Shown: positions 1-64,000 of the stretch, in pieces
Layout: each line of letters opens with the position of its first letter
How positions within the stretch are numbered: position 1 is the stretch's first letter
From: Pelagomonas calceolata
Lineage: Eukaryota > Sar > Pelagophyceae > Pelagomonadales > Pelagomonadaceae
NCBI GenBank assembly: GCA_918797485.1
Contig: CAKKNE010000005.1
Location: 744,001 to 808,000, forward strand
Reading direction: 5' to 3'
DNA length: 64,000 bases
Notes under the pieces: model-generated
Told to the model about the DNA's origin: nothing
The model's input: only the letters and a program-made list of their open reading frames with translations
The model's database searches: none
Translations under genes and position numbers: made by a program

Positions 1-668
1 TTCTGGACCTCGAAGACGGCTACAAGTCGCTCGTGCCGAAGACCAAGGCCTTCGCGTCGTACGCCTTCACTCAATATCCATCGGCGTCCTACGTCATGCT
101 CTGCGACGACGACGTCCTCGTGGACGTTGAAAGATTATTGGAGGCGATGACCACGGGCTCGCTCCCTTCGCGTCGCTTCTACGCGGGCCAGGTCTGGGCC
201 GAGCACTTCCGGAAGCCGACGCTGCCGCAACGGTCGACGACGCATCGGAACTATTTGCCGGAAGCCGTGTACCCCATGTCCCAATTACCACCATTTGCCA
301 TCGGGCCTCACTATTTATTGTCGATGGACTGTGCTGAATTTATCCATAAAAACAAAGATGATCTAGCGGGCGTGGGCACGCTGGAAGACGTCTCCGTGGC
401 GCTGTGGTTGCTCGCCTTGCAGGTGCATCCGCAACATAGTGAACAGTTCACCAATGCCCGTTTGTTCGGCTGCGAGGCCTATTCCGTCTCCATCGCCGAC
501 CTTACGTCGAGGGGCATCCGGGCGATCCACGCGAACCGAAAGAACGGGCGCGATGCGTGCGAGGGCTACGAGGAGCTCGCGTGGGTCAAGACGCCGCGGT
601 TCAAGCTGCAGACGCCGGACGCTCTTTATGCGGTGCCTGTGGGGGCGGATGGTCTCGCGCCGGATTAA
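1..668 (+). CDS. GT31-type beta-1,3-galactosyltransferase, 3' part
   Basis: The frame is open from base 3 to the TAA at 666-668, so the gene starts outside the window; the only in-frame start-like codon near the edge is a GTG at 33, which I do not treat as the real start. The protein has the DDD metal-binding motif in YVMLCDDDVLVD, a PPFAIGPHYLLS acceptor-region segment and a later LEDVSV motif, the order expected for glycosyltransferase family 31. Such enzymes add beta-1,3-linked hexoses to glycoproteins or lipids in the Golgi. The N-terminal membrane anchor, if present, is missing here. Family call is good; sugar specificity cannot be read. Confidence 0.8.
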   Translation, partial: LDLEDGYKSLVPKTKAFASYAFTQYPSASYVMLCDDDVLVDVERLLEAMTTGSLPSRRFYAGQVWAEHFRKPTLPQRSTTHRNYLPEAVYPMSQLPPFAIGPHYLLSMDCAEFIHKNKDDLAGVGTLEDVSVALWLLALQVHPQHSEQFTNARLFGCEAYSVSIADLTSRGIRAIHANRKNGRDACEGYEELAWVKTPRFKLQTPDALYAVPVGADGLAPD

Positions 669-776
669 TAAGGTTGTTTATGATACTGAGGGGTCCTACT
701 GAACGAACGGGTTTTACACTGAATTTTTACATTTTACGAGCAAGATACCCGCCAGGCCTCACGAATCGACCGGGAA

Positions 777-2036
777 ATGTACCTCCTCACGACCTGTGCT
801 TCCTGCGCGGCGCCTCTGGGCTCCAAAAGAGCCAAGCAATGCAGTAGATGCAAGACTCGCTACTGCAGCGCGACTTGTCAGCGGGACCACTGGGCGCGCG
901 GCCATCAATCTCTCTGTAAGAAGATAAAAAAAGCAGGCGACGCGGAAACGTATCACGCCAACGAAAAATATAAGGTGGCCGTCGCGGTCGCGGTCGCGGC
1001 GTGCGCGGAGGACACTAAAGGCCAGACGTGCTACATCTGCAAGGAGGCCATCCAAAGGGTTAACGAGGAGGGCCTCGTGAGCGGGCATTGTGCGTGCCGT
1101 GGACCGGCGGGCTTTGTGCATGTGGGGTGTTTGGTGCATCAGTCGGTCACTTTGATTCATGATGAGGCAATGGATAAATCGGTAGCCGCAACAAAGAATG
1201 CGGCTTACAGAAAGCTTGGCCCCAAGTGGAGGCGGCTGTGGTTCAACTGCCCAAGGTGCAAGGGAGAATACTGCGGCGACGTGCAAATCGCTCTCGGATG
1301 GTCGTGTTGGTGTAGCCACCGCTTAAATCAGAGGGATGAGATGGTGAATCAAGAAGCCTATTCTATCTTTGCTCGGATATCGGTGCGAGCACTCGCGTTG
1401 CGCTTGTTCGCAAAGAAACACTTCGAGGAAGCACGCGCGTTGTATTTGGCATTGCTCAACTCGGTCCCCCCAGGTACTCTTACGATGGACACCGGTTCTA
1501 CCGAAGCCTCACTTGAAAGGGAAGAGACTATCGGCGATATGGATAAATTGGCAATATGCCACGGAAAACTCGGCCGAGCCGACGATGAGCTCACTGCCAG
1601 AAAATTGGTTCATCATGCGACGAGATCACTTTTCGGCCGGAGGGCCACATACGCTACAGCTATAAAATTAGCTTCGGTACTCCTCGACCAGCATTATGTC
1701 CACGACGCGCTGGAACTTTTGTCTGATATCTGCCCCGACGTCGCGGGGGACCTGGGTTTCGACCACCATCTCACCGTCGAGCTGTTTCATCTCTTATGCC
1801 GTGCCCGCTGGATGCATCACTTTTATGGACGTGAAGGCTACCGCGACGATCTTCGAGAGGCGGTGACCGAGCTGTTGGGTTTGCTCGGGTTAAATCTGAC
1901 CTGGGAAGTGTCCCAGCCAATCCGGAATACGCTACGTCTAGCGCTGACGCATCAGCTCGATTGGAGCTTAGAGGATCTCAATCTCGACCCTTCCGAGCTT
2001 GAGGCAATAATCTCCGCCGGTCTCTTCCGAGGCTAG
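777..2036 (+). CDS. MYND zinc finger plus RING-variant-like protein
   Basis: 419 residues. Residues about 7-47 form a MYND finger (CASC, CSRC, YCSATCQ, H-x3-H-x3-C). Residues about 80-180 hold a second zinc cluster (CYICKEA, CACRG, HVGCL, CPRCKGEYCG) that resembles a RING-CH/RINGv finger. The C-terminal half is helical, with TPR-like segments and paired acidic/basic helices. MYND fingers bind proline-rich partners, and RINGv domains are found in E3 ubiquitin ligases, so a ligase or scaffold role is plausible but not shown. ATG 777 directly precedes the first zinc ligands. The 3' end faces the next gene across about 70 bp. Confidence 0.8.
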   Translation: MYLLTTCASCAAPLGSKRAKQCSRCKTRYCSATCQRDHWARGHQSLCKKIKKAGDAETYHANEKYKVAVAVAVAACAEDTKGQTCYICKEAIQRVNEEGLVSGHCACRGPAGFVHVGCLVHQSVTLIHDEAMDKSVAATKNAAYRKLGPKWRRLWFNCPRCKGEYCGDVQIALGWSCWCSHRLNQRDEMVNQEAYSIFARISVRALALRLFAKKHFEEARALYLALLNSVPPGTLTMDTGSTEASLEREETIGDMDKLAICHGKLGRADDELTARKLVHHATRSLFGRRATYATAIKLASVLLDQHYVHDALELLSDICPDVAGDLGFDHHLTVELFHLLCRARWMHHFYGREGYRDDLREAVTELLGLLGLNLTWEVSQPIRNTLRLALTHQLDWSLEDLNLDPSELEAIISAGLFRG

Positions 2037-2109
2037 ATCGGAAATTCCGGAGAGCCCCCGAGCGCGGCGCCCGGGCCAGCACCTAATATTTAACTTAACA
2101 CATAGACCA

Positions 2110-2973
2110 CTAGGGGTCAACCGCGCGCGCGACGGGCGGGATCTTCCACGCGCGCTTGATGTCGTTCGTGCTTCGCATCGCCTTCTGGTCATCAGCCGAT
2201 AATGAAGAGGCGCAGAGCATGATGAACAACCGGCCGCCGGTCTTCGGCCCGGCGGACGCGGCTCCCCGATGATAGAGGAAGGGGTCGTAGACCATGCAGG
2301 ACGTCTGCACGGCCGTCATCGCGCCCGACTGCTGGAGGTGCTGAATCATCGCGGCCGCTTTCGGAGCGCGCTTTGACGAGTAGCGGTTCCGCGCGACGTA
2401 ACTTGATAATTCATCATCGCCGGCGTGCGTGCCCCTTATGACCTCGGTGCCGAGCGGCGAGCCGTCCAGCGAGATGGCAACCACAATTGCTTTTTTGGCG
2501 CCGAGCTGGTGGTCGCGATGAATTTCTTGAGGGGGGCACGCCTTCGATACCACTATATCTTGGACGCCCTGGACGCGCAGATCATCTCCCACGTAGTCGT
2601 GGAGGAACGGCGACCGCTCGATCAACGCGACGACGGCGTGGCGCAGCGCGGGCGTCGCCGGCAGGTTCCGTCCCCTCCTATCGTTCTGGAGGACACTCGC
2701 GTTGTCGTCGTCCGCCGCGTCGGCGAGCGCGGCGCGCAGCGCGTCTACGGTCGAAGCGTCGGATTGAATAGGGCAGTAGCCGTGCGTCTCGAGGTGGCGG
2801 ACGACGTCGGTCGTCGGCACAGCGGCCGGGTCGGGCGCGGCCGGCGGCGGACCGATCGTCGCCATCGTCTTGCGTAGCGCGTCGTCGTCGACGCGCGCCT
2901 TCTTGCAGGGGTTGGCGTTCTCGTCCGACGCGGCTGCCACGGCGGCGCCGTCGCGCGGGCGGCGTGCCGCCAT
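2110..2973 (-). CDS. PhyH-like 2-oxoglutarate/Fe(II) dioxygenase
   Basis: 287 residues. After a short basic N-terminus, residues 60-270 read as a phytanoyl-CoA-dioxygenase-like double-stranded beta helix. The iron ligands can be seen as HRD (H-x-D) in the middle and the late His in YDPFLYHRGAA, followed by the Arg of GGRLFIMLC that would bind 2-oxoglutarate. Family members hydroxylate small molecules or lipids; the substrate cannot be inferred. No organelle presequence is evident and the basic N-terminus could be a nuclear signal. It is divergent from alanyl-tRNA synthetase with about 470 bp between starts. Confidence 0.75.
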   Translation of the reverse strand: MAARRPRDGAAVAAASDENANPCKKARVDDDALRKTMATIGPPPAAPDPAAVPTTDVVRHLETHGYCPIQSDASTVDALRAALADAADDDNASVLQNDRRGRNLPATPALRHAVVALIERSPFLHDYVGDDLRVQGVQDIVVSKACPPQEIHRDHQLGAKKAIVVAISLDGSPLGTEVIRGTHAGDDELSSYVARNRYSSKRAPKAAAMIQHLQQSGAMTAVQTSCMVYDPFLYHRGAASAGPKTGGRLFIMLCASSLSADDQKAMRSTNDIKRAWKIPPVARAVDP

Positions 2974-3440
2974 GGTTTCGCACCCTCTGCGGTGTGTGTG
3001 CTGCGGTGCAGCCTACTGCGGCGATTTCCAGCCGCGCGCGCGTGCACACGGGTAAAAACACGCACGTATAGTAGCACTGGCGTGTCTGTGTCCACAGATA
3101 AAGGTTCTGCGCACCGCTATTTTGAAATCTGAGGCTGCTGGCCCGCCGAGACACCAAACCCAATTTGGGCGGCATAGATGGAAATTCTTGCTCGGAGGGC
3201 TCCAAAGAGGTCTCCAAAAGCGTCTGGTGGTCCGACGCATCCTTTCGCCTAAAAAAAATCATGGCCTTGGCCTCTCACAGCTGGAGCGAGCGTCGATTTG
3301 CGGACGCGCTATCCGCTCGCGCACCAGCTCTGCGGCAGGACAAGAGCCACAGTTGCACGCCAGCAACAACTCTACGCCAGCGCCGCGCGAGACCAGAGCT
3401 CTAGTCGCCCAGACACTGCAAGCAAAGCAAGCAAGCAGCC
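2974..3440. promoter_or_regulatory. Divergent intergenic promoter region
   Basis: Roughly 470 bp between the divergent dioxygenase and AlaRS start codons. I see no convincing gene. The CTAG-type inverted element found at many other divergent promoters in this window is absent here. The sequence just before 3441 is CA-rich and probably 5' UTR. Confidence 0.35.
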
Positions 3441-6400
3441 ATGGCGTCGCAGCTCGAAGCCAAGACGAAAGCCATGAAAATAGGAGAGCGCATCCCCAAT
3501 ACGCCTGAGGGCTGGCCCCAGGCCAAGATCCGCAGCACCTTCGTCGAGTACTTTCAACGGCACGCGCACACGCACTGGCCCTCGTCGTCCGTCGTGCCCC
3601 ACGACGACCCCACGTTACTGTTTGCCAATGCCGGGATGAACCAGTACAAAAGCATCTTCCTCGGTATGTCTTACCAGCGTTGTTTATATATATGAAAAGC
3701 CGGCTGATTACACACCTTTCAACCCTTATCTACTCTGACTCCTGAACGAACTTAATATGAGATTTCTGCCTGACGGTTCTTCTCTCTACACACAATACCA
3801 CAATACAATAACATAGATAACATATACATATAGGTACCATCGACCCCAAGACCAAAATGGCCTCGCTGAAACGAGCCTGCAACTCCCAGAAATGTATAAG
3901 AGCCGGAGGCAAGCACAACGACTTGGACGACGTAGGAAAAGATTTATATCATCACACCTTCTTCGAGATGCTCGGGAACTGGAGCTTTGGCGACTACTTT
4001 AAGGAGGAGGCCATCCGCATGGCCTGGGAGTGCCTGACGGTGGAATTTCAATTGGATCCCGAGCGACTCTATGTCACTTACTTCGGCGGCGACGATTTGA
4101 AAGCACCGGGCGTGCCCCCAGATGAAGAAACGAAAAGGATCTGGCTGAAGTACGTCCCTGCTTCGAGGATTTTACCGTTCGACGCGGGCGACAACTTCTG
4201 GGAGATGGGCGACGTCGGGCCGTGCGGGCCCTGCACCGAAATTCATTATGATAGGATTGGCGGGAGAGATGCCGCTTCTTTGGTGAACATGGACGATCCC
4301 GACGCGCGGAGCGGCGTCCTTTTGACGCGTCGACGGCGTCGCGCGCCACGCCATCGCCGCGACACGCGTCACAAAACGCAGGTCCTCGAGATCTGGAACA
4401 ACGTCTTTATCCAGTACAACCGCGACCGGCACGGCCTGAAGACGCTGCCGGCGCAGCACGTCGACACGGGCATGGGGTTTGAAAGATTAGCCTCTATTTT
4501 ACAAGGCAAGATGTCGAATTACGACACCGACGTATTTACGCCCCTATTTGACGAGATCCAGAAGGTCTCCGGGCAGTCGAAACCGTATACCGGTAAAATT
4601 GGAGAGGAAGACAAGGGTACGATCGACATGGCCTACCGAGTCGTCGCGGACCACGTGCGGACTTTGAGTTTTGCCATCGCCGACGGCGCGGTGCCCGACG
4701 CCCTTGGGCGAGGCTACGTGTTGAGAAGAGTGCTGAGGCGAGCCGTGTGGTACGGCCAGCACTTCCTGGGCGCGCCGAAGGGCTTTGTGTTCAAGATCGT
4801 GCCGAGGCTCTGTGAGGTACTAGGTGATGCCTTTCCGGAGTTAAGACGAGCTCAGTCGACGATCATGGCCGTGCTGGAAGGGGAGGAAAGAGATTTCAAC
4901 CGTACTATAGACAAAGGAGCTCGGTTCTTCCAGAAGCGAGTATCGACTTTAGGTAAAGGTGAGCCGTTTCCGGGCAAGGACGCGTTCCACCTGTCCGGTT
5001 CCCTAGGCTTTCCTTTAGATCTCACGGAGATCATGGCCGAAGAAATAGGCCTGAAAGTTGATACAGAGGGCTACCACGCTGCATTGAAGGAAGAACAGGA
5101 TCGAAACGCGGCCGCGGTCGCGAAAAGAAAGGCGGCTCGCAGCGCGGGCGCGGACATGACTTTTGCGGCGGAGCAGACGTCGGCCATTGCGCATTTGGCG
5201 AAGACCGATGATGCCGCGAAGTACGTCTGGAACGAGCGGCCGGATGCGCGCATCGTGGCACTATTTGTGGGAAGAGGAGGAGGGCCGAAGGGCGACGGGT
5301 TCGTGGATTCAGTAGATGCCTCATGTCAAGTCGCTGGAGCTGTACTAGACGCTACGAGCTTCTACGCCGAGATGGGCGGGCAGACGTTCGACACGGGAAC
5401 TCTGTTGATAGACGATGCGTCAGTCCTGCAAGTAGATGATGTGCAGGTCTACGCTGGTTATATCGTGCACGTGGGGGCGCCCTCCACCACTTTACGAGTA
5501 GGAGATTCAGTGCAATGCGCCGTGGACTACGACCGGAGGCAGCGCGTCGCTCCTAATCATACTATGACCCATGTCCTCAACTTCGCTTTACGGGAGGTGC
5601 TGTTGGGTGGGTTGGAGGGGGCCAAGGAGGACCACAAGAAGACGGGGGTCGATAGGTGCGTCCAGAGGGGTTCGCACGTCGACGACGAGCGGTTACGTTT
5701 CGACGTGGCGTGGGACGCGCCTTTGACGCAAGAACAATTGAGTCAAGTAGAGAAGATCTGCGCCGATATCGTCGATAATGCTTTGTCTGTGGATGCGGTC
5801 GAGACGCCGTTGGACAAGGCCATGGACGTGGAAGCTCTGAGAGCGATGAAGGGCGAGGCCTACCCGGACCCGGTCCGCGTCGTCGCGATTGGTGGGAGCG
5901 TGCAGAAGATCACGTCTTCGCCTTCCTCAAAGGACTGGTCTTCGTTATCTGTCGAGTTGTGTGGTGGTACTCACTTACGTAATACGAAGGACGCGGTCGG
6001 GTTCGCTTTGCTGGAAGAGCAGGGCATCGCGAAGGGTGTCCGGAGGTTGGTCGCTTGTACTCGTGAAAAGGCGGCGTCCGCGCACGCCTGCGCTAGAGAT
6101 TTCAGAGAAAGGATCGTGGCTTTCGAAAGTATGCCCTTGGATACATCAGAAGCGTTCGCGAAGGCCGAGGAGACCCTCAAGCTGCTGAAGGTCGAGGTCA
6201 ACGCGGCCGTCATGCCGCAACATCAAAAAATGTTCTGTCGCGAGGCGCTCAATTCGCATTCGTCAGGACCCATGAAAGCCGCAAGGAAGAAGGCCGAGAA
6301 GGCCCAAGCTGATGCGGCCTCTGGAGCTTTTGAAGCATTGGCATCCTCCAACACTGATGGAGCGGTGGCGGCGCGCGTGGACTTTGGGTGCGACGCGAAG

Positions 6401-6679
6401 TTGTGGCAGAAGCTCCAGAAGTCGATCCTGGCGAAGAAGGCTCCTGGTGGCTCTTTCTTGGTGTGCTCGTCTGGCTCAGGCAAGGTCGGCGTCTACGCGT
6501 GCGTGGCCAAGGGCCACTCCATCGACGCGCGGGAGTGGTGCGCGGCGGCCGCCGACGCCATCGGCGGGGGCAAGGGCGGCGGCAAGGAGAAGGCCGCGAA
6601 CATGGTCGTCCTCGGCGGCGGCGACGTCGACGCGGCGGTCGCCGCGGCCCAGGCGTTCGCGAAGGGGAAGGGGCTCTAG
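3441..6679 (+). CDS. AARS: Alanyl-tRNA synthetase (spliced)
   Basis: Charges tRNA-Ala with alanine. Exon 1 is 3441-3663, followed by an AT-rich intron 3664-3833, then 3834 to the TAG at 6677-6679. Joining restores the class II core across [23 protein letters not shown] and [19 protein letters not shown]. Editing-domain metal ligands are intact (HTMTH and CGGTH), and a Gly-rich C-Ala domain ends the protein. An in-frame stretch coding ARSG plus basic residues interrupts DDPD/VLEIWN and is best read as a second, hairpin intron (4316-4381, or 4304-4381 with a GC donor). Spliced length is about 996-1000 residues, normal for eukaryotic AlaRS. No presequence is seen, so a cytosolic enzyme is likely. 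Confidence 0.93.
3664..3833 (+). other. AT-rich spliceosomal intron of AARS
   Basis: 170 bp with GTATGT donor and TATATAG acceptor. Removing it joins SIFLG to TIDPKTKM in frame. It is much more AT-rich than its surroundings and has no inverted repeat, unlike the GC-rich hairpin introns elsewhere in the window. Confidence 0.9.
4316..4381 (+). mobile_element. Introner-like hairpin intron in AARS
   Basis: An in-frame block whose ends pair: TTTTGACGCGTCGACGGCG near the left against CGCCGCGACACGCGTCACAAAA-type sequence at the right. The acceptor is ACGCAG. The left edge is a GT donor at 4316 (66 bp; GTCCT repeated at both borders) or a GC donor at 4304 (78 bp, giving the family-perfect DDPDVLEIWN). 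Both models keep the frame. Confidence 0.7.
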
Positions 6680-6692
6680 ACATAAACATACC

Positions 6693-7037
6693 TTACCAGA
6701 AGACCCGCATCCGCGAGGCCACGGGCTCGCGGCAGACGGGGCAGTGCGCGTACTTCGCCGCGCAGGCGCCGCAGAGGATGTGACCGCAGGGCACGAGGGC
6801 CGTCGACTTCTCCGGCTCGAAGCAGATAGGACACTCGTCCCGGTCGGGCGTCCCGGGCGCCGCGGCTGGCGTTGGCGCGGCCGCCGCCGGCGCGGCGGGC
6901 GGTCGTCTACGGCAGACATCGTCCCCTCGGCGGCTCGTGTCGGCCCAGTCCTCTGGCGGTTTCAGGGTCGCGCAGGCAGATGTGACACTTATGGAGCCGT
7001 GCGGATAATATCTCGCCGTGCTCGTTTGCTCTACCGC
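6693..7037 (-). pseudogene. RING-finger fragment, copy of the neighbouring RING domain
   Basis: Reading leftward to the TAA at 6695-6693, the frame ends with a complete C3HC4 RING (ECPICFEP, STALVPCGHILC, ACAAKYAHCPVC) and the tail SRMRVFW. It is closely similar to the last 48 residues of the large RING protein at 7187-9772, whose tail is SRLRLFH. Upstream is a Pro/Ala-rich linker, but no ATG occurs before an in-frame stop near 7038. It is therefore a partial tandem duplicate, or the last exon of a gene whose 5' exon I cannot find. All RING ligands are intact. Confidence 0.5.
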
Positions 7038-7186
7038 TTACCGCTGCGCAGATTACTCAAAATGCACGCCAGGTAAAACCCGTTTTAATCCTGAGACGCG
7101 TAGCGCGCACGCGCGCCGCGCGCGCGCGGAGGTCGAGGCGCTGCTTCTGAGCAGCCCGCGCTATACACCCCCTTCCATCACCATGG

Positions 7187-9772
7187 CTAGTGAAACAGCC
7201 GCAGGCGGCTCGTGACCGCCGCGCGGCAAACGGGGCAAGACTCGTGCGCCGCCGCGCAGGCCCGGCACAGGATGTGGCCGCACGGCACGAGCGCCGTCGA
7301 CCGCTCGGGCTCGAAGCATATAGGACATTCGCGCTCGGGGTCGCTCGCCGCGCGGACCGGCGCCCCCGCCTTGGCCAGTTCGACGCGCTCGCAGATCCGC
7401 CGCGCGTCGGCCGCGTCCACGCCACAGTCCACCAACGAATCAGTATCGAGCAAACAGAGGCTCTCCCAGTCTATCTCCTCGCGCATGAGCACCGGCCCGA
7501 CACTCTCCAAGCCTAGCGAGGCGAGCAGCCGCGCGACAGGTGGGTCGAGGGGCTCGTCGGGCAGGAGGTCCGGGTCGGCGGGCACCGGCGGCCGCGGTGG
7601 AGACGGCGGCGCGTCCGGCACGACGGGCGGCGCGCGCGACACGTCGACGCACTTGAGGCGGTAGTACGCGAGCCGGTCCGCGTAGCGCGCGCGCGCGAGC
7701 GCGTAGCAGACGCGGTCGCCGACGGCTAGGATTGCATTGTCTGGCGGCGCGCTCAGGTCGACGCGCGTGGGCCGGCCCGCGTCCAGGTCATCCGCATGCA
7801 ACAGGAGGTCTTCGGAGCCGTCCTCGCCGCGCAGGAAGTAGCAGCCCCGCCACGCGCCCACGACGACGCCCGTGAAGCGGCCTTCGGGCACGGGCGGCGC
7901 TTCGTCTTTCGGTGCCGAGCGGGCAGCGCCGCAGCGGCGGCACGCGGGCCGCGCCGCGAAGTTGTTCGTCTCGCACGCGGCGCACCACCAGTCGGGCGTG
8001 CCGCCCGGTCCGCGGGCCTCGGTCGCCCGCGACAGGTTGACGGCGCGGCCGGCCTTGACGGCGTGGCGCTCCGGCCGGCCGGAGGGCACGAGCTCGTACT
8101 CGATGCGGTCGCCTTCCTGCGCGTAGCGCTCCTTGAATGAAAGGAAGACGTTCGTGCCGCCCGCGTCCGGTTGTACGAAGCAGTAGCCCTCCGCCTTGTT
8201 GACGTTAATGACCGTGCCGCGGCGGCGCACCGGCGCGGCGGGCGCCGCGTCCCCGGCCCGGCGCGGGCGCCGGCCGACCGTCTCCCAGGCGTCCTCTTCC
8301 GCGGGCGCCGGCGCCTCGGCGGCGGCCGCGGGCGCCTTGGCGGTCGTCTCCGCCTCCACCGGCGTCTTCCAGGCGTTTGGCTCCGGCGGTGCGTCCGTCG
8401 CCGCGGGCGCGGGCGCCGCGGCCTCCTCCGCGGGCGCCGCCGGCGCCGGCGCCACGGTCGACGTCCCGTCGCCGTCGTCGGGCGCGGGCGCCGCGGCGTC
8501 CTCTTCGAGCGGCGCCGGCGCGGCGCCCGCGTCCGCGGCCGTCTCCCAGTCGTCCGCGACCGCGGGCGCGTCGACGGCCGGCGCCGGCGCCTCGTCTACC
8601 GTGGGTGCCGCGGCCGGCGCCGGCGCCGGTGCCGCGGCCTCCGGCGCGACCGCGTCCAGCGTCGCCGGCGACTGGCTCCGCGAGGCCGCCTTCTTCTTCT
8701 TTTTCTTCTTCTTCTTCTTCGGCGCGTCTGCTGCCTCGGCGTCGAGCTGAGCTAGCAAGTCCGCCTCGGCGGCGCGCGACTGGGCCTCGCGCTCCTTGAG
8801 CTCGGCCGCGGCGTCGCGCTCCCGCTTCGCGAGGGCGGCGATGCGGGTCTCATTAATAATATCGACACGTTGGGCCGTCCGCGCCGCTTTGATTAAACTA
8901 TCAAACATGTCCTGGTCGTAAGCCTCCAAATCTTCCCACGGCACGCTCTCGTACCTCAAGCCCATGTCCGCGGCGTCTTCGCTCGACAGCGAGGGGTAAT
9001 CTAAATCGCCTCCGCTGCAATTTAGCTCATACACACCCCTTGCTATATTTCGAACGTCCTTGTCACCCTCTGTGGCCTCGGCTATGGCGCGGTCCGCGGC
9101 GGCCGAGTGCAGCTCCCGGGTCTCGGCGCCGGTCTTGGCGTCCAGCTTTGCTACCGTTGCTAGATATTTACCTGCCCTTTCGACCTTGAGATCCCACGCC
9201 TTCTGGTCTCCAGTACTATCGATATGCGTGTCGAAGCTATCTTTGACTTCCTTGCTATCGGTCTTCGTCGACGACCACACAGCATGGGCCGCGGCCGCGA
9301 CGACCCGGACCTTCTCGTGCTCGAGCCGCGCCGCGTGCTCGAAGGGCGACTCGGCGGCGCTCTCGTCCGCGGGCCGCGGCGGCGGGCCGAAGGGGACGAC
9401 CTCGCTGCTCGCCTTCTCCGCCTCAACGGCGCGTCGGACCAGCTCGCGCCGCGTGGTTTCTATGTCGGAGACGGCCTCGAGGGCGGCGCGGCGGAAGGCG
9501 CGCGCCATCTTGTCTGTAAATCCAGAGAGCTCGTCGTCCGTCGGTTCGCGGTCGGCGGCCGCCTGTAAAAGCGTGCTGGCCGTGTCTCGGTACACGTCGG
9601 CCTCCTCCGCATCGACCGGACCAAGGTGGGCGTCCGTCGGGTCGTCCCGTTCATATGCGGTCGTGAACCTTGCCGCCTCCTCTTCCGTCGGGTCGCGCCC
9701 GTGCTCTTTGGAAAATGCCCGGCGCACCAGACCACTTGTCAATTCCTTATCCACAGAATGTGTGCCGCCCAT
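7187..9772 (-). CDS. Multidomain CSD / RanBP2-type zinc finger / SAM-like / RING protein
   Basis: The frame extends to 9832, but I choose the second Met (9772), which gives MGGTHS, a plausible N-myristoylation start; length 861. The N-terminal third is helical and charged, followed by a run of ten lysines and a long Ala/Pro/Glu-rich disordered region. Next come a cold-shock-like beta barrel (GTVINVNKAEGYCFVQPD), a RanBP2-type finger (DWWCAACETNNFAARPACRRCG), a second barrel (FTGVVVGAWRGCYFLRGE), a SAM-like helical bundle (VARLLASLGLESVGPVL) and a C-terminal C3HC4 RING. This suggests an RNA-binding ubiquitin ligase. The combination is unusual and its function is inferred only. Confidence 0.75.
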   Translation of the reverse strand: MGGTHSVDKELTSGLVRRAFSKEHGRDPTEEEAARFTTAYERDDPTDAHLGPVDAEEADVYRDTASTLLQAAADREPTDDELSGFTDKMARAFRRAALEAVSDIETTRRELVRRAVEAEKASSEVVPFGPPPRPADESAAESPFEHAARLEHEKVRVVAAAAHAVWSSTKTDSKEVKDSFDTHIDSTGDQKAWDLKVERAGKYLATVAKLDAKTGAETRELHSAAADRAIAEATEGDKDVRNIARGVYELNCSGGDLDYPSLSSEDAADMGLRYESVPWEDLEAYDQDMFDSLIKAARTAQRVDIINETRIAALAKRERDAAAELKEREAQSRAAEADLLAQLDAEAADAPKKKKKKKKKKAASRSQSPATLDAVAPEAAAPAPAPAAAPTVDEAPAPAVDAPAVADDWETAADAGAAPAPLEEDAAAPAPDDGDGTSTVAPAPAAPAEEAAAPAPAATDAPPEPNAWKTPVEAETTAKAPAAAAEAPAPAEEDAWETVGRRPRRAGDAAPAAPVRRRGTVINVNKAEGYCFVQPDAGGTNVFLSFKERYAQEGDRIEYELVPSGRPERHAVKAGRAVNLSRATEARGPGGTPDWWCAACETNNFAARPACRRCGAARSAPKDEAPPVPEGRFTGVVVGAWRGCYFLRGEDGSEDLLLHADDLDAGRPTRVDLSAPPDNAILAVGDRVCYALARARYADRLAYYRLKCVDVSRAPPVVPDAPPSPPRPPVPADPDLLPDEPLDPPVARLLASLGLESVGPVLMREEIDWESLCLLDTDSLVDCGVDAADARRICERVELAKAGAPVRAASDPERECPICFEPERSTALVPCGHILCRACAAAHESCPVCRAAVTSRLRLFH

Positions 9773-9981
9773 CTCGCCGCGGCTGCGCTCACGCGCTTGG
9801 GATAAACGCGCGTCTGTAGATGTACCTTGCAAGTCACCTTCCTGTACTCGGCGCCGGCTAGGCCAAAACTCGCAGACGGCGCAACAGGCGCTGCGCGAAG
9901 CCTGTCACAGATCGTTCTGTGTTAACTGGTCGCTGAGGCGCGCGTATGGGCCTTGCGAGAGCCGAGGCCCTTTGTGTGCTT

Positions 9982-10005
9982 GCTAGTGTCTTACAGGCCG
10001 CTAGC
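9982..10005 (+). promoter_or_regulatory. CTAG-type inverted promoter element
   Basis: Perfect copy of the recurrent quasi-palindrome, forward orientation. It lies 79 bp before the glucose-6-phosphate isomerase ATG and 210 bp before the divergent RING gene start. Confidence 0.6.
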
Positions 10006-10083
10006 TCTTGCAGTACTCGAGCTTGCACCGTGAGGTTGCGCGAGTTGATTCGTTGTGCAGATTGTCTTCGATAACTTCCAGCA

Positions 10084-11921
10084 ATGCGTTTCGCCACGCT
10101 AGCACTGCTGGCAGCCACCCGTGCCGCCGGGACCAAGAGCAGCCTCGGCCCTGCAGCCCTGGCTCCGCAACAACAGCGGGACGCAGCCATCGATGCACTA
10201 CGCCATCATGTAAACGAGGAGGTAGAACAGCGCCACCTGCGCGACTTACTAGAGGACGAGGCCCGCTGCAACGCGTGCACCGCCGAGGCGTGCGGCCTCT
10301 ACCTCGACTTCGCGCGGCAGAAGGTCACAGTTCATACAATCGATTTGTTGATAAACGTGGCAAGAGCCTGTAATGTGGAAGAGAAGCGCGACGCCATGTT
10401 CCGGGGCGAGGTGATGAATCCCACGGAGAATAGAAGTGTGCGCCACGTGTCGCTGCGAGCGACGAGGGGCGACCCATATGCAATAGAGGAGGCCCAGGAC
10501 ACGCTGGACCGCGTTTTAGATTTTGCGCGGGCCGTAAGAAGTCGCCACGTCAGGGGCAGCTCGGGCGAAGCACTCGTAGATGTGGTCGCGATCGGCATCG
10601 GCGGAAGCTCCCTAGGACCGGCCTGCGTCCACGAGGCGCTCGCTTCGGAGTACGCGAGCGAAGCGGATGGTAGACGGCTCCGATTTATTGCGAACGTCGA
10701 CCCCGTCGAGACGGAGATGGCGTTACGAGATTTAGATCCGGCCTCGACTTTAGTGATCGTGATCTCCAAGACCTTCACGACGAAGGAGACGATGCTCAAC
10801 GCGGCGTTGGTCAAGACGTGGCTCGGTGAACAATACGAGAGTCATATGTGCGCCGTGACGGCCGCCGCGGAAAAAGCCCGCGCGTTCGGCTGCGAACGAA
10901 TTTTTGGGTTCGGCGACTATGTGGGAGGCCGCTACTCGGTCTGGTCGCCCGTCGGCTGCCTGCCGCTCGCGCTCCAGTACGGCGTCCGGCCCGTGCGCGA
11001 GCTGCTAAGGGGCGCGCGGGCCATGGACTTACATTTCCGCGAGGCGCCTTTGTCTGAGAACCTGCCGGTGTTGCTGGCCCTCGTCGGCTTCCTCAACGCC
11101 TTTATATATGAAAGGGACTGCCGCGCGGTGCTGCCCTACGCGCGGGCCTTATCGCTCTTCCCCCGCTACGTCCAGCAGCTCGAGATGGAGAGCAACGGGA
11201 AGGGCGTCGACGTCGAGGGGAACGCGCTAACCGAGCCGGCGGGCGAGGTGGTCTTCGGCGAGGCGGGGACGCCGGGCCAGCACTCGTTCTACCAGCTGCT
11301 GCACCAGGTCCGTGCTTCCCGCGTCTCGCGGTTCTACCCCACCGCGCTATCGCCCGCGGGGCTCGCGAACGCGTGCCTCCGCCGCCGCCGCGACGCGTCG
11401 ACGGCGCGCGCAATCGCGGCGTGCTTGCGCGAACACGTTCGCCACGACGCGCGGACGAGCGGCACCAAACGCCATCGCTGCGCCCCGCGCAGGGCCTGCG
11501 CGTCGTGCCCTGCGAGTTCCTCGGCGTCTGCCAGGGCGACGGCGAGAACCACGACGAGCTCTTCCGGAACTTTTGTGCGCAGGCCGACGCGCTGGCGCTC
11601 GGAGATGACGGGGGCGGGGACAATCATAGGCGGTGCCCGGGCGACCGGCCGTCGCTTTCGTTGATGCTCGACCGCGTCGACGCGTTCCACGTCGGCGCGC
11701 TGCTCGCGCTCTACGAGCACCGCACGGCGGCGCAGGGCTGGCTGTACGGCGTGAACTCCTTCGACCAGTTCGGCGTCGAGCTCGGGAAGCGCCTCGCCGG
11801 TTTAATCGAGTCGGGGGACGCGGCGACGGCGTCGACGCGGGCGCTGCTCGCGCGGTACCGGGCGAAGCGCGTGGCGCGGATGGAGGCGCTCGCTGCTGGG
11901 GGCGGCGGCGCCTCGGAGTAA
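10084..11921 (+). CDS. GPI: Glucose-6-phosphate isomerase (spliced)
   Basis: Interconverts glucose-6-phosphate and fructose-6-phosphate. Exon 1 is 10084-11307, exon 2 is 11493-11921. Joining gives GQHSFYQLLHQ/GLRVVPCEFLG and a 550-residue protein, the normal family length. Signature segments are GIGGSSLGP, SKTFTTKET, GRYSVWSPVG and the active-site HQ region. The first 16 residues (MRFATLALLAATRAAG) look like a signal peptide, so a plastid or secretory-route isoform is possible. No clear A-F-A-P motif follows. The intron is GC-rich with GTCCGT donor and GCGCAG acceptor. Confidence 0.92.
11308..11492 (+). other. GC-rich intron of GPI
   Basis: 185 bp, GTCCGT...CCGCGCAG, required to join the two GPI frames. 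It contains several self-complementary GACGCG/CGCGTC stretches and the words GCGACGCGTCGACGGCG and CGCCATCG that recur in other introns of this window. It may be an old introner, but no clean terminal repeats remain. Confidence 0.75.
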
Positions 11922-12289
11922 GTTGTTGTGTGTCGCCTTTTCCACCGCGTTGGCGGGTGGCTTGCACGCGCTAGCTGCGGATTTACACGAATTGCAGACG
12001 ACGCTAGCCTTATTCTTCGGCGACGTGCCCTTCGGCGCCGACGCCGCGCGGAAAGCTGGGGGATCGGTTTGCGGACCTAGATGGTGATCCAAGGCGGACG
12101 GTCGCGGTCGCGACGGAGATGATCCGCCAGTCGCACAACTCCGAGCGCGCGGAGCAGTACGACGGGTACCAGTGGCGGACGAACGGCATCGTGCCTTAAG
12201 CTTATTCTTTGTGACTTACCCACTGCGTTACGTCTACTGCCTCGAGCCTTGTGATAGGCTTGTGGCAGCAGTCCTGGTCTTCGCCGTAG

Positions 12290-12601
12290 ATGCCGGGCAC
12301 CTCGCGTTGCACGAAGAGCGTCGTCCGGCCGGCGCGGCGCTGCATTCAGCCGCCGATGACTCCGGCGGCGACGCGCCGGCGCGTGTCCACGGGCTACACC
12401 GACGAGGCGCGCCGCGTCGCCGGCGAGCTGCGGCTCGAAGATGAGACGATCAATACGAATCTCGTACGGCGCATCGCCGTGGTCCATCACGCGTTCCCAA
12501 ATGAGGACGGGACGCGGGAGCCTCTCGTTGACGCCGTCCGCGGGCTCGTCTTCGACGACGAGAGCAAGGACGACGACGACGACGATATGGAGACCACCTA
12601 G
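12290..12601 (+). CDS. Hypothetical acidic-tailed ORF, probably an exon
   Basis: 103 residues from an ATG that directly follows an in-frame TAG. The last two thirds (STGYTDEARRVAGELRLED, RRIAVVHHAFPNEDG, then a poly-Asp tail and METT) have protein-like composition and a sharp stop. An upstream segment (about 12060-12199, reading GDRFADLDGDPRRTVAVATE) also looks coding and ends in its own stop, so the true gene may be spliced. I recognise no family. The surrounding 11.9-13.0 kb holds nothing else I can support. Confidence 0.35.
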   Translation: MPGTSRCTKSVVRPARRCIQPPMTPAATRRRVSTGYTDEARRVAGELRLEDETINTNLVRRIAVVHHAFPNEDGTREPLVDAVRGLVFDDESKDDDDDDMETT

Positions 12602-12986
12602 GCTGCAGTTTTAAGTTCTATTTTTGACCACTTGTACCGGCTCGGTGCGGTCGCGAGCGACGCGGCCGCGGCGACCAAAAATCGTCTCAGGTCCCTCGGA
12701 GGTCCTCCCTTCGTCGGATGAACGCTCAAAAAGGTAAAACAAAGGTGTTGCCGAAAATCGAACATTTTCTTGCAATCGGCCTCTCTTAAACACGAATGAA
12801 TTTGTTTGTGACTGGATTTATTTTAGCGGCTCGCTGCGCGCCGCTAAGCCTGTCTTCTACGTCGTCCGATCACACGTGGAAGAAGGGCCGGACACTCCTC
12901 CTGGGAGCCTTGGGAGCACAACTCACCGCCGTCGCGGGTCCGAAGCGACGCGCGACGCGGGGCGGACACTACCATAAGAAGACGCT

Positions 12987-14123
12987 TTAGGGCGCCGGCG
13001 CCGCCCCCTCCTGCTGCACCGCGCCCGCGGCGGCGGGCGCGGGCGCCGCGGCCTTGGCCGCGCGCGCTTTCGCTTCGCGCTTGATCTGCTGGATCTGCAT
13101 GTAGAGGTTGTTCCGGTAGTCCTGGGCGCTCAGCTTCGTGTTGTCATCCACAGCAATCTTCACGGGGCCGCCCGGGAAGTCGGGCTCCTCCTCGGACTTG
13201 TGGAACTCGCCCACGAAGGGGTCCTCGAGCGCTTGCGCCGCCGTCACGCGCTTCGACGGGTTGAATTTGAGGCAGGCATGTAATAAAGGCGGTCCCGCCG
13301 GCTCGGACCCGCCGAGGCTCAGCTCGCGCTTCGGCACGGGCCCGATCGACTCGAGCATGCGCTCCGCGTACTGCGACCCCGACGCCGCGACGTCCTCGGG
13401 CGACGGCTTGCCCGTCAGCTCGATGACCTTCTCGAGCTGGTTCACGGTACTCGTCCCCGGGAAGATGGGCTTGCCGCCGAGCATCTCGCCCAGGATGCAG
13501 CCCACGGCCCACATGTCGACGCCCTTGGTGTAGACGGGACTACCTAGCAAAATCTCGGGCGCCCGATACCATCTCGTGGCCACATAGTCCGTCAGCGCGG
13601 GCTGCGTCGTCGTCTGGCACTCCGCCACGCTTCGACACAACCCAAAATCACAAACCTTGACGTGGCAGTCGCTGTTCAACAAAAGGTTCGAAGGCTTGAT
13701 GTCGCGGTGCAGTAAATCGCCGGAGTGCATATATTTCAAGGCCTTCAGTAGTTGATAGACGATATACTTCTTGTGGATCTCTTCGAGGATGTTCGCCCGA
13801 ATGACCGCATGTAAGTCCGTCTCCATGTGGTCAAAAGTCAGGTAGATATCCCTGTCGTTCTCCGCCTTGATGATGTGCTGCAACCGAATAATGTTCTCAT
13901 GCCCACTCAACTGCTGCAGGTACATGATCTCCCTGAACGTTCGTTGCGCGTCCGTGCCGTTGCGGAACGCGTCGAAGCACTTCTTGAGCGCGACGGTGCT
14001 CCGCGACCGCCGCTCGATGGCCTTCCAGACCACGCCGTAGGCGCCCTTGCCCAGGCGCTGGCAGACCTCGAAGCGCTTGCGCACGTGGCGCTCGACGTCC
14101 TCGTCGGCCGGCTCGGCAGCCAT
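12987..14123 (-). CDS. MAPK15/ERK7-like atypical MAP kinase with TDY loop
   Basis: 378 residues from the ATG at 14123 (MAAEPADEDVERH); the longer frame upstream is low-complexity and rejected as start. Kinase features: GKGAYGVVWKA glycine loop, VALKK lysine, HRDIKPSN catalytic loop, DFGLC, activation loop LTDYVATRWYRAPE, and the family-typical KGVDMWAVGCILGEML and GKPIFPGTSTVNQLEK. These match the ERK7/8 (MAPK15) branch, which in other eukaryotes acts in cilium and autophagy control. The phospho-acceptor motif is Thr-Asp-Tyr instead of Thr-Glu-Tyr. The tail is Ala/Pro-rich and short. Confidence 0.9.
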   Translation of the reverse strand: MAAEPADEDVERHVRKRFEVCQRLGKGAYGVVWKAIERRSRSTVALKKCFDAFRNGTDAQRTFREIMYLQQLSGHENIIRLQHIIKAENDRDIYLTFDHMETDLHAVIRANILEEIHKKYIVYQLLKALKYMHSGDLLHRDIKPSNLLLNSDCHVKVCDFGLCRSVAECQTTTQPALTDYVATRWYRAPEILLGSPVYTKGVDMWAVGCILGEMLGGKPIFPGTSTVNQLEKVIELTGKPSPEDVAASGSQYAERMLESIGPVPKRELSLGGSEPAGPPLLHACLKFNPSKRVTAAQALEDPFVGEFHKSEEEPDFPGGPVKIAVDDNTKLSAQDYRNNLYMQIQQIKREAKARAAKAAAPAPAAAGAVQQEGAAPAP

Positions 14124-14463
14124 GATGGCTCCGGAGATGGCTCGTGAAGGCTGCCTTCCCGCGGGGCGCGCGAGCGTTTCGCTCGGAGAGGTGGCTTGTG
14201 AAGCTCGCGACGACGATGCCTTGCTCCGGAGGCAGCCCGCTGCACCTAGCTCCGCGCCTCTGGGGTCGCCGGGCCGGATGCGCTGTGTCCTGGTCTTCGG
14301 GGCTTCCCGAGGGCACGAGACGAGACGTCTCCCCGGCGACGGTGGAGTGGTCGGGCGCGCCATCGGGAGAGTATTTTAGAGCGTGTTTTTTTTTTCGGCG
14401 GGTTTTGTCAGCAGCCTTACTTTTTTTCCTAGGTACCACCCTTGGGGATGAGGTCAGTAACTG

Positions 14464-15123
14464 CTACAACGGCAGGCGAGGGTTCGATGGGTCGATGATG
14501 GGGTCAATGGGTTGCGGCAGGTACTTCTCGTAACGCGTCCCGCGCAAGGTATCGCGAACGTCCCCCCAGTTCGAAACGTGGTCGGCGATGGAACCAGTGT
14601 GCACCTGGGCGAAACTTGGTGGCGATGGAGCCTTCGCCTCGGGCGCGCACCGCGCCTCAGTCGCCAAGTCGCCCAGGATCCACCGCCGCATGTCATCTAG
14701 GACCGCGTTGTCTGCGTCGACCCGTCGCGTGAGGACGCCATAGTCCGTCGCGCGGAGCCACAGACCCCTCAACTCGTCGAGCACCGCCCGCTCGTCATCC
14801 AATAATTTTATGAGTTCGTCGCCCGCGGGCATGAGCGCCCGCCGCATCTCCCGCTCCGCTCCACTCGCGGTCGTGATCTTGCGTCGCTCGGCCCGGAGCG
14901 ACCGCCAGAGCTCCGCCACCGCTGGCGCGGTCAGGTTACGGCGGGTCCGCGGCGCGAGCCCGTCGGCGAGCCGGTCGGCGAGGTCTCGCGGGGCGCGGTG
15001 CGCCGCCGCGGCGCGGTAGCCCGCGTACATGGCGTCCTGGAAAGGTGTGGAGCGAGTGCCATGGCAGGAGCAATCGTCGCACCAAGCGCCCTGCGCCAGG
15101 AGGATGAGCAAAACGGGTCGCAT
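14464..15123 (-). CDS. Secreted hypothetical protein
   Basis: 219 residues from the ATG at 15123, chosen because it begins with a signal peptide (MRPVLLILLAQGAWC) after which a Cys-containing CDDCSCHG segment follows. The rest is helical with many Arg/Glu residues and no membrane segment. I recognise no family. The frame continues upstream to 15288, but that part runs through a dispersed repeat and is unlikely to be translated. Confidence 0.6.
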   Translation of the reverse strand: MRPVLLILLAQGAWCDDCSCHGTRSTPFQDAMYAGYRAAAAHRAPRDLADRLADGLAPRTRRNLTAPAVAELWRSLRAERRKITTASGAEREMRRALMPAGDELIKLLDDERAVLDELRGLWLRATDYGVLTRRVDADNAVLDDMRRWILGDLATEARCAPEAKAPSPPSFAQVHTGSIADHVSNWGDVRDTLRGTRYEKYLPQPIDPIIDPSNPRLPL

Positions 15124-15221
15124 CGTCTGATCTACGACGCCTACGCCTCCTAACCTCGAGGCTAGTATGTCACACGTAGTTAAAGCACTAATCCAGCGTA
15201 ACGATGAATCGGCGACGCGCG

Positions 15222-15296
15222 GTGTCTCCCCCCCAGGGGCTCCGCCCACTAGTCCTAGCACCGTAACATCGACTACTAGTCCTAGCACCGTAGCAA
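15222..15296 (+). repeat. Dispersed repeat with CCTAGCACCGTA words
   Basis: A segment with a C-run, then CTCCGCCCACT and GTCCTAGCACCGTAAC, closely matching 29753-29798. The end of the unit (CTAGTCCTAGCACCGTA) is repeated again at about 15275-15293. It lies about 100 bp upstream of the secreted-protein start at 15123 and may be part of its promoter. Confidence 0.6.
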
Positions 15297-15417
15297 TAAA
15301 GCAAAAGAAACATCGCAGTAGAAAATAGACGTCCCCGTCGTCGCGATACTACGCCTTGGCTATATCTGTTATATATTCAATATGCTGACTATTCACACGG
15401 CCCGCGGCAGGCGCCCG

Positions 15418-16407
15418 TCACGCGAGCGCGCCCTCGAAGATGATACGGGGCTTCTGGAAGATGGTCTGGACGTGGTTCGTGGCCACCTCGTGGACGGCCG
15501 ACGCGAGGCCGAGCCGCTCCGCGGCGCCGACCGTCGCGAGGACGTCGTCGCGCGACAGGTACGGGTCCGCCGGGTTGTGCAGGAAGACCGCGCGCTTCGG
15601 CGGCGGCGCCGCCGGCGCGCGACCGAACGCGACGCGGGCCGCGTGGGCCACGATGGGCTCGTAGTTGCCCCGGCGCGCCGCCGAGGAGGACACGCGCAGC
15701 CAGCGCGTCGTGAGGTCCCGCCACGCGCATGGGTGCCGCCCCAGCCGCCGCAGGAACCAGTGCTGGACCCGTAGCCGGAAGGCCGTCACGGACCACCGCG
15801 TCCTTATGAGGAACAGATGGAGCGGCTGCGGGAAGAGGTCCACGACCTTGCCGAAGGGCAGGGCGTCGCGCATGAACTGCCGCGCGAAGGTCGTGAAGGC
15901 CCGCGGCTTCGGTAAGATCGGCGTCGAGTCCAGCAGCAGCGTATCACACGCCAGCGGCACGCCCGCGCCGCGCGTCAGGTAGTAGTTCAGGAAGCCGCCG
16001 CTCATGCAGTGCACCACATCAAAATGCCTCGCTAGTTCATGTTCCTTGCCCAGCCGCGCGTTCCGCCGGAAATTCTTGTACCAGCCGCTCGGCCGCGCGA
16101 CCTCTTTTACGGGCGACGGGACGACGACACACTCATACCCGTTCTTCGCGTAGCGCTTCTCGATGAGTGCGAGCTCGCGGTCGCTCGCGCCGAAGAAACC
16201 GAAGACGGCCGCGGTCTTGCGCTGGTGGCCGTTCGCGGCCTCGGCGGCGGTCGGCGCCGCGGCGGTGGCCGGTGGCGCGTCGCTGGTCGTTGCCGCGCCG
16301 GCGTCCGCGGCGCGGCGAGGCTGCATGGGCTGCAGGGCCTTAGGCGGTGCAACTAATGCATGGCTACAAGCGAGGAAACTGGAGAGCAATGCGATCCGTC
16401 GTCGCAT
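15418..16407 (-). CDS. Plastid-targeted DUF829/TMEM53-like alpha/beta hydrolase
   Basis: 329 residues from the ATG at 16407. The N-terminus is a signal peptide followed by HALVAPPK, then an Ala/Thr-rich transit-like region, a bipartite presequence suited to a secondary plastid. The body fits the DUF829 family: VFGFFGASDRELALIEKRY at the start, a nucleophile elbow VHCMSGGF, LDSTP, then an Asp in HNPADPYLSRDDV and a His in ATNHVQTIF completing a Ser-Asp-His triad. The substrate is unknown; an esterase or lipase activity is inferred. Divergent from the chorein gene. Confidence 0.78.
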   Translation of the reverse strand: MRRRIALLSSFLACSHALVAPPKALQPMQPRRAADAGAATTSDAPPATAAAPTAAEAANGHQRKTAAVFGFFGASDRELALIEKRYAKNGYECVVVPSPVKEVARPSGWYKNFRRNARLGKEHELARHFDVVHCMSGGFLNYYLTRGAGVPLACDTLLLDSTPILPKPRAFTTFARQFMRDALPFGKVVDLFPQPLHLFLIRTRWSVTAFRLRVQHWFLRRLGRHPCAWRDLTTRWLRVSSSAARRGNYEPIVAHAARVAFGRAPAAPPPKRAVFLHNPADPYLSRDDVLATVGAAERLGLASAVHEVATNHVQTIFQKPRIIFEGALA

Positions 16408-16736
16408 GGTTCTCAATTCGTTGCTTCGCTTAAACGTGCAGTCCTGTCGGCGCGGAGGTCTTTTTTTGACCAATGTCAGCAGCCCTCCCGCTAAATGAGC
16501 CTCGAGTTAAACCAGGACCCATCCATGCGCGGACGGCTCTTCCTATGCCTCTGCGGACCGGTAAACGCAGGGAACTGGATGGTGATTGTCGTGCGGGGCG
16601 ACCAATCTCTCGAGCCTGCGAGCAGGCAGGAGATGAAAAAGAGCCCCCATGCACCCGGCACGCTGCACGTAGCAACTCGCATCGCATCGCATCGGTGCGA
16701 GATAGCTGCCCCACTTGCGTGCGCAGACCCTCAGCC

Positions 16737-19463
16737 ATGCTCTCGCAACTCATTGAGCGCTTCATAAAACGCCTCTGCGGCCGCTGGCTCAAAAATTTCG
16801 ACGGCTCGCAGATCAACGTGAGCCTCGGCGGCACCGTCACGCTCGAGCACCTCGACCTCAAGACGGAGGAGCTCCGCGCGCTTCTACTCCCGTACGAGCC
16901 TGTGTCGGCGTCCGCGCGACGGCTCAAGCTCGAGATCGACCCGCTCAGCAGCTCGCTGCGCGTCGACGTCGAGAACGTCGACGTCGCCCTGACGGCACGT
17001 TCGGCCTTCGACGCCGCCGACGCGCGGGACGCCGTCGAGCGCGCCGTGCACCTGTATTTCACGACGTATTTACGGCCGCCGAAGCAAGCGCAGAACGACG
17101 CCGGCGCAGCGGCGCTGCGAGACCTGCTGCGGTCCTCGGAACTTACCCTGAGGAGGCTCCACGTGCGCGTCGCGCAGTGCCTGCCGCTGCGGGCGCTCGG
17201 CGACGGCCGCGGGCAGCCTGTCCGCGCTGGGTTCTTTCTGGAAACGCTCGACGTGCGGAGCGCCCCGGGCGACCTGCACAAACGTATAACAATTGTAGGC
17301 CTCGCGGCCTACTGCGCGGCGGGGCCGCCCAAGGCCGTCTTCGCGCGCGGCCTCACCGTCGAGGCGGGCGGCGCCGCGGACGCCGCGGCGCGGGCCCGTG
17401 AGGCCGCGCGACGGCAGGGCGACGTGGTCCTCGCCGCCGACCTCGTCGAGCTCGACTTGAATGTAAACGTGGACATTGATGCTCTTCTGAACAACACGGG
17501 AGGGCCCTGGCTCACGAGGGTCGACGCGGCGGTCTCGATGGCGCGCGTCCGCGTCACCATGTCCGACGTCGCGCGGCGGTTCTTGTTGGACGCGGCCGCC
17601 CGCTTCCGGCACTCGCACCGCCGGCGCCAGGACGTCGCCCGGCGGCCGCTGGCGAGATGGGCGCGCGCGCTCGCGGCCGTCCGCGCGGATCTTTTAGCGA
17701 GGAGGCCGCGCCCGGAAACCTCGGACGACGCGACGCGGTGGCGGCGCTACTTCGACGAGTGGCGGGCCTGCGCCAAGTACGTGGCGCGGCGCAAGCTGCT
17801 CGTCGACCGGGTCAAGTGCGGCGTCTTCGCCGACGCGGCGACGGGCGAGGCCTACTACGAGCTTGGCGAGCGCTTCGGCGGGCCGGCCGGCGACGTCACG
17901 CCCGAGGACCGCTCCCGGGCGGCGCGGGCCGTCCGGCGCCTCACGCGGCCGCGGCGCTACGCGTACCCCGACGACTACGTGCCCACGACGTCCACGGCCG
18001 TGGTGGACCTCGAGGACGAGGACCTGGAGCTCGACGGCTGGGATCGGGATGAATCAAACGTCGCGGTGACACGCGCGGAGGATTTGGACGACGCCGTCGC
18101 GCGCGCGTTGGACGCGGAGCAGCGGCGCTGCGATCGGACGTGGCCGGTCGAGAGGGCCGCGGCCTGCCGGGCCGTCGCCGCGCGCCACATGATGCGCGAC
18201 GCGGTTATTGGTGAGGAGGTTTTAGTCGTAGCAATAGTCGGCTGCAGCAACGTGCCGGCGGCGACGGTGAACCTGGCGAGCGACCGCCGGGCGCGCGTCG
18301 ACGTGCGCGTCGGCGCAGCCCCGGAATCGTACTTCGGCGGCGACGACGACGTCATAAAATCAAAACCGGCGGTCGTCGAGGACGACGCGTGCGCCTTCCA
18401 CGAGGTCCTGGAGGTGCCCGTGGCGCGCGGCGCCGAGCGCACGCTGCGCGTGTCGCTCGTGGAAGTCGGCGCGACGTACGATTCGGTGCTCGCGGCCGCC
18501 GCTATTCCTTTGGAAGATTTGGAGCCGGCGCCGTCGCGCAAGGGCACGCGGACCGTCGCGGCGACGCTCGACCTGGCGCCCAAGTCCCTCACGGACGGCT
18601 TCTTCTCGCGCATCCTGGCGGCCTCGTGCTCCCTCGAAATCGTCGCGGGGCGCGTCGCCGTCGACGGGCGCGTCGCGCGCAAGGCCGTCGCGGGCCATTT
18701 GGATCGGCTGCGCGACGAACCTTCCACGCCCCCGGCCGAGACGCTCCTGTCCGTGTCGCTGGCGGTCGAGGACCTCGACGCGCGCTGCGACGACTACCGC
18801 GTGACGGCCGCGCGGCTCGCGGGCGCGTCGGACCCCGTGCGCGTCCCCCGCGCCGCCGCGCACCGACCGGGCGGGTCCGGCGAGGGGTCCGTGGCCTACG
18901 CGTGCTCGCGCGCGCTCCGGGCGCTCCTCGCGCGGGACGCGCCCGCCGAGGTCTGCGCCCTCGCGGACGCCGTCTTCGAGGCGCCGGGCCGCCCGGCGCG
19001 GGCGCCCCGGGACCTGAGCTTCCGGCGTGTCGGACGCATCGAGGCGGGCTGGTTCGACGCGACGCGGGCCGGGGACGTGCGCGTCGTCCTCGACGACGGC
19101 GCGGTCGTGAACGCGTCGGCGGCGGAGGTGCGCGTCAAGCGACCGCCCCTCGACGGCCTCGCCGCGCTCCTGTCGCGGGCGTCGGAGGGCGACGCGTGGG
19201 GCGGCGCGTGGGACTGCGACGGCTACCGCGTCGCCGTCCGGGCGCCCGTCTCCGGCGCGCGCTTCTGCGTCGTCGGCGCGCCGGCTTCGCTCCTCTCGGT
19301 CGCGGGCGCGCCGCCGCGCGTCGTCGTCGCCGACGACGACGCGGTCGTGGCGCCTGTGGCGCCGCGCGAGGAGGTCGTGGCGCCGACGCGTGTTTCGTTG
19401 CCTTCGCAAAGTCCTTCGCCGGCGCCGACGACGAAGAGGCCCTCTTGTTGTGTGGTGAGCTAG
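16737..19463 (+). CDS. VPS13-type chorein_N protein with C2-like domain and CaaX end
   Basis: 908 residues. I start at ATG 16737 because the chorein signature begins there (MLSQLIERFIKRLCGRWLKN, NVSLGGTVTLEHLDLKTEEL); the open frame upstream is not protein-like. Residues about 590-720 resemble a C2 beta sandwich (VLVVAIVGCSNVPAATVNL, EVLEVPVARGAERTLRVSL). A Tudor/SH3-like strip (IEAGWFDATRAGDVRVVLDD) lies near residues 760-800. It is far shorter than true VPS13 lipid channels (over 3000 residues). The last residues are SCCVVS, a CaaX-like prenylation box with an extra Cys. A role in lipid transfer at membrane contacts is inferred. Confidence 0.72.
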   Translation: MLSQLIERFIKRLCGRWLKNFDGSQINVSLGGTVTLEHLDLKTEELRALLLPYEPVSASARRLKLEIDPLSSSLRVDVENVDVALTARSAFDAADARDAVERAVHLYFTTYLRPPKQAQNDAGAAALRDLLRSSELTLRRLHVRVAQCLPLRALGDGRGQPVRAGFFLETLDVRSAPGDLHKRITIVGLAAYCAAGPPKAVFARGLTVEAGGAADAAARAREAARRQGDVVLAADLVELDLNVNVDIDALLNNTGGPWLTRVDAAVSMARVRVTMSDVARRFLLDAAARFRHSHRRRQDVARRPLARWARALAAVRADLLARRPRPETSDDATRWRRYFDEWRACAKYVARRKLLVDRVKCGVFADAATGEAYYELGERFGGPAGDVTPEDRSRAARAVRRLTRPRRYAYPDDYVPTTSTAVVDLEDEDLELDGWDRDESNVAVTRAEDLDDAVARALDAEQRRCDRTWPVERAAACRAVAARHMMRDAVIGEEVLVVAIVGCSNVPAATVNLASDRRARVDVRVGAAPESYFGGDDDVIKSKPAVVEDDACAFHEVLEVPVARGAERTLRVSLVEVGATYDSVLAAAAIPLEDLEPAPSRKGTRTVAATLDLAPKSLTDGFFSRILAASCSLEIVAGRVAVDGRVARKAVAGHLDRLRDEPSTPPAETLLSVSLAVEDLDARCDDYRVTAARLAGASDPVRVPRAAAHRPGGSGEGSVAYACSRALRALLARDAPAEVCALADAVFEAPGRPARAPRDLSFRRVGRIEAGWFDATRAGDVRVVLDDGAVVNASAAEVRVKRPPLDGLAALLSRASEGDAWGGAWDCDGYRVAVRAPVSGARFCVVGAPASLLSVAGAPPRVVVADDDAVVAPVAPREEVVAPTRVSLPSQSPSPAPTTKRPSCCVVS

Positions 19464-19554
19464 GTATACTTTAACCTCGATTTTTATTTTACTTATTTTT
19501 GCTTTTTTTTGCTTCGAGCGAGGCACTTGGCACCCTCGAGCAATCATTGCGTCC

Positions 19555-19577
19555 GCTAGTGTCTTACAGGCCGCTAG
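19555..19577 (+). promoter_or_regulatory. CTAG-type inverted promoter element
   Basis: Near-perfect forward copy, about 90 bp after the chorein gene stop and 255 bp before the ATG at 19832. Confidence 0.55.
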
Positions 19578-19831
19578 GCCACAGATTTTTAACGACCAAA
19601 CGTCGGCAGAGATTTACGACGCAGCAAGAACCGCATTCCTCCTGAGTCTCTCTTACAGCACTACTTCGGCAGCCACAACGCTACAAATCGCGTTTGCATC
19701 GCAAAGTCTATTAGCGCGCCAGAAAACCACCTGTCACAGCCCAGCGCACAACGCCTCAGAACGTACGTCGCAGCAACCACGACCACCAAACAGCCGTCGC
19801 AGCGGCAAGTAACACGCCGTCAAAACCGCAA

Positions 19832-20167
19832 ATGTCGTGGCCCGCCGGCTGGACCTCGTCGCCACCGATCGCGCGCGGTCTCATCGCAAAGACGTCCTGC
19901 CGCAACTACTCGCTCGGCGACGCCTGGCGCACGGGCAGTACCCCGCGCTGGCTGGACAGCGCCGTCGCGGAAGCCCTAGCCGTACGCAACGGCACGTCGG
20001 TCGCCCGCGTCGCCACCATCGCCGCGCCGGCCGCGGCGGCGGCCAAGCCGCCGCCGCCGCCGACGACGCCGCAAAAAGACATTGACCTCGAGGTCTCGTC
20101 GTCGCCGCGGGCGTCCGCGTTCAAGCGCATCTTCTGCGCGAAGGCGCCCAAGTGCGTGATCGCGTGA
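19832..20167 (+). CDS. Small hypothetical ORF overlapping the next start
   Basis: 111 residues starting MSWPAGWTSSPPIARG, with a Pro/Ala-rich middle and a C-terminus SAFKRIFCAKAPKCVIA. Its TGA shares bases with the ATG of the downstream membrane protein (TGATG at 20165-20169). A promoter element lies 255 bp upstream. It could be a true upstream cistron, a regulatory uORF or the first exon of the downstream gene with an unrecognised splice. No family recognised. Confidence 0.45.
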   Translation: MSWPAGWTSSPPIARGLIAKTSCRNYSLGDAWRTGSTPRWLDSAVAEALAVRNGTSVARVATIAAPAAAAAKPPPPPTTPQKDIDLEVSSSPRASAFKRIFCAKAPKCVIA

Positions 20168-21357
20168 TGGAGGTCGAGCTCCCGCCGCGCGACCGCCCGC
20201 GGCCGGCCTCGCCGGTCCCGGAGGATTCAAGCTGCGCCTATGAGCTGACGCCGCCGGAGGACCCGCTGCCCTTCGAGGCTGGAGTACGGCAGCGCCTGGA
20301 GTACGCGCAGTCGTACCGCTCCGTACACCTGCGCGCGGCCGCGTCGCTCCACTGCTCGGTCGTCGCGTGGTGCGGCCTCTGGGATTTGGTGTCGTACTGT
20401 GGCCTCGCGGCGGTCTGGCGCGAGAGCGTCTCGCGCAACGTCTTCCTGATCATGGTAGGTGGGTTCTTTCAATGGTACCTCGACGTCCTGCACTCGAATG
20501 GCTTGATCCCTGGCAGCGGCGACGGTGGGGGCTTCCCTGACAAAAGTTGGCGGCGCGCGCTTGGGTCGTTTGCGTCTCAGACGATGTGCACCGCCGGTTT
20601 GTATAATTTGCTGGACGATCGCCTACCGCGAACGGCCGCGCGGGATGCTTATCTGGCACTTCTAGGCCTCGTCGTCGCGGCCGTCATCGACACGCTCTTC
20701 GCATATTGCGAGATGCGCGCGCGCCGGGATAGCGCCTACGCGCGCGCCGCCGCCGCCGAGACTTGCGAGCTTGGCACCGCGCCGATTCGCTCGACGCGGC
20801 GGGGCGAGTGGGACTTGAGATTGGGCGGGCGCGAGCCGCGGCCGAGACTGGTGCTCGCCATAGCCCTCGTGAGCCACGTCGCCCAGGTGTGCATCTGGAT
20901 CGGCTTCGACAACCTCTGGAACTACTGGCCCTACTCCGGCAGCGACCTCGACGACCACGTGGACTGCTTCTGGCAATGCCGCTTGGGCAAGCGCGAGTGG
21001 TACGACCAGCTGCCCGCCGTCGCGATCGGGTTGCTGCTGATGCTGTTCACGGGAACGCTTCTGATGTTCGGCTTCGCGGTGGACCGATTGGACCCGGACG
21101 CGTTTCCCCACGTGCGCGCTTGGCTGGAACCGCCTAGCGGCGCGCCATCAATGGCGAAGCTGTCGCTGGCGTTCCTCCGCTCCGTCGTAGCGATGGGCGC
21201 GTACTACGCGCACCTCTCCGCGTTCTGGTACCTCGTCGACGAGGACTGCGCCGGCGTCGTCGGTGGGCCGGACTCGGACGCACGGAACTTGGCCTACGTC
21301 GTTCTAGGCTTGGCGGCGCTCTACTCGACGGGGTGCTTCTGGAACGATACTATGTAG
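20167..21357 (+). CDS. Polytopic membrane protein of unknown function
   Basis: 396 residues from ATG 20167. About six to seven hydrophobic segments can be seen: around LHCSVVAWCGLWDLVSYCGL, VFLIMVGGFFQWYL, LALLGLVVAAVIDTLF, LVLAIALVSHVAQVCIWIG, LPAVAIGLLLMLFTGTLL, LRSVVAMGAYYAHLSAFWYL and LAYVVLGLAALYS. A conserved-looking WIGFDNLWNYWPYSGSDLDD loop and paired Cys residues lie between the fourth and fifth. I do not recognise the family. The start overlaps the stop of the upstream 111-residue frame. Confidence 0.7.
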   Translation: MEVELPPRDRPRPASPVPEDSSCAYELTPPEDPLPFEAGVRQRLEYAQSYRSVHLRAAASLHCSVVAWCGLWDLVSYCGLAAVWRESVSRNVFLIMVGGFFQWYLDVLHSNGLIPGSGDGGGFPDKSWRRALGSFASQTMCTAGLYNLLDDRLPRTAARDAYLALLGLVVAAVIDTLFAYCEMRARRDSAYARAAAAETCELGTAPIRSTRRGEWDLRLGGREPRPRLVLAIALVSHVAQVCIWIGFDNLWNYWPYSGSDLDDHVDCFWQCRLGKREWYDQLPAVAIGLLLMLFTGTLLMFGFAVDRLDPDAFPHVRAWLEPPSGAPSMAKLSLAFLRSVVAMGAYYAHLSAFWYLVDEDCAGVVGGPDSDARNLAYVVLGLAALYSTGCFWNDTM

Positions 21358-21625
21358 TAAGATTCTTTCTGGGTTTCTTGTTGTTTTCTATCCGATATAT
21401 AGCGTCGATAGGCGTCCGCTCGCCGCTCGCTCCGCCGCTCAACCAACGGGTTTTTCCAGGCAATATCAGCCGGGTCTGTCAGTCTGCCCGCGGACCTGGA
21501 AATTGACAGGGCTCTCTACGACCCCCGCTGACGCGCCGCGCTAGAAACTATACGTTTAGAGGACCACAAGGCTCCCCACAAGCAAATTTCTGATCACTAG
21601 GAATCATCCAAAGCCAGCGCGTAAC

Positions 21626-22442
21626 ATGACCTGGCGCCACCCCTCGATCACGTACGGCGCGGTCGACCAGGAGGCTCGCGACTCGACGCCGCCGGGCCGC
21701 CGCCGCGCCGCGGGCTGGGTCGCGACGATCATCGGCGTCGGCCTCGTCGCGAGCGCCCTCTCGCTAGCGCTGGGTGGCGGCGGGCTCGCGCTGAAGGCCG
21801 CGGCGGCCCTCGTCCTCGAGCTACGCATGGCCCGGCCCGCCTCGCACCATCCGCCCACGCCCCACGGCCCTCCGCGTCCCGTCGGCTACTGTTGCACGGC
21901 GGCGTCGGTCACGGTCGGTGGCACCCAGCGGAGCGCGCATCGGGACGCGGGGCCACGCGTGCAATGCATGCGTGCTCGTCACCGACGAGTCCTATCCCAG
22001 AAAGTGCCACTACAGCAAAAGTAGGTGCCAGGACCCGGCGTGCGGGAGCGGCCGGTTCTGCGCGGGGACGTACAAGGGAGACGCTCCGCCGCCGCCGCCG
22101 CCGGGCGGGACTACTGACGGCGTCGCGGAGGTCGAGACGGCGATACCGGCGCTCACGACGGGGTGCCGGTCCGACGCTGATTGTACCTTCCCGCAAGTGT
22201 GTGTTTTGCGTTCTGATGGGCCGGGAACCTGTGGTGGGTGGGAGCCTGGCGCGTGTGTGCCTGCATGCGTCCACCCATTTATTTGCCACTTAGGGCACTG
22301 CCTCGGAGGCGTCGAGGAGTCGAGCGCGGAAAACACCATGATGAATATGAACAGCGTCACGGTCACAAACAAGGAGATCATTGACAATATCCGTACTATG
22401 ATTCCTACAAAAAAGGCACCCGAGCACATGAAGTATACGTAG
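21626..22442 (+). CDS. Single-pass Cys-rich membrane protein, junction unresolved
   Basis: Two frames appear to form one gene. The first (ATG 21626) encodes a short cytosolic start and a membrane segment (VATIIGVGLVASALSLAL). The second (to the TAG at 22440-22442) encodes a Cys-rich ectodomain: CHYSKSRCQDPACGSGRFC, then CRSDADCTFPQVCVLRSDG and CVPACVHPFICHLGHC. The change from frame 1 to frame 2 happens between about 21830 and 21960, by an intron or a sequence error; I could not find an unambiguous splice pair. The disulphide pattern suggests an extracellular or luminal domain. Confidence 0.55.
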
Positions 22443-22465
22443 GAGGCCTAAGACACTCGAGGAAG

Positions 22466-24028
22466 CTAGTTACTCGGCTGCTCCTTCGGCGCCGCGAAGG
22501 AGAACGGCCCGAACTGCTCGCTGTTCAATGTTGAACGCGACTCGTAGTACTCCTGGAGCGCGTTCTTGACGTCGTTCTTGCCGATCAAAGCGGCGCCGCG
22601 CCGCGCGGCCCGGATCGCGGCCTCGTTGATGATCGCCGCCAAATCGGCGCCCACGAGGCCGCGCGTCTCCTTCGCCAATGATGAAAGGTCCACGTCCGAG
22701 CCGAGCGCGACCTTCCGCGCGTGAACTCTTAAAATCTGCTCCCTCCCTACTAAATCGGGCGGCGGCACCTTCACCACCCGGTCGAAGCGCCCCGGTCGTA
22801 CTAACGCCGGGTCCAGGACGTTCAATCTATTTGTTGCCGCCAATACGACGACACCAGTATTCGGGTCGACGCCGTCCATGCACGCCAGGAGTTGGTTCAG
22901 CGTCTGTTCCAATTCATCATTCGCGTTGCCCACCGCGAAGTTCGACTCCCGCCGCCTTCGACCGAGCGCATCTATTTCATCGATGAACACGACACATGGG
23001 GCTATTTTTCCTGCTCTCTCAAAGAGCTGCCTCACGCGAGCCGCACCTCGCCCCACGAACATCTCGACGAACTCCGAGCCGGAACAAGAAATGAAGGGCC
23101 GCTCGGCGGCCTGCGCTAGTGCACGAGCTAATAGTGTTTTGCCCGTGCCCGGGGGCCCCACCAACAACACCCCTCGGGGCGGTCGCGCCCCGACCGCAAG
23201 ATACCGCTTCGCCGACTCCTGTGACGACAACGCCACGAGCTCGGCGACCTCGCGCTTCGCGGCGTCGATGCCCGCGACACTGTCAAAAGTGACGACCTCT
23301 TTGTCGACGCGCGGGAGCTGCTTCCGCCTCCTTCCTACATTGCCGATGCCGCCGCCCGTCATCTGCCTCGCGACTCGTCCCAGCGCCGTCAAGTACCCAA
23401 TAGCAATCAACCAGACGACGGCCGACGCCGGCGACGCCCGCGGCCGCGCGCGCCTCCACTCGACCCCGCTCCGGAGCATCTTCGACGCCAAGGACCCGGG
23501 CACCTCCGCCGGCACCGTGTACTTGCGCATGCCATTCATCAAAAAGTCGTACCTTGAGGAGGACACGAGGACCTCACTGATAGCGCCTTTTCGTTCGATC
23601 GACCGCAAAAACTGGCTCCACGGCACTTCTTCCACGGCTAGTAATTCTGCTCTCCTCAGAGCCGATGCCGCGCGGGCCTTCCGCGTCAACACGGCGAAGA
23701 GCAAGATGGCCGCCAAACTGCACACTTTTCTCCCTCGGTCCGTCCGCGCGAAGGCGCGCGCTCTTAGGTAGTACAACTTGATGCGCGCGGCGACGACAAG
23801 GACCCACTTCGTCACCTTCGCCTGGAACTCCTTCAAGGCCTTCCGGAAGTCGTCTCCTTTTTCATTCCAGGGGCTGTTCGTGTTCGTCTCTTGCAAAGCG
23901 CGCGTCTTGCCGGCGAGGGGTTGCGTTCGTCGTGGGGCGCCGACGCGGCACGTCGTTGCGAGTGGTCGGAGGCGCGGCGGCGGCGTGACGAGGGCCGCGG
24001 CCGTCGCGCAGACGAGCAGCCACCTCAT
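22466..24028 (-). CDS. Plastid-targeted FtsH-like AAA ATPase lacking the protease domain
   Basis: 520 residues from the Met at 24028. The N-terminus is a signal peptide followed by ALVTPPPRLRP, fitting a plastid presequence. Two hydrophobic stretches (SLAAILLFAVLTRKA and SAVVWLIAIGYLTALG) flank a small luminal region, as in FtsH. The AAA domain is complete: GPPGTGKT, VVFIDEIDALG, AATNRLNVLDPALVRPGRFDR and GADLAAIINEAA. The protein stops about 35 residues after the AAA lid, so the M41 metalloprotease domain with HEXXH is entirely absent. It is probably a chaperone-like or structural subunit related to plant FtsHi proteins. Confidence 0.88.
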   Translation of the reverse strand: MRWLLVCATAAALVTPPPRLRPLATTCRVGAPRRTQPLAGKTRALQETNTNSPWNEKGDDFRKALKEFQAKVTKWVLVVAARIKLYYLRARAFARTDRGRKVCSLAAILLFAVLTRKARAASALRRAELLAVEEVPWSQFLRSIERKGAISEVLVSSSRYDFLMNGMRKYTVPAEVPGSLASKMLRSGVEWRRARPRASPASAVVWLIAIGYLTALGRVARQMTGGGIGNVGRRRKQLPRVDKEVVTFDSVAGIDAAKREVAELVALSSQESAKRYLAVGARPPRGVLLVGPPGTGKTLLARALAQAAERPFISCSGSEFVEMFVGRGAARVRQLFERAGKIAPCVVFIDEIDALGRRRRESNFAVGNANDELEQTLNQLLACMDGVDPNTGVVVLAATNRLNVLDPALVRPGRFDRVVKVPPPDLVGREQILRVHARKVALGSDVDLSSLAKETRGLVGADLAAIINEAAIRAARRGAALIGKNDVKNALQEYYESRSTLNSEQFGPFSFAAPKEQPSN

Positions 24029-24136
24029 TTGCCTCTTTGCTTTGCTCACGGCTGCTGCTTCTCGTCAGGCTCGCTACGCTACGCGTTTGGTATGTTATGT
24101 AAGCAACACACACACGTATTACTGCTCAAGCTGCCA

Positions 24137-24182
24137 GCACACCGGCGCCGCGCTGTTGAAGCACACCGGCGCCGCGCTGTTG
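24137..24182 (+). repeat. 23-bp tandem repeat, two copies
   Basis: The unit CACACCGGCGCCGCGCTGTT plus three bases occurs twice in direct succession in the divergent spacer upstream of the FtsH-like gene. No gene overlaps it. Confidence 0.7.
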
Positions 24183-24252
24183 AGGCAGGCTGCTATGCTA
24201 GCGTGCAATGAGACACTCTAGCAATCACACAATGCCATATTTTTTTTGCGAC

Positions 24253-24271
24253 GCGGCCGTAAGGCACTAGC
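24253..24271 (-). promoter_or_regulatory. CTAG-type promoter element, partial
   Basis: Only the right half and centre remain (GCGGCCGTAAGGCACTAGC). It lies 225 bp upstream of the FtsH-like start at 24028. Confidence 0.45.
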
Positions 24272-24455
24272 AAGCGACTTACGAATGAAAAGCGCGGCGC
24301 TACGATTTGTATTATATATATTGGACGATAGATCTGTGAAGACGCCGCGGGTAACGAAGTGTGGACCCTGGCTCATCTCTAGAGCTCATTGGGCAAACCA
24401 CTTGACCTGAGCCGCACTCTGACCTGAGCCGCCACAGTGCGCATTAATTGACGCG

Positions 24456-24593
24456 ATGCGGCGCGCTCTTCTCCTATTAGCCGTGCTCGCGACGACCATC
24501 ACCACGACGCGCGCCGCGCTTGGCCGCGTCGCCAACGTCCCGAACGCGCCGGCGGGGGGGGTATACATGCGGCACTTCCGGTCGCTGCCCTAA
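24456..24593 (+). CDS. Small secreted peptide ORF (45 aa)
   Basis: ATG at 24456, TAA at 24591-24593. The first 20 residues (MRRALLLLAVLATTITTTRA) are a good signal peptide with a small-residue cleavage site. The remaining 25 residues are Arg- and Pro-containing (VPNAPAGGVYMRHFRSLP). It sits alone in the 0.9 kb spacer between the FtsH-like gene and the gene at 24939, between two promoter elements. It may be a true short secreted peptide or the surviving 5' end of a lost gene. Confidence 0.35.
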   Translation: MRRALLLLAVLATTITTTRAALGRVANVPNAPAGGVYMRHFRSLP

Positions 24594-24669
24594 ATAAGAG
24601 TATCCTATGCCGCCGACTCGCCTACGAGTGCCCGTCGGCCTGTGCGGGGCAAAGCGCTTCCAGGCCCTT

Positions 24670-24692
24670 GCTAGCGGCAGTAAGACACTAGC
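24670..24692 (-). promoter_or_regulatory. CTAG-type inverted promoter element
   Basis: Reverse-orientation copy with a one-base deletion in the centre; 247 bp upstream of the ATG at 24939. Confidence 0.55.
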
Positions 24693-24938
24693 AAGCAGTG
24701 GGCTCAAGTGTGTGGCTCTGACCCGATCTGCACGCCCTACTGCGTCGTAAATATAAGAGTTGCGAGCCTCACGAACACCTTCTATATTCACTTCAACCAT
24801 CTGCGGCTACGGTGTCTGGCGACGTGGTCCCTCGGCTGCGTTTGCTCTCCCTGTTGCTGGAGAGCTACTTTGGTTCGCGCCGCGACGCGCCGCTGAAACG
24901 AGTTTATGATCTCGCGCAGGCACGTGACCGAAAGCACA

Positions 24939-25442
24939 ATGCGGCTCGCACTCATCGTGGCGACGGCGACGGCGTTCGCGCCCGCGCGGCAGCCGCGGCG
25001 AACCGTCGTCCGGGCGTGGCCCTGGGAGAAGGACGACGCGCCGGCGCCCGCGCCGGCGCCGCCGGCGAAGCCGGCGAACCCCTTCGAGAGCTTGTTCGGC
25101 GGCGGCGCGAAACCGGCGCCGGCGCCGACGCGTGCGCCGCCGCCGCCCGCTGCCCGCGCGCCGCCGCCCCAGAAGAAGTCGGGCAGCATGTTCAACACGG
25201 ACCCCTTCGGCACGGCCGGCGGCGGCTCCTACGTGCCCGCGGGCATGTCCAAAGCCGAATACGACCGCATCCAGGCCGAGGGTGCGGCCAAGAAAGCGGC
25301 GAACCGCAACCGCAAGCGCGGCAGCAACATGTCGCTCGCCGAGGCGCAGCGCACGGGCTACAAGACCTTCGTCTCGCTCAAGGGCGACGCGACGGCGAAG
25401 GAGTCCAAGAAGGGCTGGCTCAACCCCTTCTCCGACGAGTAG
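24939..25442 (+). CDS. Plastid-targeted Pro-rich hypothetical protein
   Basis: 167 residues from ATG 24939. The presequence MRLALIVATATAFAPARQPR is a textbook heterokont plastid signal: signal peptide, then A-T-A-F-A-P and a basic stretch. The mature part is Pro/Ala-rich and ends in a conserved-looking region (NTDPFGTAGGGSYVPAGMSK, AEYDRIQAEGAAKK, GWLNPFSDE). The frame begins 33 bases earlier with an alternative Met, rejected because it would bury the presequence. No family recognised. Confidence 0.75.
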   Translation: MRLALIVATATAFAPARQPRRTVVRAWPWEKDDAPAPAPAPPAKPANPFESLFGGGAKPAPAPTRAPPPPAARAPPPQKKSGSMFNTDPFGTAGGGSYVPAGMSKAEYDRIQAEGAAKKAANRNRKRGSNMSLAEAQRTGYKTFVSLKGDATAKESKKGWLNPFSDE

Positions 25443-25538
25443 GCCCGCGTAAGCTCACAGTACAACAAAGTTAGCCCGGGGCGACGCACGAGCAGCCTTC
25501 CGGGTACGGGGGTGTCGCGCGAAGCGGCCAGGGGCGTG

Positions 25539-26330
25539 CTACGCCAGGACGCAGCACGCCGACTCGTTTCGCACGCACCGGTCCCGCGCCCGCGCGGTCG
25601 ACCGCCACAACACCAACGCGTGGAGGAAGTCGTTCCTATCCAAGGTGTCGCCGTCGGAGGCGACGCGCCCCAGAATGTCCGCGGCCGTCGCCTCATCGAC
25701 GTCCTGCGCGCCGCTCGACGGGTGGCGCCGCTCCCGGTCCGCGGCGAACTTGCGCTCGGCGACCGTGAGGGCCGTCTGCAGCTGGGACGCGTCGATGCGC
25801 GCGCCGCCGCGGCACGCGGTCCAGCACTTCTTTATCAAATCCCGCTGCTGCACGAAGTCGCGGTAGCGGCGGGCGACGGCGACGGCGTGGTGCCGCGGAA
25901 TCAACAAAACGCCGGCGGCGTCCCGCGGCGTCGCGAGCGGCGTCGCCTCCTCTACAACAGCGACGGGCGGCGGCGCGGGCGGCGGCGCGTCGGCGTCCTC
26001 CTCGGATACGTCGTCCAGGTCCACCGCCGCCTCGTGCGGGTCCTCGTCCACAAGCGCCTCGGGCGCGCGCCGCGCCAGCCGCCGGCACTCCGCGAAGGCC
26101 GCATCAACAGCCTCGCCGTCCAGCGGTCCGAGCTGCGGGAAGACCTCGCCGACCATGGCCCCGAACGCCGCGCGGTCGCAGCCATTCGCGCAGCGCCGGT
26201 CGAACGCCACGAGGATTTTCGCGACCTCGGCGCCCTGCCGGTCCGTCCGCCGCCGCTGGCGCCGGCGGGCCTGCACTTCTCGAAAGTTCCCGAAGGCGCC
26301 CTTGGGCATCTCATCTTCTTTTTTGAACAT
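25539..26330 (-). CDS. EF-hand-like protein with CaaX prenylation end
   Basis: 263 residues from the Met at 26330 (MFKKEDEMPKGAFGNF); the upstream extension of the frame is low-complexity. Two helical regions with EF-hand-like spacing occur (FDRRCANGCDRAAFGAMVGE and ILGRVASDGDTLDRNDFLHA), but acidic ligand positions are incomplete. The middle is acidic and disordered. The C-terminus is NESACCVLA, a CaaX-like box (CVLA) with an adjacent Cys available for palmitoylation. A membrane-attached calcium sensor is possible but not demonstrated. Confidence 0.6.
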   Translation of the reverse strand: MFKKEDEMPKGAFGNFREVQARRRQRRRTDRQGAEVAKILVAFDRRCANGCDRAAFGAMVGEVFPQLGPLDGEAVDAAFAECRRLARRAPEALVDEDPHEAAVDLDDVSEEDADAPPPAPPPVAVVEEATPLATPRDAAGVLLIPRHHAVAVARRYRDFVQQRDLIKKCWTACRGGARIDASQLQTALTVAERKFAADRERRHPSSGAQDVDEATAADILGRVASDGDTLDRNDFLHALVLWRSTARARDRCVRNESACCVLA

Positions 26331-26511
26331 GGTTCTGGTGCTCCTTTGCTGTGAGAGGGGCTGCCCAGAGTGCTGCCCCACGGGCCGACGCGAACGTGTG
26401 CGATCCTCAACAGCGAAGCTGCCTCTACCTACCAGATTAGCGGCTGTGAACGCCGCAGCTGCTGCGGTTGCGCGTGGCAATGGAGCTGCGCGCTGCGCGC
26501 ACAAAAGCCGG

Positions 26512-26533
26512 CCTAGTGTCCGTCTACGCTAGC
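26512..26533 (+). promoter_or_regulatory. CTAG-type element, degenerate
   Basis: CCTAGTGTCC...ACGCTAGC with a diverged centre, 181 bp upstream of the start at 26330. Confidence 0.35.
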
Positions 26534-26544
26534 AAAGGGTTGTT

Positions 26545-26780
26545 GGTCGCCCGCCCCAGGACTTCGCGGAGGCGCTTTCTGAGGTGCAGGCGGCGGTGCA
26601 AGCCGACGACGCGGCGGGGGCGCTCGCGGGGTGCCGGCATGGTGCCGGCGCCTCGTCGTGGCGTACGACAACCTGGCGGGGCGCGTCGACGACGCCGCGG
26701 CGCGGGCGCTGCATTCGCTCGTTGAGCCGGTGCTTGGGTTGGTGCGGAGGGCGAAGTTGTTGTGTGTAGAAACGACGGGT
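26545..26780 (+). pseudogene. Possible degenerate coding fragment
   Basis: Two frames read like consecutive pieces of one helical protein: DFAEALSEVQAAVQADDAAG in one frame, then RRLVVAYDNLAGRVDDAAAR and ALHSLVEPVLGLVRRAKLLC in another. No start or single open frame joins them. It may be a gene remnant or an exon pair with an unrecognised intron. The rest of 26.3-27.1 kb shows nothing else. Confidence 0.25.
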
Positions 26781-27139
26781 TTTGTGTTTTTTGTAGCTCA
26801 GCTCGCCTCGGGGGCCCCTGCTCGCGAGATTGGCCTTGCGCGCTGTCGAATAGACTTTTCTTTTATTGAGTTGCCAGGGGCGGCGACGTCTCAAAAGGTG
26901 CTCAGCCCTAAGTCTCAGAGTTGCACCAGTTTTATCACCTGGATGTGTGAAAAAAGCAAACGATGTGACATGAAACGATTCTGGCGGTTGACCTAGCTTT
27001 CTCTCGGCAATCCAACATAAGCGGCCGCGCGACGTCGGAGCGCAGGGCCGCATCGTCGCGCAGGCGTAAGATTATTGAATGTGAGTCCCCATCTATTATA
27101 TACCAACCCGCGTCTTACTCCGGAGCGCCTAGCGGACTC

Positions 27140-28552
27140 CTAGTCCTTCTTCGCCGTCGACGCCGCGATGTGCTTGCGGACCTTCTTGGTGACGTGCGAC
27201 GTGAGCATGCGGTCGTACCAGGCGCTGCCCAGGTAGAGCGAGAAGACGAGGCCCGCGAGCGCGAAGAACAGGTGCACGTAGATGTACGTCATGCAGAGCG
27301 CCGACGACACGAAGCTCAGGTGGCAGGCGAACGCGTGGAAGACCATGTACTTCATCGTCGCCGCGACGGACGCCGCGTCGTCCAACGCTTCAGTGGGCGT
27401 CGCACCGAGCTTCGTGCCGCGCGGCGGCGTGCGCACGCCGCAATTCGCGCCCGCGACGCTGTCGGTCAGCATCAACCGCAGATAGATCGTGTCGCGGCCC
27501 GTGCGCTCCGGCGACTGGAAGCGGCCGTGCGCGAGCATCCAGAGCGTGAACGGGATCCACCAGGCAAAGTACGTCGCCGACGCGAGGGCCATCAGCGCGC
27601 CGAAGCCCATGCCCTCGCCGCGGAGCTCTGCGGCGACGAGCGAGTCGAAGTCTGTGTGGAAATCAACCAGTGCGTCAATGGCGTGGAGGACGACGCGACG
27701 AACGCGCCGTAAAATTTTGATTTCCACACCGGACTTCGACGCCCCGGGTAGGCCGCCGCGAGCCGGTCGGGCGCCCAGCGCAGCGACAGCGTCGTGAAGA
27801 CGGGCCAGAGGTGGATCCAGGTGTTCGCGTAGTTGGCGATGTCGTGCAGGACCATTTTACACGGTAAAACGAAGACGCTCCATCCGAGGGGACCCGTCGC
27901 GATGAGGCTAGCGATCAGGCCCGCCGTCGGCGCCTGAGAGACGGCGCGGGCGTTGAGAGCGCCGACGCGTCGTGATCCAAGAAAACGCTCCTCGAGGACC
28001 TCCACCAGCACGGCCATGAAACTAAAAGCGAGCATGAAGTTCGCGATCCAGCACAGATCGAGGTAGTACAACATCATGCCCGGTTGCGTCGGCGTGCCCT
28101 TGCTGATCGCCCACGAGTGGCCTGTGCGGAAATCAAAAGTTCGGGTGAGTAAGCCTAAGACGCCTCGTGCGAGGACGCCAAGCACTCTCGCACGGCGTCG
28201 AGGCGGCCACAATAGTAAATAATACCTCCAGGCCGGCCTGACGCACTGGTTGATTTCCGCACTGCGAGTGGCGGATGCGCAATCCAATAATGAAGAGCGC
28301 CTGGAGGGCGTAGACGAGCCAGAACGACTCCGTGCACGCTCCTAACAAAAACGCGCTGAGGATGAGGTTCGCGAGGCCGAGAAAGAACGTGAACCGCGAC
28401 ATGCCCTTCGTGTGCTCGGAATCGGTTTCGCGCTCGACGACGTCGAGGACGCTTTGTAGAGCATCGCGTTCGACGGTGGAGAGCGTGCGCTGCACGCGGC
28501 GCCGCGGCGGCTCCTCGCGCGCGCTCGCGTCGGAGAACGATACCGACGACAT
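27140..28552 (-). CDS. GPC1-like glycerophosphocholine acyltransferase (three exons)
   Basis: Start ATG at 28552 (MSSVSFSDASAREEPP). Exon 1 is 28552-28273, exon 2 runs from 28121 to about 27735 or 27741, exon 3 is 27651-27140; total about 390 residues. At least seven membrane segments occur. The exon 2 block (YYLDLCWIANF, GPLGWSVFVLPCKMVLHD, IHLWPVFTTLSLRW) matches the DUF2838/GPC1 family, which acylates glycerophosphocholine in endoplasmic reticulum membranes. Both introns are hairpin elements with the same terminal repeat. The exon 1/2 frame is preserved by a GC-AG intron with an 8-bp direct repeat; the exon 2 donor is uncertain by six bases. Confidence 0.8.
27652..27740 (-). mobile_element. 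Introner-like element, GGAAATCAA family, copy 1
   Basis: Terminal inverted repeats GTGTGGAAATCAA and TTGATTTCCACAC enclose about 50 bp containing GCGTCAATGGCGTGG-type sequence. The acceptor is CACACAG at 27652. Two GT donors (27740 or 27734) keep the frame of the acyltransferase. The inverted repeat seems to extend outward into GTCGAAGTC. Confidence 0.75.
28122..28272 (-). mobile_element. Introner-like element, GGAAATCAA family, copy 2
   Basis: Ends GTGCGGAAATCAA and TTGATTTCCGCAC, flanked by a perfect 8-bp direct repeat GCCACTCG (28265-28272 and 28114-28121). Removing one repeat copy plus the element restores the reading frame, which makes the intron start with GC (first bases of the repeat) and end with CACAG. 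Confidence 0.82.
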
Positions 28553-28781
28553 GCTTGGCCGGCGGTCGCGGGCGGCGCTCTGCTCAGGGAGATTGCACCC
28601 CAGGCTGGTTTTGGCTGAGTCCTCGCTCGGCTCGCAGTGGGATCCGCCGGCGGCGAGCGGTCGCTTATGAAGCCGGTCTCTTTTGGCGCCAAGCGAGCGA
28701 GAGGAAACCGATCGTAGGCTGAAAATGCCTGCAAAAACCCGTTTTTTTGGGACAGTACTCACACACCCCTCCCCCACGCCG

Positions 28782-29414
28782 TCACCGCGTCTTCGATGGA
28801 GATGCCGCGCCCTCGACGCGCGCGTCGCCCGCGCTCGCCGACAAGATGACGTTCCAGATGAAACCCATGGCGCACGTGTAGGGCACCTGCCACTCGTTTG
28901 GGAGGAGGCAGAACTGGAGGAAGTTCGCGGGGATCCAGAACTTCCAGTTTCTGATGCATAGCGTGGTAAATTGCGCCTTCGCTCGCGCCAACGACGCGTC
29001 CGCATCCAGGTTCTGGACGTAGCCCGTAATCCCAAAAAACAGGGGGTAGTAGACAATCGGGATGACCGTGAGCTGGTTGAAGAGCGTGCACTCCGCCGCG
29101 GCTAATATATTCGTATCAAAAGATAGGACCTGCCCGAGCACGTCGCCGTGGCAATGGTCGATAATCCACGGCAGCAACGGCGTCTGGAAGCCTCCCCTAT
29201 AAGCGGCATCGAACGCGACGAAGGAGAGGCCGCGCTTCGCGTCGTAGACGACGTTGTTCCGCTGCGCGACGGCGTCGCCGGCGGCCGCGAGGGCGCCGGC
29301 CGTGGCGATGTTTGTTGTGAGCGGGTGTTCGACCAAGAGCTGGGCGTATCCGTCGAATACGAACGACGCGGCCGAGCTGATGCAGAGGCTGCGCGCTAGA
29401 GTGCGGGCGCGCAT
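28782..29414 (-). CDS. Mpv17/PMP22-family membrane protein
   Basis: 210 residues from the ATG at 29414. Family hallmarks appear in order: a Tyr-x-x-Leu-Leu-x-x-His-Pro-Leu-Thr start (YAQLLVEHPLTT), GDAVAQRN, DAKRGLSFVAF, PWIIDHCHGDVL, NQLTVIPIVYYPLFF, RNWKFWIPANFLQFCLLPNEW and a C-terminal IWNVILS. Members sit in mitochondrial inner or peroxisomal membranes and are thought to form channels. The first residues (MRARTLARSLCISSAASF) could be a mitochondrial or signal sequence. The pore substrate is unknown. Confidence 0.85.
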   Translation of the reverse strand: MRARTLARSLCISSAASFVFDGYAQLLVEHPLTTNIATAGALAAAGDAVAQRNNVVYDAKRGLSFVAFDAAYRGGFQTPLLPWIIDHCHGDVLGQVLSFDTNILAAAECTLFNQLTVIPIVYYPLFFGITGYVQNLDADASLARAKAQFTTLCIRNWKFWIPANFLQFCLLPNEWQVPYTCAMGFIWNVILSASAGDARVEGAASPSKTR

Positions 29415-29510
29415 TGCGTCGTCAGTGAGCGTGTGTCTCGCAGTATGTACAAGGCGGCGCGATGATCTGCAGCAATTCGATAACATGCACACACTCGTCG
29501 TCGATAACGT

Positions 29511-29628
29511 ATCGATCACGATCGCTGTCGACGATGTGCGAGTTGTAATGATGCGTCACCCCCGGACAGTGCAATGTGCAATTGCAATGCTGCACCCGTG
29601 GCGAGGAATCGATCACGATCGCTGTCGA
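29511..29628 (+). repeat. 21-bp direct repeat pair
   Basis: ATCGATCACGATCGCTGTCG occurs at 29511-29530 and 29608-29627 (one more base also matches) in the spacer upstream of the Mpv17-like gene. Function unknown; the unit is itself rich in GATC palindromes. Confidence 0.6.
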
Positions 29629-29718
29629 TCAGTGTAAATACGTCACGAACTGCGGCTGTGATGCGTATCGCAACACGTCGACGTCGTGCGTGGCTGCGTC
29701 GCGCGATGCTGCGATTAT

Positions 29719-29741
29719 CTAGCGGCTTGTTAGACACTAGC
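29719..29741 (-). promoter_or_regulatory. CTAG-type inverted promoter element
   Basis: Reverse-orientation copy (CTAGCGG, then TTAGACACTAGC), 305 bp upstream of the Mpv17-like start at 29414. Confidence 0.55.
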
Positions 29742-29752
29742 AGTTATTACAC

Positions 29753-29798
29753 GTGTCTCCCCCCAGGGCCTCCGCCCACTGTCCTAGCACCGTAACAA
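29753..29798 (+). repeat. Dispersed repeat, second copy of 15222 repeat
   Basis: GTGTCTCCCCCC, CTCCGCCCACT and GTCCTAGCACCGTAACAA in the same order and orientation as at 15222-15267, with a few small differences. Just downstream of the GDH-like gene stop. Confidence 0.6.
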
Positions 29799-29810
29799 TA
29801 GGGGCCATAA

Positions 29811-31328
29811 TTACACGGAGCCGTGCGACGCCATCACGTTCGCCACGCGCAGGAAGGACGCGATCGCCGCGCCCGCGTCCAAATCCCCGCGGACGTTGTA
29901 CTCCGACGCCGTTCTTTGCACTTCTTGGAAGACCCTGGCCGCTTCTTTATCAATTTCATCACTAATATCGGCCTTGATGATCTGGTGCTCCTTGGACGTG
30001 TAGGCTAAGGCATTTCCAATGGCTAATGTAGCCCTAAAAGGACAGTGCGCCACGCCCAGCTTCTTCAGAGATGCGATGGCCTCGGGGGTCGTCGGAGAGT
30101 AGCCAGCGTCCACTATGGTACTACACCCATTATTGGCGAGCTTCTCCGCCGCTTGCGCATCGATCTCGTTTGAATTGGTCGGGAATACTAAATCACAAGG
30201 GACGTCAAATATGTCCTCGGGGTCGTTGTACTTCGCCGTGGTAGACGCGACGATGTACCTCCCGATCCGAGCGCCTCGCTCCGCCTTGATCGTACTGATC
30301 TGGGCTAACTTGGCCGAGGGTAACCCTCCCTCCTCATAAATGAAGCCGGACGTATCCGACAGCGTCAAAGGTATGGCGCCTTCGGCTACTAGTTTATCGG
30401 CCACCGCCAGGGCGACTTTGCCACTCCCGGTCACTAAACATCTTTTGCCTCGCAGCGAGTCGCCCCGAGCCTCCAGAAAGCTCTTCGCGAACGAAACCGG
30501 ACCGTAGCCGTGCACTTCGGGGTGGGGCACGCTCCCGCCCCACAACATGCCAAAGCCATGCTTCGATAAATTAGTAGCCGTCCTCTTATATTGACCGTAC
30601 ATGTAGCCGATCTCGGTCGAGCCGCAGTTCACGCCCATGCTCGGTAAGTCTAGCCCAGGACCCACATATTTCTGTAACTCCGTCATGAACGACTGGCAGA
30701 AGCGCTGGATCTCCGCTTCGGACGCTAAAGCCGGTTCAAAATTGGCACCGCCCGCGGCACCGCCGAGTCTTCGCCCCGTCAAAGCGTTGGCGAAGGTCGC
30801 GTCGAAAGATTGAGCTCTCAGTAGATCTTCGGTGACGTGGCGCCCAAAATGCATGGGCCCGCCGAAGGGTCCCAACGATGAGCTGTGTTGGACGCGCCAG
30901 CCCCGGTTCGTCCGCGCGTTGCCCCAGTCGTCAATGTACGTGACCTTGAACGACACCGTCCGTTCCGGCTCCAGGAGGATCTTGGCCAACCAGGCGTATT
31001 TCGGGCTTCGATCAAAGACCGGCTGGAGGTGTCTCATGAAGTTCGTGAACTGCTCGAGGTACAAAGGTTTGTCCTTGTCCCTTCTCTCGGCCTCGTTGCT
31101 TAGTAATTTAACAGCATCAGAACCGGTTTTGAAGTAGAGCTCCTCGCCGTAGACGCGGAGGAGCGGCTTCTGGCGCCACCGCCGCGCGTTCACGCTCGTC
31201 TGGCTGCCGTGAACTCCGCCCCCGGGCGTCATGGACGCGAGGGAGCTGAGGTGGGCGGCCGGCGCGCGCGGGCTGCTGAGGTGGGCGGCCGGCGCGCGCG
31301 GCGCCCGGCGTAGAGTGGAGAGCAGCAT
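29811..31328 (-). CDS. Glutamate dehydrogenase homologue without catalytic lysines
   Basis: 505 residues. Fold-level similarity to hexameric NADP-type GDH is clear: GANFEPALASEAEIQRFCQSFMTEL, STEIGYMYGQYKR, GGSVPHPEVHGYG, GKRCLVTGSGKVA and VFPTNSNEIDAQAAEKLANN. The substrate and catalytic residues are not there. The GPYKGGLRF-type lysine is replaced in GPFGGPMHF, the GGxKGG catalytic lysine is Ala in LGGAAGG, the lysine 12 residues earlier is Ala, and the PAGD aspartate is lost in PSMGVNCG. A normal GDH reaction is therefore unlikely; a regulatory or altered role is inferred. The Arg/Ser-rich start, with a tandem APAAHLSS duplication, suits a mitochondrial or plastid presequence. Confidence 0.85.
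   Translation of the reverse strand: MLLSTLRRAPRAPAAHLSSPRAPAAHLSSLASMTPGGGVHGSQTSVNARRWRQKPLLRVYGEELYFKTGSDAVKLLSNEAERRDKDKPLYLEQFTNFMRHLQPVFDRSPKYAWLAKILLEPERTVSFKVTYIDDWGNARTNRGWRVQHSSSLGPFGGPMHFGRHVTEDLLRAQSFDATFANALTGRRLGGAAGGANFEPALASEAEIQRFCQSFMTELQKYVGPGLDLPSMGVNCGSTEIGYMYGQYKRTATNLSKHGFGMLWGGSVPHPEVHGYGPVSFAKSFLEARGDSLRGKRCLVTGSGKVALAVADKLVAEGAIPLTLSDTSGFIYEEGGLPSAKLAQISTIKAERGARIGRYIVASTTAKYNDPEDIFDVPCDLVFPTNSNEIDAQAAEKLANNGCSTIVDAGYSPTTPEAIASLKKLGVAHCPFRATLAIGNALAYTSKEHQIIKADISDEIDKEAARVFQEVQRTASEYNVRGDLDAGAAIASFLRVANVMASHGSV
31249..31304 (-). repeat. In-frame tandem duplication in the GDH-like presequence
   Basis: A unit of about 27 bp (GAGGTGGGCGGCCGGCGCGC core) occurs twice and encodes the repeated PRAPAAHLSS of the N-terminus. 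Confidence 0.65.
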
Positions 31329-31599
31329 GCTTCTCCCTGGTGTCCTCCTCTGCGCAAGGCTGCTGGCTGCGGTTTCAGGCAGCGAGGCTCGACGCTACAG
31401 GAGACAAACGTCTCCTAGGTCTGGCAATCGACGGCGTTCCGCGCGCGACGAGATATTTATGAGCTATTTATGAGCTATTTTGGCGCAGGTCTGAGCCAAA
31501 TAGCTTGGCTCCTGCCGTCCGCCATCGATGGCTGCAGCCGTCCAATGCGACCGCCGAGGGGTCGCCTTGAGCCCTGGCCCCGGAAAGGGCGCCGAAACA

Positions 31600-31623
31600 G
31601 CTAGCGGACTGTAAGGCACTAGC
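31600..31623 (-). promoter_or_regulatory. CTAG-type inverted promoter element
   Basis: Full-length copy between divergent genes: 272 bp from the GDH-like start (31328) and 177 bp from the thioesterase ATG (31800). Confidence 0.58.
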
Positions 31624-31760
31624 AATCGAGCAAGCTGCGCTTGGTGCTCGGCACACGGCATAGCAGTGGCCTACCCGCACCGCACACCCATAGAAAGCAT
31701 CTGCACAGCACACGAGTCGAATTGGCTGTCACAAATCGCATCAATAATTGCGCCGCGCAC

Positions 31761-31797
31761 GCTGCACACTGCACACTGCACACTGCACACTGCAAAG
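31761..31797 (+). repeat. Short tandem repeat, CTGCACA units
   Basis: Four to five copies of a 7-bp unit (CTGCACA) directly before the thioesterase start codon, in the presumed 5' UTR. Confidence 0.7.
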
Positions 31798-31799
31798 CA

Positions 31800-32426
31800 A
31801 TGCTGGGGCTCGCAATAGTCGCTGCGTGCTGCACGGGAAGCGCGGCCCTCGCCGCCGCCACCAGCAAGCCGTGGGTCGGCGGACAATCCGCCAGCAAGCC
31901 GCCGCGCGAGCTGCTCGGCCGCGGCGCGTACGCGCACTTCGAAACGATCCCGACGCGCTGGAACGACATGGATGCGCAGCAGCACGTGTGGTTCAGCGTC
32001 TCGATGCGTGCGATCGCGGCGATGGCGTTCCAGCCGACGCGACTCCGTCGAGACCCGCGCCATCGACGCGACGTTCTCTACGCACAGGTCAACAACGCCG
32101 TCTACCATTTTTATATGGACGACGCCGTCAACCTGCACCTCGCCCGCAGCGGTGTGTCAAATGACGTGAGGCGCTTCACGTCCGAGAACAGCTGCCGGTA
32201 CCTGCGGCAGCTCTCGTGGCCGACGCCCGTCGAAATAGGTATGAGGGTACGCCTCGGCCGCGCGAGCGCGGCGTACCAGCTCGGGCTCTTTGCCGAAAAT
32301 GATGAAGACGCGTCCGCGATCGGCACGTTCACGCACATCTACGTCGACGACCGGGGGAAGCCCTGCCGCATGGACGAGAGTGTGAGGACAGCGCTCGAGC
32401 CCCTCGTGCCCGACGACGGGCTGTAG
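31800..32426 (+). CDS. 4HBT-type hotdog thioesterase (spliced)
   Basis: Exon 1 31800-31985 and exon 2 32088-32426 give 174 residues. Without splicing, a 34-residue basic insert splits the signature; spliced, it reads RWNDMDAQQH/VNNAVYHFYMDD, the classical 4-hydroxybenzoyl-CoA thioesterase motif with its catalytic Asp. Later blocks (SCRYLRQLSWPTPVEIGMRV and GTFTHIYVDD) complete the fold. It likely hydrolyses an acyl-CoA. The start MLGLAIVAACCTGSAALAAA resembles a signal peptide, perhaps the first half of a plastid presequence. Convergent with the WW-domain gene 18 bp away. Confidence 0.85.
   Translation: MLGLAIVAACCTGSAALAAATSKPWVGGQSASKPPRELLGRGAYAHFETIPTRWNDMDAQQHVWFSVSMRAIAAMAFQPTRLRRDPRHRRDVLYAQVNNAVYHFYMDDAVNLHLARSGVSNDVRRFTSENSCRYLRQLSWPTPVEIGMRVRLGRASAAYQLGLFAENDEDASAIGTFTHIYVDDRGKPCRMDESVRTALEPLVPDDGL
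31986..32087 (+). mobile_element. In-frame introner-like intron in the thioesterase gene
   Basis: 102 bp, GTGTGG donor and CGCACAG acceptor, no in-frame stop, length divisible by three. The ends are partly inverted repeats (GTGTGG...TCTCGATGCG against CGCCATCGACGCGACG...CGCACAG). Removal restores an uninterrupted family motif. Confidence 0.8.
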
Positions 32427-32444
32427 TAAGTAAACACACTGTTG

Positions 32445-33131
32445 TTACCGTCTCAACGTTGAGAACTGGCCCTTCTCGTACGCGCCGCGCCGCGGCGTGC
32501 GCCGCGCCTTGAGGTAGCCCGGCGCGGGCCGCCGGCGCCGCACGGGTTTCGGCTCCTCCTCCGGCTCGGAGTCGGCCGATTCGACGGCGCAGCAGTGGAA
32601 GCGGAGGCGCTGTGGGCTTCCAGGCAATGAGCGCGCGAGCGACGCGGCCGTCGGCCGCCGCGCGTGGGCCGGGTCGCGCGGCGGCCGCTCCGGGTCGGAC
32701 CAGGACACGACTTGCGTGCGGGCGTCGTACCAGTAGTGCGCCCGGGTCTCGGAATCGTAGTAGCGCCGCCACCGGTGCGCCGCGGGCGGCGAGGCGCACG
32801 CGTCGGAGGCGTCATCATCCGGCGGTGGCGATGGCGGCGCCGCGGCTTCGACCGGCGGCGGCGGCAGCGGCAGAGCGTCGGGCAGCGCGGTCGGCGGCGG
32901 CGGCGCCGTGGCCGCGACGGGCAGCGGCGCGTCGGGCAGCGCGACGGGCGGGGCCGGCGCCGCCGCCGCGGCCAAAGGCGCCGCCCGCGGCCGCAGCGCC
33001 GCCGCGATCATCTTCATTTCCCTTAGCTCCGCTCGCGCGAGCCGCAGCCGCTCGCGCGCGGCGATCAGGTCGGCGTCGACGGCGGCCTGCCGCGCCTCTA
33101 CCTCCGCGAGCGTCGTCGGCAGCGGTTCCAT
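32445..33131 (-). CDS. WW-domain protein
   Basis: 228 residues from the ATG at 33131. A coiled-coil-like N-terminus (EARQAAVDADLIAARERLRLAR) leads into a Pro/Ala-rich region, then one WW domain (RWRRYYDSETRAHYWYDART, then VSWSDPERPP) with both signature tryptophans. A basic, Arg-rich tail follows. WW domains bind Pro-rich peptides, so an adaptor in RNA processing or signalling is plausible. The longer frame starting at 33233 is rejected because the extra residues look random. Confidence 0.7.
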   Translation of the reverse strand: MEPLPTTLAEVEARQAAVDADLIAARERLRLARAELREMKMIAAALRPRAAPLAAAAAPAPPVALPDAPLPVAATAPPPPTALPDALPLPPPPVEAAAPPSPPPDDDASDACASPPAAHRWRRYYDSETRAHYWYDARTQVVSWSDPERPPRDPAHARRPTAASLARSLPGSPQRLRFHCCAVESADSEPEEEPKPVRRRRPAPGYLKARRTPRRGAYEKGQFSTLRR

Positions 33132-33295
33132 TGATCGGTTCCGTTTCCAACAGTGACACCGGTTTTGATGCTGCCCTAGTCGAACGGCTGCCCCAGCCGC
33201 AAGGGGGCGTAACGTTAGAGCTCTGCGGCACAAATGGCCCGCGTGGACGGCTTGCGGCTGCCGCGCCGGGCCCGCGCACGGATCACTGATGCACT

Positions 33296-33320
33296 GCTAG
33301 TGCCTTTACCGGCCGCTAGC
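33296..33320 (+). promoter_or_regulatory. CTAG-type inverted promoter element
   Basis: Forward copy with one extra central base, 165 bp upstream of the WW-protein start at 33131. Confidence 0.55.
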
Positions 33321-33400
33321 GAAACCTCACACCATTTGTGTCTGGGTTCTCGGGGGGCAGGGTGAAACAACACCCTATCGCCAATCCCAATAGACACGGT

Positions 33401-33465
33401 GGCGAAGCGTTCGGGGTCCGTACTACCTGGGGGTGGGTTCAATAAGTGGCTCTCTCTCTCTCTCC
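33401..33465 (+). repeat. Dispersed 65-bp repeat ending in a CT run
   Basis: GGCGAAGCGTTCGGGGTCCG followed by TACTACCTGGGGG, GGGTTCAATAAG and a (CT)n run. An inverted copy lies at 62979-63045. Both copies sit within about 150 bp of a CTAG-type promoter element. Confidence 0.7.
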
Positions 33466-33525
33466 GACGCGGAAATCGGGAATACTAGTAAGTGGACAAA
33501 AATCAGCTTACACCCCGGAGCATAC

Positions 33526-34311
33526 CTAGCGCGCGAGCGCGCTCAGCAGCGTGCAGTCGTGGCCGTAGCTCCCCGTCCAGCACGAGCACTCGCCCGTCTC
33601 CGTGTCGCACTTGCCCCGGTTCGCGCAGTCGACCTGGCACAGATTGCCCTTCTCGCCGACGCCGTAGCCGCCCGCCGCTGTGACTCCGGTGCAGTTCGTC
33701 TCGTCGACGTGCGTCGTGTAGGGATCGTCGCCCGAGGGGCAGTGGCGCAGCGAACACCAGGGCCCGAACCACTCCGGCTCCTGGCGCTGGCCCGGGCCGA
33801 GGCCGACGGGCCAGCTACTGTCGCAGACGCAGCCGTAGATGCGGTCCTGGTCCCAACGCTCTGTCGTCTCTAGTCCTGTATAAGTCGCAGGTTTGGATAA
33901 GGGTAAAGCATTGGGCATGGTGGCCATCTTCTTCATGCTGACGCATTGCCCATGTCCCGAACAGTCGTAGAGGCAGCCGAAGCGCTGGCACGCGTCACCT
34001 GAAAAGCCCGAGACACATTTGCAGGTCCCCGTCGCTTTATTACAAGTGCCCTTGCCCGAGCACTCCGCCGGGGCATGTGCGGTTTTCGAATCGGAAGCGA
34101 CGTCGGCCCAGGCCGGCCCGGACGGGCACGTCCTGCCACTGCAGTCGTGGAGTTTGTAGAGCGCGACGTCGGTCTTCGCGCCCCAGCCCTCGTAGCAGTC
34201 GCACGTGTCGGTCGCCGGCTCGCAGTGGCCGTGGCCATTACAAAAATTCATGTCGATGCAGTCTCCTGCTCGTGTGGGGCGGAGGAGGAGGAGGACGAGG
34301 GAGGCCCTCAT
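33526..34311 (-). CDS. Secreted EGF-like repeat protein
   Basis: 261 residues. The start MRASLVLLLLRPTRAGDC is a short signal peptide, directly followed by EGF/tenascin-like modules: CNGHGHCEPATDTCDCYEGW, CSGKGTCNKATGTCKCVSGF, a GCLYDCSGHGQC module and a final CANRGKCDTETGECSCWTGS. Between the third and fourth modules is a CVCDSSWPVG block. There is no membrane segment after the signal, so the protein is probably secreted or cell-surface associated. Partners are unknown. Confidence 0.8.
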   Translation of the reverse strand: MRASLVLLLLRPTRAGDCIDMNFCNGHGHCEPATDTCDCYEGWGAKTDVALYKLHDCSGRTCPSGPAWADVASDSKTAHAPAECSGKGTCNKATGTCKCVSGFSGDACQRFGCLYDCSGHGQCVSMKKMATMPNALPLSKPATYTGLETTERWDQDRIYGCVCDSSWPVGLGPGQRQEPEWFGPWCSLRHCPSGDDPYTTHVDETNCTGVTAAGGYGVGEKGNLCQVDCANRGKCDTETGECSCWTGSYGHDCTLLSALAR

Positions 34312-34420
34312 GGTTCGGTATGTTGGGGTCCAAGGGCGCGGCGGAGCGGCTATGGGGGCGTAGAGTGCTGGTGCCCTCTTCTTAGGGCACGGGGCAGCCT
34401 GGCGCTGCTCAAAAGACTCA

Positions 34421-34508
34421 CTTAGTACGTCGCGCAGCGCAGCGGTCCAGCCTAGCCTAGCCTCAGCTTAACCGACGGCTTAGTACGTCGCGCAGCGCAG
34501 CGGTCCAG
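34421..34508 (+). repeat. 30-bp direct repeat pair
   Basis: A 30-bp unit (CTTAGTACGTCGCGCAGCGC start, GCGGTCCAG end) occurs at 34421-34450 and 34479-34508. Between them is CCTAGCCTAGCCTCAGCT, a word also found at 37095-37112. Located in the divergent spacer upstream of the EGF-like and FKBP genes. Confidence 0.7.
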
Positions 34509-34522
34509 CGGATAAATTGCTC

Positions 34523-34544
34523 GCTAGTGTCTTACACCGCTAGC
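34523..34544 (+). promoter_or_regulatory. CTAG-type inverted promoter element
   Basis: Forward copy with a shortened centre, 212 bp from the EGF-like start (34311) and 118 bp from the H1-FKBP start (34662). Confidence 0.58.
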
Positions 34545-34661
34545 TAATTAACCTGTCGCAGAGCCGCGGCCGTCTGAGGCTTGACAGCTGCGATTGGGAC
34601 GCACAGATCGCTGGGAGAGCGGCGCAGCGCTGCCGTATATCTCGGACGCACGAGTTGATCG

Positions 34662-35411
34662 ATGGCGAAGACAGTGCTGGACAAGGTGTGAGGCAGTGTC
34701 CTGTGAGTGGCAGCCAGGGACGTCGCATCGATGGCGTGGGGGTGCGCACAACCCCTTTCGCCATCGATGCAAGCGGAGGATTGCCGCACGAAGAGTTACG
34801 CCATCGATGCGACGCGTTGCCCGAGGACGCGCCGTGTGCAGGTCATCGTCGCGATCCGAGCAGTTCAGGATCACAAAGGTGCATCGCGCCAGGCCATCGT
34901 CAAGTATCTCAAGTCAGAGTTCCAGTGCGAGAATGGAGTCGCCATCAAGAAGGCTTTGAAATCAGACAAATTGATCCAGACGGGCCAGAGCTTCCGAGTG
35001 AAGGGCGATGCACCCATCGCGCCGCCGGCCGACGAAGTAGTCGGAACGGAAGACGTTACTGTTGGAGACGGCGCGGTCGCGCAGAAAGGCGACGAGGTCT
35101 CCATGTCCTACGTCGGCACGCTCGAGGCGGACGGCTCGCGCTTCGACGCCGGCACGAACTTCCGCTTCACGCTCGGCGCCGGTCCTTTCCGGAGCAGGAA
35201 TCTCACGTTCGTCGTAGGCGCCCACGGGTCGAATTCACGCACAGGCGACGTCATCAAGGGCTGGGACCGGGGCATAATCGGCATGCGCGTCGGCGGCCGC
35301 CGCAAGCTCGTCGTGCCCAGCAAATTGGGCTACGGCAAGAAAGGCAGCGCCCCCGAGATACCTCCGAACGCGACACTCCTCTTCGACGTCACGCTCGAGC
35401 GCATACTGTAA
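34662..35411 (+). CDS. Histone H1-like winged helix fused to FKBP prolyl isomerase
   Basis: Three exons: 34662-34685, 34842-35181 and 35245-35411; 176 residues. Exon 1 is only eight codons (MAKTVLDK) and joins VIVAIRAVQDHKGASRQAI, the start of an H1/H5-like winged helix that continues to SGFR-like GQSFRVK at about residue 65. A full FKBP domain follows (YVGTLEADGSRFDAGT, FRFTLGAG/DVIKGWDRGIIGM, GYGKKGSAPEIPPNATLLFD), which catalyses peptidyl-prolyl isomerisation. Nuclear, chromatin-linked action is inferred from the fusion. The second intron is in frame and would otherwise add 21 residues inside the active-site loop. Confidence 0.85.
34686..34841 (+). mobile_element. Introner-like intron 1 of the H1-FKBP gene
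   Basis: 156 bp, GTGTGAGG donor and GTGTGCAG acceptor. It contains GCATCGATGGCG and two CGCCATCGATGC words that can pair to form stems. Splicing creates MAKTVLDKVIVAI, a sensible H1-domain start. Confidence 0.75.
35182..35244 (+). mobile_element. Short in-frame intron 2 of the H1-FKBP gene
   Basis: 63 bp, GTCCTT donor and CGCACAG acceptor, no stop codon, divisible by three. Removal restores the FKBP motif LGAGDVIKGWD. Its edges resemble other introners of the window but internal stems are weak. Confidence 0.75.
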
Positions 35412-35421
35412 CAACTTAAAA

Positions 35422-36978
35422 TCACAACACTTCCCAGTCCCCCTCCGCCGCGTACCACGCGCGGTACGACATGAAGAACGCATGAAACCGCCCTTCGAGC
35501 GCCAGGTCCCGGCACCAGCAGACGTCGTAGCCGCCCTCGCATTTTACAGAACCCGGGCACGGCTCCTCTATATAAGGCAGCACGTTCTGCAAATAGGCGC
35601 GCGCCTCGGCCTTTGACCCCCGCGTGCCGAAGCGCGCGACGTCAAAAGCGTCGAAGGCGTAGTCCGCTCTCAAGTGCGCGAGGCGCAGCTTCGACGCTCG
35701 GATGCCGCGCGAACCTTGTGGAGGTACTATCAGAGTGTGGTCCCAGACGTAGGCCGCATTTTCATTAACCACGAGCTTGTTTCTAGATGGAACGGCCTTG
35801 CCGGCGCACGTTCTTTGGTTAGACGAGGGGCACCGTCCGTAGAACACGTGCGGCACCGCGACAGCGGCGCCTGTTTTCTGGTGCTTCAACACCTCTCCGA
35901 CGGTCGTCGCGTTTTCTGGTAGTAGCATCTCATCAATATCAAGAAATGCGATCCATTTCACAACCTCGCGGAGCCTATATAATCCACTGTTCTGGGCCGC
36001 GTACTGGGACGGCCTTCCAAAAAAGTCTGTCAGCCCGATGCCTCCCCTTTGCCCCGCCTCGATCTTCACGTGGGGGCCTTTGCAGGCGTCCGTGCCCCAC
36101 GGGACTAGTAAGGCGGCGTTCGCTTCGACGAAAGGTTTGATAGCCGGCCACAATTTACTATGGTGCGGATCGGCCCAGGTCGCCCCGCTCTCGAACACGA
36201 GAAAGTAGCGCACGCCCACACTCCAGTGCCAGGCCAGCCACCTTCGTAGGACGCGGTCCGTGTTGTCAAAAACCATGCCCGTCCTATCAGTATATGGCGA
36301 CGCCGAGGTCCAAGCGACAAGAGCGACGTCGACCTTTGGTATTTTTGGTGTGTGGCAGACGCGCACCGCCTCATGGTTCCGTCCGGTGTCCTCAATCGAA
36401 ACTTCTGGAGAACAACCAAGGTGCTTAGGTATAGAACAGCGGAAGACGAGCGTGCTCTTCTTGGCGTGGAAGGCGTCGTCGCTCGACGCTTTTACTGAAG
36501 TCCCGTCGGCGAAGGTGCACCTTATATTTTTCGTCGCGCCGCCCAACGCCTCGAAGACGCGCCTTTTCTCCTTCTCGACCTTCGGCGCCTCGTTGGCGTC
36601 AAAGGCGTGGACGGCGCAGACCTTGCACCCTCCTTCAGGAGCGCGGGCCGTGTCGAGCCACGATTGGATATTACCGTCCGGCACCACACTCGCTACGAGG
36701 GCGGTCATCTCGGCGCAGCCGCGCTCGTACTGCGCCACGAAGGTCGCCACCTCACAGTCCGTCGTGAAGGCGTCGTGCAGGCGCCACGGCAGCTGAGGTG
36801 ACTGCGGGAACGCGCGGGGGCCGCGGCATTCGTCGGTGGTCGGCGCCGGCCGGCGCCGCAGGCGGTGCGCGCCGTCGGCCTCCGGGTCGACGTGATGTCT
36901 GTTCGCGACTATCATGAACAATGCGACGACGGCCGCGCCGACCAAGACGGCGCCGCCGCCTTGCTTCTTGCGTGCCAT
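35422..36978 (-). CDS. GT92/DUF23-like glycosyltransferase, type II membrane protein
   Basis: 518 residues. Residues 1-25 give a short cytosolic tail and a membrane anchor (GAVLVGAAVVALFMIVA), the topology of Golgi glycosyltransferases. The catalytic domain has RRWLAWHWSVGVRYFLVFES, the DxD-type motif WIAFLDIDEMLLP and a late LRLAHLRADYAF segment, fitting family 92/DUF23. A Cys-rich C-terminus (CPGSVKCEGGYDVCWC) follows. Family 92 enzymes transfer galactose to glycans; specificity here is unknown. The two FKBP/GT genes are convergent, about 10 bp apart. Confidence 0.78.
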   Translation of the reverse strand: MARKKQGGGAVLVGAAVVALFMIVANRHHVDPEADGAHRLRRRPAPTTDECRGPRAFPQSPQLPWRLHDAFTTDCEVATFVAQYERGCAEMTALVASVVPDGNIQSWLDTARAPEGGCKVCAVHAFDANEAPKVEKEKRRVFEALGGATKNIRCTFADGTSVKASSDDAFHAKKSTLVFRCSIPKHLGCSPEVSIEDTGRNHEAVRVCHTPKIPKVDVALVAWTSASPYTDRTGMVFDNTDRVLRRWLAWHWSVGVRYFLVFESGATWADPHHSKLWPAIKPFVEANAALLVPWGTDACKGPHVKIEAGQRGGIGLTDFFGRPSQYAAQNSGLYRLREVVKWIAFLDIDEMLLPENATTVGEVLKHQKTGAAVAVPHVFYGRCPSSNQRTCAGKAVPSRNKLVVNENAAYVWDHTLIVPPQGSRGIRASKLRLAHLRADYAFDAFDVARFGTRGSKAEARAYLQNVLPYIEEPCPGSVKCEGGYDVCWCRDLALEGRFHAFFMSYRAWYAAEGDWEVL

Positions 36979-37127
36979 TGCTTATAGGTTCATGCCTCGC
37001 ATCGGGGCAGCCTCCACGCCCTAGACGGGTCGTGTGCGTGCTAAAAAGGTCCAAAGGCAGCCTGTGCGGCACGCATTCGCGTCGTTTGGGCGCGCCTAGC
37101 CTAGCCTCAGCTGCGCCGAGCGTGCTT

Positions 37128-37151
37128 GCTAGTGTCTTACCGCACACTAGC
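37128..37151 (+). promoter_or_regulatory. CTAG-type inverted promoter element
   Basis: Forward copy, 150 bp from the GT92 start (36978) and 172 bp from the TFIIS-N gene start (37323). The word CCTAGCCTAGCCTCAGCT lies just upstream. Confidence 0.58.
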
Positions 37152-37322
37152 CCCCAGCTTGGCCGAGCGGCCAAAAAGCCAATTTTGCGGCGCGCAGAGG
37201 CTGGGAAACAGGCATTCATCGTGTAATACATCACACGTGTCACCTGTAACTTCACGCGAAGCTTCCGCCTGAGACAGGCCACTGTGCTCTCCCAGACACA
37301 CAAAAGTGCTGAGCCAAACCAA

Positions 37323-38576
37323 ATGCGTCGAGGCACTGGCTTCTCGCCGCCGCCCCGCGGTCCGCCGCGGGGCAAGAAGAGCGGCTTCTCGCGGGACGCA
37401 AGGTCCCCGGCCGCCAAGGCCCTCGGTAAACCCAAGCGGCAGAGCAAGTTCTCCGACGGGCCGGCGCCGAAGCGGCCGCGCGACGACCATGACGACGCCG
37501 CAGCGCGCGCCAAGGCGACGCTGCGCGACCTGCAGGCGAAGCTGCGCGCGCCGAGCGCGCCCCGCCACGGCGCGGTCATGGCGGCACCCGCGCCGGCACC
37601 CACACCGGCACCAGCGGAAGCGGCTCGGCAGGCGCCCGAAGCGCCGCGAAGCCGGCCGCTCTCCGCCGCCGAGGCCGCGCGGCGCGCGCGCGAGTCGCTG
37701 GAACGCACCGTCGCCGACGCGGCCTTGGACGCCGCCGTCGCCGACGCGCTCGCGGACGCCGAGGCGCCCGCGGAGCCGACGGAGGCGGAGCTGCTCTGGG
37801 CGCCGCTGACCGACGAAAGCGCCACCGGTGAAGAAGACTGGCGCGCGCTGGCGCCCGACGGCGCGTCGCCCGAGTTGCTCGCCGCCCTGGAGGCCGCGAA
37901 CGAGTTGAAAGCGGCAGCTAGGAGGATGGGCGCCCCGCAGAGCCGCCAGAAGGTCCTCGCGAGCCTGGCGACGCTGAAGCGGCTCGCGCCTGAACTGGTA
38001 GAGACGGACCTCGATAGGGACTTGGGCCTGCGCGACGTTTTGATGGAGCTGAAGATCTCGTCGGACCGGATCGTGTCCGGCGCGGCGCGGGGGCTGCGCG
38101 CGGCGTGGAAGGACCGAGCTCCTCCGAAGGACGAGCCCGTCGCGGCGCCGCCGAAGCCCGCGCCAGCACCACCGCCGCCTCCGCCGATGCCGCTCCCGGC
38201 GGACACGGACGTGGCGCGGCTCCAGCGCCGCGTCGCGGCGCTCGAGGCGGAGCTAGGGGAGGCGCGGCAGGCCCTGGCCACGGAGCGCCGCGACGGCGAG
38301 GCAGCGCGACAGAAGCTACGCCAGTCTTTTAACGACGCCCGAAAAAAGTGGGCCAGAGACGAGGCGGAGCTGAAGGCCCAGCGCGACGCCGCGAAGCAGA
38401 AGGCGCTGACGGCGACGGACCGAGCGAAGAGGGCTCTTGAGCTCGATCGCGCCGCCTTACTTAACGAGCCGCGCGTCTGCGACCGGTGCCGGCGGCCCGT
38501 CGCGGCGCCCAACCCCCAGCGTGGCGGTGCGCGCGTCGCGAAGAAGGCCTCTGACCGGTTTACGACGCGGCGATGA
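37323..38576 (+). CDS. TFIIS N-terminal-like domain protein with coiled coil
   Basis: 417 residues from ATG 37323. A basic, Arg/Pro-rich N-terminus with KRPRDD could be a nuclear signal. Residues about 180-265 form a helical bundle like the TFIIS N-terminal (LW/TND) domain: LLAALEAANELKAAARRM, VLASLATLKRLAPELVETD, GLRDVLMELKISSDRIVSGA. A long coiled coil follows (LQRRVAALEAELGEARQALA), then CDRCRRP, half of a zinc site. Such domains dock elongation factors to transcription complexes. A transcription-linked role is inferred. Confidence 0.68.
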   Translation: MRRGTGFSPPPRGPPRGKKSGFSRDARSPAAKALGKPKRQSKFSDGPAPKRPRDDHDDAAARAKATLRDLQAKLRAPSAPRHGAVMAAPAPAPTPAPAEAARQAPEAPRSRPLSAAEAARRARESLERTVADAALDAAVADALADAEAPAEPTEAELLWAPLTDESATGEEDWRALAPDGASPELLAALEAANELKAAARRMGAPQSRQKVLASLATLKRLAPELVETDLDRDLGLRDVLMELKISSDRIVSGAARGLRAAWKDRAPPKDEPVAAPPKPAPAPPPPPPMPLPADTDVARLQRRVAALEAELGEARQALATERRDGEAARQKLRQSFNDARKKWARDEAELKAQRDAAKQKALTATDRAKRALELDRAALLNEPRVCDRCRRPVAAPNPQRGGARVAKKASDRFTTRR

Positions 38577-38622
38577 CTATTTTGTGACTTGAACCTAATG
38601 TGACAATATATATCTAGTATAA

Positions 38623-38973
38623 CTACTTTCCCCGTCCCACTTCGTCGGCGATAGCGGCTGCGACTTCGCGGGGTGACAAATTCTTTCGGTGGTGGGGCCG
38701 CGCCGCTGCTACCGCTCGCGCCCGCGCCCTCGCGCGTTCGGGGTCGCGATGTTTCCGCGGCGCGCCCGCGGGATGATGGTGTCTCAACGGCCCCCGCGGT
38801 CCGGGCCCGCGCCGGCGTTTCGGTATAGGTTGCGGTGGCACGGTCCGCGTCCCGTCGAGATTCCACCAGCCCTCGTAGCAGTGGCCGTGGTGGTGAATCA
38901 CGCCCCGGTTCGCTGTTCCCGTGCGTATGTCGCCGATGATCCGGCACGCTCCGGCCGCGAGGAGGCGTCGCAT
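38623..38973 (-). CDS. Small basic hypothetical ORF
   Basis: 116 residues with an Arg/His/Pro-rich body. The segment GVIHHHGHCYEGWWNLDGTR reads as structured protein and the C-terminus (VAAAIADEVGRGK) is helical. No family recognised. A promoter element lies 145 bp upstream at 39118, shared with the divergent gene at 39363, which slightly supports it being real. Confidence 0.35.
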   Translation of the reverse strand: MRRLLAAGACRIIGDIRTGTANRGVIHHHGHCYEGWWNLDGTRTVPPQPIPKRRRGPGPRGPLRHHHPAGAPRKHRDPERARARARAVAAARPHHRKNLSPREVAAAIADEVGRGK

Positions 38974-39117
38974 TTTGCCTGTAACTTTTATTTTGACGAG
39001 ATTTAGGCCCGCGAAGCGTGCCGACGCGTTTGCACTGTGATGAATCTCGATATCCCTGGCCGCGACTCGCCTACCTCCCGCGGCCGACGCTTTTTTGCGT
39101 ACCTGTCAATAGTGTAG

Positions 39118-39140
39118 GCTAGCGGTGTGTAAGCACTAGC
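39118..39140 (-). promoter_or_regulatory. CTAG-type inverted promoter element
   Basis: Reverse-orientation copy, 223 bp upstream of the ATG at 39363 and 145 bp from the candidate start at 38973. Confidence 0.55.
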
Positions 39141-39362
39141 AAGCTCAGCAATTTTCCACTCGCACAGATTTTGGCTGCATTGATCGGCTGTGGAGTGCGC
39201 CAGAGCTCATAGATCTGCGCAGACGCACCTTCTTCTGCTCCTCATCGCTGGCAGCACTTCGCACAGCGCGCCCATCTGCTGTGAGAGCCTCCCAAGCACA
39301 TTTCCTTCTCCCGGCGGCCCGAGACGCCCAGCGCGTCCGGAGAAGCCCAGCGCTCGCGAGCC

Positions 39363-39902
39363 ATGGCCTCGAACGACCCACCAATCGTCCAGGCCGTCGC
39401 CGTCTCTGAGATCAGAGGCGCCGACGCGACACCTTTACTAGAAGCCATCCCGGCAGAAGCGGTCGAGTACAGCCCCTTCGCCACGACGGAAGCCGTCGCC
39501 GCGGACCAGCGACGAGCCTCGAACCCCGCGGACACGCGTGCTTGTCGAGATGGCGCCGGCGACGCCGTCCGCCGCGCGAACGACATCGGAAAATGGGAGG
39601 CCGAGCGGGAACGAGCTCTGATCGCCGACGGCAACCGCCACGCGCGCGTCGGGAACCAGTACGATGCGAGGAGGACGCCCCAGTACCGGGAAGATGCGGC
39701 CTACGCGCGGAAAGTTGCTGAACAGGAGAATGAGGACGTGGGGGACCGGGACATCGCGTACGAGGACCGGGACCCCTACAAAGTCGGTTTGAGTGATAGC
39801 GGCGAGTACAAGGCGCAAGCACCAGAAGGTGAGTACCAGGTCGGCGAGTACAAGATCGCGGACTACGACTGCCAGGAGTACAAGAGCGTCTACGACAAGT
39901 AG
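39363..39902 (+). CDS. Charged hypothetical protein with Tyr-rich tail
   Basis: 179 residues from ATG 39363. It is strongly hydrophilic. The middle is Arg/Asp-rich (RRANDIGKWEAERERALIAD) and the tail repeats a short Glu-Tyr-Lys/Gln pattern (GEYKAQAP, GEYQVGEYKIADYD, QEYKSVYDK). No signal peptide, membrane segment or known domain. Probably intrinsically disordered. The start fits a Kozak-like context (GCCATGG). Confidence 0.55.
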   Translation: MASNDPPIVQAVAVSEIRGADATPLLEAIPAEAVEYSPFATTEAVAADQRRASNPADTRACRDGAGDAVRRANDIGKWEAERERALIADGNRHARVGNQYDARRTPQYREDAAYARKVAEQENEDVGDRDIAYEDRDPYKVGLSDSGEYKAQAPEGEYQVGEYKIADYDCQEYKSVYDK

Positions 39903-40244
39903 GTTCGCGTAATTCGTTGCTGTATCTAGTTTTGATGAGTCGCGTCGATGGCGCGCACGGCGTGGAGCGCCCCCCGCCGAAAAATCGGCGTCGCGCGGCA
40001 TCTTCCCCCTACTCCGAGTCACTTGTCCTCGCACACTTCCTCGCACCGTAACACTATCGTCGCCTCCGAGCTAACACTCGGGGCGACGGCGTGCGTGGGC
40101 GGGGGCGGGGCGGGCGTTCGGCCACGCAGAACCCGCGGCGGCCGGGCGGCTAGGCGGCCTAGCTCTACAGAGCTCTAAGCAAAGCAACACGAAAAGGGGG
40201 AAGCCCCACAACACGCCGTCGACGCGACGCTATGAGACTAACCC

Positions 40245-40892
40245 TTACGCGAACTTGACGAAATACACGGCCGCGACGACGGCCAGCGCCGCGCCGATGA
40301 ACAGGACCGGCGGCGGACCGCCAGTAGTAGCCGCAACCAACATTTCATCGTGCTTGTCGAGGATCGTGTCCCCCGGCTGCGTCCAGTCGCAGACGTTGGT
40401 CGCGGCGGCCTTGCCCGACTTTATGACCTTCGCCACAGCGTCGGACCATTTCGCCTTCGAAACGTCCCCCGCGTCGGCGTCGATCTCGTCGACCTCGGCG
40501 CGCTGGACCCGTCGCGAGGCGCCCAGCTGCCCCAGCAGCTTATCCGTCAAGCGAGGGCAGTTCTGGAACGTGTCGAAGTGCGAGCACCCAAAGCCGAGCA
40601 CCGCGAACCCGCATCCAGTCAAAGGTTTGTCTCCCGCGTCGTCCGCTTCGTATAAAGCTTTCAAGAAGGGATGAAAATTGAACGGCGGGTCTCCTTCTCC
40701 GTTGGAGGAGGTCGCCACAGCCAGGAAATCATATTGCTCCGCTAATGATGCTAAACCGATGCGCGCGGCGTCGGCGCCCTCCATAATACTGGATACTTCG
40801 ATGCCTTTGGATTCCTTCCAGCCCTTCGCTATACTACGAATGCCGCGCTCGGCCGTGCCGGACTCGGAGCCGTAGATCACGCATACTTTCAT
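40245..40892 (-). CDS. Tail-anchored flavodoxin-domain protein
   Basis: 215 residues. The flavodoxin fold is clear: FMN-phosphate loop YGSESGTAERG, SSNGEGDPPFNFHPFLK and VLGFGCSHFDTFQNC, the FMN-ring loops seen in diflavin reductases. There is no FAD/NADPH reductase domain. After a linker the protein ends with a single membrane segment (PPPVLFIGAALAVVAAVYFV) and KFA, so it is tail-anchored, probably with the FMN domain facing the cytosol. It may shuttle electrons to a membrane partner; the partner is unknown. Confidence 0.82.
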   Translation of the reverse strand: MKVCVIYGSESGTAERGIRSIAKGWKESKGIEVSSIMEGADAARIGLASLAEQYDFLAVATSSNGEGDPPFNFHPFLKALYEADDAGDKPLTGCGFAVLGFGCSHFDTFQNCPRLTDKLLGQLGASRRVQRAEVDEIDADAGDVSKAKWSDAVAKVIKSGKAAATNVCDWTQPGDTILDKHDEMLVAATTGGPPPVLFIGAALAVVAAVYFVKFA

Positions 40893-40910
40893 GATGGCTG
40901 CTGGCGAGGT

Positions 40911-40972
40911 TTATGCACGTATTGCGCGTGAATTCTCGCAGTTTTATGCACGTATTGCGCGTGAATTCTCGC
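40911..40972 (+). repeat. 33-bp direct repeat, two copies
   Basis: TTATGCACGTATTGCGCGTG followed by AATTCTCGC occurs at 40911-40939 and 40944-40972, right after the flavodoxin start codon on the upstream side. Probably 5' UTR or promoter. Confidence 0.75.
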
Positions 40973-41272
40973 GGCGATTGCGTGCGTGGGTGGCTGTGCT
41001 GTGCAGCCTGGCTGATGCAGCGTGGTTTTATGCCCACGCAGGACAGCTGTTCACCCTGCAACGCGCTTCGCGTGGCAGATAGGCAGTCGTGAGGACTGCT
41101 CGTTGGTTTTTTGCTGCGGCTACGTGCGTCTCGATGCACGTGGGCTGCTGAGACGATGACAAGGTGTTTTGGGCTCGGCAGCAGGACCCGTCAAAGGTGG
41201 ACTCCACCCGTTCTGCACGTCGGGCGGACCTTTCTGTGCAAGGAACCTCGTCGGTTGCGAGCGGTCCAGCTT

Positions 41273-41296
41273 GCTAGTGTGTTTACAGGTCGCTAG
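41273..41296 (+). promoter_or_regulatory. CTAG-type inverted promoter element
   Basis: Forward copy, 246 bp upstream of the CHMP1 ATG (41542) and 381 bp from the flavodoxin start (40892). Confidence 0.55.
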
Positions 41297-41541
41297 ATAA
41301 AGAGCTTTGCCAAAAAAAGCTTCCGTGAGCTAGACGACGACCGCCGGCCTCGGCGAACAAACGCGACCGCTGCGTTTGAGCCAGAGCGACCAGACCTAGC
41401 GAGACACGCCGCCGCCGCACGCTGCGAGACGTGTTCATTGAGAGCACTCCTAAATACTCTTCCGCACACGCCACCGACGCGCGCGCGCCCTCCGAAGCGC
41501 CACCGCACCGAAGAAAGTACACACGACCAAACCACGCAACC

Positions 41542-42138
41542 ATGGGCCAGCGCGTCTCCCTGCAAGAAGAACTCATCAACATGAAGATCACGTCGAAACA
41601 AATGGTCTCCGCGTCGAAAAAGTGCGAGAAGAACGAGAAAAAGTACCGCAAGGACGTGAAGAAGGCCATCGAGAAGGGCAACGCCGAAGGCGCGCGCATC
41701 TACGCCCAAAATGCCATCCGCGAGAAGAATTCGGGATTGAACTACCTGAGGATGAGTGCTAGAATAGATGCAGTAGCACAACGCTTAGATACTGTGGTCA
41801 AGAACCAGGCGATGCAAAAATCAATAGTCAAGGTCAACAAGGGCCTTTCTTCGGCCCTAAAATCGATGAACGTCGAGAAGATTTCCAAGGAGATGGACGC
41901 GTTCGAGAAGCAGTTCGAGGACATAGATGTGAGAGCTAAATACATGGAGGACGCGATGGGCAATACCACTGCCTCTGCCACGCCCGAGGACCAGGTCGAC
42001 GCTTTGATTAGTCAGGTGGCCGATGAACATCAGTTAGATGTTTCGTTTGCTTTAGATGATGCGGGCCAGGTCGGGCACACGGCTCCTGCTCAAGCCGAGG
42101 ACCCGCTGGCGTCTCGGTTGGAGGCGTTGCGTCGCTAA
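41542..42138 (+). CDS. CHMP1: ESCRT-III subunit CHMP1/Vps46
   Basis: 198 residues from ATG 41542 in CAACCATGGG context; the frame extends upstream but without protein-like sequence. The basic N-terminal helices (LINMKITSKQMVSASKKCEK, NEKKYRKDVKKAIEKGN) and RMSARIDAVAQRLDTVVKNQ match CHMP1. The acidic C-terminal half ends with DPLASRLEALRR, an MIM1 motif for the Vps4 MIT domain. CHMP1 regulates Vps4 recruitment in membrane scission. No intron; length is typical. Confidence 0.95.
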   Translation: MGQRVSLQEELINMKITSKQMVSASKKCEKNEKKYRKDVKKAIEKGNAEGARIYAQNAIREKNSGLNYLRMSARIDAVAQRLDTVVKNQAMQKSIVKVNKGLSSALKSMNVEKISKEMDAFEKQFEDIDVRAKYMEDAMGNTTASATPEDQVDALISQVADEHQLDVSFALDDAGQVGHTAPAQAEDPLASRLEALRR

Positions 42139-42171
42139 GTACAGAGTGTTTCACATTACATGTACTAGGGG

Positions 42172-42705
42172 TCAAGGATCAGCACTGACCCTCGCCCACG
42201 TCTTGACGTGCGGCATCGCGCGATCCGTATCGCGCGCGCCCGGCGCCGGCGTCGTAGTAGCGTCGCACGGCCGCACGAGCTGCCCTAAACCGAGCTCGCG
42301 GCCGTGCGCGAGCATCCAGCCCGCCTCCCCCGCTAATTTCAACCAGAGGCCCTCGCGCGCGTGCTCTACACTAATAATCGCGCCCTTCCGCCGCATGCCT
42401 AGTAACGGCGCGGCCGTCGACGGGTGCTCGCGCACCGCGACGCGGTCGTGGACGACCTCCCAGTCGTTCGGGCCCTCGCCGCAGACCTCGACGAGGCGCG
42501 CGTAGGCCGCCGCCGCTTCTTTCTCATTATTATTCGTGTCCTCGTCGTCGTCCGACAGCGTCCGCGCGAGCGCGTCCCACTTCTCGAGGCGGCGCTCGAC
42601 TGTTGCGGGGCCGGCCGCCGCGTCGACGCGTTGTGGTGCCTCGTCGTCGAAGCCGTCGTCGGAGTCGACGCCGAACATTGTGTTGGACGCGCCGACGGCG
42701 TGCAA
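42172..42705 (-). CDS. SH3-like-domain hypothetical protein
   Basis: 177 residues; the second Met (42678, MFGVDSDDGFDDE) is an equally good start. An acidic, helical N-terminal half is followed by an SH3b-like barrel: WEVVHDRVAVREHPSTAAPL, KGAIISVEHAREGLWLKLAG and GWMLAHGRELG. Similar barrels bind peptides or cell-wall fragments in other organisms. No targeting signal. Function unknown. Confidence 0.62.
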   Translation of the reverse strand: MHAVGASNTMFGVDSDDGFDDEAPQRVDAAAGPATVERRLEKWDALARTLSDDDEDTNNNEKEAAAAYARLVEVCGEGPNDWEVVHDRVAVREHPSTAAPLLGMRRKGAIISVEHAREGLWLKLAGEAGWMLAHGRELGLGQLVRPCDATTTPAPGARDTDRAMPHVKTWARVSADP

Positions 42706-42886
42706 CGGCCGCGCGAGTAAAGCACGGAGAGCGTCCCGCTTGGCTGCTGCCGTACGGCTCTACAACCAATTCACGCCGCGTGAAAAATGGCAGGCCCGAG
42801 AGGGCTGCAATAGACGAGCACAAATGTGATCTGGTGAGCGACAGCACCGTCGACACAACGAGTAATACTCGAAAGCGTCGAGCTGA

Positions 42887-42908
42887 GCTAGCGTTGCGAC
42901 ACACTAGC
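42887..42908 (-). promoter_or_regulatory. CTAG-type inverted promoter element
   Basis: Reverse copy with a diverged centre, 182 bp from the SH3-like start (42705) and 84 bp from the SMP-C2 start (42992). Confidence 0.5.
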
Positions 42909-42991
42909 ATCGTCGCAGAAGCCAAGGCCGGGAGAGCTGCCCAACACGTTGCCCCCGCCCCCAAAAACTACCAAAGAGACTGCCCAGAACC

Positions 42992-44917
42992 ATGAGCCGC
43001 GACGAGCGCTCCAATTGGGCCAACACCCGGTCCTTCTTCTACGGTGCCGAGGACGCAGCTAAGGAAGCTTACGACGCCATGGGCCAAGCGATCCAGGAGG
43101 CCGAAGATGTGGTGGAGGGCGCCTTCGAAGCGCTAGAAGAAAGTATAGATCATGAGATGCAGGGCTGGCACGAGAAGCTACCCGTACATCCCTTCAAACC
43201 AATCGCATCAGATATGAACGTTATCCTAGTGTGCTACGACGCGACGGGTGCGTATCCTACTCGAAGAGATTTTCCTTCGCTCAAACAAGCGCGGAAGGCT
43301 TTAGATCGGTTTTTGAAGTATCATACCAATTTAAGAAGACAAGGTCGGGACTCGCCGAACGGTGACGTGTTCTTACTGTATGAACGAGCGTACGGCTTCG
43401 GGGAAGAAGCTTGGAGATTGATTGATAAGAATGGGGGGCTGGCACCTAGGATTAGGTTGAAGCTGTGGTGCGATTTCCGGAAATTGAAACCGTTGGAGTC
43501 GACGTTCCTGTCTCGATCACTAGCTAAAGTGTGTGGGGCTTTACTTCGGAGTGTTTTATGGTTGACCATCCAGAGAAAGCGGGCTTCCGCTCATACGCCG
43601 CCGGACTGGTCTCCCTCGATCCTAGCTTTGTTGAATATCTTACTGGCTGGGGCCTGGCCGTCGCTGCGGTGCGAGGTGAATAGAGCGGCGGCTAGTGTCA
43701 CGCCGTTAGTCAACGAGAAGCTCGAGGCCATGGAGCAAAAACTACTAACGAAGATCACGGCTCTGTCTATAGATGTGGGCGCCGAGGCCCCTACCTTGAC
43801 TTATGTTAGAGTAGCCCCATCACTAGATGGCTACGCGTTCATCGACGTCGATGTTGGTGTGAAGTTTCAAGGGAGAGGGGTAAGGACGCTGTTAGATGCG
43901 GAGGTCGAAGGCGCCGCGGAAATCACTGGTTCTGTCACGCGATTTGGCCTGGAGGGTTCATTACGCCTGAAGCTCGGGCCGTTACGTACCAGTTTCCCCT
44001 GTGCGGGACTGTGCCGACTAGGCTTCGCGCGCAAGCCGAAACTCGCCCTGGAGTCGAGTTTTGGAGTCAAGAACCCTCTGATCCAGCTCCCGTTCGGTTT
44101 TTCTCTCAGTGCCGTGGATAGATTCGTGGCAAGACTCATGGAGGACATCGTCGAGCGGCAGCTCGTCTGGCCCAAATCTGCGGCTATACCTATTTTACAA
44201 GCGTTCATCGGGCCGAGCGGTGCAGTACCAGTGCCACCCAACGACGTTATATGTACCCTAGCGTGTGAAGTCATGTGCTGCAAACAGCTGTGGGCCAACG
44301 ACCCCTCCGGCAAGTCCGACCCTTATGTGGTCGTGTCGCTGGGCGGTCAGTCCAAACAAACGGAAACAATAGAAGATAGTTTGAATCCGGACTGGACAGC
44401 ACACAAGCAGGTCTTCACTTTTGATGTGCACGAAAGCAGCCAGGAGGTCCACGTGGCGGTCTACGATAGCGAGGCGGACACGGGCAACGTCTTTTCGGAC
44501 GCGTTGTTGGGTGTCGCGGCGTTTTCGGCGTCGCATCTGGCCGACTGCGCGGCGTCCGAAGGCCACGCGCCTTTCGAGGGTAAACCCATCGAGCTGAAAC
44601 TGCCTCTGGATACGTCGGTCTATGACGGGAAGCTCAAAAGGTACCACCAGGCGCAGTCGCACGAACCGTGTTACGTCGTCGTGAGGGCGGCTCTACACAG
44701 AGATGAAAAATTGATGGCGAAGCGTCTTCAGAAACGGTCCGCGGGGCTCTTCTCGTTGATTATAGCATTAACGCTGGCCGTTTTAGTAGGCAAGGGCGTC
44801 TCCAGTGTATTGGTGATGGACGCGCCGTCCGCTTTATTGCTTGAGCTCGGCCGCTTCGCTGTCGCGGCGTTTGTCGGCTTCGTCGCGTTCATGATTAGTC
44901 TGGGGACGCTGGTGTAA
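42992..44917 (+). CDS. SMP-C2 lipid-transfer tether with C-terminal membrane hairpin
   Basis: 641 residues. Residues about 205-385 resemble an SMP domain (ILALLNILLAGAWPSL, KITALSIDVGAEAPTLTYV, LRLKLGPLRTSFPC), the lipid-binding module of extended synaptotagmins and tricalbins. A C2 domain follows at about 420-550 with CCKQLWANDPSGKSDPYVVV and LNPDWTAHKQVFTF; calcium-binding aspartates appear partly kept. The end has two hydrophobic segments (LFSLIIALTLAVLVG and FAVAAFVGFVAFMISLG). In classical members the membrane anchor is N-terminal, so the topology here is reversed. Likely an ER contact-site tether. Confidence 0.78.
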   Translation: MSRDERSNWANTRSFFYGAEDAAKEAYDAMGQAIQEAEDVVEGAFEALEESIDHEMQGWHEKLPVHPFKPIASDMNVILVCYDATGAYPTRRDFPSLKQARKALDRFLKYHTNLRRQGRDSPNGDVFLLYERAYGFGEEAWRLIDKNGGLAPRIRLKLWCDFRKLKPLESTFLSRSLAKVCGALLRSVLWLTIQRKRASAHTPPDWSPSILALLNILLAGAWPSLRCEVNRAAASVTPLVNEKLEAMEQKLLTKITALSIDVGAEAPTLTYVRVAPSLDGYAFIDVDVGVKFQGRGVRTLLDAEVEGAAEITGSVTRFGLEGSLRLKLGPLRTSFPCAGLCRLGFARKPKLALESSFGVKNPLIQLPFGFSLSAVDRFVARLMEDIVERQLVWPKSAAIPILQAFIGPSGAVPVPPNDVICTLACEVMCCKQLWANDPSGKSDPYVVVSLGGQSKQTETIEDSLNPDWTAHKQVFTFDVHESSQEVHVAVYDSEADTGNVFSDALLGVAAFSASHLADCAASEGHAPFEGKPIELKLPLDTSVYDGKLKRYHQAQSHEPCYVVVRAALHRDEKLMAKRLQKRSAGLFSLIIALTLAVLVGKGVSSVLVMDAPSALLLELGRFAVAAFVGFVAFMISLGTLV

Positions 44918-45092
44918 TTTACAGAACCGAATTGCACTTCAAGTGACGCTCCGGGCCTCCGGCTGTCGCCGCGGCCCGCGGGGGCGCGTCGCCGCGGGGT
45001 CGGCGCCATGCCACGTCGCCTCGACGCCGTCGATGCGAGCACGCAGAAGAAGTACGACACACAACTAAACTTAGAAATGGAGCGCCGTCGAC

Positions 45093-46280
45093 TCAGTACG
45101 TGATCGAGAAGCCCCCGAGCGCCTGCGCCCGCGGGCCTTCTGTCGCGACGCATTGCGCCGGGAACGCGTGCTTCCCGTCGACGAGCGGCAACTCAAATTC
45201 GTCGACCAGGCTCCAGGGCAGCGGCGGCGCCGCGTGCAGATGTAAACAACCGTCGTGGAGCACGTCCTTGCCGTTCCGGTACTTTTTAATATCTTCAGCC
45301 GGCACGAGCCGCACGGCGACGCCCGGCCGGCCCTTTAGTGAAGCGTCGCTCTCCCGCGTCCACGCCGTGTCCTTTTGTTTAAGGCTCTCGACGCTCACGC
45401 GCAGCAATTTTAAATTCGACTGCCCCGCAAAATACAAGTCCGCGACGACGCGCGCCTGGTCCGCCGTCGCGCAGTGCACGAAGCCGTCCTTTTCGTCGAG
45501 CGCCGAGCCCGTCAGAGTGCCGGCGGCGCGCCACGCGTCGACTTCACTGGAGGTGGCGATCTTCCACAATGACACGGCCTCGACGGGCGTTTCGGATTCG
45601 AGGGGCTTCTCGTCTGTCGCGCTGGCGGCCTCCGGCGCGCTGGCGGCCGGCGCGCTGGCTTCTGGCGCTGGCGGCGACGATTTCGCAGCGACATCCGCTT
45701 CGGCGGCCTCCGGCGCCGCGGCATTTGACGGCGTCGCCCACGAGCCCCAGCCGTCCTTCCGCAACACCGGCTTCGCCTTTGATTGCCCCCGCTGCGTCGC
45801 GTACTTGACCGTCAGCAGCCGCCCCTCCACCTTCACGCCCTGGAACGCGTCGTGCGCGGCCTTCGCGTCCTCGGAACTTCCGAACGTCACGAAGCCGAAG
45901 CCCCGTCCTCGATTCGTCTGGCGATCTAACACGATTTTTGAGCCGATGACGTGATAGCGCGACGCGAACAACGCGCCTAACTTTTGATCGTCGAGCTTGT
46001 ACGGCAAATTGCCGACAAATAACTTGTCCGTGCGATCTTCTTTAGGTGGTGTGGGCGGCGCGAGGCCCTTCTTTTGGAGATCTTCCAGGGCTTGCTGCTG
46101 GGCGGCGTTTAACGAATTACCTTTCCTTTCTAAGTACTTGCGCAGCGCCTCGTCTTTGTTCGTCGTCATTTTGCCTCCCGGGTGGGCGAAGGTCTTCTTC
46201 GGCGGTGGCGGGGGCGGTTTCTTGGCGTCGTTGGCGAAGCGCGCGGCTCTTGCTTTCGCCTTTTGTTGCTCGTCGGCCAT
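45093..46280 (-). CDS. RRM RNA-binding domain fused to DUF952-like domain
   Basis: 395 residues from the ATG at 46280. One RRM spans residues about 85-165 with RNP2 KLFVGNLP and RNP1 RGFGFVTF. After an Ala/Pro-rich linker comes a DUF952-like domain (LWKIATSSEVDAWRAAG, GSALDEKDGFVHCATADQ, ADLYFAGQSNLKLLRVSVES). DUF952 is mostly known from bacteria as a stand-alone domain of unclear function with an ADP-ribosyltransferase-like fold suggested. The fusion hints at RNA-directed chemistry, which is inference. The residues before the chosen Met are mostly hydrophobic and not needed. Confidence 0.78.
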   Translation of the reverse strand: MADEQQKAKARAARFANDAKKPPPPPPKKTFAHPGGKMTTNKDEALRKYLERKGNSLNAAQQQALEDLQKKGLAPPTPPKEDRTDKLFVGNLPYKLDDQKLGALFASRYHVIGSKIVLDRQTNRGRGFGFVTFGSSEDAKAAHDAFQGVKVEGRLLTVKYATQRGQSKAKPVLRKDGWGSWATPSNAAAPEAAEADVAAKSSPPAPEASAPAASAPEAASATDEKPLESETPVEAVSLWKIATSSEVDAWRAAGTLTGSALDEKDGFVHCATADQARVVADLYFAGQSNLKLLRVSVESLKQKDTAWTRESDASLKGRPGVAVRLVPAEDIKKYRNGKDVLHDGCLHLHAAPPLPWSLVDEFELPLVDGKHAFPAQCVATEGPRAQALGGFSITY

Positions 46281-46471
46281 GATCGACTGCGGCACTGGCT
46301 GCTCGTCGGCCTGGTGGGCGAGGATGCCGCTACTGGGATCTGGCGCTGCAGGATTGCTGCGGTGCTGATGCAGGCTTTGCACGGCGAGCAAAAACAAGCT
46401 AGCTAATGGCGAGATGCCTATCACGCTTGCAATGAGCCTCCACGCAACAAAACCGCGATTATAAAATCGTT

Positions 46472-46494
46472 GCTAGCACCTGTAAGACACTAGC
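46472..46494 (-). promoter_or_regulatory. CTAG-type inverted promoter element
   Basis: Reverse copy, 192 bp upstream of the RRM-DUF952 start (46280); the divergent small TM gene starts 230-410 bp away depending on its true ATG. Confidence 0.57.
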
Positions 46495-46902
46495 GGATCG
46501 GGACTTTTGCAAAATCTCCCGAGCAGTGGGTTAACTCATTCCCGAGAAGAGTTTGGTATTTGAAAGGACGTGTTCTACGTTCACAGGTCGGTCCCACTCG
46601 AAATTAGACGCCGACGACCCAATCGCGCGCCTTCAGGCGATTGAACCTGGTGGCTGAGCTACAACCGCCAAGGTGAACGCGACCGACGCGCACACCAGCT
46701 TCGGACTCACCCCGAGTCCACCCGATGGTCCTGGCCGACAACTTCGCCCACCAGTCTTTTCGCAAGCAGACCATGCCGGACTCGCCGCCGTCGCCGAGGC
46801 AACGGCCGACTCCTCTCTCCCTCTCCCAACGGCCGACGCTCGGCCGCACGGACTCTCCGCCGTCGGCGCCCGAGCCCGACTCACCTTCGTCTGTGTACCG
46901 CG

Positions 46903-47414
46903 ATGTCTCCCGGGGACCAAGCCCCGAGTCGAGGTCCGGAAGGTGATAAAAACACACACAGGTCCCCGCGGACGCCCGGCCCGTCGCCGAAATCCGTCCT
47001 GCGCATCGACGCGAGCGGCCTCTACATCTTCCCGCCCAAAGAAAAGCCGGCCTCGCCGCGGCGCCACCAGCGGCGCCTCTCGCGCGCGGGCTCGCTCGGC
47101 TCGCAAAATTCCCTGGTCTCGATTGACGAGGAGAGCGCCCTCACACCAGCCGCCGTCAAAAAGGCGCTCCAGGGCCAGCAGCAGGGCTCGGCGGGCGTCT
47201 GGAACAAGCGGCGGTGCGCCGCGCTCGTAGCGGTCTGGACGTACGCGATCATCTACTTCGCGGCCCTCTACTCCTACCGCCCGAGCCGTGTGAAAATCAA
47301 CCAGTGAGTTAGTCACGGGGACGACGTCGCGTCGATGGCGTGGGGCGCCTGAGATTTGATTTCCGCACAGGCCTGGAGGCGATGCGGCTCCGGCGCGTCA
47401 TCCGGGGGGCCTGA
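46903..47414 (+). CDS. Small single-pass membrane protein (spliced)
   Basis: Exon 1 from ATG 46903 to 47287 (GT donor) or 47278 (GC donor), exon 2 47371-47414; 139-142 residues. A Ser/Pro/Arg-rich disordered region (RRLSRAGSLGSQNSLVSIDE) precedes one membrane segment (CAALVAVWTYAIIYFAALYS); after splicing the protein ends RLEAMRLRRVIRGA. Unspliced, it would stop eight residues into the intron. An alternative upstream start (MPDSPPSPRQRP at 46773) lies in another frame and may belong to a 5' exon. No family recognised. Confidence 0.55.
47279..47370 (+). mobile_element. Introner-like element, GGAAATCAA family, copy 3
   Basis: Ends GTGTGAAAATCAACCAGTG and TTTGATTTCCGCACAG, the same family as the two introns of the acyltransferase. 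Its interior carries GCGTCGATGGCGTGG. The flanks GCCCGAG and GCCTGGAG look like an imperfect target duplication. GT donor (47288) and GC donor (47279) models give the same downstream frame. Confidence 0.75.
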
Positions 47415-47520
47415 GATGCACATGAAGAGAATCACACATGCTACATTATTGCCTCACCAAGCGACTGTGTAGCGTGCCCCAACCCCCGGCGAACGACGCC
47501 GTCTAACATAATATTGTCCC

Positions 47521-49347
47521 TTACGCTTTTTTGGCCTTCGCCACGACCACCGCCGACGCCGTCCGCCGCTCGAGCGCTCTCAAAGCCAGCACGCGGAAGG
47601 CGACCAACAGCGCGAACAACGCGCCCGCGTCCATCAGAATGGAGCGGGACGCGGCGTCGTCCCCCAGCACGCGCTTGACATGCGTCTCCCCATCGGGCGT
47701 CGGGCACGGCAGGCTCTTCACCAATCGCCCAAGTAACTTCGCCGGCGCGCCCGCATCGATCACCCTTTGAGCTAGTAATTCTTTATCTTCAGAAGAACAG
47801 TCGAACACCGCATCCGCGTGCTGAAATTCGAGCTTCAGGAGACCCGCGAAGCCGTATCTGAACAATGATAAATATTGCAACGGTGCTAAGAAGCGTGGCA
47901 ACGACGCCAGCGACACGAAGAGCCCCCCAAATAACAGTGAGGTCGAGAGCACCACCGGACAGATGACGACCGCTGTTCTAGCGTCGGAAGCACCAGCACC
48001 TACCCAAATAACTAAACTTTCGGCCACTAACGTCGCCAGGGCTAGGACGACGCAGTGCCCTCCGAACGAGTAGAGAGATGCCCTCAACCCGACCATGGCG
48101 TAGGCCATGCCCGCGAATAGTAGCGCCACGGCGCCCTGGATCGGCAGCTCCGCTAGCGACTTGGCGAGGAAGTAGTCCCTTGTACTATACGCCCTCCTGC
48201 GTCTTTCATGCTCGAAGACCGAGCGTTCCTCGATGAAGACTCGGAGGGACGCCATCGCGGAGAAGGCCTGGTTCACCAATACGAAAAAGAGCGCTCCAGT
48301 TCTATCGGAGACCGCTGTTTGCGTCGACGTTCCGCGACTCCCGGAGTAGAGAGCGCCCACCAGCAGAGCCATGGTCACGGACCGACCAACAGCAGCGACT
48401 GTGGCCGCTGGAGCGCGCGCATTGTTGAGCCACGCCCTCGTTAGCAGAGGCCGGAAGCGCGACCGCGTGCTCAGTTGTGGTTCATCCTCATCATGAGAAA
48501 CTCGAGTAGTAGCAGGCGCACTTTGTGAGACCAGGATGGACCGCGTGGCAGGATCGTCGACGAGGTCCAACAAAACTTCAGCCGCCGAGGTGAGAGGCGG
48601 CACCTTCACCTTGCAGAGTGACGCGCACGTAGATGCCGCACTATCAGCGGGCCCCGCATAAGCGGTACCACCACCAGGAGCCAACACCACCACGTCGGTA
48701 AATTGCTGGAAGACGCGCGCGCCCGGTTGGTGCACTGATGCCACCACAGTAGCTTCCGCCTCTCGCAATAAAATAGCTAATTGTAAAGCTGCTGTTGAAT
48801 CTAAACCAGACGTCGGCTCGTCAGCTAACAGTAACGAGGGAATGAGCACCAATTCCACACCTAAAGCGGTCCGCCTCCTCTCGCCGCCACTCACGCCCCG
48901 CTTCAGCGCCGATCCGACCCTCGTGTCGCCCACCTCTGACAACCCGAGCGTCTCCAAGACACTCTCGGCCCTCTCGGCTCTTTTAGCAGACGTGTCCCAC
49001 CTCTCATCGACACCGTCCCACCTTAACTCCGCCGCGAACCGCAAAGTTTCGCGGACCGTGAGGAAGGGCAACAAACGGTCGTCTTGGGGCAAGAAATTGG
49101 CACCGCCCGCGGGCCGCCAGATCTTGGACCCCGCGTCGCACGGCCGCTCTCTCGCGAGCGCTGCTAATAGAGTCGTTTTTCCCGCGCCGGACGGGCCTAG
49201 AATCGCGAGGAGGCCGTGCTTTCCGACCGAACCGCGCGCGTCTCTTACTATAGTTTTTTGTACGCCTTTGCTTACTTCGAGGGTGACGGCGACGGCCTCG
49301 AAGGCGAGGCCGTCGGTGTTGTTTGTGGTGGACCGCGTCGCGGGCAT
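47521..49347 (-). CDS. ABCG-type half transporter
   Basis: 608 residues. The N-terminal ATPase has Walker A GPSGAGKT, the Q-loop QDDRLLPFLTVRETLRF, signature VSGGERRR, Walker B LLLADEPTSGLDS and the H-loop VASVHQP. The C-terminal half carries about six membrane segments with GALFFVLVNQAFSAMASLRVF and YFLAKSLAELPIQ, typical of ABCG. It must dimerise to export a lipid or small hydrophobic compound; the substrate is unknown. No intron or targeting sequence. Length is normal. Confidence 0.9.
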   Translation of the reverse strand: MPATRSTTNNTDGLAFEAVAVTLEVSKGVQKTIVRDARGSVGKHGLLAILGPSGAGKTTLLAALARERPCDAGSKIWRPAGGANFLPQDDRLLPFLTVRETLRFAAELRWDGVDERWDTSAKRAERAESVLETLGLSEVGDTRVGSALKRGVSGGERRRTALGVELVLIPSLLLADEPTSGLDSTAALQLAILLREAEATVVASVHQPGARVFQQFTDVVVLAPGGGTAYAGPADSAASTCASLCKVKVPPLTSAAEVLLDLVDDPATRSILVSQSAPATTRVSHDEDEPQLSTRSRFRPLLTRAWLNNARAPAATVAAVGRSVTMALLVGALYSGSRGTSTQTAVSDRTGALFFVLVNQAFSAMASLRVFIEERSVFEHERRRRAYSTRDYFLAKSLAELPIQGAVALLFAGMAYAMVGLRASLYSFGGHCVVLALATLVAESLVIWVGAGASDARTAVVICPVVLSTSLLFGGLFVSLASLPRFLAPLQYLSLFRYGFAGLLKLEFQHADAVFDCSSEDKELLAQRVIDAGAPAKLLGRLVKSLPCPTPDGETHVKRVLGDDAASRSILMDAGALFALLVAFRVLALRALERRTASAVVVAKAKKA

Positions 49348-49586
49348 GGGGGCTTGTCCTGGTCTTCTTAGCGCGACTTTATGCTGGCTCAGCGCGTCGA
49401 TGGCGTGCGCTCGGACGCAGGTATTGGGATCCTGCTTTTTGAGGTCCTAGGAGCACGGCGGCGGGCTCGTTCGTGGAGCCTGATTGGCACTGCGTGAGGA
49501 GCACTGTGAGGAGGCTGCGTGAGCTGTGCGAGCAGTGTGCTTGCGTGCCCAGAGACTTCAATACGCGAGCCGTGCTCTCACTAAAA

Positions 49587-49608
49587 ACTAGTATAGACAC
49601 ACTAGCGG
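49587..49608 (-). promoter_or_regulatory. CTAG-type element, degenerate
   Basis: ACTAGTATAG...CACACTAGCGG, about 240 bp upstream of the ABCG start at 49347. Confidence 0.35.
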
Positions 49609-49762
49609 TTTTCCTGCGACGTAACTAGCCTTAGCCTTAGCCTTTTTTTACAAGTCCAATAGCACCGTAACAGATATCGCACTCACTCCGATCTTTTGGG
49701 TGTCTTTGGTGCTAGCCATCTCCCGCACGTTACAGGTGGACAAAGTCCCACAACTAGAAAAC

Positions 49763-51211
49763 TTACTTTGACGCCAGGTTCCGCCCCGGATCCAAAAGAT
49801 GATCAAACGGCTTCAGCGCGTCGGGCCGCCGGAGGTGGTGCGTTCTGTAGGAAGTCGGGTCCACGCCCGGCTTTTCGTCGACGCGCAACACGACGTCCTT
49901 CCGGACCGGCTCCGGCCGGCCCCAGTTCGTGTGCTCGGCGATGTCGGTCCAGTGGCGCGGGAACGTTTTCAACAGACTCCGGACGCCGTCGGGTGTCGGG
50001 ACGGGCCGCACGTAGGCCCCGGTGGGCGCCGGCCGCCGCGCCGGCGGCGACGCGACGGGTGACGGCAGCGCGGACTTTCGTGCCTTCGGCGGGCTCGTCC
50101 TTCGTATAGCTTTCCTCAACGTTCGGGGCAGCAGGGCGTCCTCCGGCGTGAGGCATCTCCCCAAAGCGCGGCGGCGCTCGACGACCATTTGCCTTGAGCG
50201 CGGCGGCGAGAAGGCGACGGACCGCTCCTCGACCGCGCGCTCGAGGTGCGTCGCGTCGCCATTAAACGCCGCGAGGTCCGCGCACGTCACGGCGCGGCCG
50301 GCGCCCGGCGCGCGCGCGGGCTGGACGTGGGTGGTGGTTGTGGAGACGGAGAGCGCATCCCCAAAAATGTGCGACTTTGAGGGCGACGCCGTCGCCGTCG
50401 CCGTCGTGGCGGTGTCGCTGAAGATGTGGGACATTTTTGATGGAGACGCCGTCGCGAGCGACTTGGCCGGCGAGCTCGCGAGAGATGTGCGACTGGGACG
50501 CAAAGTCTCGAGCTCGAGCGCGGCGGAGGCCGCCGCCGTGACGACAGAGGCCTGGTCGTCCGCACCGGCCGCGTCGAGCGGCGCCGGCGCCGGCGCCGAG
50601 ACGGCCGAGACCGAGCCTGCAGACGACCGAGACGACCGAGTCGCGCGCGGCTGGGCCCGCGCCGGCGCCTGCTCGCAGCGCGCGGGCGCGCCGGCTCCAT
50701 TTTTATCGTGGACGGGGGCCACCGGTATCGCGTGGAACTTCTCGACGACGCCGAGGTGGCCCTTGCGCTGGACCTCGAAGGCCGAGGCCGTGGACGCCTC
50801 TGAGACCACGGAGCGGTCGTCGGGCGCGCGGCGAGTGATAGCCGTCGCCGTCGAGTTGTGGTCCGTGACGCGGCCGGCGACGTCGGCGCGCACTAGCTCT
50901 CTTTCCAATTCTCGCTGGCTCGGCCGCCGCTGTTGATGGACGACCGGCGCCGTCAGCACGGAGACGTCGTCGTCTTCGACACTACCGTCGCCCCAGCGCC
51001 TCCGAAATAATGGTGGAGACGCCGCCGACGCCTGGGACAGCTCGTCGAAGGACCGCTCGTACTCCTTGTACGCTGCTTGTATGTCCTTCGAGGTGTTGGG
51101 TGAGGTGCCTCTTAACGCGTGCGTGTTCGTCATGGCGCCGGCGACGTGGCGGCGTCTCTGTGAAGAGAGGGGCGAGGCCATGGACCCGGGGATGGAGATG
51201 ATGGGCTCCAT
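49763..51211 (-). CDS. Large disordered Ser/Ala-rich protein
   Basis: 482 residues from the Met at 51211 (MEPIISIPGSMASPL); the longer frame upstream crosses the promoter element and is rejected. Most of the protein is low-complexity Ser/Thr/Ala with many potential phosphosites (SRSSAGSVSAVSAPAPAP), short repeats around SPSKMSHIFSD and SPSKSHIFGDA, and basic stretches. The C-terminus is more ordered (LLKTFPRHWTDIAEHTNWGR and RTHHLRRPDALKPFDHLLD). No domain recognised; possibly cytoskeletal or a flagellar/axonemal type, which is a guess. Confidence 0.55.
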   Translation of the reverse strand: MEPIISIPGSMASPLSSQRRRHVAGAMTNTHALRGTSPNTSKDIQAAYKEYERSFDELSQASAASPPLFRRRWGDGSVEDDDVSVLTAPVVHQQRRPSQRELERELVRADVAGRVTDHNSTATAITRRAPDDRSVVSEASTASAFEVQRKGHLGVVEKFHAIPVAPVHDKNGAGAPARCEQAPARAQPRATRSSRSSAGSVSAVSAPAPAPLDAAGADDQASVVTAAASAALELETLRPSRTSLASSPAKSLATASPSKMSHIFSDTATTATATASPSKSHIFGDALSVSTTTTHVQPARAPGAGRAVTCADLAAFNGDATHLERAVEERSVAFSPPRSRQMVVERRRALGRCLTPEDALLPRTLRKAIRRTSPPKARKSALPSPVASPPARRPAPTGAYVRPVPTPDGVRSLLKTFPRHWTDIAEHTNWGRPEPVRKDVVLRVDEKPGVDPTSYRTHHLRRPDALKPFDHLLDPGRNLASK

Positions 51212-51371
51212 TGGCGCTGTACCGAGACTTTGCACTGGGAGACGCGCCGCTGCTTGGCAAGGGGCGGACTGGCGACGGGGCAGCCCCGGCTTGTTTTCCG
51301 TCGTTTGTGGAGCTTGCCACAACCTTGCTTGCCGCCAAAGCCCCCGGAGAGCCCGCGCTGTTAAATAATCT

Positions 51372-51394
51372 GCTAGCGTCCTGTAACACACTAG
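51372..51394 (-). promoter_or_regulatory. CTAG-type inverted promoter element
   Basis: Reverse copy, 161 bp from the disordered-protein start (51211) and about 108 bp before the candidate ATG at 51502. Confidence 0.52.
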
Positions 51395-51501
51395 AAATAG
51401 GGCCAGGGGTGCAAAAACGACTAAAGCGCTCGCTGTGGCAGCGTTACGACTGTAGTTGTTGGCGCAAAACCACGTTCTCAACGCAGCAATCACTTCACAC
51501 C

Positions 51502-52310
51502 ATGCGCTGGGTCCAAAGCGCGCGCCGCGCCGCGCTGACAACAATGCGGCCAAGGACAAGCACTCGCCACGGCCGCGCGCTGGCGGCCGTCGACGTGCCG
51601 CAGCCGACGACCGTCGCAGCGGACGCGCGACGACGACCACAGCCGCCGTCGCCGACCATGAACGCGGTCGCCGCGGCCGCCGCGGTCGTGCGGTGTCGCG
51701 CCGGCGCCGGCGGCGCCGTCGCCCGCTTGTTGTGCGAGGAGGACGACGGAACGTAGCGCGCCGCGTCCACAGTCACACTTTCCGCCGGAGAGCCTCCTCC
51801 TCGCGCGCGCAGTTAATGACCTGCCCGTCCGCGCCGCGCAGATAATTAGCCGCCGCGCGCCGTGTCGACGACACGCACGCGGGCCCGGCCGGCCGGCTCC
51901 TTGTTCACTGCGTAACATAAACCTTGTCTCAGTTGCCGAGAAAACCCGGGGCTTCAACGTCGGGCACCAACGCGGCATCGCCGCTGGCGCAGTCGTCCGA
52001 CGCGTCCCGGCGGCCGCGCGAGACTTGCGAACTGGCCCAAGGACGGCTCTTTCGCCTCGCCGGGGCAGTCAGGGAGCATCTCCTCGCGCGAGACGAGTTG
52101 CTCTGCGAGGCTGCCAGGAGGGCCAACGACGCGGCGCGGAGAACTGGGAGGAGGACCGTGTGTCGACCCATTACCACGCCCGCGCCGCTGCCCGCGCCTC
52201 GCAAGGCAAACACTGGGGCTGCCCCTTCAGAGGAACAACACTCAGCTGAAGCAGCAGCGAGGCGTGCGCGTCCCGGCACCACTGCACCCACCGCGGGACT
52301 GCCTCGGTAG
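51502..52310 (+). CDS. Possible short gene or 5' exons before the PDE gene
   Basis: Two open segments: 51502-51756 (MRWVQSARRAALTTM..., ending in LLCEEDDGT) and about 51934-52310, without an ATG, reading LPRKPGASTSG and LAQGRLFRLAGAVREHLLAR. The promoter element at 51372 suggests transcription begins near 51450. I could not find an in-frame splice linking the two or linking them to the PDE start at 52328. They may be 5' UTR exons of the PDE or an independent gene. Confidence 0.25.
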
Positions 52311-52327
52311 TCTAACCCCGCGGGACG

Positions 52328-54424
52328 ATGCCGCGCCCCGGCCCGATCAACAATGGGGACCGCTTAGGACTCGAGGCCTCGAGGCGCGCGTCGCGCGACT
52401 CGCTGGCCGAGGAGTACGAGCACGCCCGCCGCCACTCCACCGATTCCACCGAGTCCTACGAGCACGTGCCGTCTCCCACGCACGCGCCCCGTCCCAACAA
52501 GGAGCGCCAGCGTTCGTTTGAAGCCATGTCCGCCTCCGAACTAAGAAAGGCGGCCGCGGCAGAAAGAAGAGAGCGACGCCGCGCCGCGGCGCTCTTCAGG
52601 GTCACCAAAGTCGTGAGCGAGAGTGACGGCAACTCGTCCAAGTTAGTCCAGAGGCTGCTCGAAGTGGCCCGCGAGATTTTGTACTGTTCTCACGTCACCT
52701 TGTTCTGGGTCGACCACGTCTCCGAAATACTAATTGCGGCGAATCCCGACGGCATCGAATCGATCGTCGTGCCCCTCGGCAAGGGCGTCGCCGGGAGGTG
52801 TGCTTTAGATAAAGTGTTATTGAACATTGGGGACGCGTCCCAAGATGATCGCTTCGACAACACGACGGACAAGGAGACGGGATTCTCTACGAGGACTATC
52901 CTATGCGCTCCGGTCGTCGAAGAGGGACGGACGGTCGCCGTCATCGAAGCCCTGAACAAGGAGGAAGGCTCGTTTGACGACGAGGACGTCGAGCTCCTAC
53001 AGTTGTTATGTGATGAGTTAAGGGCGCCTCTACGACGTGCAGCGGCCGACGAGACGTTTCAAGCCAGAGCGAATTCGGCGGAAAGGGGCGTGGCTTACTT
53101 GAAGCTGTTCACCGATGAACAAGAGGAGCCCTCGACGCCCGTGCAGACGACGCCGCACGTGTTGAGCTTCGAAGAAGATGGCCATTTCTCGCGCGACTCG
53201 TCGTTGAGCGACGAGCCGCTCGGCGAACTGGCGTCGTGGCGCTGGGACGCGTTGCGCGTCGCCGACGACGGCGGCGAGGAGGCCTTGGTCGAGGCGGCGC
53301 AGATGATGTTCGAGCACCACGGTGCGACGCGGCGCCCGACGTCATGAGGTGTATACCCCCTCCACGCCATCGACGCCCTATGAGGGGCACGCCATCGACG
53401 CGACGCGATCCCCCCTCCACGCCATCGACGCCTCATGAGGGGCACGCCATCGACGCGACGTGATAATCTTCCGCGCCATTGACGCGGCGTCCCGAACGCA
53501 GGTTCGCTCGAGCAGCACGACTGCCCCCGTAACGAATTTCGGGCGTTCCTGGGGATGGTGCGGAGTTCCTACAAGGCTACGAATTCCTACCACAATTTTA
53601 GACATGCGGTGGCTGTTCTGCATGTCGACTTCATGCTCGCTTGCCGGGCGAAGCGAGCGAGGGATTTAACAGCTTTAGACGTGCTAGCTCTCAAAGTAGC
53701 GGCTCTCTGCCACGACGTCGACCACCCCGGCCACTCGAACGACTTCGAAGTCAAATCCTCGTCGGAGCTAGCGTTGAGGTACAACGACGCTTCTGTCTTA
53801 GAGAACTACCATGCTTCGTTCGTCTTCGCAACACTCCTGAGGAATCCATCGACGGATTTCCTGGCGAATCTGTCACGAAATGCCTACAGAGAATTCCGCA
53901 AGGCCGTCATCTCGATGATCCTGGCCACGGACATGGCAAGGCACGGGGCGCACGTCGACTCATTAAGGGCCTTTGCAGATCGTACCTCATTTACATCATT
54001 AACGAGGCACTCCTTCAGCGACAAGTCCGACTCGGACGACCGAGATTCGAGAGTCGCCTCACCTAGACGTAGACAGTTTTATCTCGATCAGCTCATCCAC
54101 CTCGGGGACATGAGCGCGCAATGTAGTCCGAGTTTCGACACGGCCAAGGACTGGGCCGAGCGCATCGCCGACGAGTTCCGAAAGCAAGCTTCTAGAGAAC
54201 AAGACCTGGGCCTGCCGGTGTCGCCGTTCATGGCTCGCCTCGAGACGGCGGCCGATCTCGCGCTCGGACAGGTCGCGTTCATCGACTACGTCGTCCAGCC
54301 TTTGTTTGCGGCGGCGCAGAAGATCTTTCCGGAAGTTGGGGAATTGGAAGAGAATTGTCGGAAAAACAGGGAGGCGTGGCGCGCGCTCGGGGCGCGGGCG
54401 TCGGCGGACCGCGCGTCCGGTTGA
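52328..54424 (+). CDS. GAF-domain cyclic nucleotide phosphodiesterase (spliced)
   Basis: Exon 1 52328-53321, exon 2 53502-54424; 638 residues. Residues about 100-240 are a GAF domain with an NKFDE-like ALNKEEGSFDDEDVELLQLL. After the intron the class I PDE domain has YHNFRHAVAVLHVDF, the metal motif HDVDHPGHSN, ILATDMARH, HLGDMSAQ and a C-terminal FIDYVVQPLF. It should hydrolyse cAMP or cGMP, with the GAF domain as a likely allosteric site. Splicing joins MMFEHHG to SLEQHDCPRNEFRAFLGMV, as the family requires. Confidence 0.9.
53322..53501 (+). mobile_element. PDE intron made of repeated hairpin units
   Basis: 180 bp, GTGCGAC donor and GAACGCAG acceptor. Inside, a unit of about 60 bp (CCCTCCACGCCATCGACGCC, ATGAGGGGCACGCCATCGAC, GCGACG) occurs twice in tandem and a shorter CGCCATTGACGCG follows. 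Each unit has CCCTC/GAGGG-type arms. The frame is only restored after removal. Confidence 0.82.
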
Positions 54425-54533
54425 GGTTTATTTATCTGTTGCGCCCGGCGGTCCTTGCGCGCGGGCGTGTGTTATATATTTTAGGTAAATTTTTAGGAGG
54501 CGGGGTGTGGGACGTCGGTGGCGTGGGGGTTGC

Positions 54534-55835
54534 CTAGGCGATGGCACACCCGCCCATGCCAGAGTTGCTCGCCGTCGCGGGCCCGTCGTACTCGAAGGGC
54601 ATGCAGTCGCTCTCGTGCGCCCAGAGGTCTTCTTCGGGGCAGTTTGGCGCCGCGGCGCGCGCCGCGGCCTTCGCGCGCGCCCAGCGCGTCGCGTTCAGGG
54701 ACGCCTGCCAGCTCTGGAGCTTCTTCATCGTGCCGGCGACGGAGGCCGTCGGGTCCTGGAGGCGCGCCTCGAGAAGGGCGCAGGCGTCTGGCAGGAGTTT
54801 GCGCGGCGAATCGCCGAATCCTTGATCGTCAGCGAACTCCAGGCGGCCGATCGTGAACGAGAACGGGAACGACGAGCACGCCGCGCCGCCGAGGGCCTGG
54901 GTCTCTTCGAACTCCTCCAGTGACTCCCACGACTCGTCGCCATAGGAATCGCAGAAGTAGGCGTTGCTCCCGTTCTTGGCGAGGCGCTCGATGGCCATCC
55001 ACTGGTCCTTGCCCTTCTTGTGGACGTTCGCCGCCAGGAGCGCGGTCCGGAGCGCGAAGCCGACCTCGTCCGGCGCGATACCCAGGGCCGCCGCGACGCC
55101 GGCGCTCGTCTCCCGCGAGGCCGAGTAGTAGCGGCAGGACGCGTCGTTTTCCCCTTGGGGCTCGCACCACGTCACCAGGCGCTCGCATGCGGCGCCGGCC
55201 TTGACGAAGACGCTCGTGTGCTGCATGCCCGCGCACCAGCAACCGGGGTCGCAGACGTTCTTGCTCCCGACGAACACGAGGAACGGGACGCGCGCCTGGG
55301 CGCCGCGCAGCGACACGAGGTGAAGGTTCTCGATGGCGTCCGGCGTCCAGTCCGTGTTCGTCACGTCGCAGGCGCCGTGGTGGACGACGCCGTCGACGAG
55401 GCGCGCGACGAGCGCCGCCTTCGGCTTGGCCTCCTCGTCCATGGCGTCCTTCCACGCGTTGAGCGCGGCGAGGTTCGCGTCGAAGCGATCGACGCTGTCG
55501 ACCCGGAGGCGGTCGAACATCGAGCCGCCAAAGCGCCGCTGCCGCTGCGCGCCCGGCTTCGGGCGGAACGTCTTGCGGAGGACCGTGTCACCGCGGCTCG
55601 CGAGCAGGATCGCGTCGAGCGTCGGCTCCGAGGCCAGGATCTCGACGCCGTGCTCCTTGAAGGCGAGCGCCACGCCCCAGAGCTCGCGCTTGCCGCCAAA
55701 GCCCGCGATCACCGAGAGGACGCCGACGTCGAGCTTGCCGACAAGGCGCGTGCGCTCCACGGAAATCTCATGGGCGGCGCGGCGTTTTGCTTCGCGTTCG
55801 GCGGCCGCCGCGCGGGCGCGTCGCGTCGCGGGCAT
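54534..55835 (-). CDS. Unknown protein with CaaX-like end
   Basis: 433 residues from the ATG at 55835. The N-terminus is a basic helix (RRARAAAAEREAKRRAAHEI). The central part contains ordered-looking segments with paired Cys (FVGSKNVCDPGCWCAGMQHT, LVTWCEPQGENDASCRYY) and FSFTIGRLEFADDQGFG. It ends GMGGCAIA, matching a CaaX box (CAIA). I recognise no family. It may be a membrane-attached cytosolic enzyme or scaffold; this is inference from the C-terminus alone. Confidence 0.6.
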   Translation of the reverse strand: MPATRRARAAAAEREAKRRAAHEISVERTRLVGKLDVGVLSVIAGFGGKRELWGVALAFKEHGVEILASEPTLDAILLASRGDTVLRKTFRPKPGAQRQRRFGGSMFDRLRVDSVDRFDANLAALNAWKDAMDEEAKPKAALVARLVDGVVHHGACDVTNTDWTPDAIENLHLVSLRGAQARVPFLVFVGSKNVCDPGCWCAGMQHTSVFVKAGAACERLVTWCEPQGENDASCRYYSASRETSAGVAAALGIAPDEVGFALRTALLAANVHKKGKDQWMAIERLAKNGSNAYFCDSYGDESWESLEEFEETQALGGAACSSFPFSFTIGRLEFADDQGFGDSPRKLLPDACALLEARLQDPTASVAGTMKKLQSWQASLNATRWARAKAAARAAAPNCPEEDLWAHESDCMPFEYDGPATASNSGMGGCAIA

Positions 55836-56090
55836 TGATCAACGAGAGAGTACTTAAGCGGTCACGAACACTAGACTAACTCGTGCGCCGGCGAAGCTGC
55901 GTACTCGGAGGAACGCCTTACTGGTTTGAACCCGAGTTGAAAGGATTTAGCTCAGGGTTTAGGTACCACCGCGGTCGGGCCTTCCGGCAAGCGCGGAGTA
56001 ACTGGCCAATTGCGAGTCGCTTGAACCACGCGCGCCGCAAGAAGCGTCTGTGGCTAGGGTACTAACAATTCGCCTATTTTGGTAATCCGA

Positions 56091-56114
56091 GCTAGCGGCC
56101 TGTAAGACACTAGC
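56091..56114 (-). promoter_or_regulatory. CTAG-type inverted promoter element
   Basis: Perfect reverse copy of the consensus between divergent genes: 256 bp from 55835 and 143 bp from 56257. Confidence 0.6.
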
Positions 56115-56256
56115 AAGCTTGGTTCTGTGTGGATTTGCCTTTTGAGCGCGCTCGAGCGCGACGTTACCGTGCGTCCAGCTGACGGGAGCGAGAAAATATA
56201 ATCCGCCAGCGCGTTCTGCCTGCGAAAGGCAGCCCTTTGGCAAGCTCTGCGAGACG

Positions 56257-57651
56257 ATGCCCTGGAGGGCAGCCAAGCCTGTGGAGGAGCCCGCGGGCAC
56301 CGATGCGACCACGATGTACCACCGCATCGCTGACTGGTACAACAGCCCGGAAGGCGACGCGCTGCGGGCAGCCTGGGGCGCGTACCCGGCATCGCCAGAG
56401 ACGCTCGAGAGCTGGTCCGGCTTCGTCGCGGTGACCAACGCGTTCCTCGACCACGCGGGCCCGCCGCCGACCGCCCCCGAGACGGTCCAGGTCGAAGAAG
56501 AAGGCCCGCCAGTGAGCGAGGAGCCGTATGAGCCGCCGTTGATGATGGAGGAGGAGCGGGAGGCGCCGGCACTCGGCGAGGAGGCCGCGGCGGAGGAGAC
56601 TGGTGTTGTGGTAGACTGGGCGCTCCTCCGGACGCGAGAGATTCTGACGAACGAGTCGCTGCGCGACAGATTAAAGCGCTGGTGCGCCGGCGACCGCGAG
56701 GGCTTGCCGCCCATCTCGACGTGGAATACGAGCCGGGTCACGGACTTTAGCAAGCTATTCATGAATCAGAAGGGTTTCAACGACGACATCAGCGCGTGGG
56801 ATACTTCTAATGTGATGACGATGGAAGGGATGTTCCGCAACGCCTCGACGTTCAACCAGCCGCTGAACGACTGGCGGGTCGACAAGGTCACAAATATGCA
56901 GCAAATGTTCCAGAGTGCCTCGTCGTTCAACCAGCCGCTGAACAACTGGCGGGTCGACAACGTCACTGATATGGGCGGGATGCTCTGGGGCGCCTCGGCG
57001 TTCAACCAACCACTGAACGACTGGCGGGTCGACAACGTCACGAATATGCGCATGATGTTCAGCTGCGCCGAGGTGTTCAACCAGCCGCTGAACGACTGGC
57101 GGGTCGACAACGTCACGGATATGCGCTGGATGTTCAGGGATGCCTCGGCGTTCAACCAACCGCTGGGCGACTGGCGGGTCGACAAGGCCACAAACACGGA
57201 AGACATGTTCAAAGGAGCTTCGGCCTTCGACATAGACCGCAACTGGGGACTCACGAACGAGACGCTGCGAGATTGGACAAGGCGCTGGTGCGACAGCGAC
57301 CACGAGGGCTTGCCGCACATCTCGACGTGGAATACGAGTAAGGTGACTGACATGAGCTCGCTCTTCCATTGCGACGATGGATTTAACGACGACATCAGCG
57401 CGTGGGATACCTCTAGCGTGACGACGATGATGAATATGTTCAACGGCGCCAAGGCGTTCAACCAGCCGATTGGCGAATGGCGGGTCGACAACGTCACGAA
57501 TATGAGCAATATGTTCCGCTTCGCTTCGTCCTTCGACCAACCCCTGGGCACTTGGAGACTTAGAGCAAACTGCAAAACTCTTCGAATGTTTGAGGGCAGC
57601 AACTTTCGGAACAGCCGCCCAGTGAAGGCGTCGTGCTGCGCCATCTCTTGA
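56257..57651 (+). CDS. DUF285 (BspA-like) repeat protein with CaaX end
   Basis: 464 residues. After an acidic N-terminal region come two repeat blocks (about residues 160-320 and 355-440) of a 25-residue motif with core FNQPL-x-DWRVDNVT-x-M and MF-x2-A, typical of DUF285/PF03382 solenoids. Each block is introduced by ISTWNTS-(K/R)-VTD and FNDDISAWDTS. At DNA level the repeats are near-identical 75-mers, so recent unit duplication is likely. The protein ends ASCCAIS, a CaaX box with an extra Cys, suggesting lipid attachment to a cytosolic membrane face. DUF285 proteins in other organisms are often surface or interaction proteins. Confidence 0.82.
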   Translation: MPWRAAKPVEEPAGTDATTMYHRIADWYNSPEGDALRAAWGAYPASPETLESWSGFVAVTNAFLDHAGPPPTAPETVQVEEEGPPVSEEPYEPPLMMEEEREAPALGEEAAAEETGVVVDWALLRTREILTNESLRDRLKRWCAGDREGLPPISTWNTSRVTDFSKLFMNQKGFNDDISAWDTSNVMTMEGMFRNASTFNQPLNDWRVDKVTNMQQMFQSASSFNQPLNNWRVDNVTDMGGMLWGASAFNQPLNDWRVDNVTNMRMMFSCAEVFNQPLNDWRVDNVTDMRWMFRDASAFNQPLGDWRVDKATNTEDMFKGASAFDIDRNWGLTNETLRDWTRRWCDSDHEGLPHISTWNTSKVTDMSSLFHCDDGFNDDISAWDTSSVTTMMNMFNGAKAFNQPIGEWRVDNVTNMSNMFRFASSFDQPLGTWRLRANCKTLRMFEGSNFRNSRPVKASCCAIS

Positions 57652-57751
57652 ATTCGTTACCTCTGCCCCCATTTCTTTCAGTAAGGCTTCCTTTAGACCT
57701 TTAGAACCTCCTTTATCCTTTAGACTTTAGAGACTTTAGACAACAACATCA

Positions 57752-58912
57752 TTAGATATTCGGCACAAGCATCCCCGCGATCGCGTTCAGGTTCGCGTCG
57801 TCGGCGTCGAGCGCCGCGACGCGGAGCGCGTACTCGACGGCCCGCGGGTCGACGACCTCCTCGGAGACGAGCCACGAAACGATGTCGGTGCGTTTGTAGG
57901 CGCACGCGTGCTCGAGGGGGGTGTGCCCCGCCGCATTTGGCGCTCGGAGATCCACGCGGCAGACATCGCGCAAGTACGCTAGAGTCGCGGTGTCTCCGCC
58001 GGCCGCCGCCCAGTGCGCGCAGGTGCACCCGCGGTCGTTGGCGACGTGCGCGTCCGCGCCGGCCGCGAGCAGCGTCCGCACGGCCGAGACGCCCCCCTGC
58101 CACGCCGCCCAGTGGATGACGGCGTTGCCGTCGTGAGTCGTCGCGCACGCGTCGGCGCCGGCCGAAAGGAGCAGCTCGGCCGCGCCTTCCTCGAAGCCCG
58201 TGCCCGCGGCGTTCCCACGGACGCCGCAGGCCGCCCAGTGGAGCGACGTCGCGCCCGCCGCATCGCGGTCGCGCGCCAGCGCCGCGTCGCTCGCTATCAA
58301 AGCCGAGAGAACGTCGACGGCGCCGCGCCCGGCGGCGACGTGCGCGGCCGACGCGCCGCGGCGGTCCCTGTCTTGCGCCGGCGCCCAGCCGTGGGCTAAT
58401 AGGTCTCGTACTAAGCGCGCGTCGCCGTCCGCGGCCGCGCGCCGGCCGCCGCGCCGGAAGGCCGCCACGAGCGCCGCCACGTCACCCGCGTCGCCGCCGC
58501 AGGCCTCGGCGAAGTCGTCGTGGGTCGCGGGCGTGGCGCAGAGGTCGCCGAGGAGCGGCGGGCGGAGCCCCGGCGTCGCGAGCTGCGCGCCGTGCGGTGC
58601 GCCGACGCGGCGCAAATATGCGTGGCGCGCCGCCAGCACGGCCAGCGGCGTCGACGCGAGCTGCGGCGTCGCTTCGATGAGATCGGTCGCGTCCTCGACG
58701 CCGAAGACCTCGCGTATGAAGCGAAGGATAGGGCCAAGGCGGCCGCGCCGTGCCGCGGCGACGACGGCCGGGTGTTCACGGATCGCGGCGTCGAGTCTGG
58801 CGGCTCGGAAGCCGCAGCCGTCGCCAAATAACGTCAGGCGCGCGGCGTTCGTCTGGCGGAGCGCGTGTGCTGTTGTGGTGAGCGCCGCGACGACGTAGAC
58901 GATTCGTGGCAT
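57752..58912 (-). CDS. Ankyrin-repeat protein with signal peptide and mTERF-like segment
   Basis: 386 residues from the ATG at 58912; the start MPRIVYVVAALTTTAHALRQ is a signal peptide. Residues about 50-110 resemble mTERF-type helical repeats (LGPILRFIREVFGVEDATDL, TPQLASTPLAVLAARHAYLR). From about 190 on are four to five ankyrin repeats (RRGASAAHVAAGRGAVDVLS, TSLHWAACG, NAVIHWAAWQGGVSAVRTLL, CAHWAAAGGDTATLAYLRD, HTPLEHACAYKRTDIVSWLV). A plastid location is possible through the signal peptide. Partner proteins are unknown. Confidence 0.78.
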   Translation of the reverse strand: MPRIVYVVAALTTTAHALRQTNAARLTLFGDGCGFRAARLDAAIREHPAVVAAARRGRLGPILRFIREVFGVEDATDLIEATPQLASTPLAVLAARHAYLRRVGAPHGAQLATPGLRPPLLGDLCATPATHDDFAEACGGDAGDVAALVAAFRRGGRRAAADGDARLVRDLLAHGWAPAQDRDRRGASAAHVAAGRGAVDVLSALIASDAALARDRDAAGATSLHWAACGVRGNAAGTGFEEGAAELLLSAGADACATTHDGNAVIHWAAWQGGVSAVRTLLAAGADAHVANDRGCTCAHWAAAGGDTATLAYLRDVCRVDLRAPNAAGHTPLEHACAYKRTDIVSWLVSEEVVDPRAVEYALRVAALDADDANLNAIAGMLVPNI

Positions 58913-59094
58913 TGCTACGCGGCGATGCGTGCTGGTGCTATATGACATTGGTAGTGCATGGCAGCGCTGCCTCCCACACTGACGGATAATGTCCCAAACG
59001 CTGGCTGGGCGTCAAAGCGCTGGACAGAAATCGTAAGAATGGCCAGGACAGCAGTGTTGGATAGCGTAGCGCCCACACACGAGAGGAGCAAGCA

Positions 59095-59117
59095 GCTAGC
59101 GTATCGAGACACACTAG
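59095..59117 (-). promoter_or_regulatory. CTAG-type inverted promoter element
   Basis: Reverse copy with a diverged centre, 183 bp from the ankyrin start (58912) and 112 bp from the RCC1-BTB start (59229). Confidence 0.5.
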
Positions 59118-59228
59118 TCCCATCGACCTCGAAGCGGCTCTCTGGCTTTGGGCAGCCTCCCTCGCCGCCGCAGGGGCCGATACGTCGAACGAATCGGCGC
59201 GACGGAGCGGGAGACGCGGATCGGCGGC

Positions 59229-62200
59229 ATGGCGCCAGCAGCCGCCGACCCCATGGCTAAGGACACCATGGACTACCTGCAGTCCGTGGCCGCGGCGCGG
59301 GCCCGCTGCGACGCGGTCTTAGCATCGAAAGCAGTCGACGAGCCACAGCCGACGAACGTAGAAAAGACGAAGAACGCGCTGAGCGAGGCGCCGTCGGCCG
59401 CGTCGGTACGCGCCGTGTTTCCCCGCGCGCCGAAGGTGAAAGTGACCGGCGAGCTCCCGGACAAAGACGCGCCGCCGCCGTCGCTCGAAGAGTGCCAAGA
59501 CCTGCTGGGAGACGGCAAAGTGGAAGTTGTCGTAGAGGATTTATCAGGAAGACGCTTCGACGAGGTGCCCGTGCTCGCGTTGCCGAACATGTTCGTGGAA
59601 GCAGGCACGGTAGTGGACGAGGACCCGGCGGCGCGCGGGGCCGTCGGCGGCGTGGCGGGCGCGTGTGCCGCCGCCATCAGAATTGCTGATAGATCATTGC
59701 CGGAGCCGTACGTCGTTTCCCTGGCAAGGGCGTGTACGCAAGTTGCCGTCTTCGGCGCGCAACATTTGAGGCATCCTGAGACACAAGCACCTTTGCCGAG
59801 GTGTCGCAAAGAAGCGTGGACCTTCTCCAAAAAACGGCGGCGGGATAGCTGTGTGTGTCGCATCGGCGTGCATTCTTGGTCATCAACATATAGGGGTCTA
59901 GGTGTAGAAATAGCGACAGCATCGCAAGTCGCTGTCGCTGGTACTGGAGAGGCCGGCGACCAGGCGACGTTGAACTGCGTCGGGCGGCTGTGGTGCCCGC
60001 TCCGACCGGACGTGCTGGGAGACGAACTCGATGAACTCGACGCCATCCAATTCACAAAGTGCTGGTACGAGTTCTGGACCGATTCCGTGGATGAGATAGA
60101 GGACACTTCGACCATAGCACCGCCAAAACGGCTGAAACGATCGACAGCGATAGGCGCCCAAACGGTGGGCTGGGGCGAGTCGCCCATGCGATGCTTGGGG
60201 CGTGATTTAGGAGCAGTAGCTTCCCGACCACAACCACTATTCATCCGAGACCTGGAGGCGCTGGAGCGCATCAAAACCGTCGCGTGCTCCGCGCGGCATA
60301 CGGTAGTCCTGACGTGGCGGGGCCGCGTGTTTTGTTGCGGGGACAACGAAGACGGCGCGTGTGGTGTTGGAGGGACACAAAAAGTATCAAGGTTGGCAGC
60401 AGTCTCGTGGCCCGACGACGCGCCTATACAATGTACGAAAATAGCCGCTGGTGCGGACGTCTTTGGGGCTTCTTCTTGCGCCGTATCAAGTGAAGGGACT
60501 TTATATTGCTGGGGTTCTGGGGTCGCCTGTGCTTGTAGGACGACCGCACCTAGGTTGACCCCTACTGCTGTTTCTTTTTCAGATGAGGACGTTAGGGTTG
60601 TCTCGATCTCGGCGGGCGGGTCGTTCTGTATAGCACTCGACGAAAACAAACGCTTGTGGAGCTGGGGCATGTACGCGTCCGGAAGATTGGGTCTCGGGCA
60701 GCCTCCCAAGATCCGGGATCCTCGCATCCGGGAAGGCGACGTCGAGCGGCCTGGGAGAAGTGCCCGCTTACAATTAGCGCCGAAGCTCATCGAACGAGTA
60801 TCACTCCAAAGAAGCGACAAGATCACGTACTACGAAGCCGACGAATCGCAGACCGTAGCTTCACCAATGTGGGCCTCCGTAGTATGTGGAGAGGCCCACG
60901 CCCTGGCCATCGACGAACATGGTCGGTTGTACGCCTTCGGCTCGAACGCCCACGGCCAGCTAGGCCTGGGCGTGGCGAAGAATGGCGGCACGCAGGACGC
61001 GTTTCTCCCGACACCCGTCAATCCCTTCTTTACGCAGCAAAGAGTCGTCCACGCCTCCGCGGGGCCGACTCACTCCGCTATTATTGACGAGAAGGGCCGG
61101 GCCTGGACCTGGGGCGGCGGCGGCCACGGCTTGGCTTTATTAGGTCATGGCGCGCGGAAAGCCGACGCGCCTCCCCTCATGTCCACGACGGACTGGATGG
61201 CTCGACGAGTTACAGAGAGAAGGAGACCGACGTCCCAAAAGAGTGTGCGAGGGGCGTTTCGAGCAACTAGAACGTTGGTCGAGCTGCGCTTCGCCTGGCC
61301 GCGACGGGTCCACGGGTTGGATGGATTGGCTATTGCCCAAATCGCGTGCGGCGAGCGGCACACCGCGTTCTTGACCCAAGAGGGGTCCTTGTATACTTGT
61401 GGCGACGGTCTAGCTTTATTAGGTGCCGACGAGACGACGGAACGAGCTCGTAGAGTAGGCGAAGTCGTCCGGGACGAGGAGGCGCTGCTGCAAGCTGCGG
61501 TAGAAGCATCAGTAGTGGACGTGCCGCGCCAGCCGAACGCCGCCTGGCTGCCCGCGCTCGACGGGAAGCGCGTCGAGCGTGTTTCCTGTGGCGGCCAGCA
61601 TACCGTTGCATTGGTGAGTGGTTCGCAAGCCGCGCATTTGTTAGGTGCTAAATTATGGAAAGCCGCGAGGAAAGCGACGCAAGAGTTGAATGGCGAACCC
61701 ACGTCTGATGGGGAAGAAGACGCTCTTGTCGATTGCTTATTAGTCCCTGGAGGCGGCGACCCGATCTATGCTCATCTCGCAGTACTAGCTGCTCGGTCGC
61801 CCATGCTTGAAGAGCTCATAATGCTCGAGAAGAGAGAAGACGGCGACGACGACGGTTATTTGCAGATATTAGTGCCTGATCTCAGTCCAAGAGTCTGTGA
61901 ACTCTTCTTAGAATACTGCTATAGAGATGATATTTTCGAGCCTCGAGACGCACCTCTACCACTCCCACTCATAGCGGAACTCAAGAAGGGCGCCGAATTA
62001 TATAAAACACCTAGACTCGCTTCATTATGCAGTCAAGCGCTAGGTAACGTGCAAATCGACGAGTCGTACGACGACGTCTTACCATCTTCATTGGCGGAGG
62101 ATTTCGAAACGCTAGTGAACAAGGGGGACTTCACGGACGTGACCGTGAAGGCGTCGAAGGGTCAAGTCCGGGCGCACCGGCCCGTGCTTGCAGCTAGGTC

Positions 62201-62891
62201 TGACTACTTCCGGGCGATGTTCCGGAGTGGCATGCGGGAATCTATAGATGACGGCTTCCAAGCGAAGCAGCGTTGTAGAGTGGAGGTCTGCGTGCCGGAT
62301 GATGATGATGACGTTTCTAGGTTGTTTCGAGCCGTGTATTCCTCGAAACTACCTTTAGGAGATGGTGATCGATTCTTGCGAGACGTCGTGGCCGCGGATA
62401 GATACGGCTTGGAGGATGTGCGAAGGCTCGGCGAGGCGGGCTGCGCCACGTCTGATTCTGCGGATCGGTCGGTCGTATTACAGACGGCTTCTCGCATTGG
62501 CGCGGCGAACTTGTATTCGGATCAATTAGGTAAAGCTTGTACGGACATCGCGGATTTAAACATCAAGGAGTTGGGCACGGATGTCCTGGAGGATCTGATG
62601 ACGACGATAGCGTCCCAACGACCGCATCTGTTGAGGCCGGCGGCGCCGCCGGAACCACCATATGATCCAGATAAAGTGATATCGACACCAATAGCGGCCG
62701 GCAATTTATCGTGGAAGCATTCGGTCGCCATGACCCTCGCGGCCATGGTGACGTTCATCGCCCAGTCGGCTTATAGATTCCGGCAGACGGCGTCGATGGT
62801 CATCAACGGGATCTTCCTGGTTTTTGTCTTGTGGCTGTACCGGGACTCGGCGCGGCGCGAGGCTGCCAAAGCGCGTAAGAAGAAGGTGTAG
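59229..62891 (+). CDS. RCC1-repeat / double BTB protein with C-terminal membrane segments
   Basis: 1220 residues from ATG 59229. RCC1 blades occur from about residue 230 on (HTVVLTWRGRVFCCGDNEDG, HALAIDEHGRLYAFGSNAHG, HSAIIDEKGRAWTWGGGGHG, HTAFLTQEGSLYTCGDGLAL). Two BTB/POZ domains follow: one around IYAHLAVLAARSPMLEELIM and one at DFTDVTVKASKGQVRAHRPV with LAARSDYFRAMFRSGM. Two hydrophobic stretches near the end (VAMTLAAMVTFIAQSAYRF and MVINGIFLVFVLWLYR) and a basic tail suggest membrane anchoring. BTB domains usually recruit cullin-3, so a membrane-bound substrate adaptor is a reasonable guess. No introns. Confidence 0.85.
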   Translation: MAPAAADPMAKDTMDYLQSVAAARARCDAVLASKAVDEPQPTNVEKTKNALSEAPSAASVRAVFPRAPKVKVTGELPDKDAPPPSLEECQDLLGDGKVEVVVEDLSGRRFDEVPVLALPNMFVEAGTVVDEDPAARGAVGGVAGACAAAIRIADRSLPEPYVVSLARACTQVAVFGAQHLRHPETQAPLPRCRKEAWTFSKKRRRDSCVCRIGVHSWSSTYRGLGVEIATASQVAVAGTGEAGDQATLNCVGRLWCPLRPDVLGDELDELDAIQFTKCWYEFWTDSVDEIEDTSTIAPPKRLKRSTAIGAQTVGWGESPMRCLGRDLGAVASRPQPLFIRDLEALERIKTVACSARHTVVLTWRGRVFCCGDNEDGACGVGGTQKVSRLAAVSWPDDAPIQCTKIAAGADVFGASSCAVSSEGTLYCWGSGVACACRTTAPRLTPTAVSFSDEDVRVVSISAGGSFCIALDENKRLWSWGMYASGRLGLGQPPKIRDPRIREGDVERPGRSARLQLAPKLIERVSLQRSDKITYYEADESQTVASPMWASVVCGEAHALAIDEHGRLYAFGSNAHGQLGLGVAKNGGTQDAFLPTPVNPFFTQQRVVHASAGPTHSAIIDEKGRAWTWGGGGHGLALLGHGARKADAPPLMSTTDWMARRVTERRRPTSQKSVRGAFRATRTLVELRFAWPRRVHGLDGLAIAQIACGERHTAFLTQEGSLYTCGDGLALLGADETTERARRVGEVVRDEEALLQAAVEASVVDVPRQPNAAWLPALDGKRVERVSCGGQHTVALVSGSQAAHLLGAKLWKAARKATQELNGEPTSDGEEDALVDCLLVPGGGDPIYAHLAVLAARSPMLEELIMLEKREDGDDDGYLQILVPDLSPRVCELFLEYCYRDDIFEPRDAPLPLPLIAELKKGAELYKTPRLASLCSQALGNVQIDESYDDVLPSSLAEDFETLVNKGDFTDVTVKASKGQVRAHRPVLAARSDYFRAMFRSGMRESIDDGFQAKQRCRVEVCVPDDDDDVSRLFRAVYSSKLPLGDGDRFLRDVVAADRYGLEDVRRLGEAGCATSDSADRSVVLQTASRIGAANLYSDQLGKACTDIADLNIKELGTDVLEDLMTTIASQRPHLLRPAAPPEPPYDPDKVISTPIAAGNLSWKHSVAMTLAAMVTFIAQSAYRFRQTASMVINGIFLVFVLWLYRDSARREAAKARKKKV

Positions 62892-62978
62892 TTGCAATTC
62901 GATGTGGTGGGGATTGCCGACGCGGGTAATCGACGGGATATGTTACGGGAGGCCGCGGCGCACGAGGATTGCGCGGCG

Positions 62979-63045
62979 AGAGAGAGAGAGAGAGAGTCGC
63001 TTATTGAACCCGCCCCCAGGTAGTACGGACCCCGGAACGCTGGCG
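62979..63045 (-). repeat. Dispersed repeat, inverted copy of 33401-33465
   Basis: A (GA)n run, then CTTATTGAACCCGCCCCCAG and GTAGTACGGACCCCGGAACG, the reverse complement of the unit at 33401. It ends right beside the promoter element at 63049. Confidence 0.7.
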
Positions 63046-63048
63046 AAG

Positions 63049-63072
63049 GCTAGCGGCGTGTAAGATACTAGG
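63049..63072 (-). promoter_or_regulatory. CTAG-type inverted promoter element
   Basis: Reverse copy (GCTAGCGG, GTAAGATACTAGG), 130 bp upstream of the F-box/Kelch ATG at 63202. Confidence 0.55.
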
Positions 63073-63201
63073 AAGCCACACAAGCCGGGCCGCGGCCGAT
63101 AATCCGTGCTACCGGTGCTCACGAATCTCGCGCGGTATTGATTCGAGGAGTTCTGGGCCTGGTCGAGGCCCACGTGCTGCGAATTGCATTCGTTCGGGGC
63201 A

Positions 63202-64000
63202 ATGACGACACATACACCTACTACTCCAGCCTCGCCTCTGCTGGCACTACCAGACGACGTCCTGCAGCGCGTGCTGGTCGGCGTGCCCCTCGATGATCAC
63301 TACACGACCGCCTTGGTCTGTCGAACCTTCCGCGCCGTCGTAACGAGCCCGCAGTTTCATGCCGTCCGCCGACGGTCCGGCTTCGCGGAGCGCGGCATCG
63401 TCAGCGTCGGATCCGCAGATACCCTCGGTGGGAGCAGGATTCGCATCGTAAATAAAAGCGGGGTGGTGGCGAGGATCGCGGGACCTCTCCACGTCGATAG
63501 ATTTGCCTCGACGACCGACGGTGCCCGGCTGTTTTTTACCACCCTTTGCTATGGGAAAGGTTGTGATGTAGTTTTGGCGGTGGATGCCTCTTCACGCCGA
63601 TGGCGCCAGTTCACAACCTTGCCGCATACTGATACCGAGCATACTGATACCGAGCAACGCTATCATTGCATCGAGTGGCACAATGGTTGCTTGTACGTCG
63701 CTGGCGGCTGGCGTGGCGCGTCGTTCCCCGGTGGTAATGTCGATTCTCTTGACGTGTTCACCGAAGCAACTGGGTCGTGGGCGAATTTGCCTCCTATGCC
63801 GCATGCCGCTGCGATGGCGGCCTCGGGTATCATTGGCAACCAGCTTTTTGTCGCCGGTGGCTACCAGTTACGGACGTTGCAGGTTTATGACATTGCCACC
63901 AGGACGTGGACTTTGCGCGCTCAGCTTCCCGAGGCGCGAGCATACGGCACACATGGTGTTGTCTTGGACGGGAAACTATTTCTGATACACCAGCATTCCC
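63202..64000 (+). CDS. F-box / Kelch-repeat protein, 5' part
   Basis: The frame is open from ATG 63202 to the window end (266 codons visible). Residues about 12-55 form an F-box-like motif (LLALPDDVLQRVLVGVPLDD, TTALVCRTFRAVVTSPQF). Kelch-like beta-propeller blades follow, with the GG-(8-11 residues)-W pattern seen in LYVAGGWRGASFPGG, DVFTEATGSWANLPPMPHAA, LFVAGGYQLRTLQVYDIATR and TWTLRAQLPEARAYGTHGVV. Such proteins are substrate adaptors of SCF ubiquitin ligases. The 3' end is outside the window. Confidence 0.82.
   Translation, partial: MTTHTPTTPASPLLALPDDVLQRVLVGVPLDDHYTTALVCRTFRAVVTSPQFHAVRRRSGFAERGIVSVGSADTLGGSRIRIVNKSGVVARIAGPLHVDRFASTTDGARLFFTTLCYGKGCDVVLAVDASSRRWRQFTTLPHTDTEHTDTEQRYHCIEWHNGCLYVAGGWRGASFPGGNVDSLDVFTEATGSWANLPPMPHAAAMAASGIIGNQLFVAGGYQLRTLQVYDIATRTWTLRAQLPEARAYGTHGVVLDGKLFLIHQHS

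Follow-up and report, generated by a model that had tools for sequence, protein, structure and literature searches.

A recurrent two-part element in the window

The window, a 64-kb stretch of the Pelagomonas calceolata genome (C5:744001-808000), contains in its intergenic gaps many copies of a 24-letter element of the form GCTAGCGG-N(1-3)-GTAAGACACTAGC. About 19 copies had been listed in the original prediction. All 19 places hold the described sequence, and 18 of them pass our gapped weight matrix; the exception lies at 49587, and one additional copy was found at 24197. The sites are given below with their window positions and matrix scores.

9982-10005, minus strand: element copy in a divergent gap; 43.8 bits, spacer CCT
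19555-19578, minus strand: element copy in a tandem (+ +) gap; 32.3 bits
24197-24222, plus strand: element copy absent from the original list, in a divergent gap; 5-bp spacer, 28.9 bits
24249-24271, plus strand: element copy with damaged left half, in a divergent gap; 17.5 bits
24670-24692, plus strand: element copy in a divergent gap; 40.2 bits
26512-26533, minus strand: element copy in a tandem (- -) gap; 20.9 bits
29718-29741, plus strand: element copy in a tandem (- -) gap; 37.2 bits
31600-31623, plus strand: element copy between divergent genes for an ELFV-type amino-acid dehydrogenase and a 4HBT thioesterase (Pfam); 38.4 bits
33296-33320, minus strand: element copy in a tandem (- -) gap; 26.0 bits
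34523-34544, minus strand: element copy between divergent EGF-like and FKBP/linker-histone genes (Pfam); 41.9 bits
37128-37151, minus strand: element copy in a divergent gap; 36.8 bits
39118-39140, plus strand: element copy in a tandem (+ +) gap; 19.2 bits
41273-41297, minus strand: element copy between divergent flavodoxin and Snf7 genes (Pfam); 31.0 bits
42887-42908, plus strand: element copy in a divergent gap; 28.4 bits
46472-46494, plus strand: element copy in a divergent gap; 25.1 bits
49587-49606, plus strand: degenerate variant ACTAGTATAGACACACTAGC, originally listed, below the matrix threshold
51372-51395, plus strand: element copy in a divergent gap; 36.1 bits
56091-56114, plus strand: element copy in a divergent gap; 41.7 bits
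59095-59118, plus strand: element copy between divergent ankyrin and RCC1/BTB genes (Pfam); 24.0 bits
63049-63072, plus strand: element copy at the window edge, the right-hand gene lying outside the view; 33.7 bits

According to Pfam, the genes flanking these copies have mixed functions, and no function common to the element-bearing genes is apparent in the window. One of the annotated genes, at 34707-35411 on the plus strand, is a predicted one-ORF fusion of a linker-histone domain with an FKBP peptidyl-prolyl isomerase.

Abundance and sequence grammar

We searched 32,445,274 bases in 8 contigs. The published assembly of P. calceolata comprises six nuclear contigs (32.4 Mb), a 90-kb plastid contig and a 39-kb mitochondrial contig, with 63% GC, 16,667 genes and 0.45 introns per gene (PMC9481584). 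A genome-wide search with the strict pattern CTAGCG-N(5-12)-ACACTAG yielded 3,506 copies against 8 for the reversed-pattern control, which corresponds to one copy per about 9 kb in 32 Mb. Exact right halves numbered 1,741 and full GG forms 1,177, each against 0 in the reversed control. Within the window, 20 sites match the consensus at 16 or more of 21 positions; order-2 Markov simulations gave 0.7 such sites, and the reversed sequence gave none. Two sites that passed this simple match counting, at window position 11953 and at C2 8852, were dropped, as they are devoid of a CTAG pair at their ends and do not pass the weight matrix.

Scoring and placement were analyzed in a 224-kb sample from five chromosomes, composed of the 64-kb window and 40 kb each of C2, C3, C4 and C6; it represents 0.7% of the genome and has a site density somewhat above that of the genome as a whole. 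The weight matrix identified 50 sites of at least 16.8 bits in this sample and none between 10 and 16.8 bits, with no site above 11 bits in the reversed sequence. The element thus scores in an all-or-none manner, without copies of intermediate score. Given that 34 of the 50 sampled sites fit the strict pattern, the genome total is suggested to be roughly 5,000 sites. In an unbiased k-mer count of promoter gaps, the element ranks first by a wide margin. Two of its patterns were also searched in IMG/VR for a viral origin and gave no match. A search of the open literature found no paper that describes the sequence in this context, and the P. calceolata genome and transcriptome papers that we checked mention no promoter motifs.

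The 50 copies yield the consensus (A)GCTAGCGG-N(1-3)-GTAAGACACTAGC(AAGC), with sharp edges and a total of about 32 bits. Its center is variable, as had been predicted, and almost every strict copy has a spacer of 1-3 bp, a narrower range than the proposed 0-4 bp. A count by eye over 100 listed strict matches gave about 70 spacers of 3 bp, 25 of 2 bp, 4 of 1 bp and a single one of 4 bp. The element had also been described as a quasi-palindrome, a description that the half-site grammar does not support in a functional sense. Compared with the 3,506 asymmetric CTAGCG..ACACTAG copies, the symmetric form CTAGTG..CACTAG occurs 136 times genome-wide (control, 7), and the symmetric form CTAGCG..CGCTAG occurs 41 times against 48 in the control, which is the chance level. 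Thus the element needs both CTAGCG and ACACTAG, and neither half can replace the other despite their common CTAG ends; a functional palindrome is not present. Furthermore, no co-variation of the outer bases as pairs was found. A simple homodimer site is disfavored by the non-interchangeable halves and the lack of co-variation, and a DNA or RNA hairpin or cruciform is disfavored by the latter together with the rarity of symmetric forms. Two different contacts connected by a short flexible joint would best fit the grammar of the element.

Placement relative to genes

Genes in the sample were called, independently of the published annotation, with a small frame-aware ab initio coding model trained on the 224 kb; the positions of ATGs are approximate. 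About 77% of the sample is coding. None of the 50 sites lies in coding sequence and none in the 42 convergent gaps; 29 are found in divergent gaps, 18 in tandem gaps and 3 at sequence edges. A second set of 34 loci from chromosome 1 gave a similar distribution: 18 are in divergent and 13 in tandem gaps, 2 lie at the edge of a locus, one is convergent and none is coding. These counts bear out the original observations that copies avoid coding sequences, that most of them sit between divergent genes, and, apart from the single convergent locus in the second set, that convergent spacers are free of them. As convergent gaps are short, we compared length-matched gaps of 200-800 bp, of which 24 of 40 divergent and 0 of 10 convergent ones are occupied (Fisher p 7e-4). 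The element is therefore restricted almost completely to promoter regions. The element occupies 27 of the 44 divergent gaps and, among tandem gaps of at least 300 bp, 16 of 33. Since about 40-50% of promoter-type gaps are without a site, the element is not a universal core element.

The distance from the element to the inferred ATG ranges from 51 to 932 bp with a median of about 190 bp, so the predicted 80-400 bp was roughly right; the distances in tandem gaps are similar to those in divergent gaps. The orientation relative to the gene is random, at 27:28 in divergent gaps and 8:9 in tandem gaps. In divergent gaps, the element is positioned closer to the center than expected from uniform placement (KS p 4e-5).

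Moreover, the element is nearly always unique within its gap. Exactly one copy is present in 26 of the 44 divergent gaps, and more than one in a single gap. Of all 87 promoter-type gaps, only 1 holds more than a single copy, whereas random placement would give 9.5 such gaps; none of 20,000 simulations reached a value as low. Under length-weighted random placement, 6.4 multi-copy gaps are expected among the divergent gaps (0 of 20,000 simulations as low) and 2.9 among the tandem gaps (p 0.006). With almost always exactly one copy per gap, a single copy seems to serve both genes of a divergent pair. Tandem promoters, which drive one gene, use the element as well, so the word "bidirectional" in the original proposal is a description of how the element is shared and not of a class of genes.

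Retention in a relative

A motif scan of prokaryote genomes matched four contigs, all in marine bacterial MAGs. Three of them, L055 (NZGT01000041.1), L056 (CAJWEZ010000013.1) and L057 (NZGT01000013.1), are pelagophyte nuclear contigs within the MAGs "Spirochaeta sp. MED672" and ERR599032_bin.133; they match the pelagophyte genome at 83-97% and look misbinned, an apparent contamination of reference genomes. The fourth contig, L058 in ERR599052_bin.23, also bears the element. L057 and C6:2236569-2246679 share 8 kb of synteny, with an identity of 83-94%, and L055, L056, L101 and L102 align to the reference genome at 90-97%, L056 being of nearly the same lineage as the reference. These contigs provide a relative for comparison.

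Comparison of orthologous gaps revealed that the reference retains the element in 7 of the 8 gaps that bear it in the relative; as the relative's contigs were found via the motif, this comparison is one-sided and covers retention in the reference only. In six diverged gaps, the element is 75-95% identical and the flanks are 28-76% identical, often near the 51% obtained for random 50-mers. The seventh gap, from L056, is nearly identical throughout. For the eighth and weaker copy of the relative, at L057:460, the reference shows no clear counterpart. Across these gaps, both gap length and spacer length vary and the site stays, as selection on its presence would predict. One ortholog is inverted: the copy at C6:2239 kb and that at L057:5352-5374 lie between the same flanking genes in opposite directions and are 92% identical when each is read in its own orientation. 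The persistence of sites amid drifted flanks, together with this inversion, points to selection on the presence of the element and not on its orientation. The lack of convergent copies in the sample, the indifference to orientation, the central position in divergent gaps, the single copy per gap and the conservation at orthologous positions all support the original view of a selected, promoter-linked, non-coding site.

Relationship to mobile DNA

An alternative explanation sees the 24-mers as footprints left by excision, or as remnants, of a small promoter-preferring transposon; they would have no function and persist only by recency. Several observations favor it. A search with longer spacers gave 26 matches, mostly long forms such as CTAGCGG-CCTGTACTTACAGG-TAAGACACTAG and CTAGCGG-CCTGTACAGG-TAAGACACTAG. 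About 30 long forms, the former and shorter variants, resemble two element ends joined at junctions that vary; several of them have the repeat GAGGAGATACCGTCCCCGGGGCGCGGCTTCCAGGGCTC on their left and GCATCCCTAG on their right. In addition, the spacer varies as it would in a repair junction, and 12 of 84 copies show some flank similarity to other loci. However, no full-length element with such ends was found, and the 34 right and 26 left long-form ends, whose halves are up to about 40 bp apart, revealed no distant pairing. The 224 kb contain 0 isolated exact right halves and one isolated 12/13 match, and target-site duplications are no commoner than in shuffled flanks. Debris should also be carried by convergent spacers and introns. 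Nor do the sites show the neutral decay expected of transposon remnants, given the retention in 7 of 8 gaps, six of them with drifted flanks, and the absence of intermediate scores. Taken together, retention, uniqueness per promoter, the lack of target duplication and the lack of decayed copies mean that mobile DNA fails as a full explanation, and we regard functionless debris as unlikely. As a minority of copies lie in or beside dispersed repeats, mobile repeats carry, or insert beside, some copies and may have spread them. The original argument against transposon copies thus holds for most sites, with the exception of a minority that comprises the copies with flank similarity, the long forms and several copies in or beside a dispersed repeat.

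Several repeats were noted in the course of this analysis. Long forms at L079, L083, L087, L088, L089, L092 and other loci are flanked by a repeat GAGGAGATACCGTCCCCGGGGCGCGGCTTCCAGGGCTC...GGAAATCCCGCG, with GCATCCCTAG or GGATGC on the right. The copies of another dispersed repeat, about 156 bp long and at least 30 in number, share the start TGTTACGGTGCTAGGACTAGTGGGCGGAGCCCCTGGGGGGGAGACACCGCG and vary at the end; several lie 8-27 bp from an element. Examples are located at window 15203-15268, L057:299-455, L010:2199-2335 and L003:1348-1474, and the relative has this repeat too; a search of Rfam gave no match for it. A 60-bp repeat occurs in two copies of 93% identity at window 33402-33464 and 62982-63041, near the elements at 33296 and 63049. 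Short tandem CCTTAGCC/CCTGAGCC tracts adjoin elements or element-like sites at window 49613-49637, near position 571 of the C2 sample and near position 32190 of the C4 sample (L050).

Proposed function

What we observed directly is the sequence of the element, how abundant it is in the genome and where it lies, its limit of one copy per gap, its indifference to orientation, the strict asymmetry of its halves around a flexible spacer of 1-3 bp, and its retention in orthologous gaps. These observations are consistent with a binding site for a sequence-specific and abundant promoter factor, which is probably what the element is; the factor would act in the manner of a yeast general regulatory factor (GRF). 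In the putative model, a dedicated DNA-binding protein would read the element as two half-sites. Each promoter would have one docking place for it, facing either way, some 100-300 bp before the start codon. From there the factor would hold the promoter open and in position, for a single gene in tandem arrangements or for both genes in divergent ones. Acting on transcription or on nucleosomes, it may support initiation of one or both adjacent genes.

For a general factor, an information content of about 32 bits and a lack of sites with intermediate scores would be unusual. A further, tentative proposal is a lineage-specific system, in which one dedicated factor with an unusually long asymmetric two-part site might be the main organizer of about half of the promoters, its sites being partly seeded by mobile repeats and free to flip in evolution. 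In this proposal the recognition site would be similar in length to those of REST and CTCF.

The bound factor might instead serve as a boundary or insulator that keeps adjacent divergent promoters independent without activating them, as proposed for BEAF-32-type proteins in flies. The central placement in divergent gaps, the single copy per gap and the lack of orientation preference would suit such a role. However, tandem promoters also bear the element (16 of 33 gaps of at least 300 bp), at similar ATG distances, and convergent gaps, which are possible boundary places too, are without it; we thus find this role rather improbable. A replication origin or ORC-binding site is very unlikely: the sites are long, orientation-free and intergenic, and compact genomes often have their origins in the gaps that hold promoters, but one site per about 9 kb is far denser than usual origin spacing, and the bias among gap types fits promoters; convergent gaps would suit origins too. 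An RNA hairpin or processing signal in 5' leaders, to which the imperfect inverted repeat and the resemblance of GTAAG to a splice donor might point, is scarcely credible given the random orientation to the gene, the lack of co-variation, the disfavored symmetric forms, and the absence of Rfam matches at four element-bearing loci.

Comparison with known systems

The proposed promoter-factor site can be compared with GRF sites, which help to set nucleosome-depleted regions in yeast (PMC11069190) and shape promoter directionality (PMC9481977). Like the sites of Reb1, Abf1 and Rap1, the element is found upstream of many functionally unrelated genes, with 3,506 strict copies and mixed flanking functions. 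GRF sites tolerate either orientation, and the element is neutral to orientation in its placement. Abf1 sites are also bipartite. GRF sites are in general shorter and less informative, and many weaker versions exist, whereas the element is 24 bp long, carries about 32 bits, is strictly asymmetric with a free 1-3 bp spacer and has no weak versions.

The vertebrate CGCG element (TCTCGCGAGA) induces bidirectional transcription in TATA-less CpG-island promoters (PMC6192621). Both it and the present element are single sequences at many promoters, and a single shared copy in divergent gaps is likewise the rule here (26 of 44). However, the CGCG element is a 10-bp true palindrome, in contrast to the 24-bp asymmetric two-half element, whose symmetric forms are rare, and the two have no sequence similarity. 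The element thus resembles GRF sites and the CGCG element in its proposed role, and by sequence is a member of neither group.

The Drosophila motifs of BEAF-32, DREF and M1BP also recur at the promoters of many genes and, in flies, at domain boundaries (PMC5768762), but differ from the element in sequence and length. Like families of MITE or transposon footprints, the element exists in thousands of short and nearly identical copies, with a few long forms and some copies next to repeats; it differs from such families in the lack of full-element terminal repeats and target duplication and in its retention under flank drift. Within the stramenopile lineage, oomycete core promoter elements are known genome-wide (PMC3599244). 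These are situated at the start site, whereas the pelagophyte element lies upstream, is orientation-neutral in placement and has a different sequence.

P. calceolata is among the most abundant ocean eukaryotes. The element offers a bait sequence for the proposed factor, can help to annotate promoters and divergently paired genes, and is a candidate part for expression constructs. It is likewise a clean case in which to ask how long and nearly identical regulatory sites come to exist by the thousands, remain single in each promoter and reverse their orientation.

Other promoter signals

Promoter gaps without the element are enriched in AAACCCG (14 of 42, against 4 of 45 gaps with the element; p 0.007, the word having been tested after the fact) and in AAAACCCG(T) (11 of 42 against 3 of 45). 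A form of the latter, AAAACCCGTG, is 2.7-fold over the reversed control genome-wide. AAACCCG and AAAACCCG(T) possibly mark a second, alternative promoter class. GGCTGCC is present in gaps both with and without the element. Finally, GGGCTGCC and GGGCAGCC are strongly enriched in promoter gaps regardless of the element and often lie within 120 bp of the ATG.
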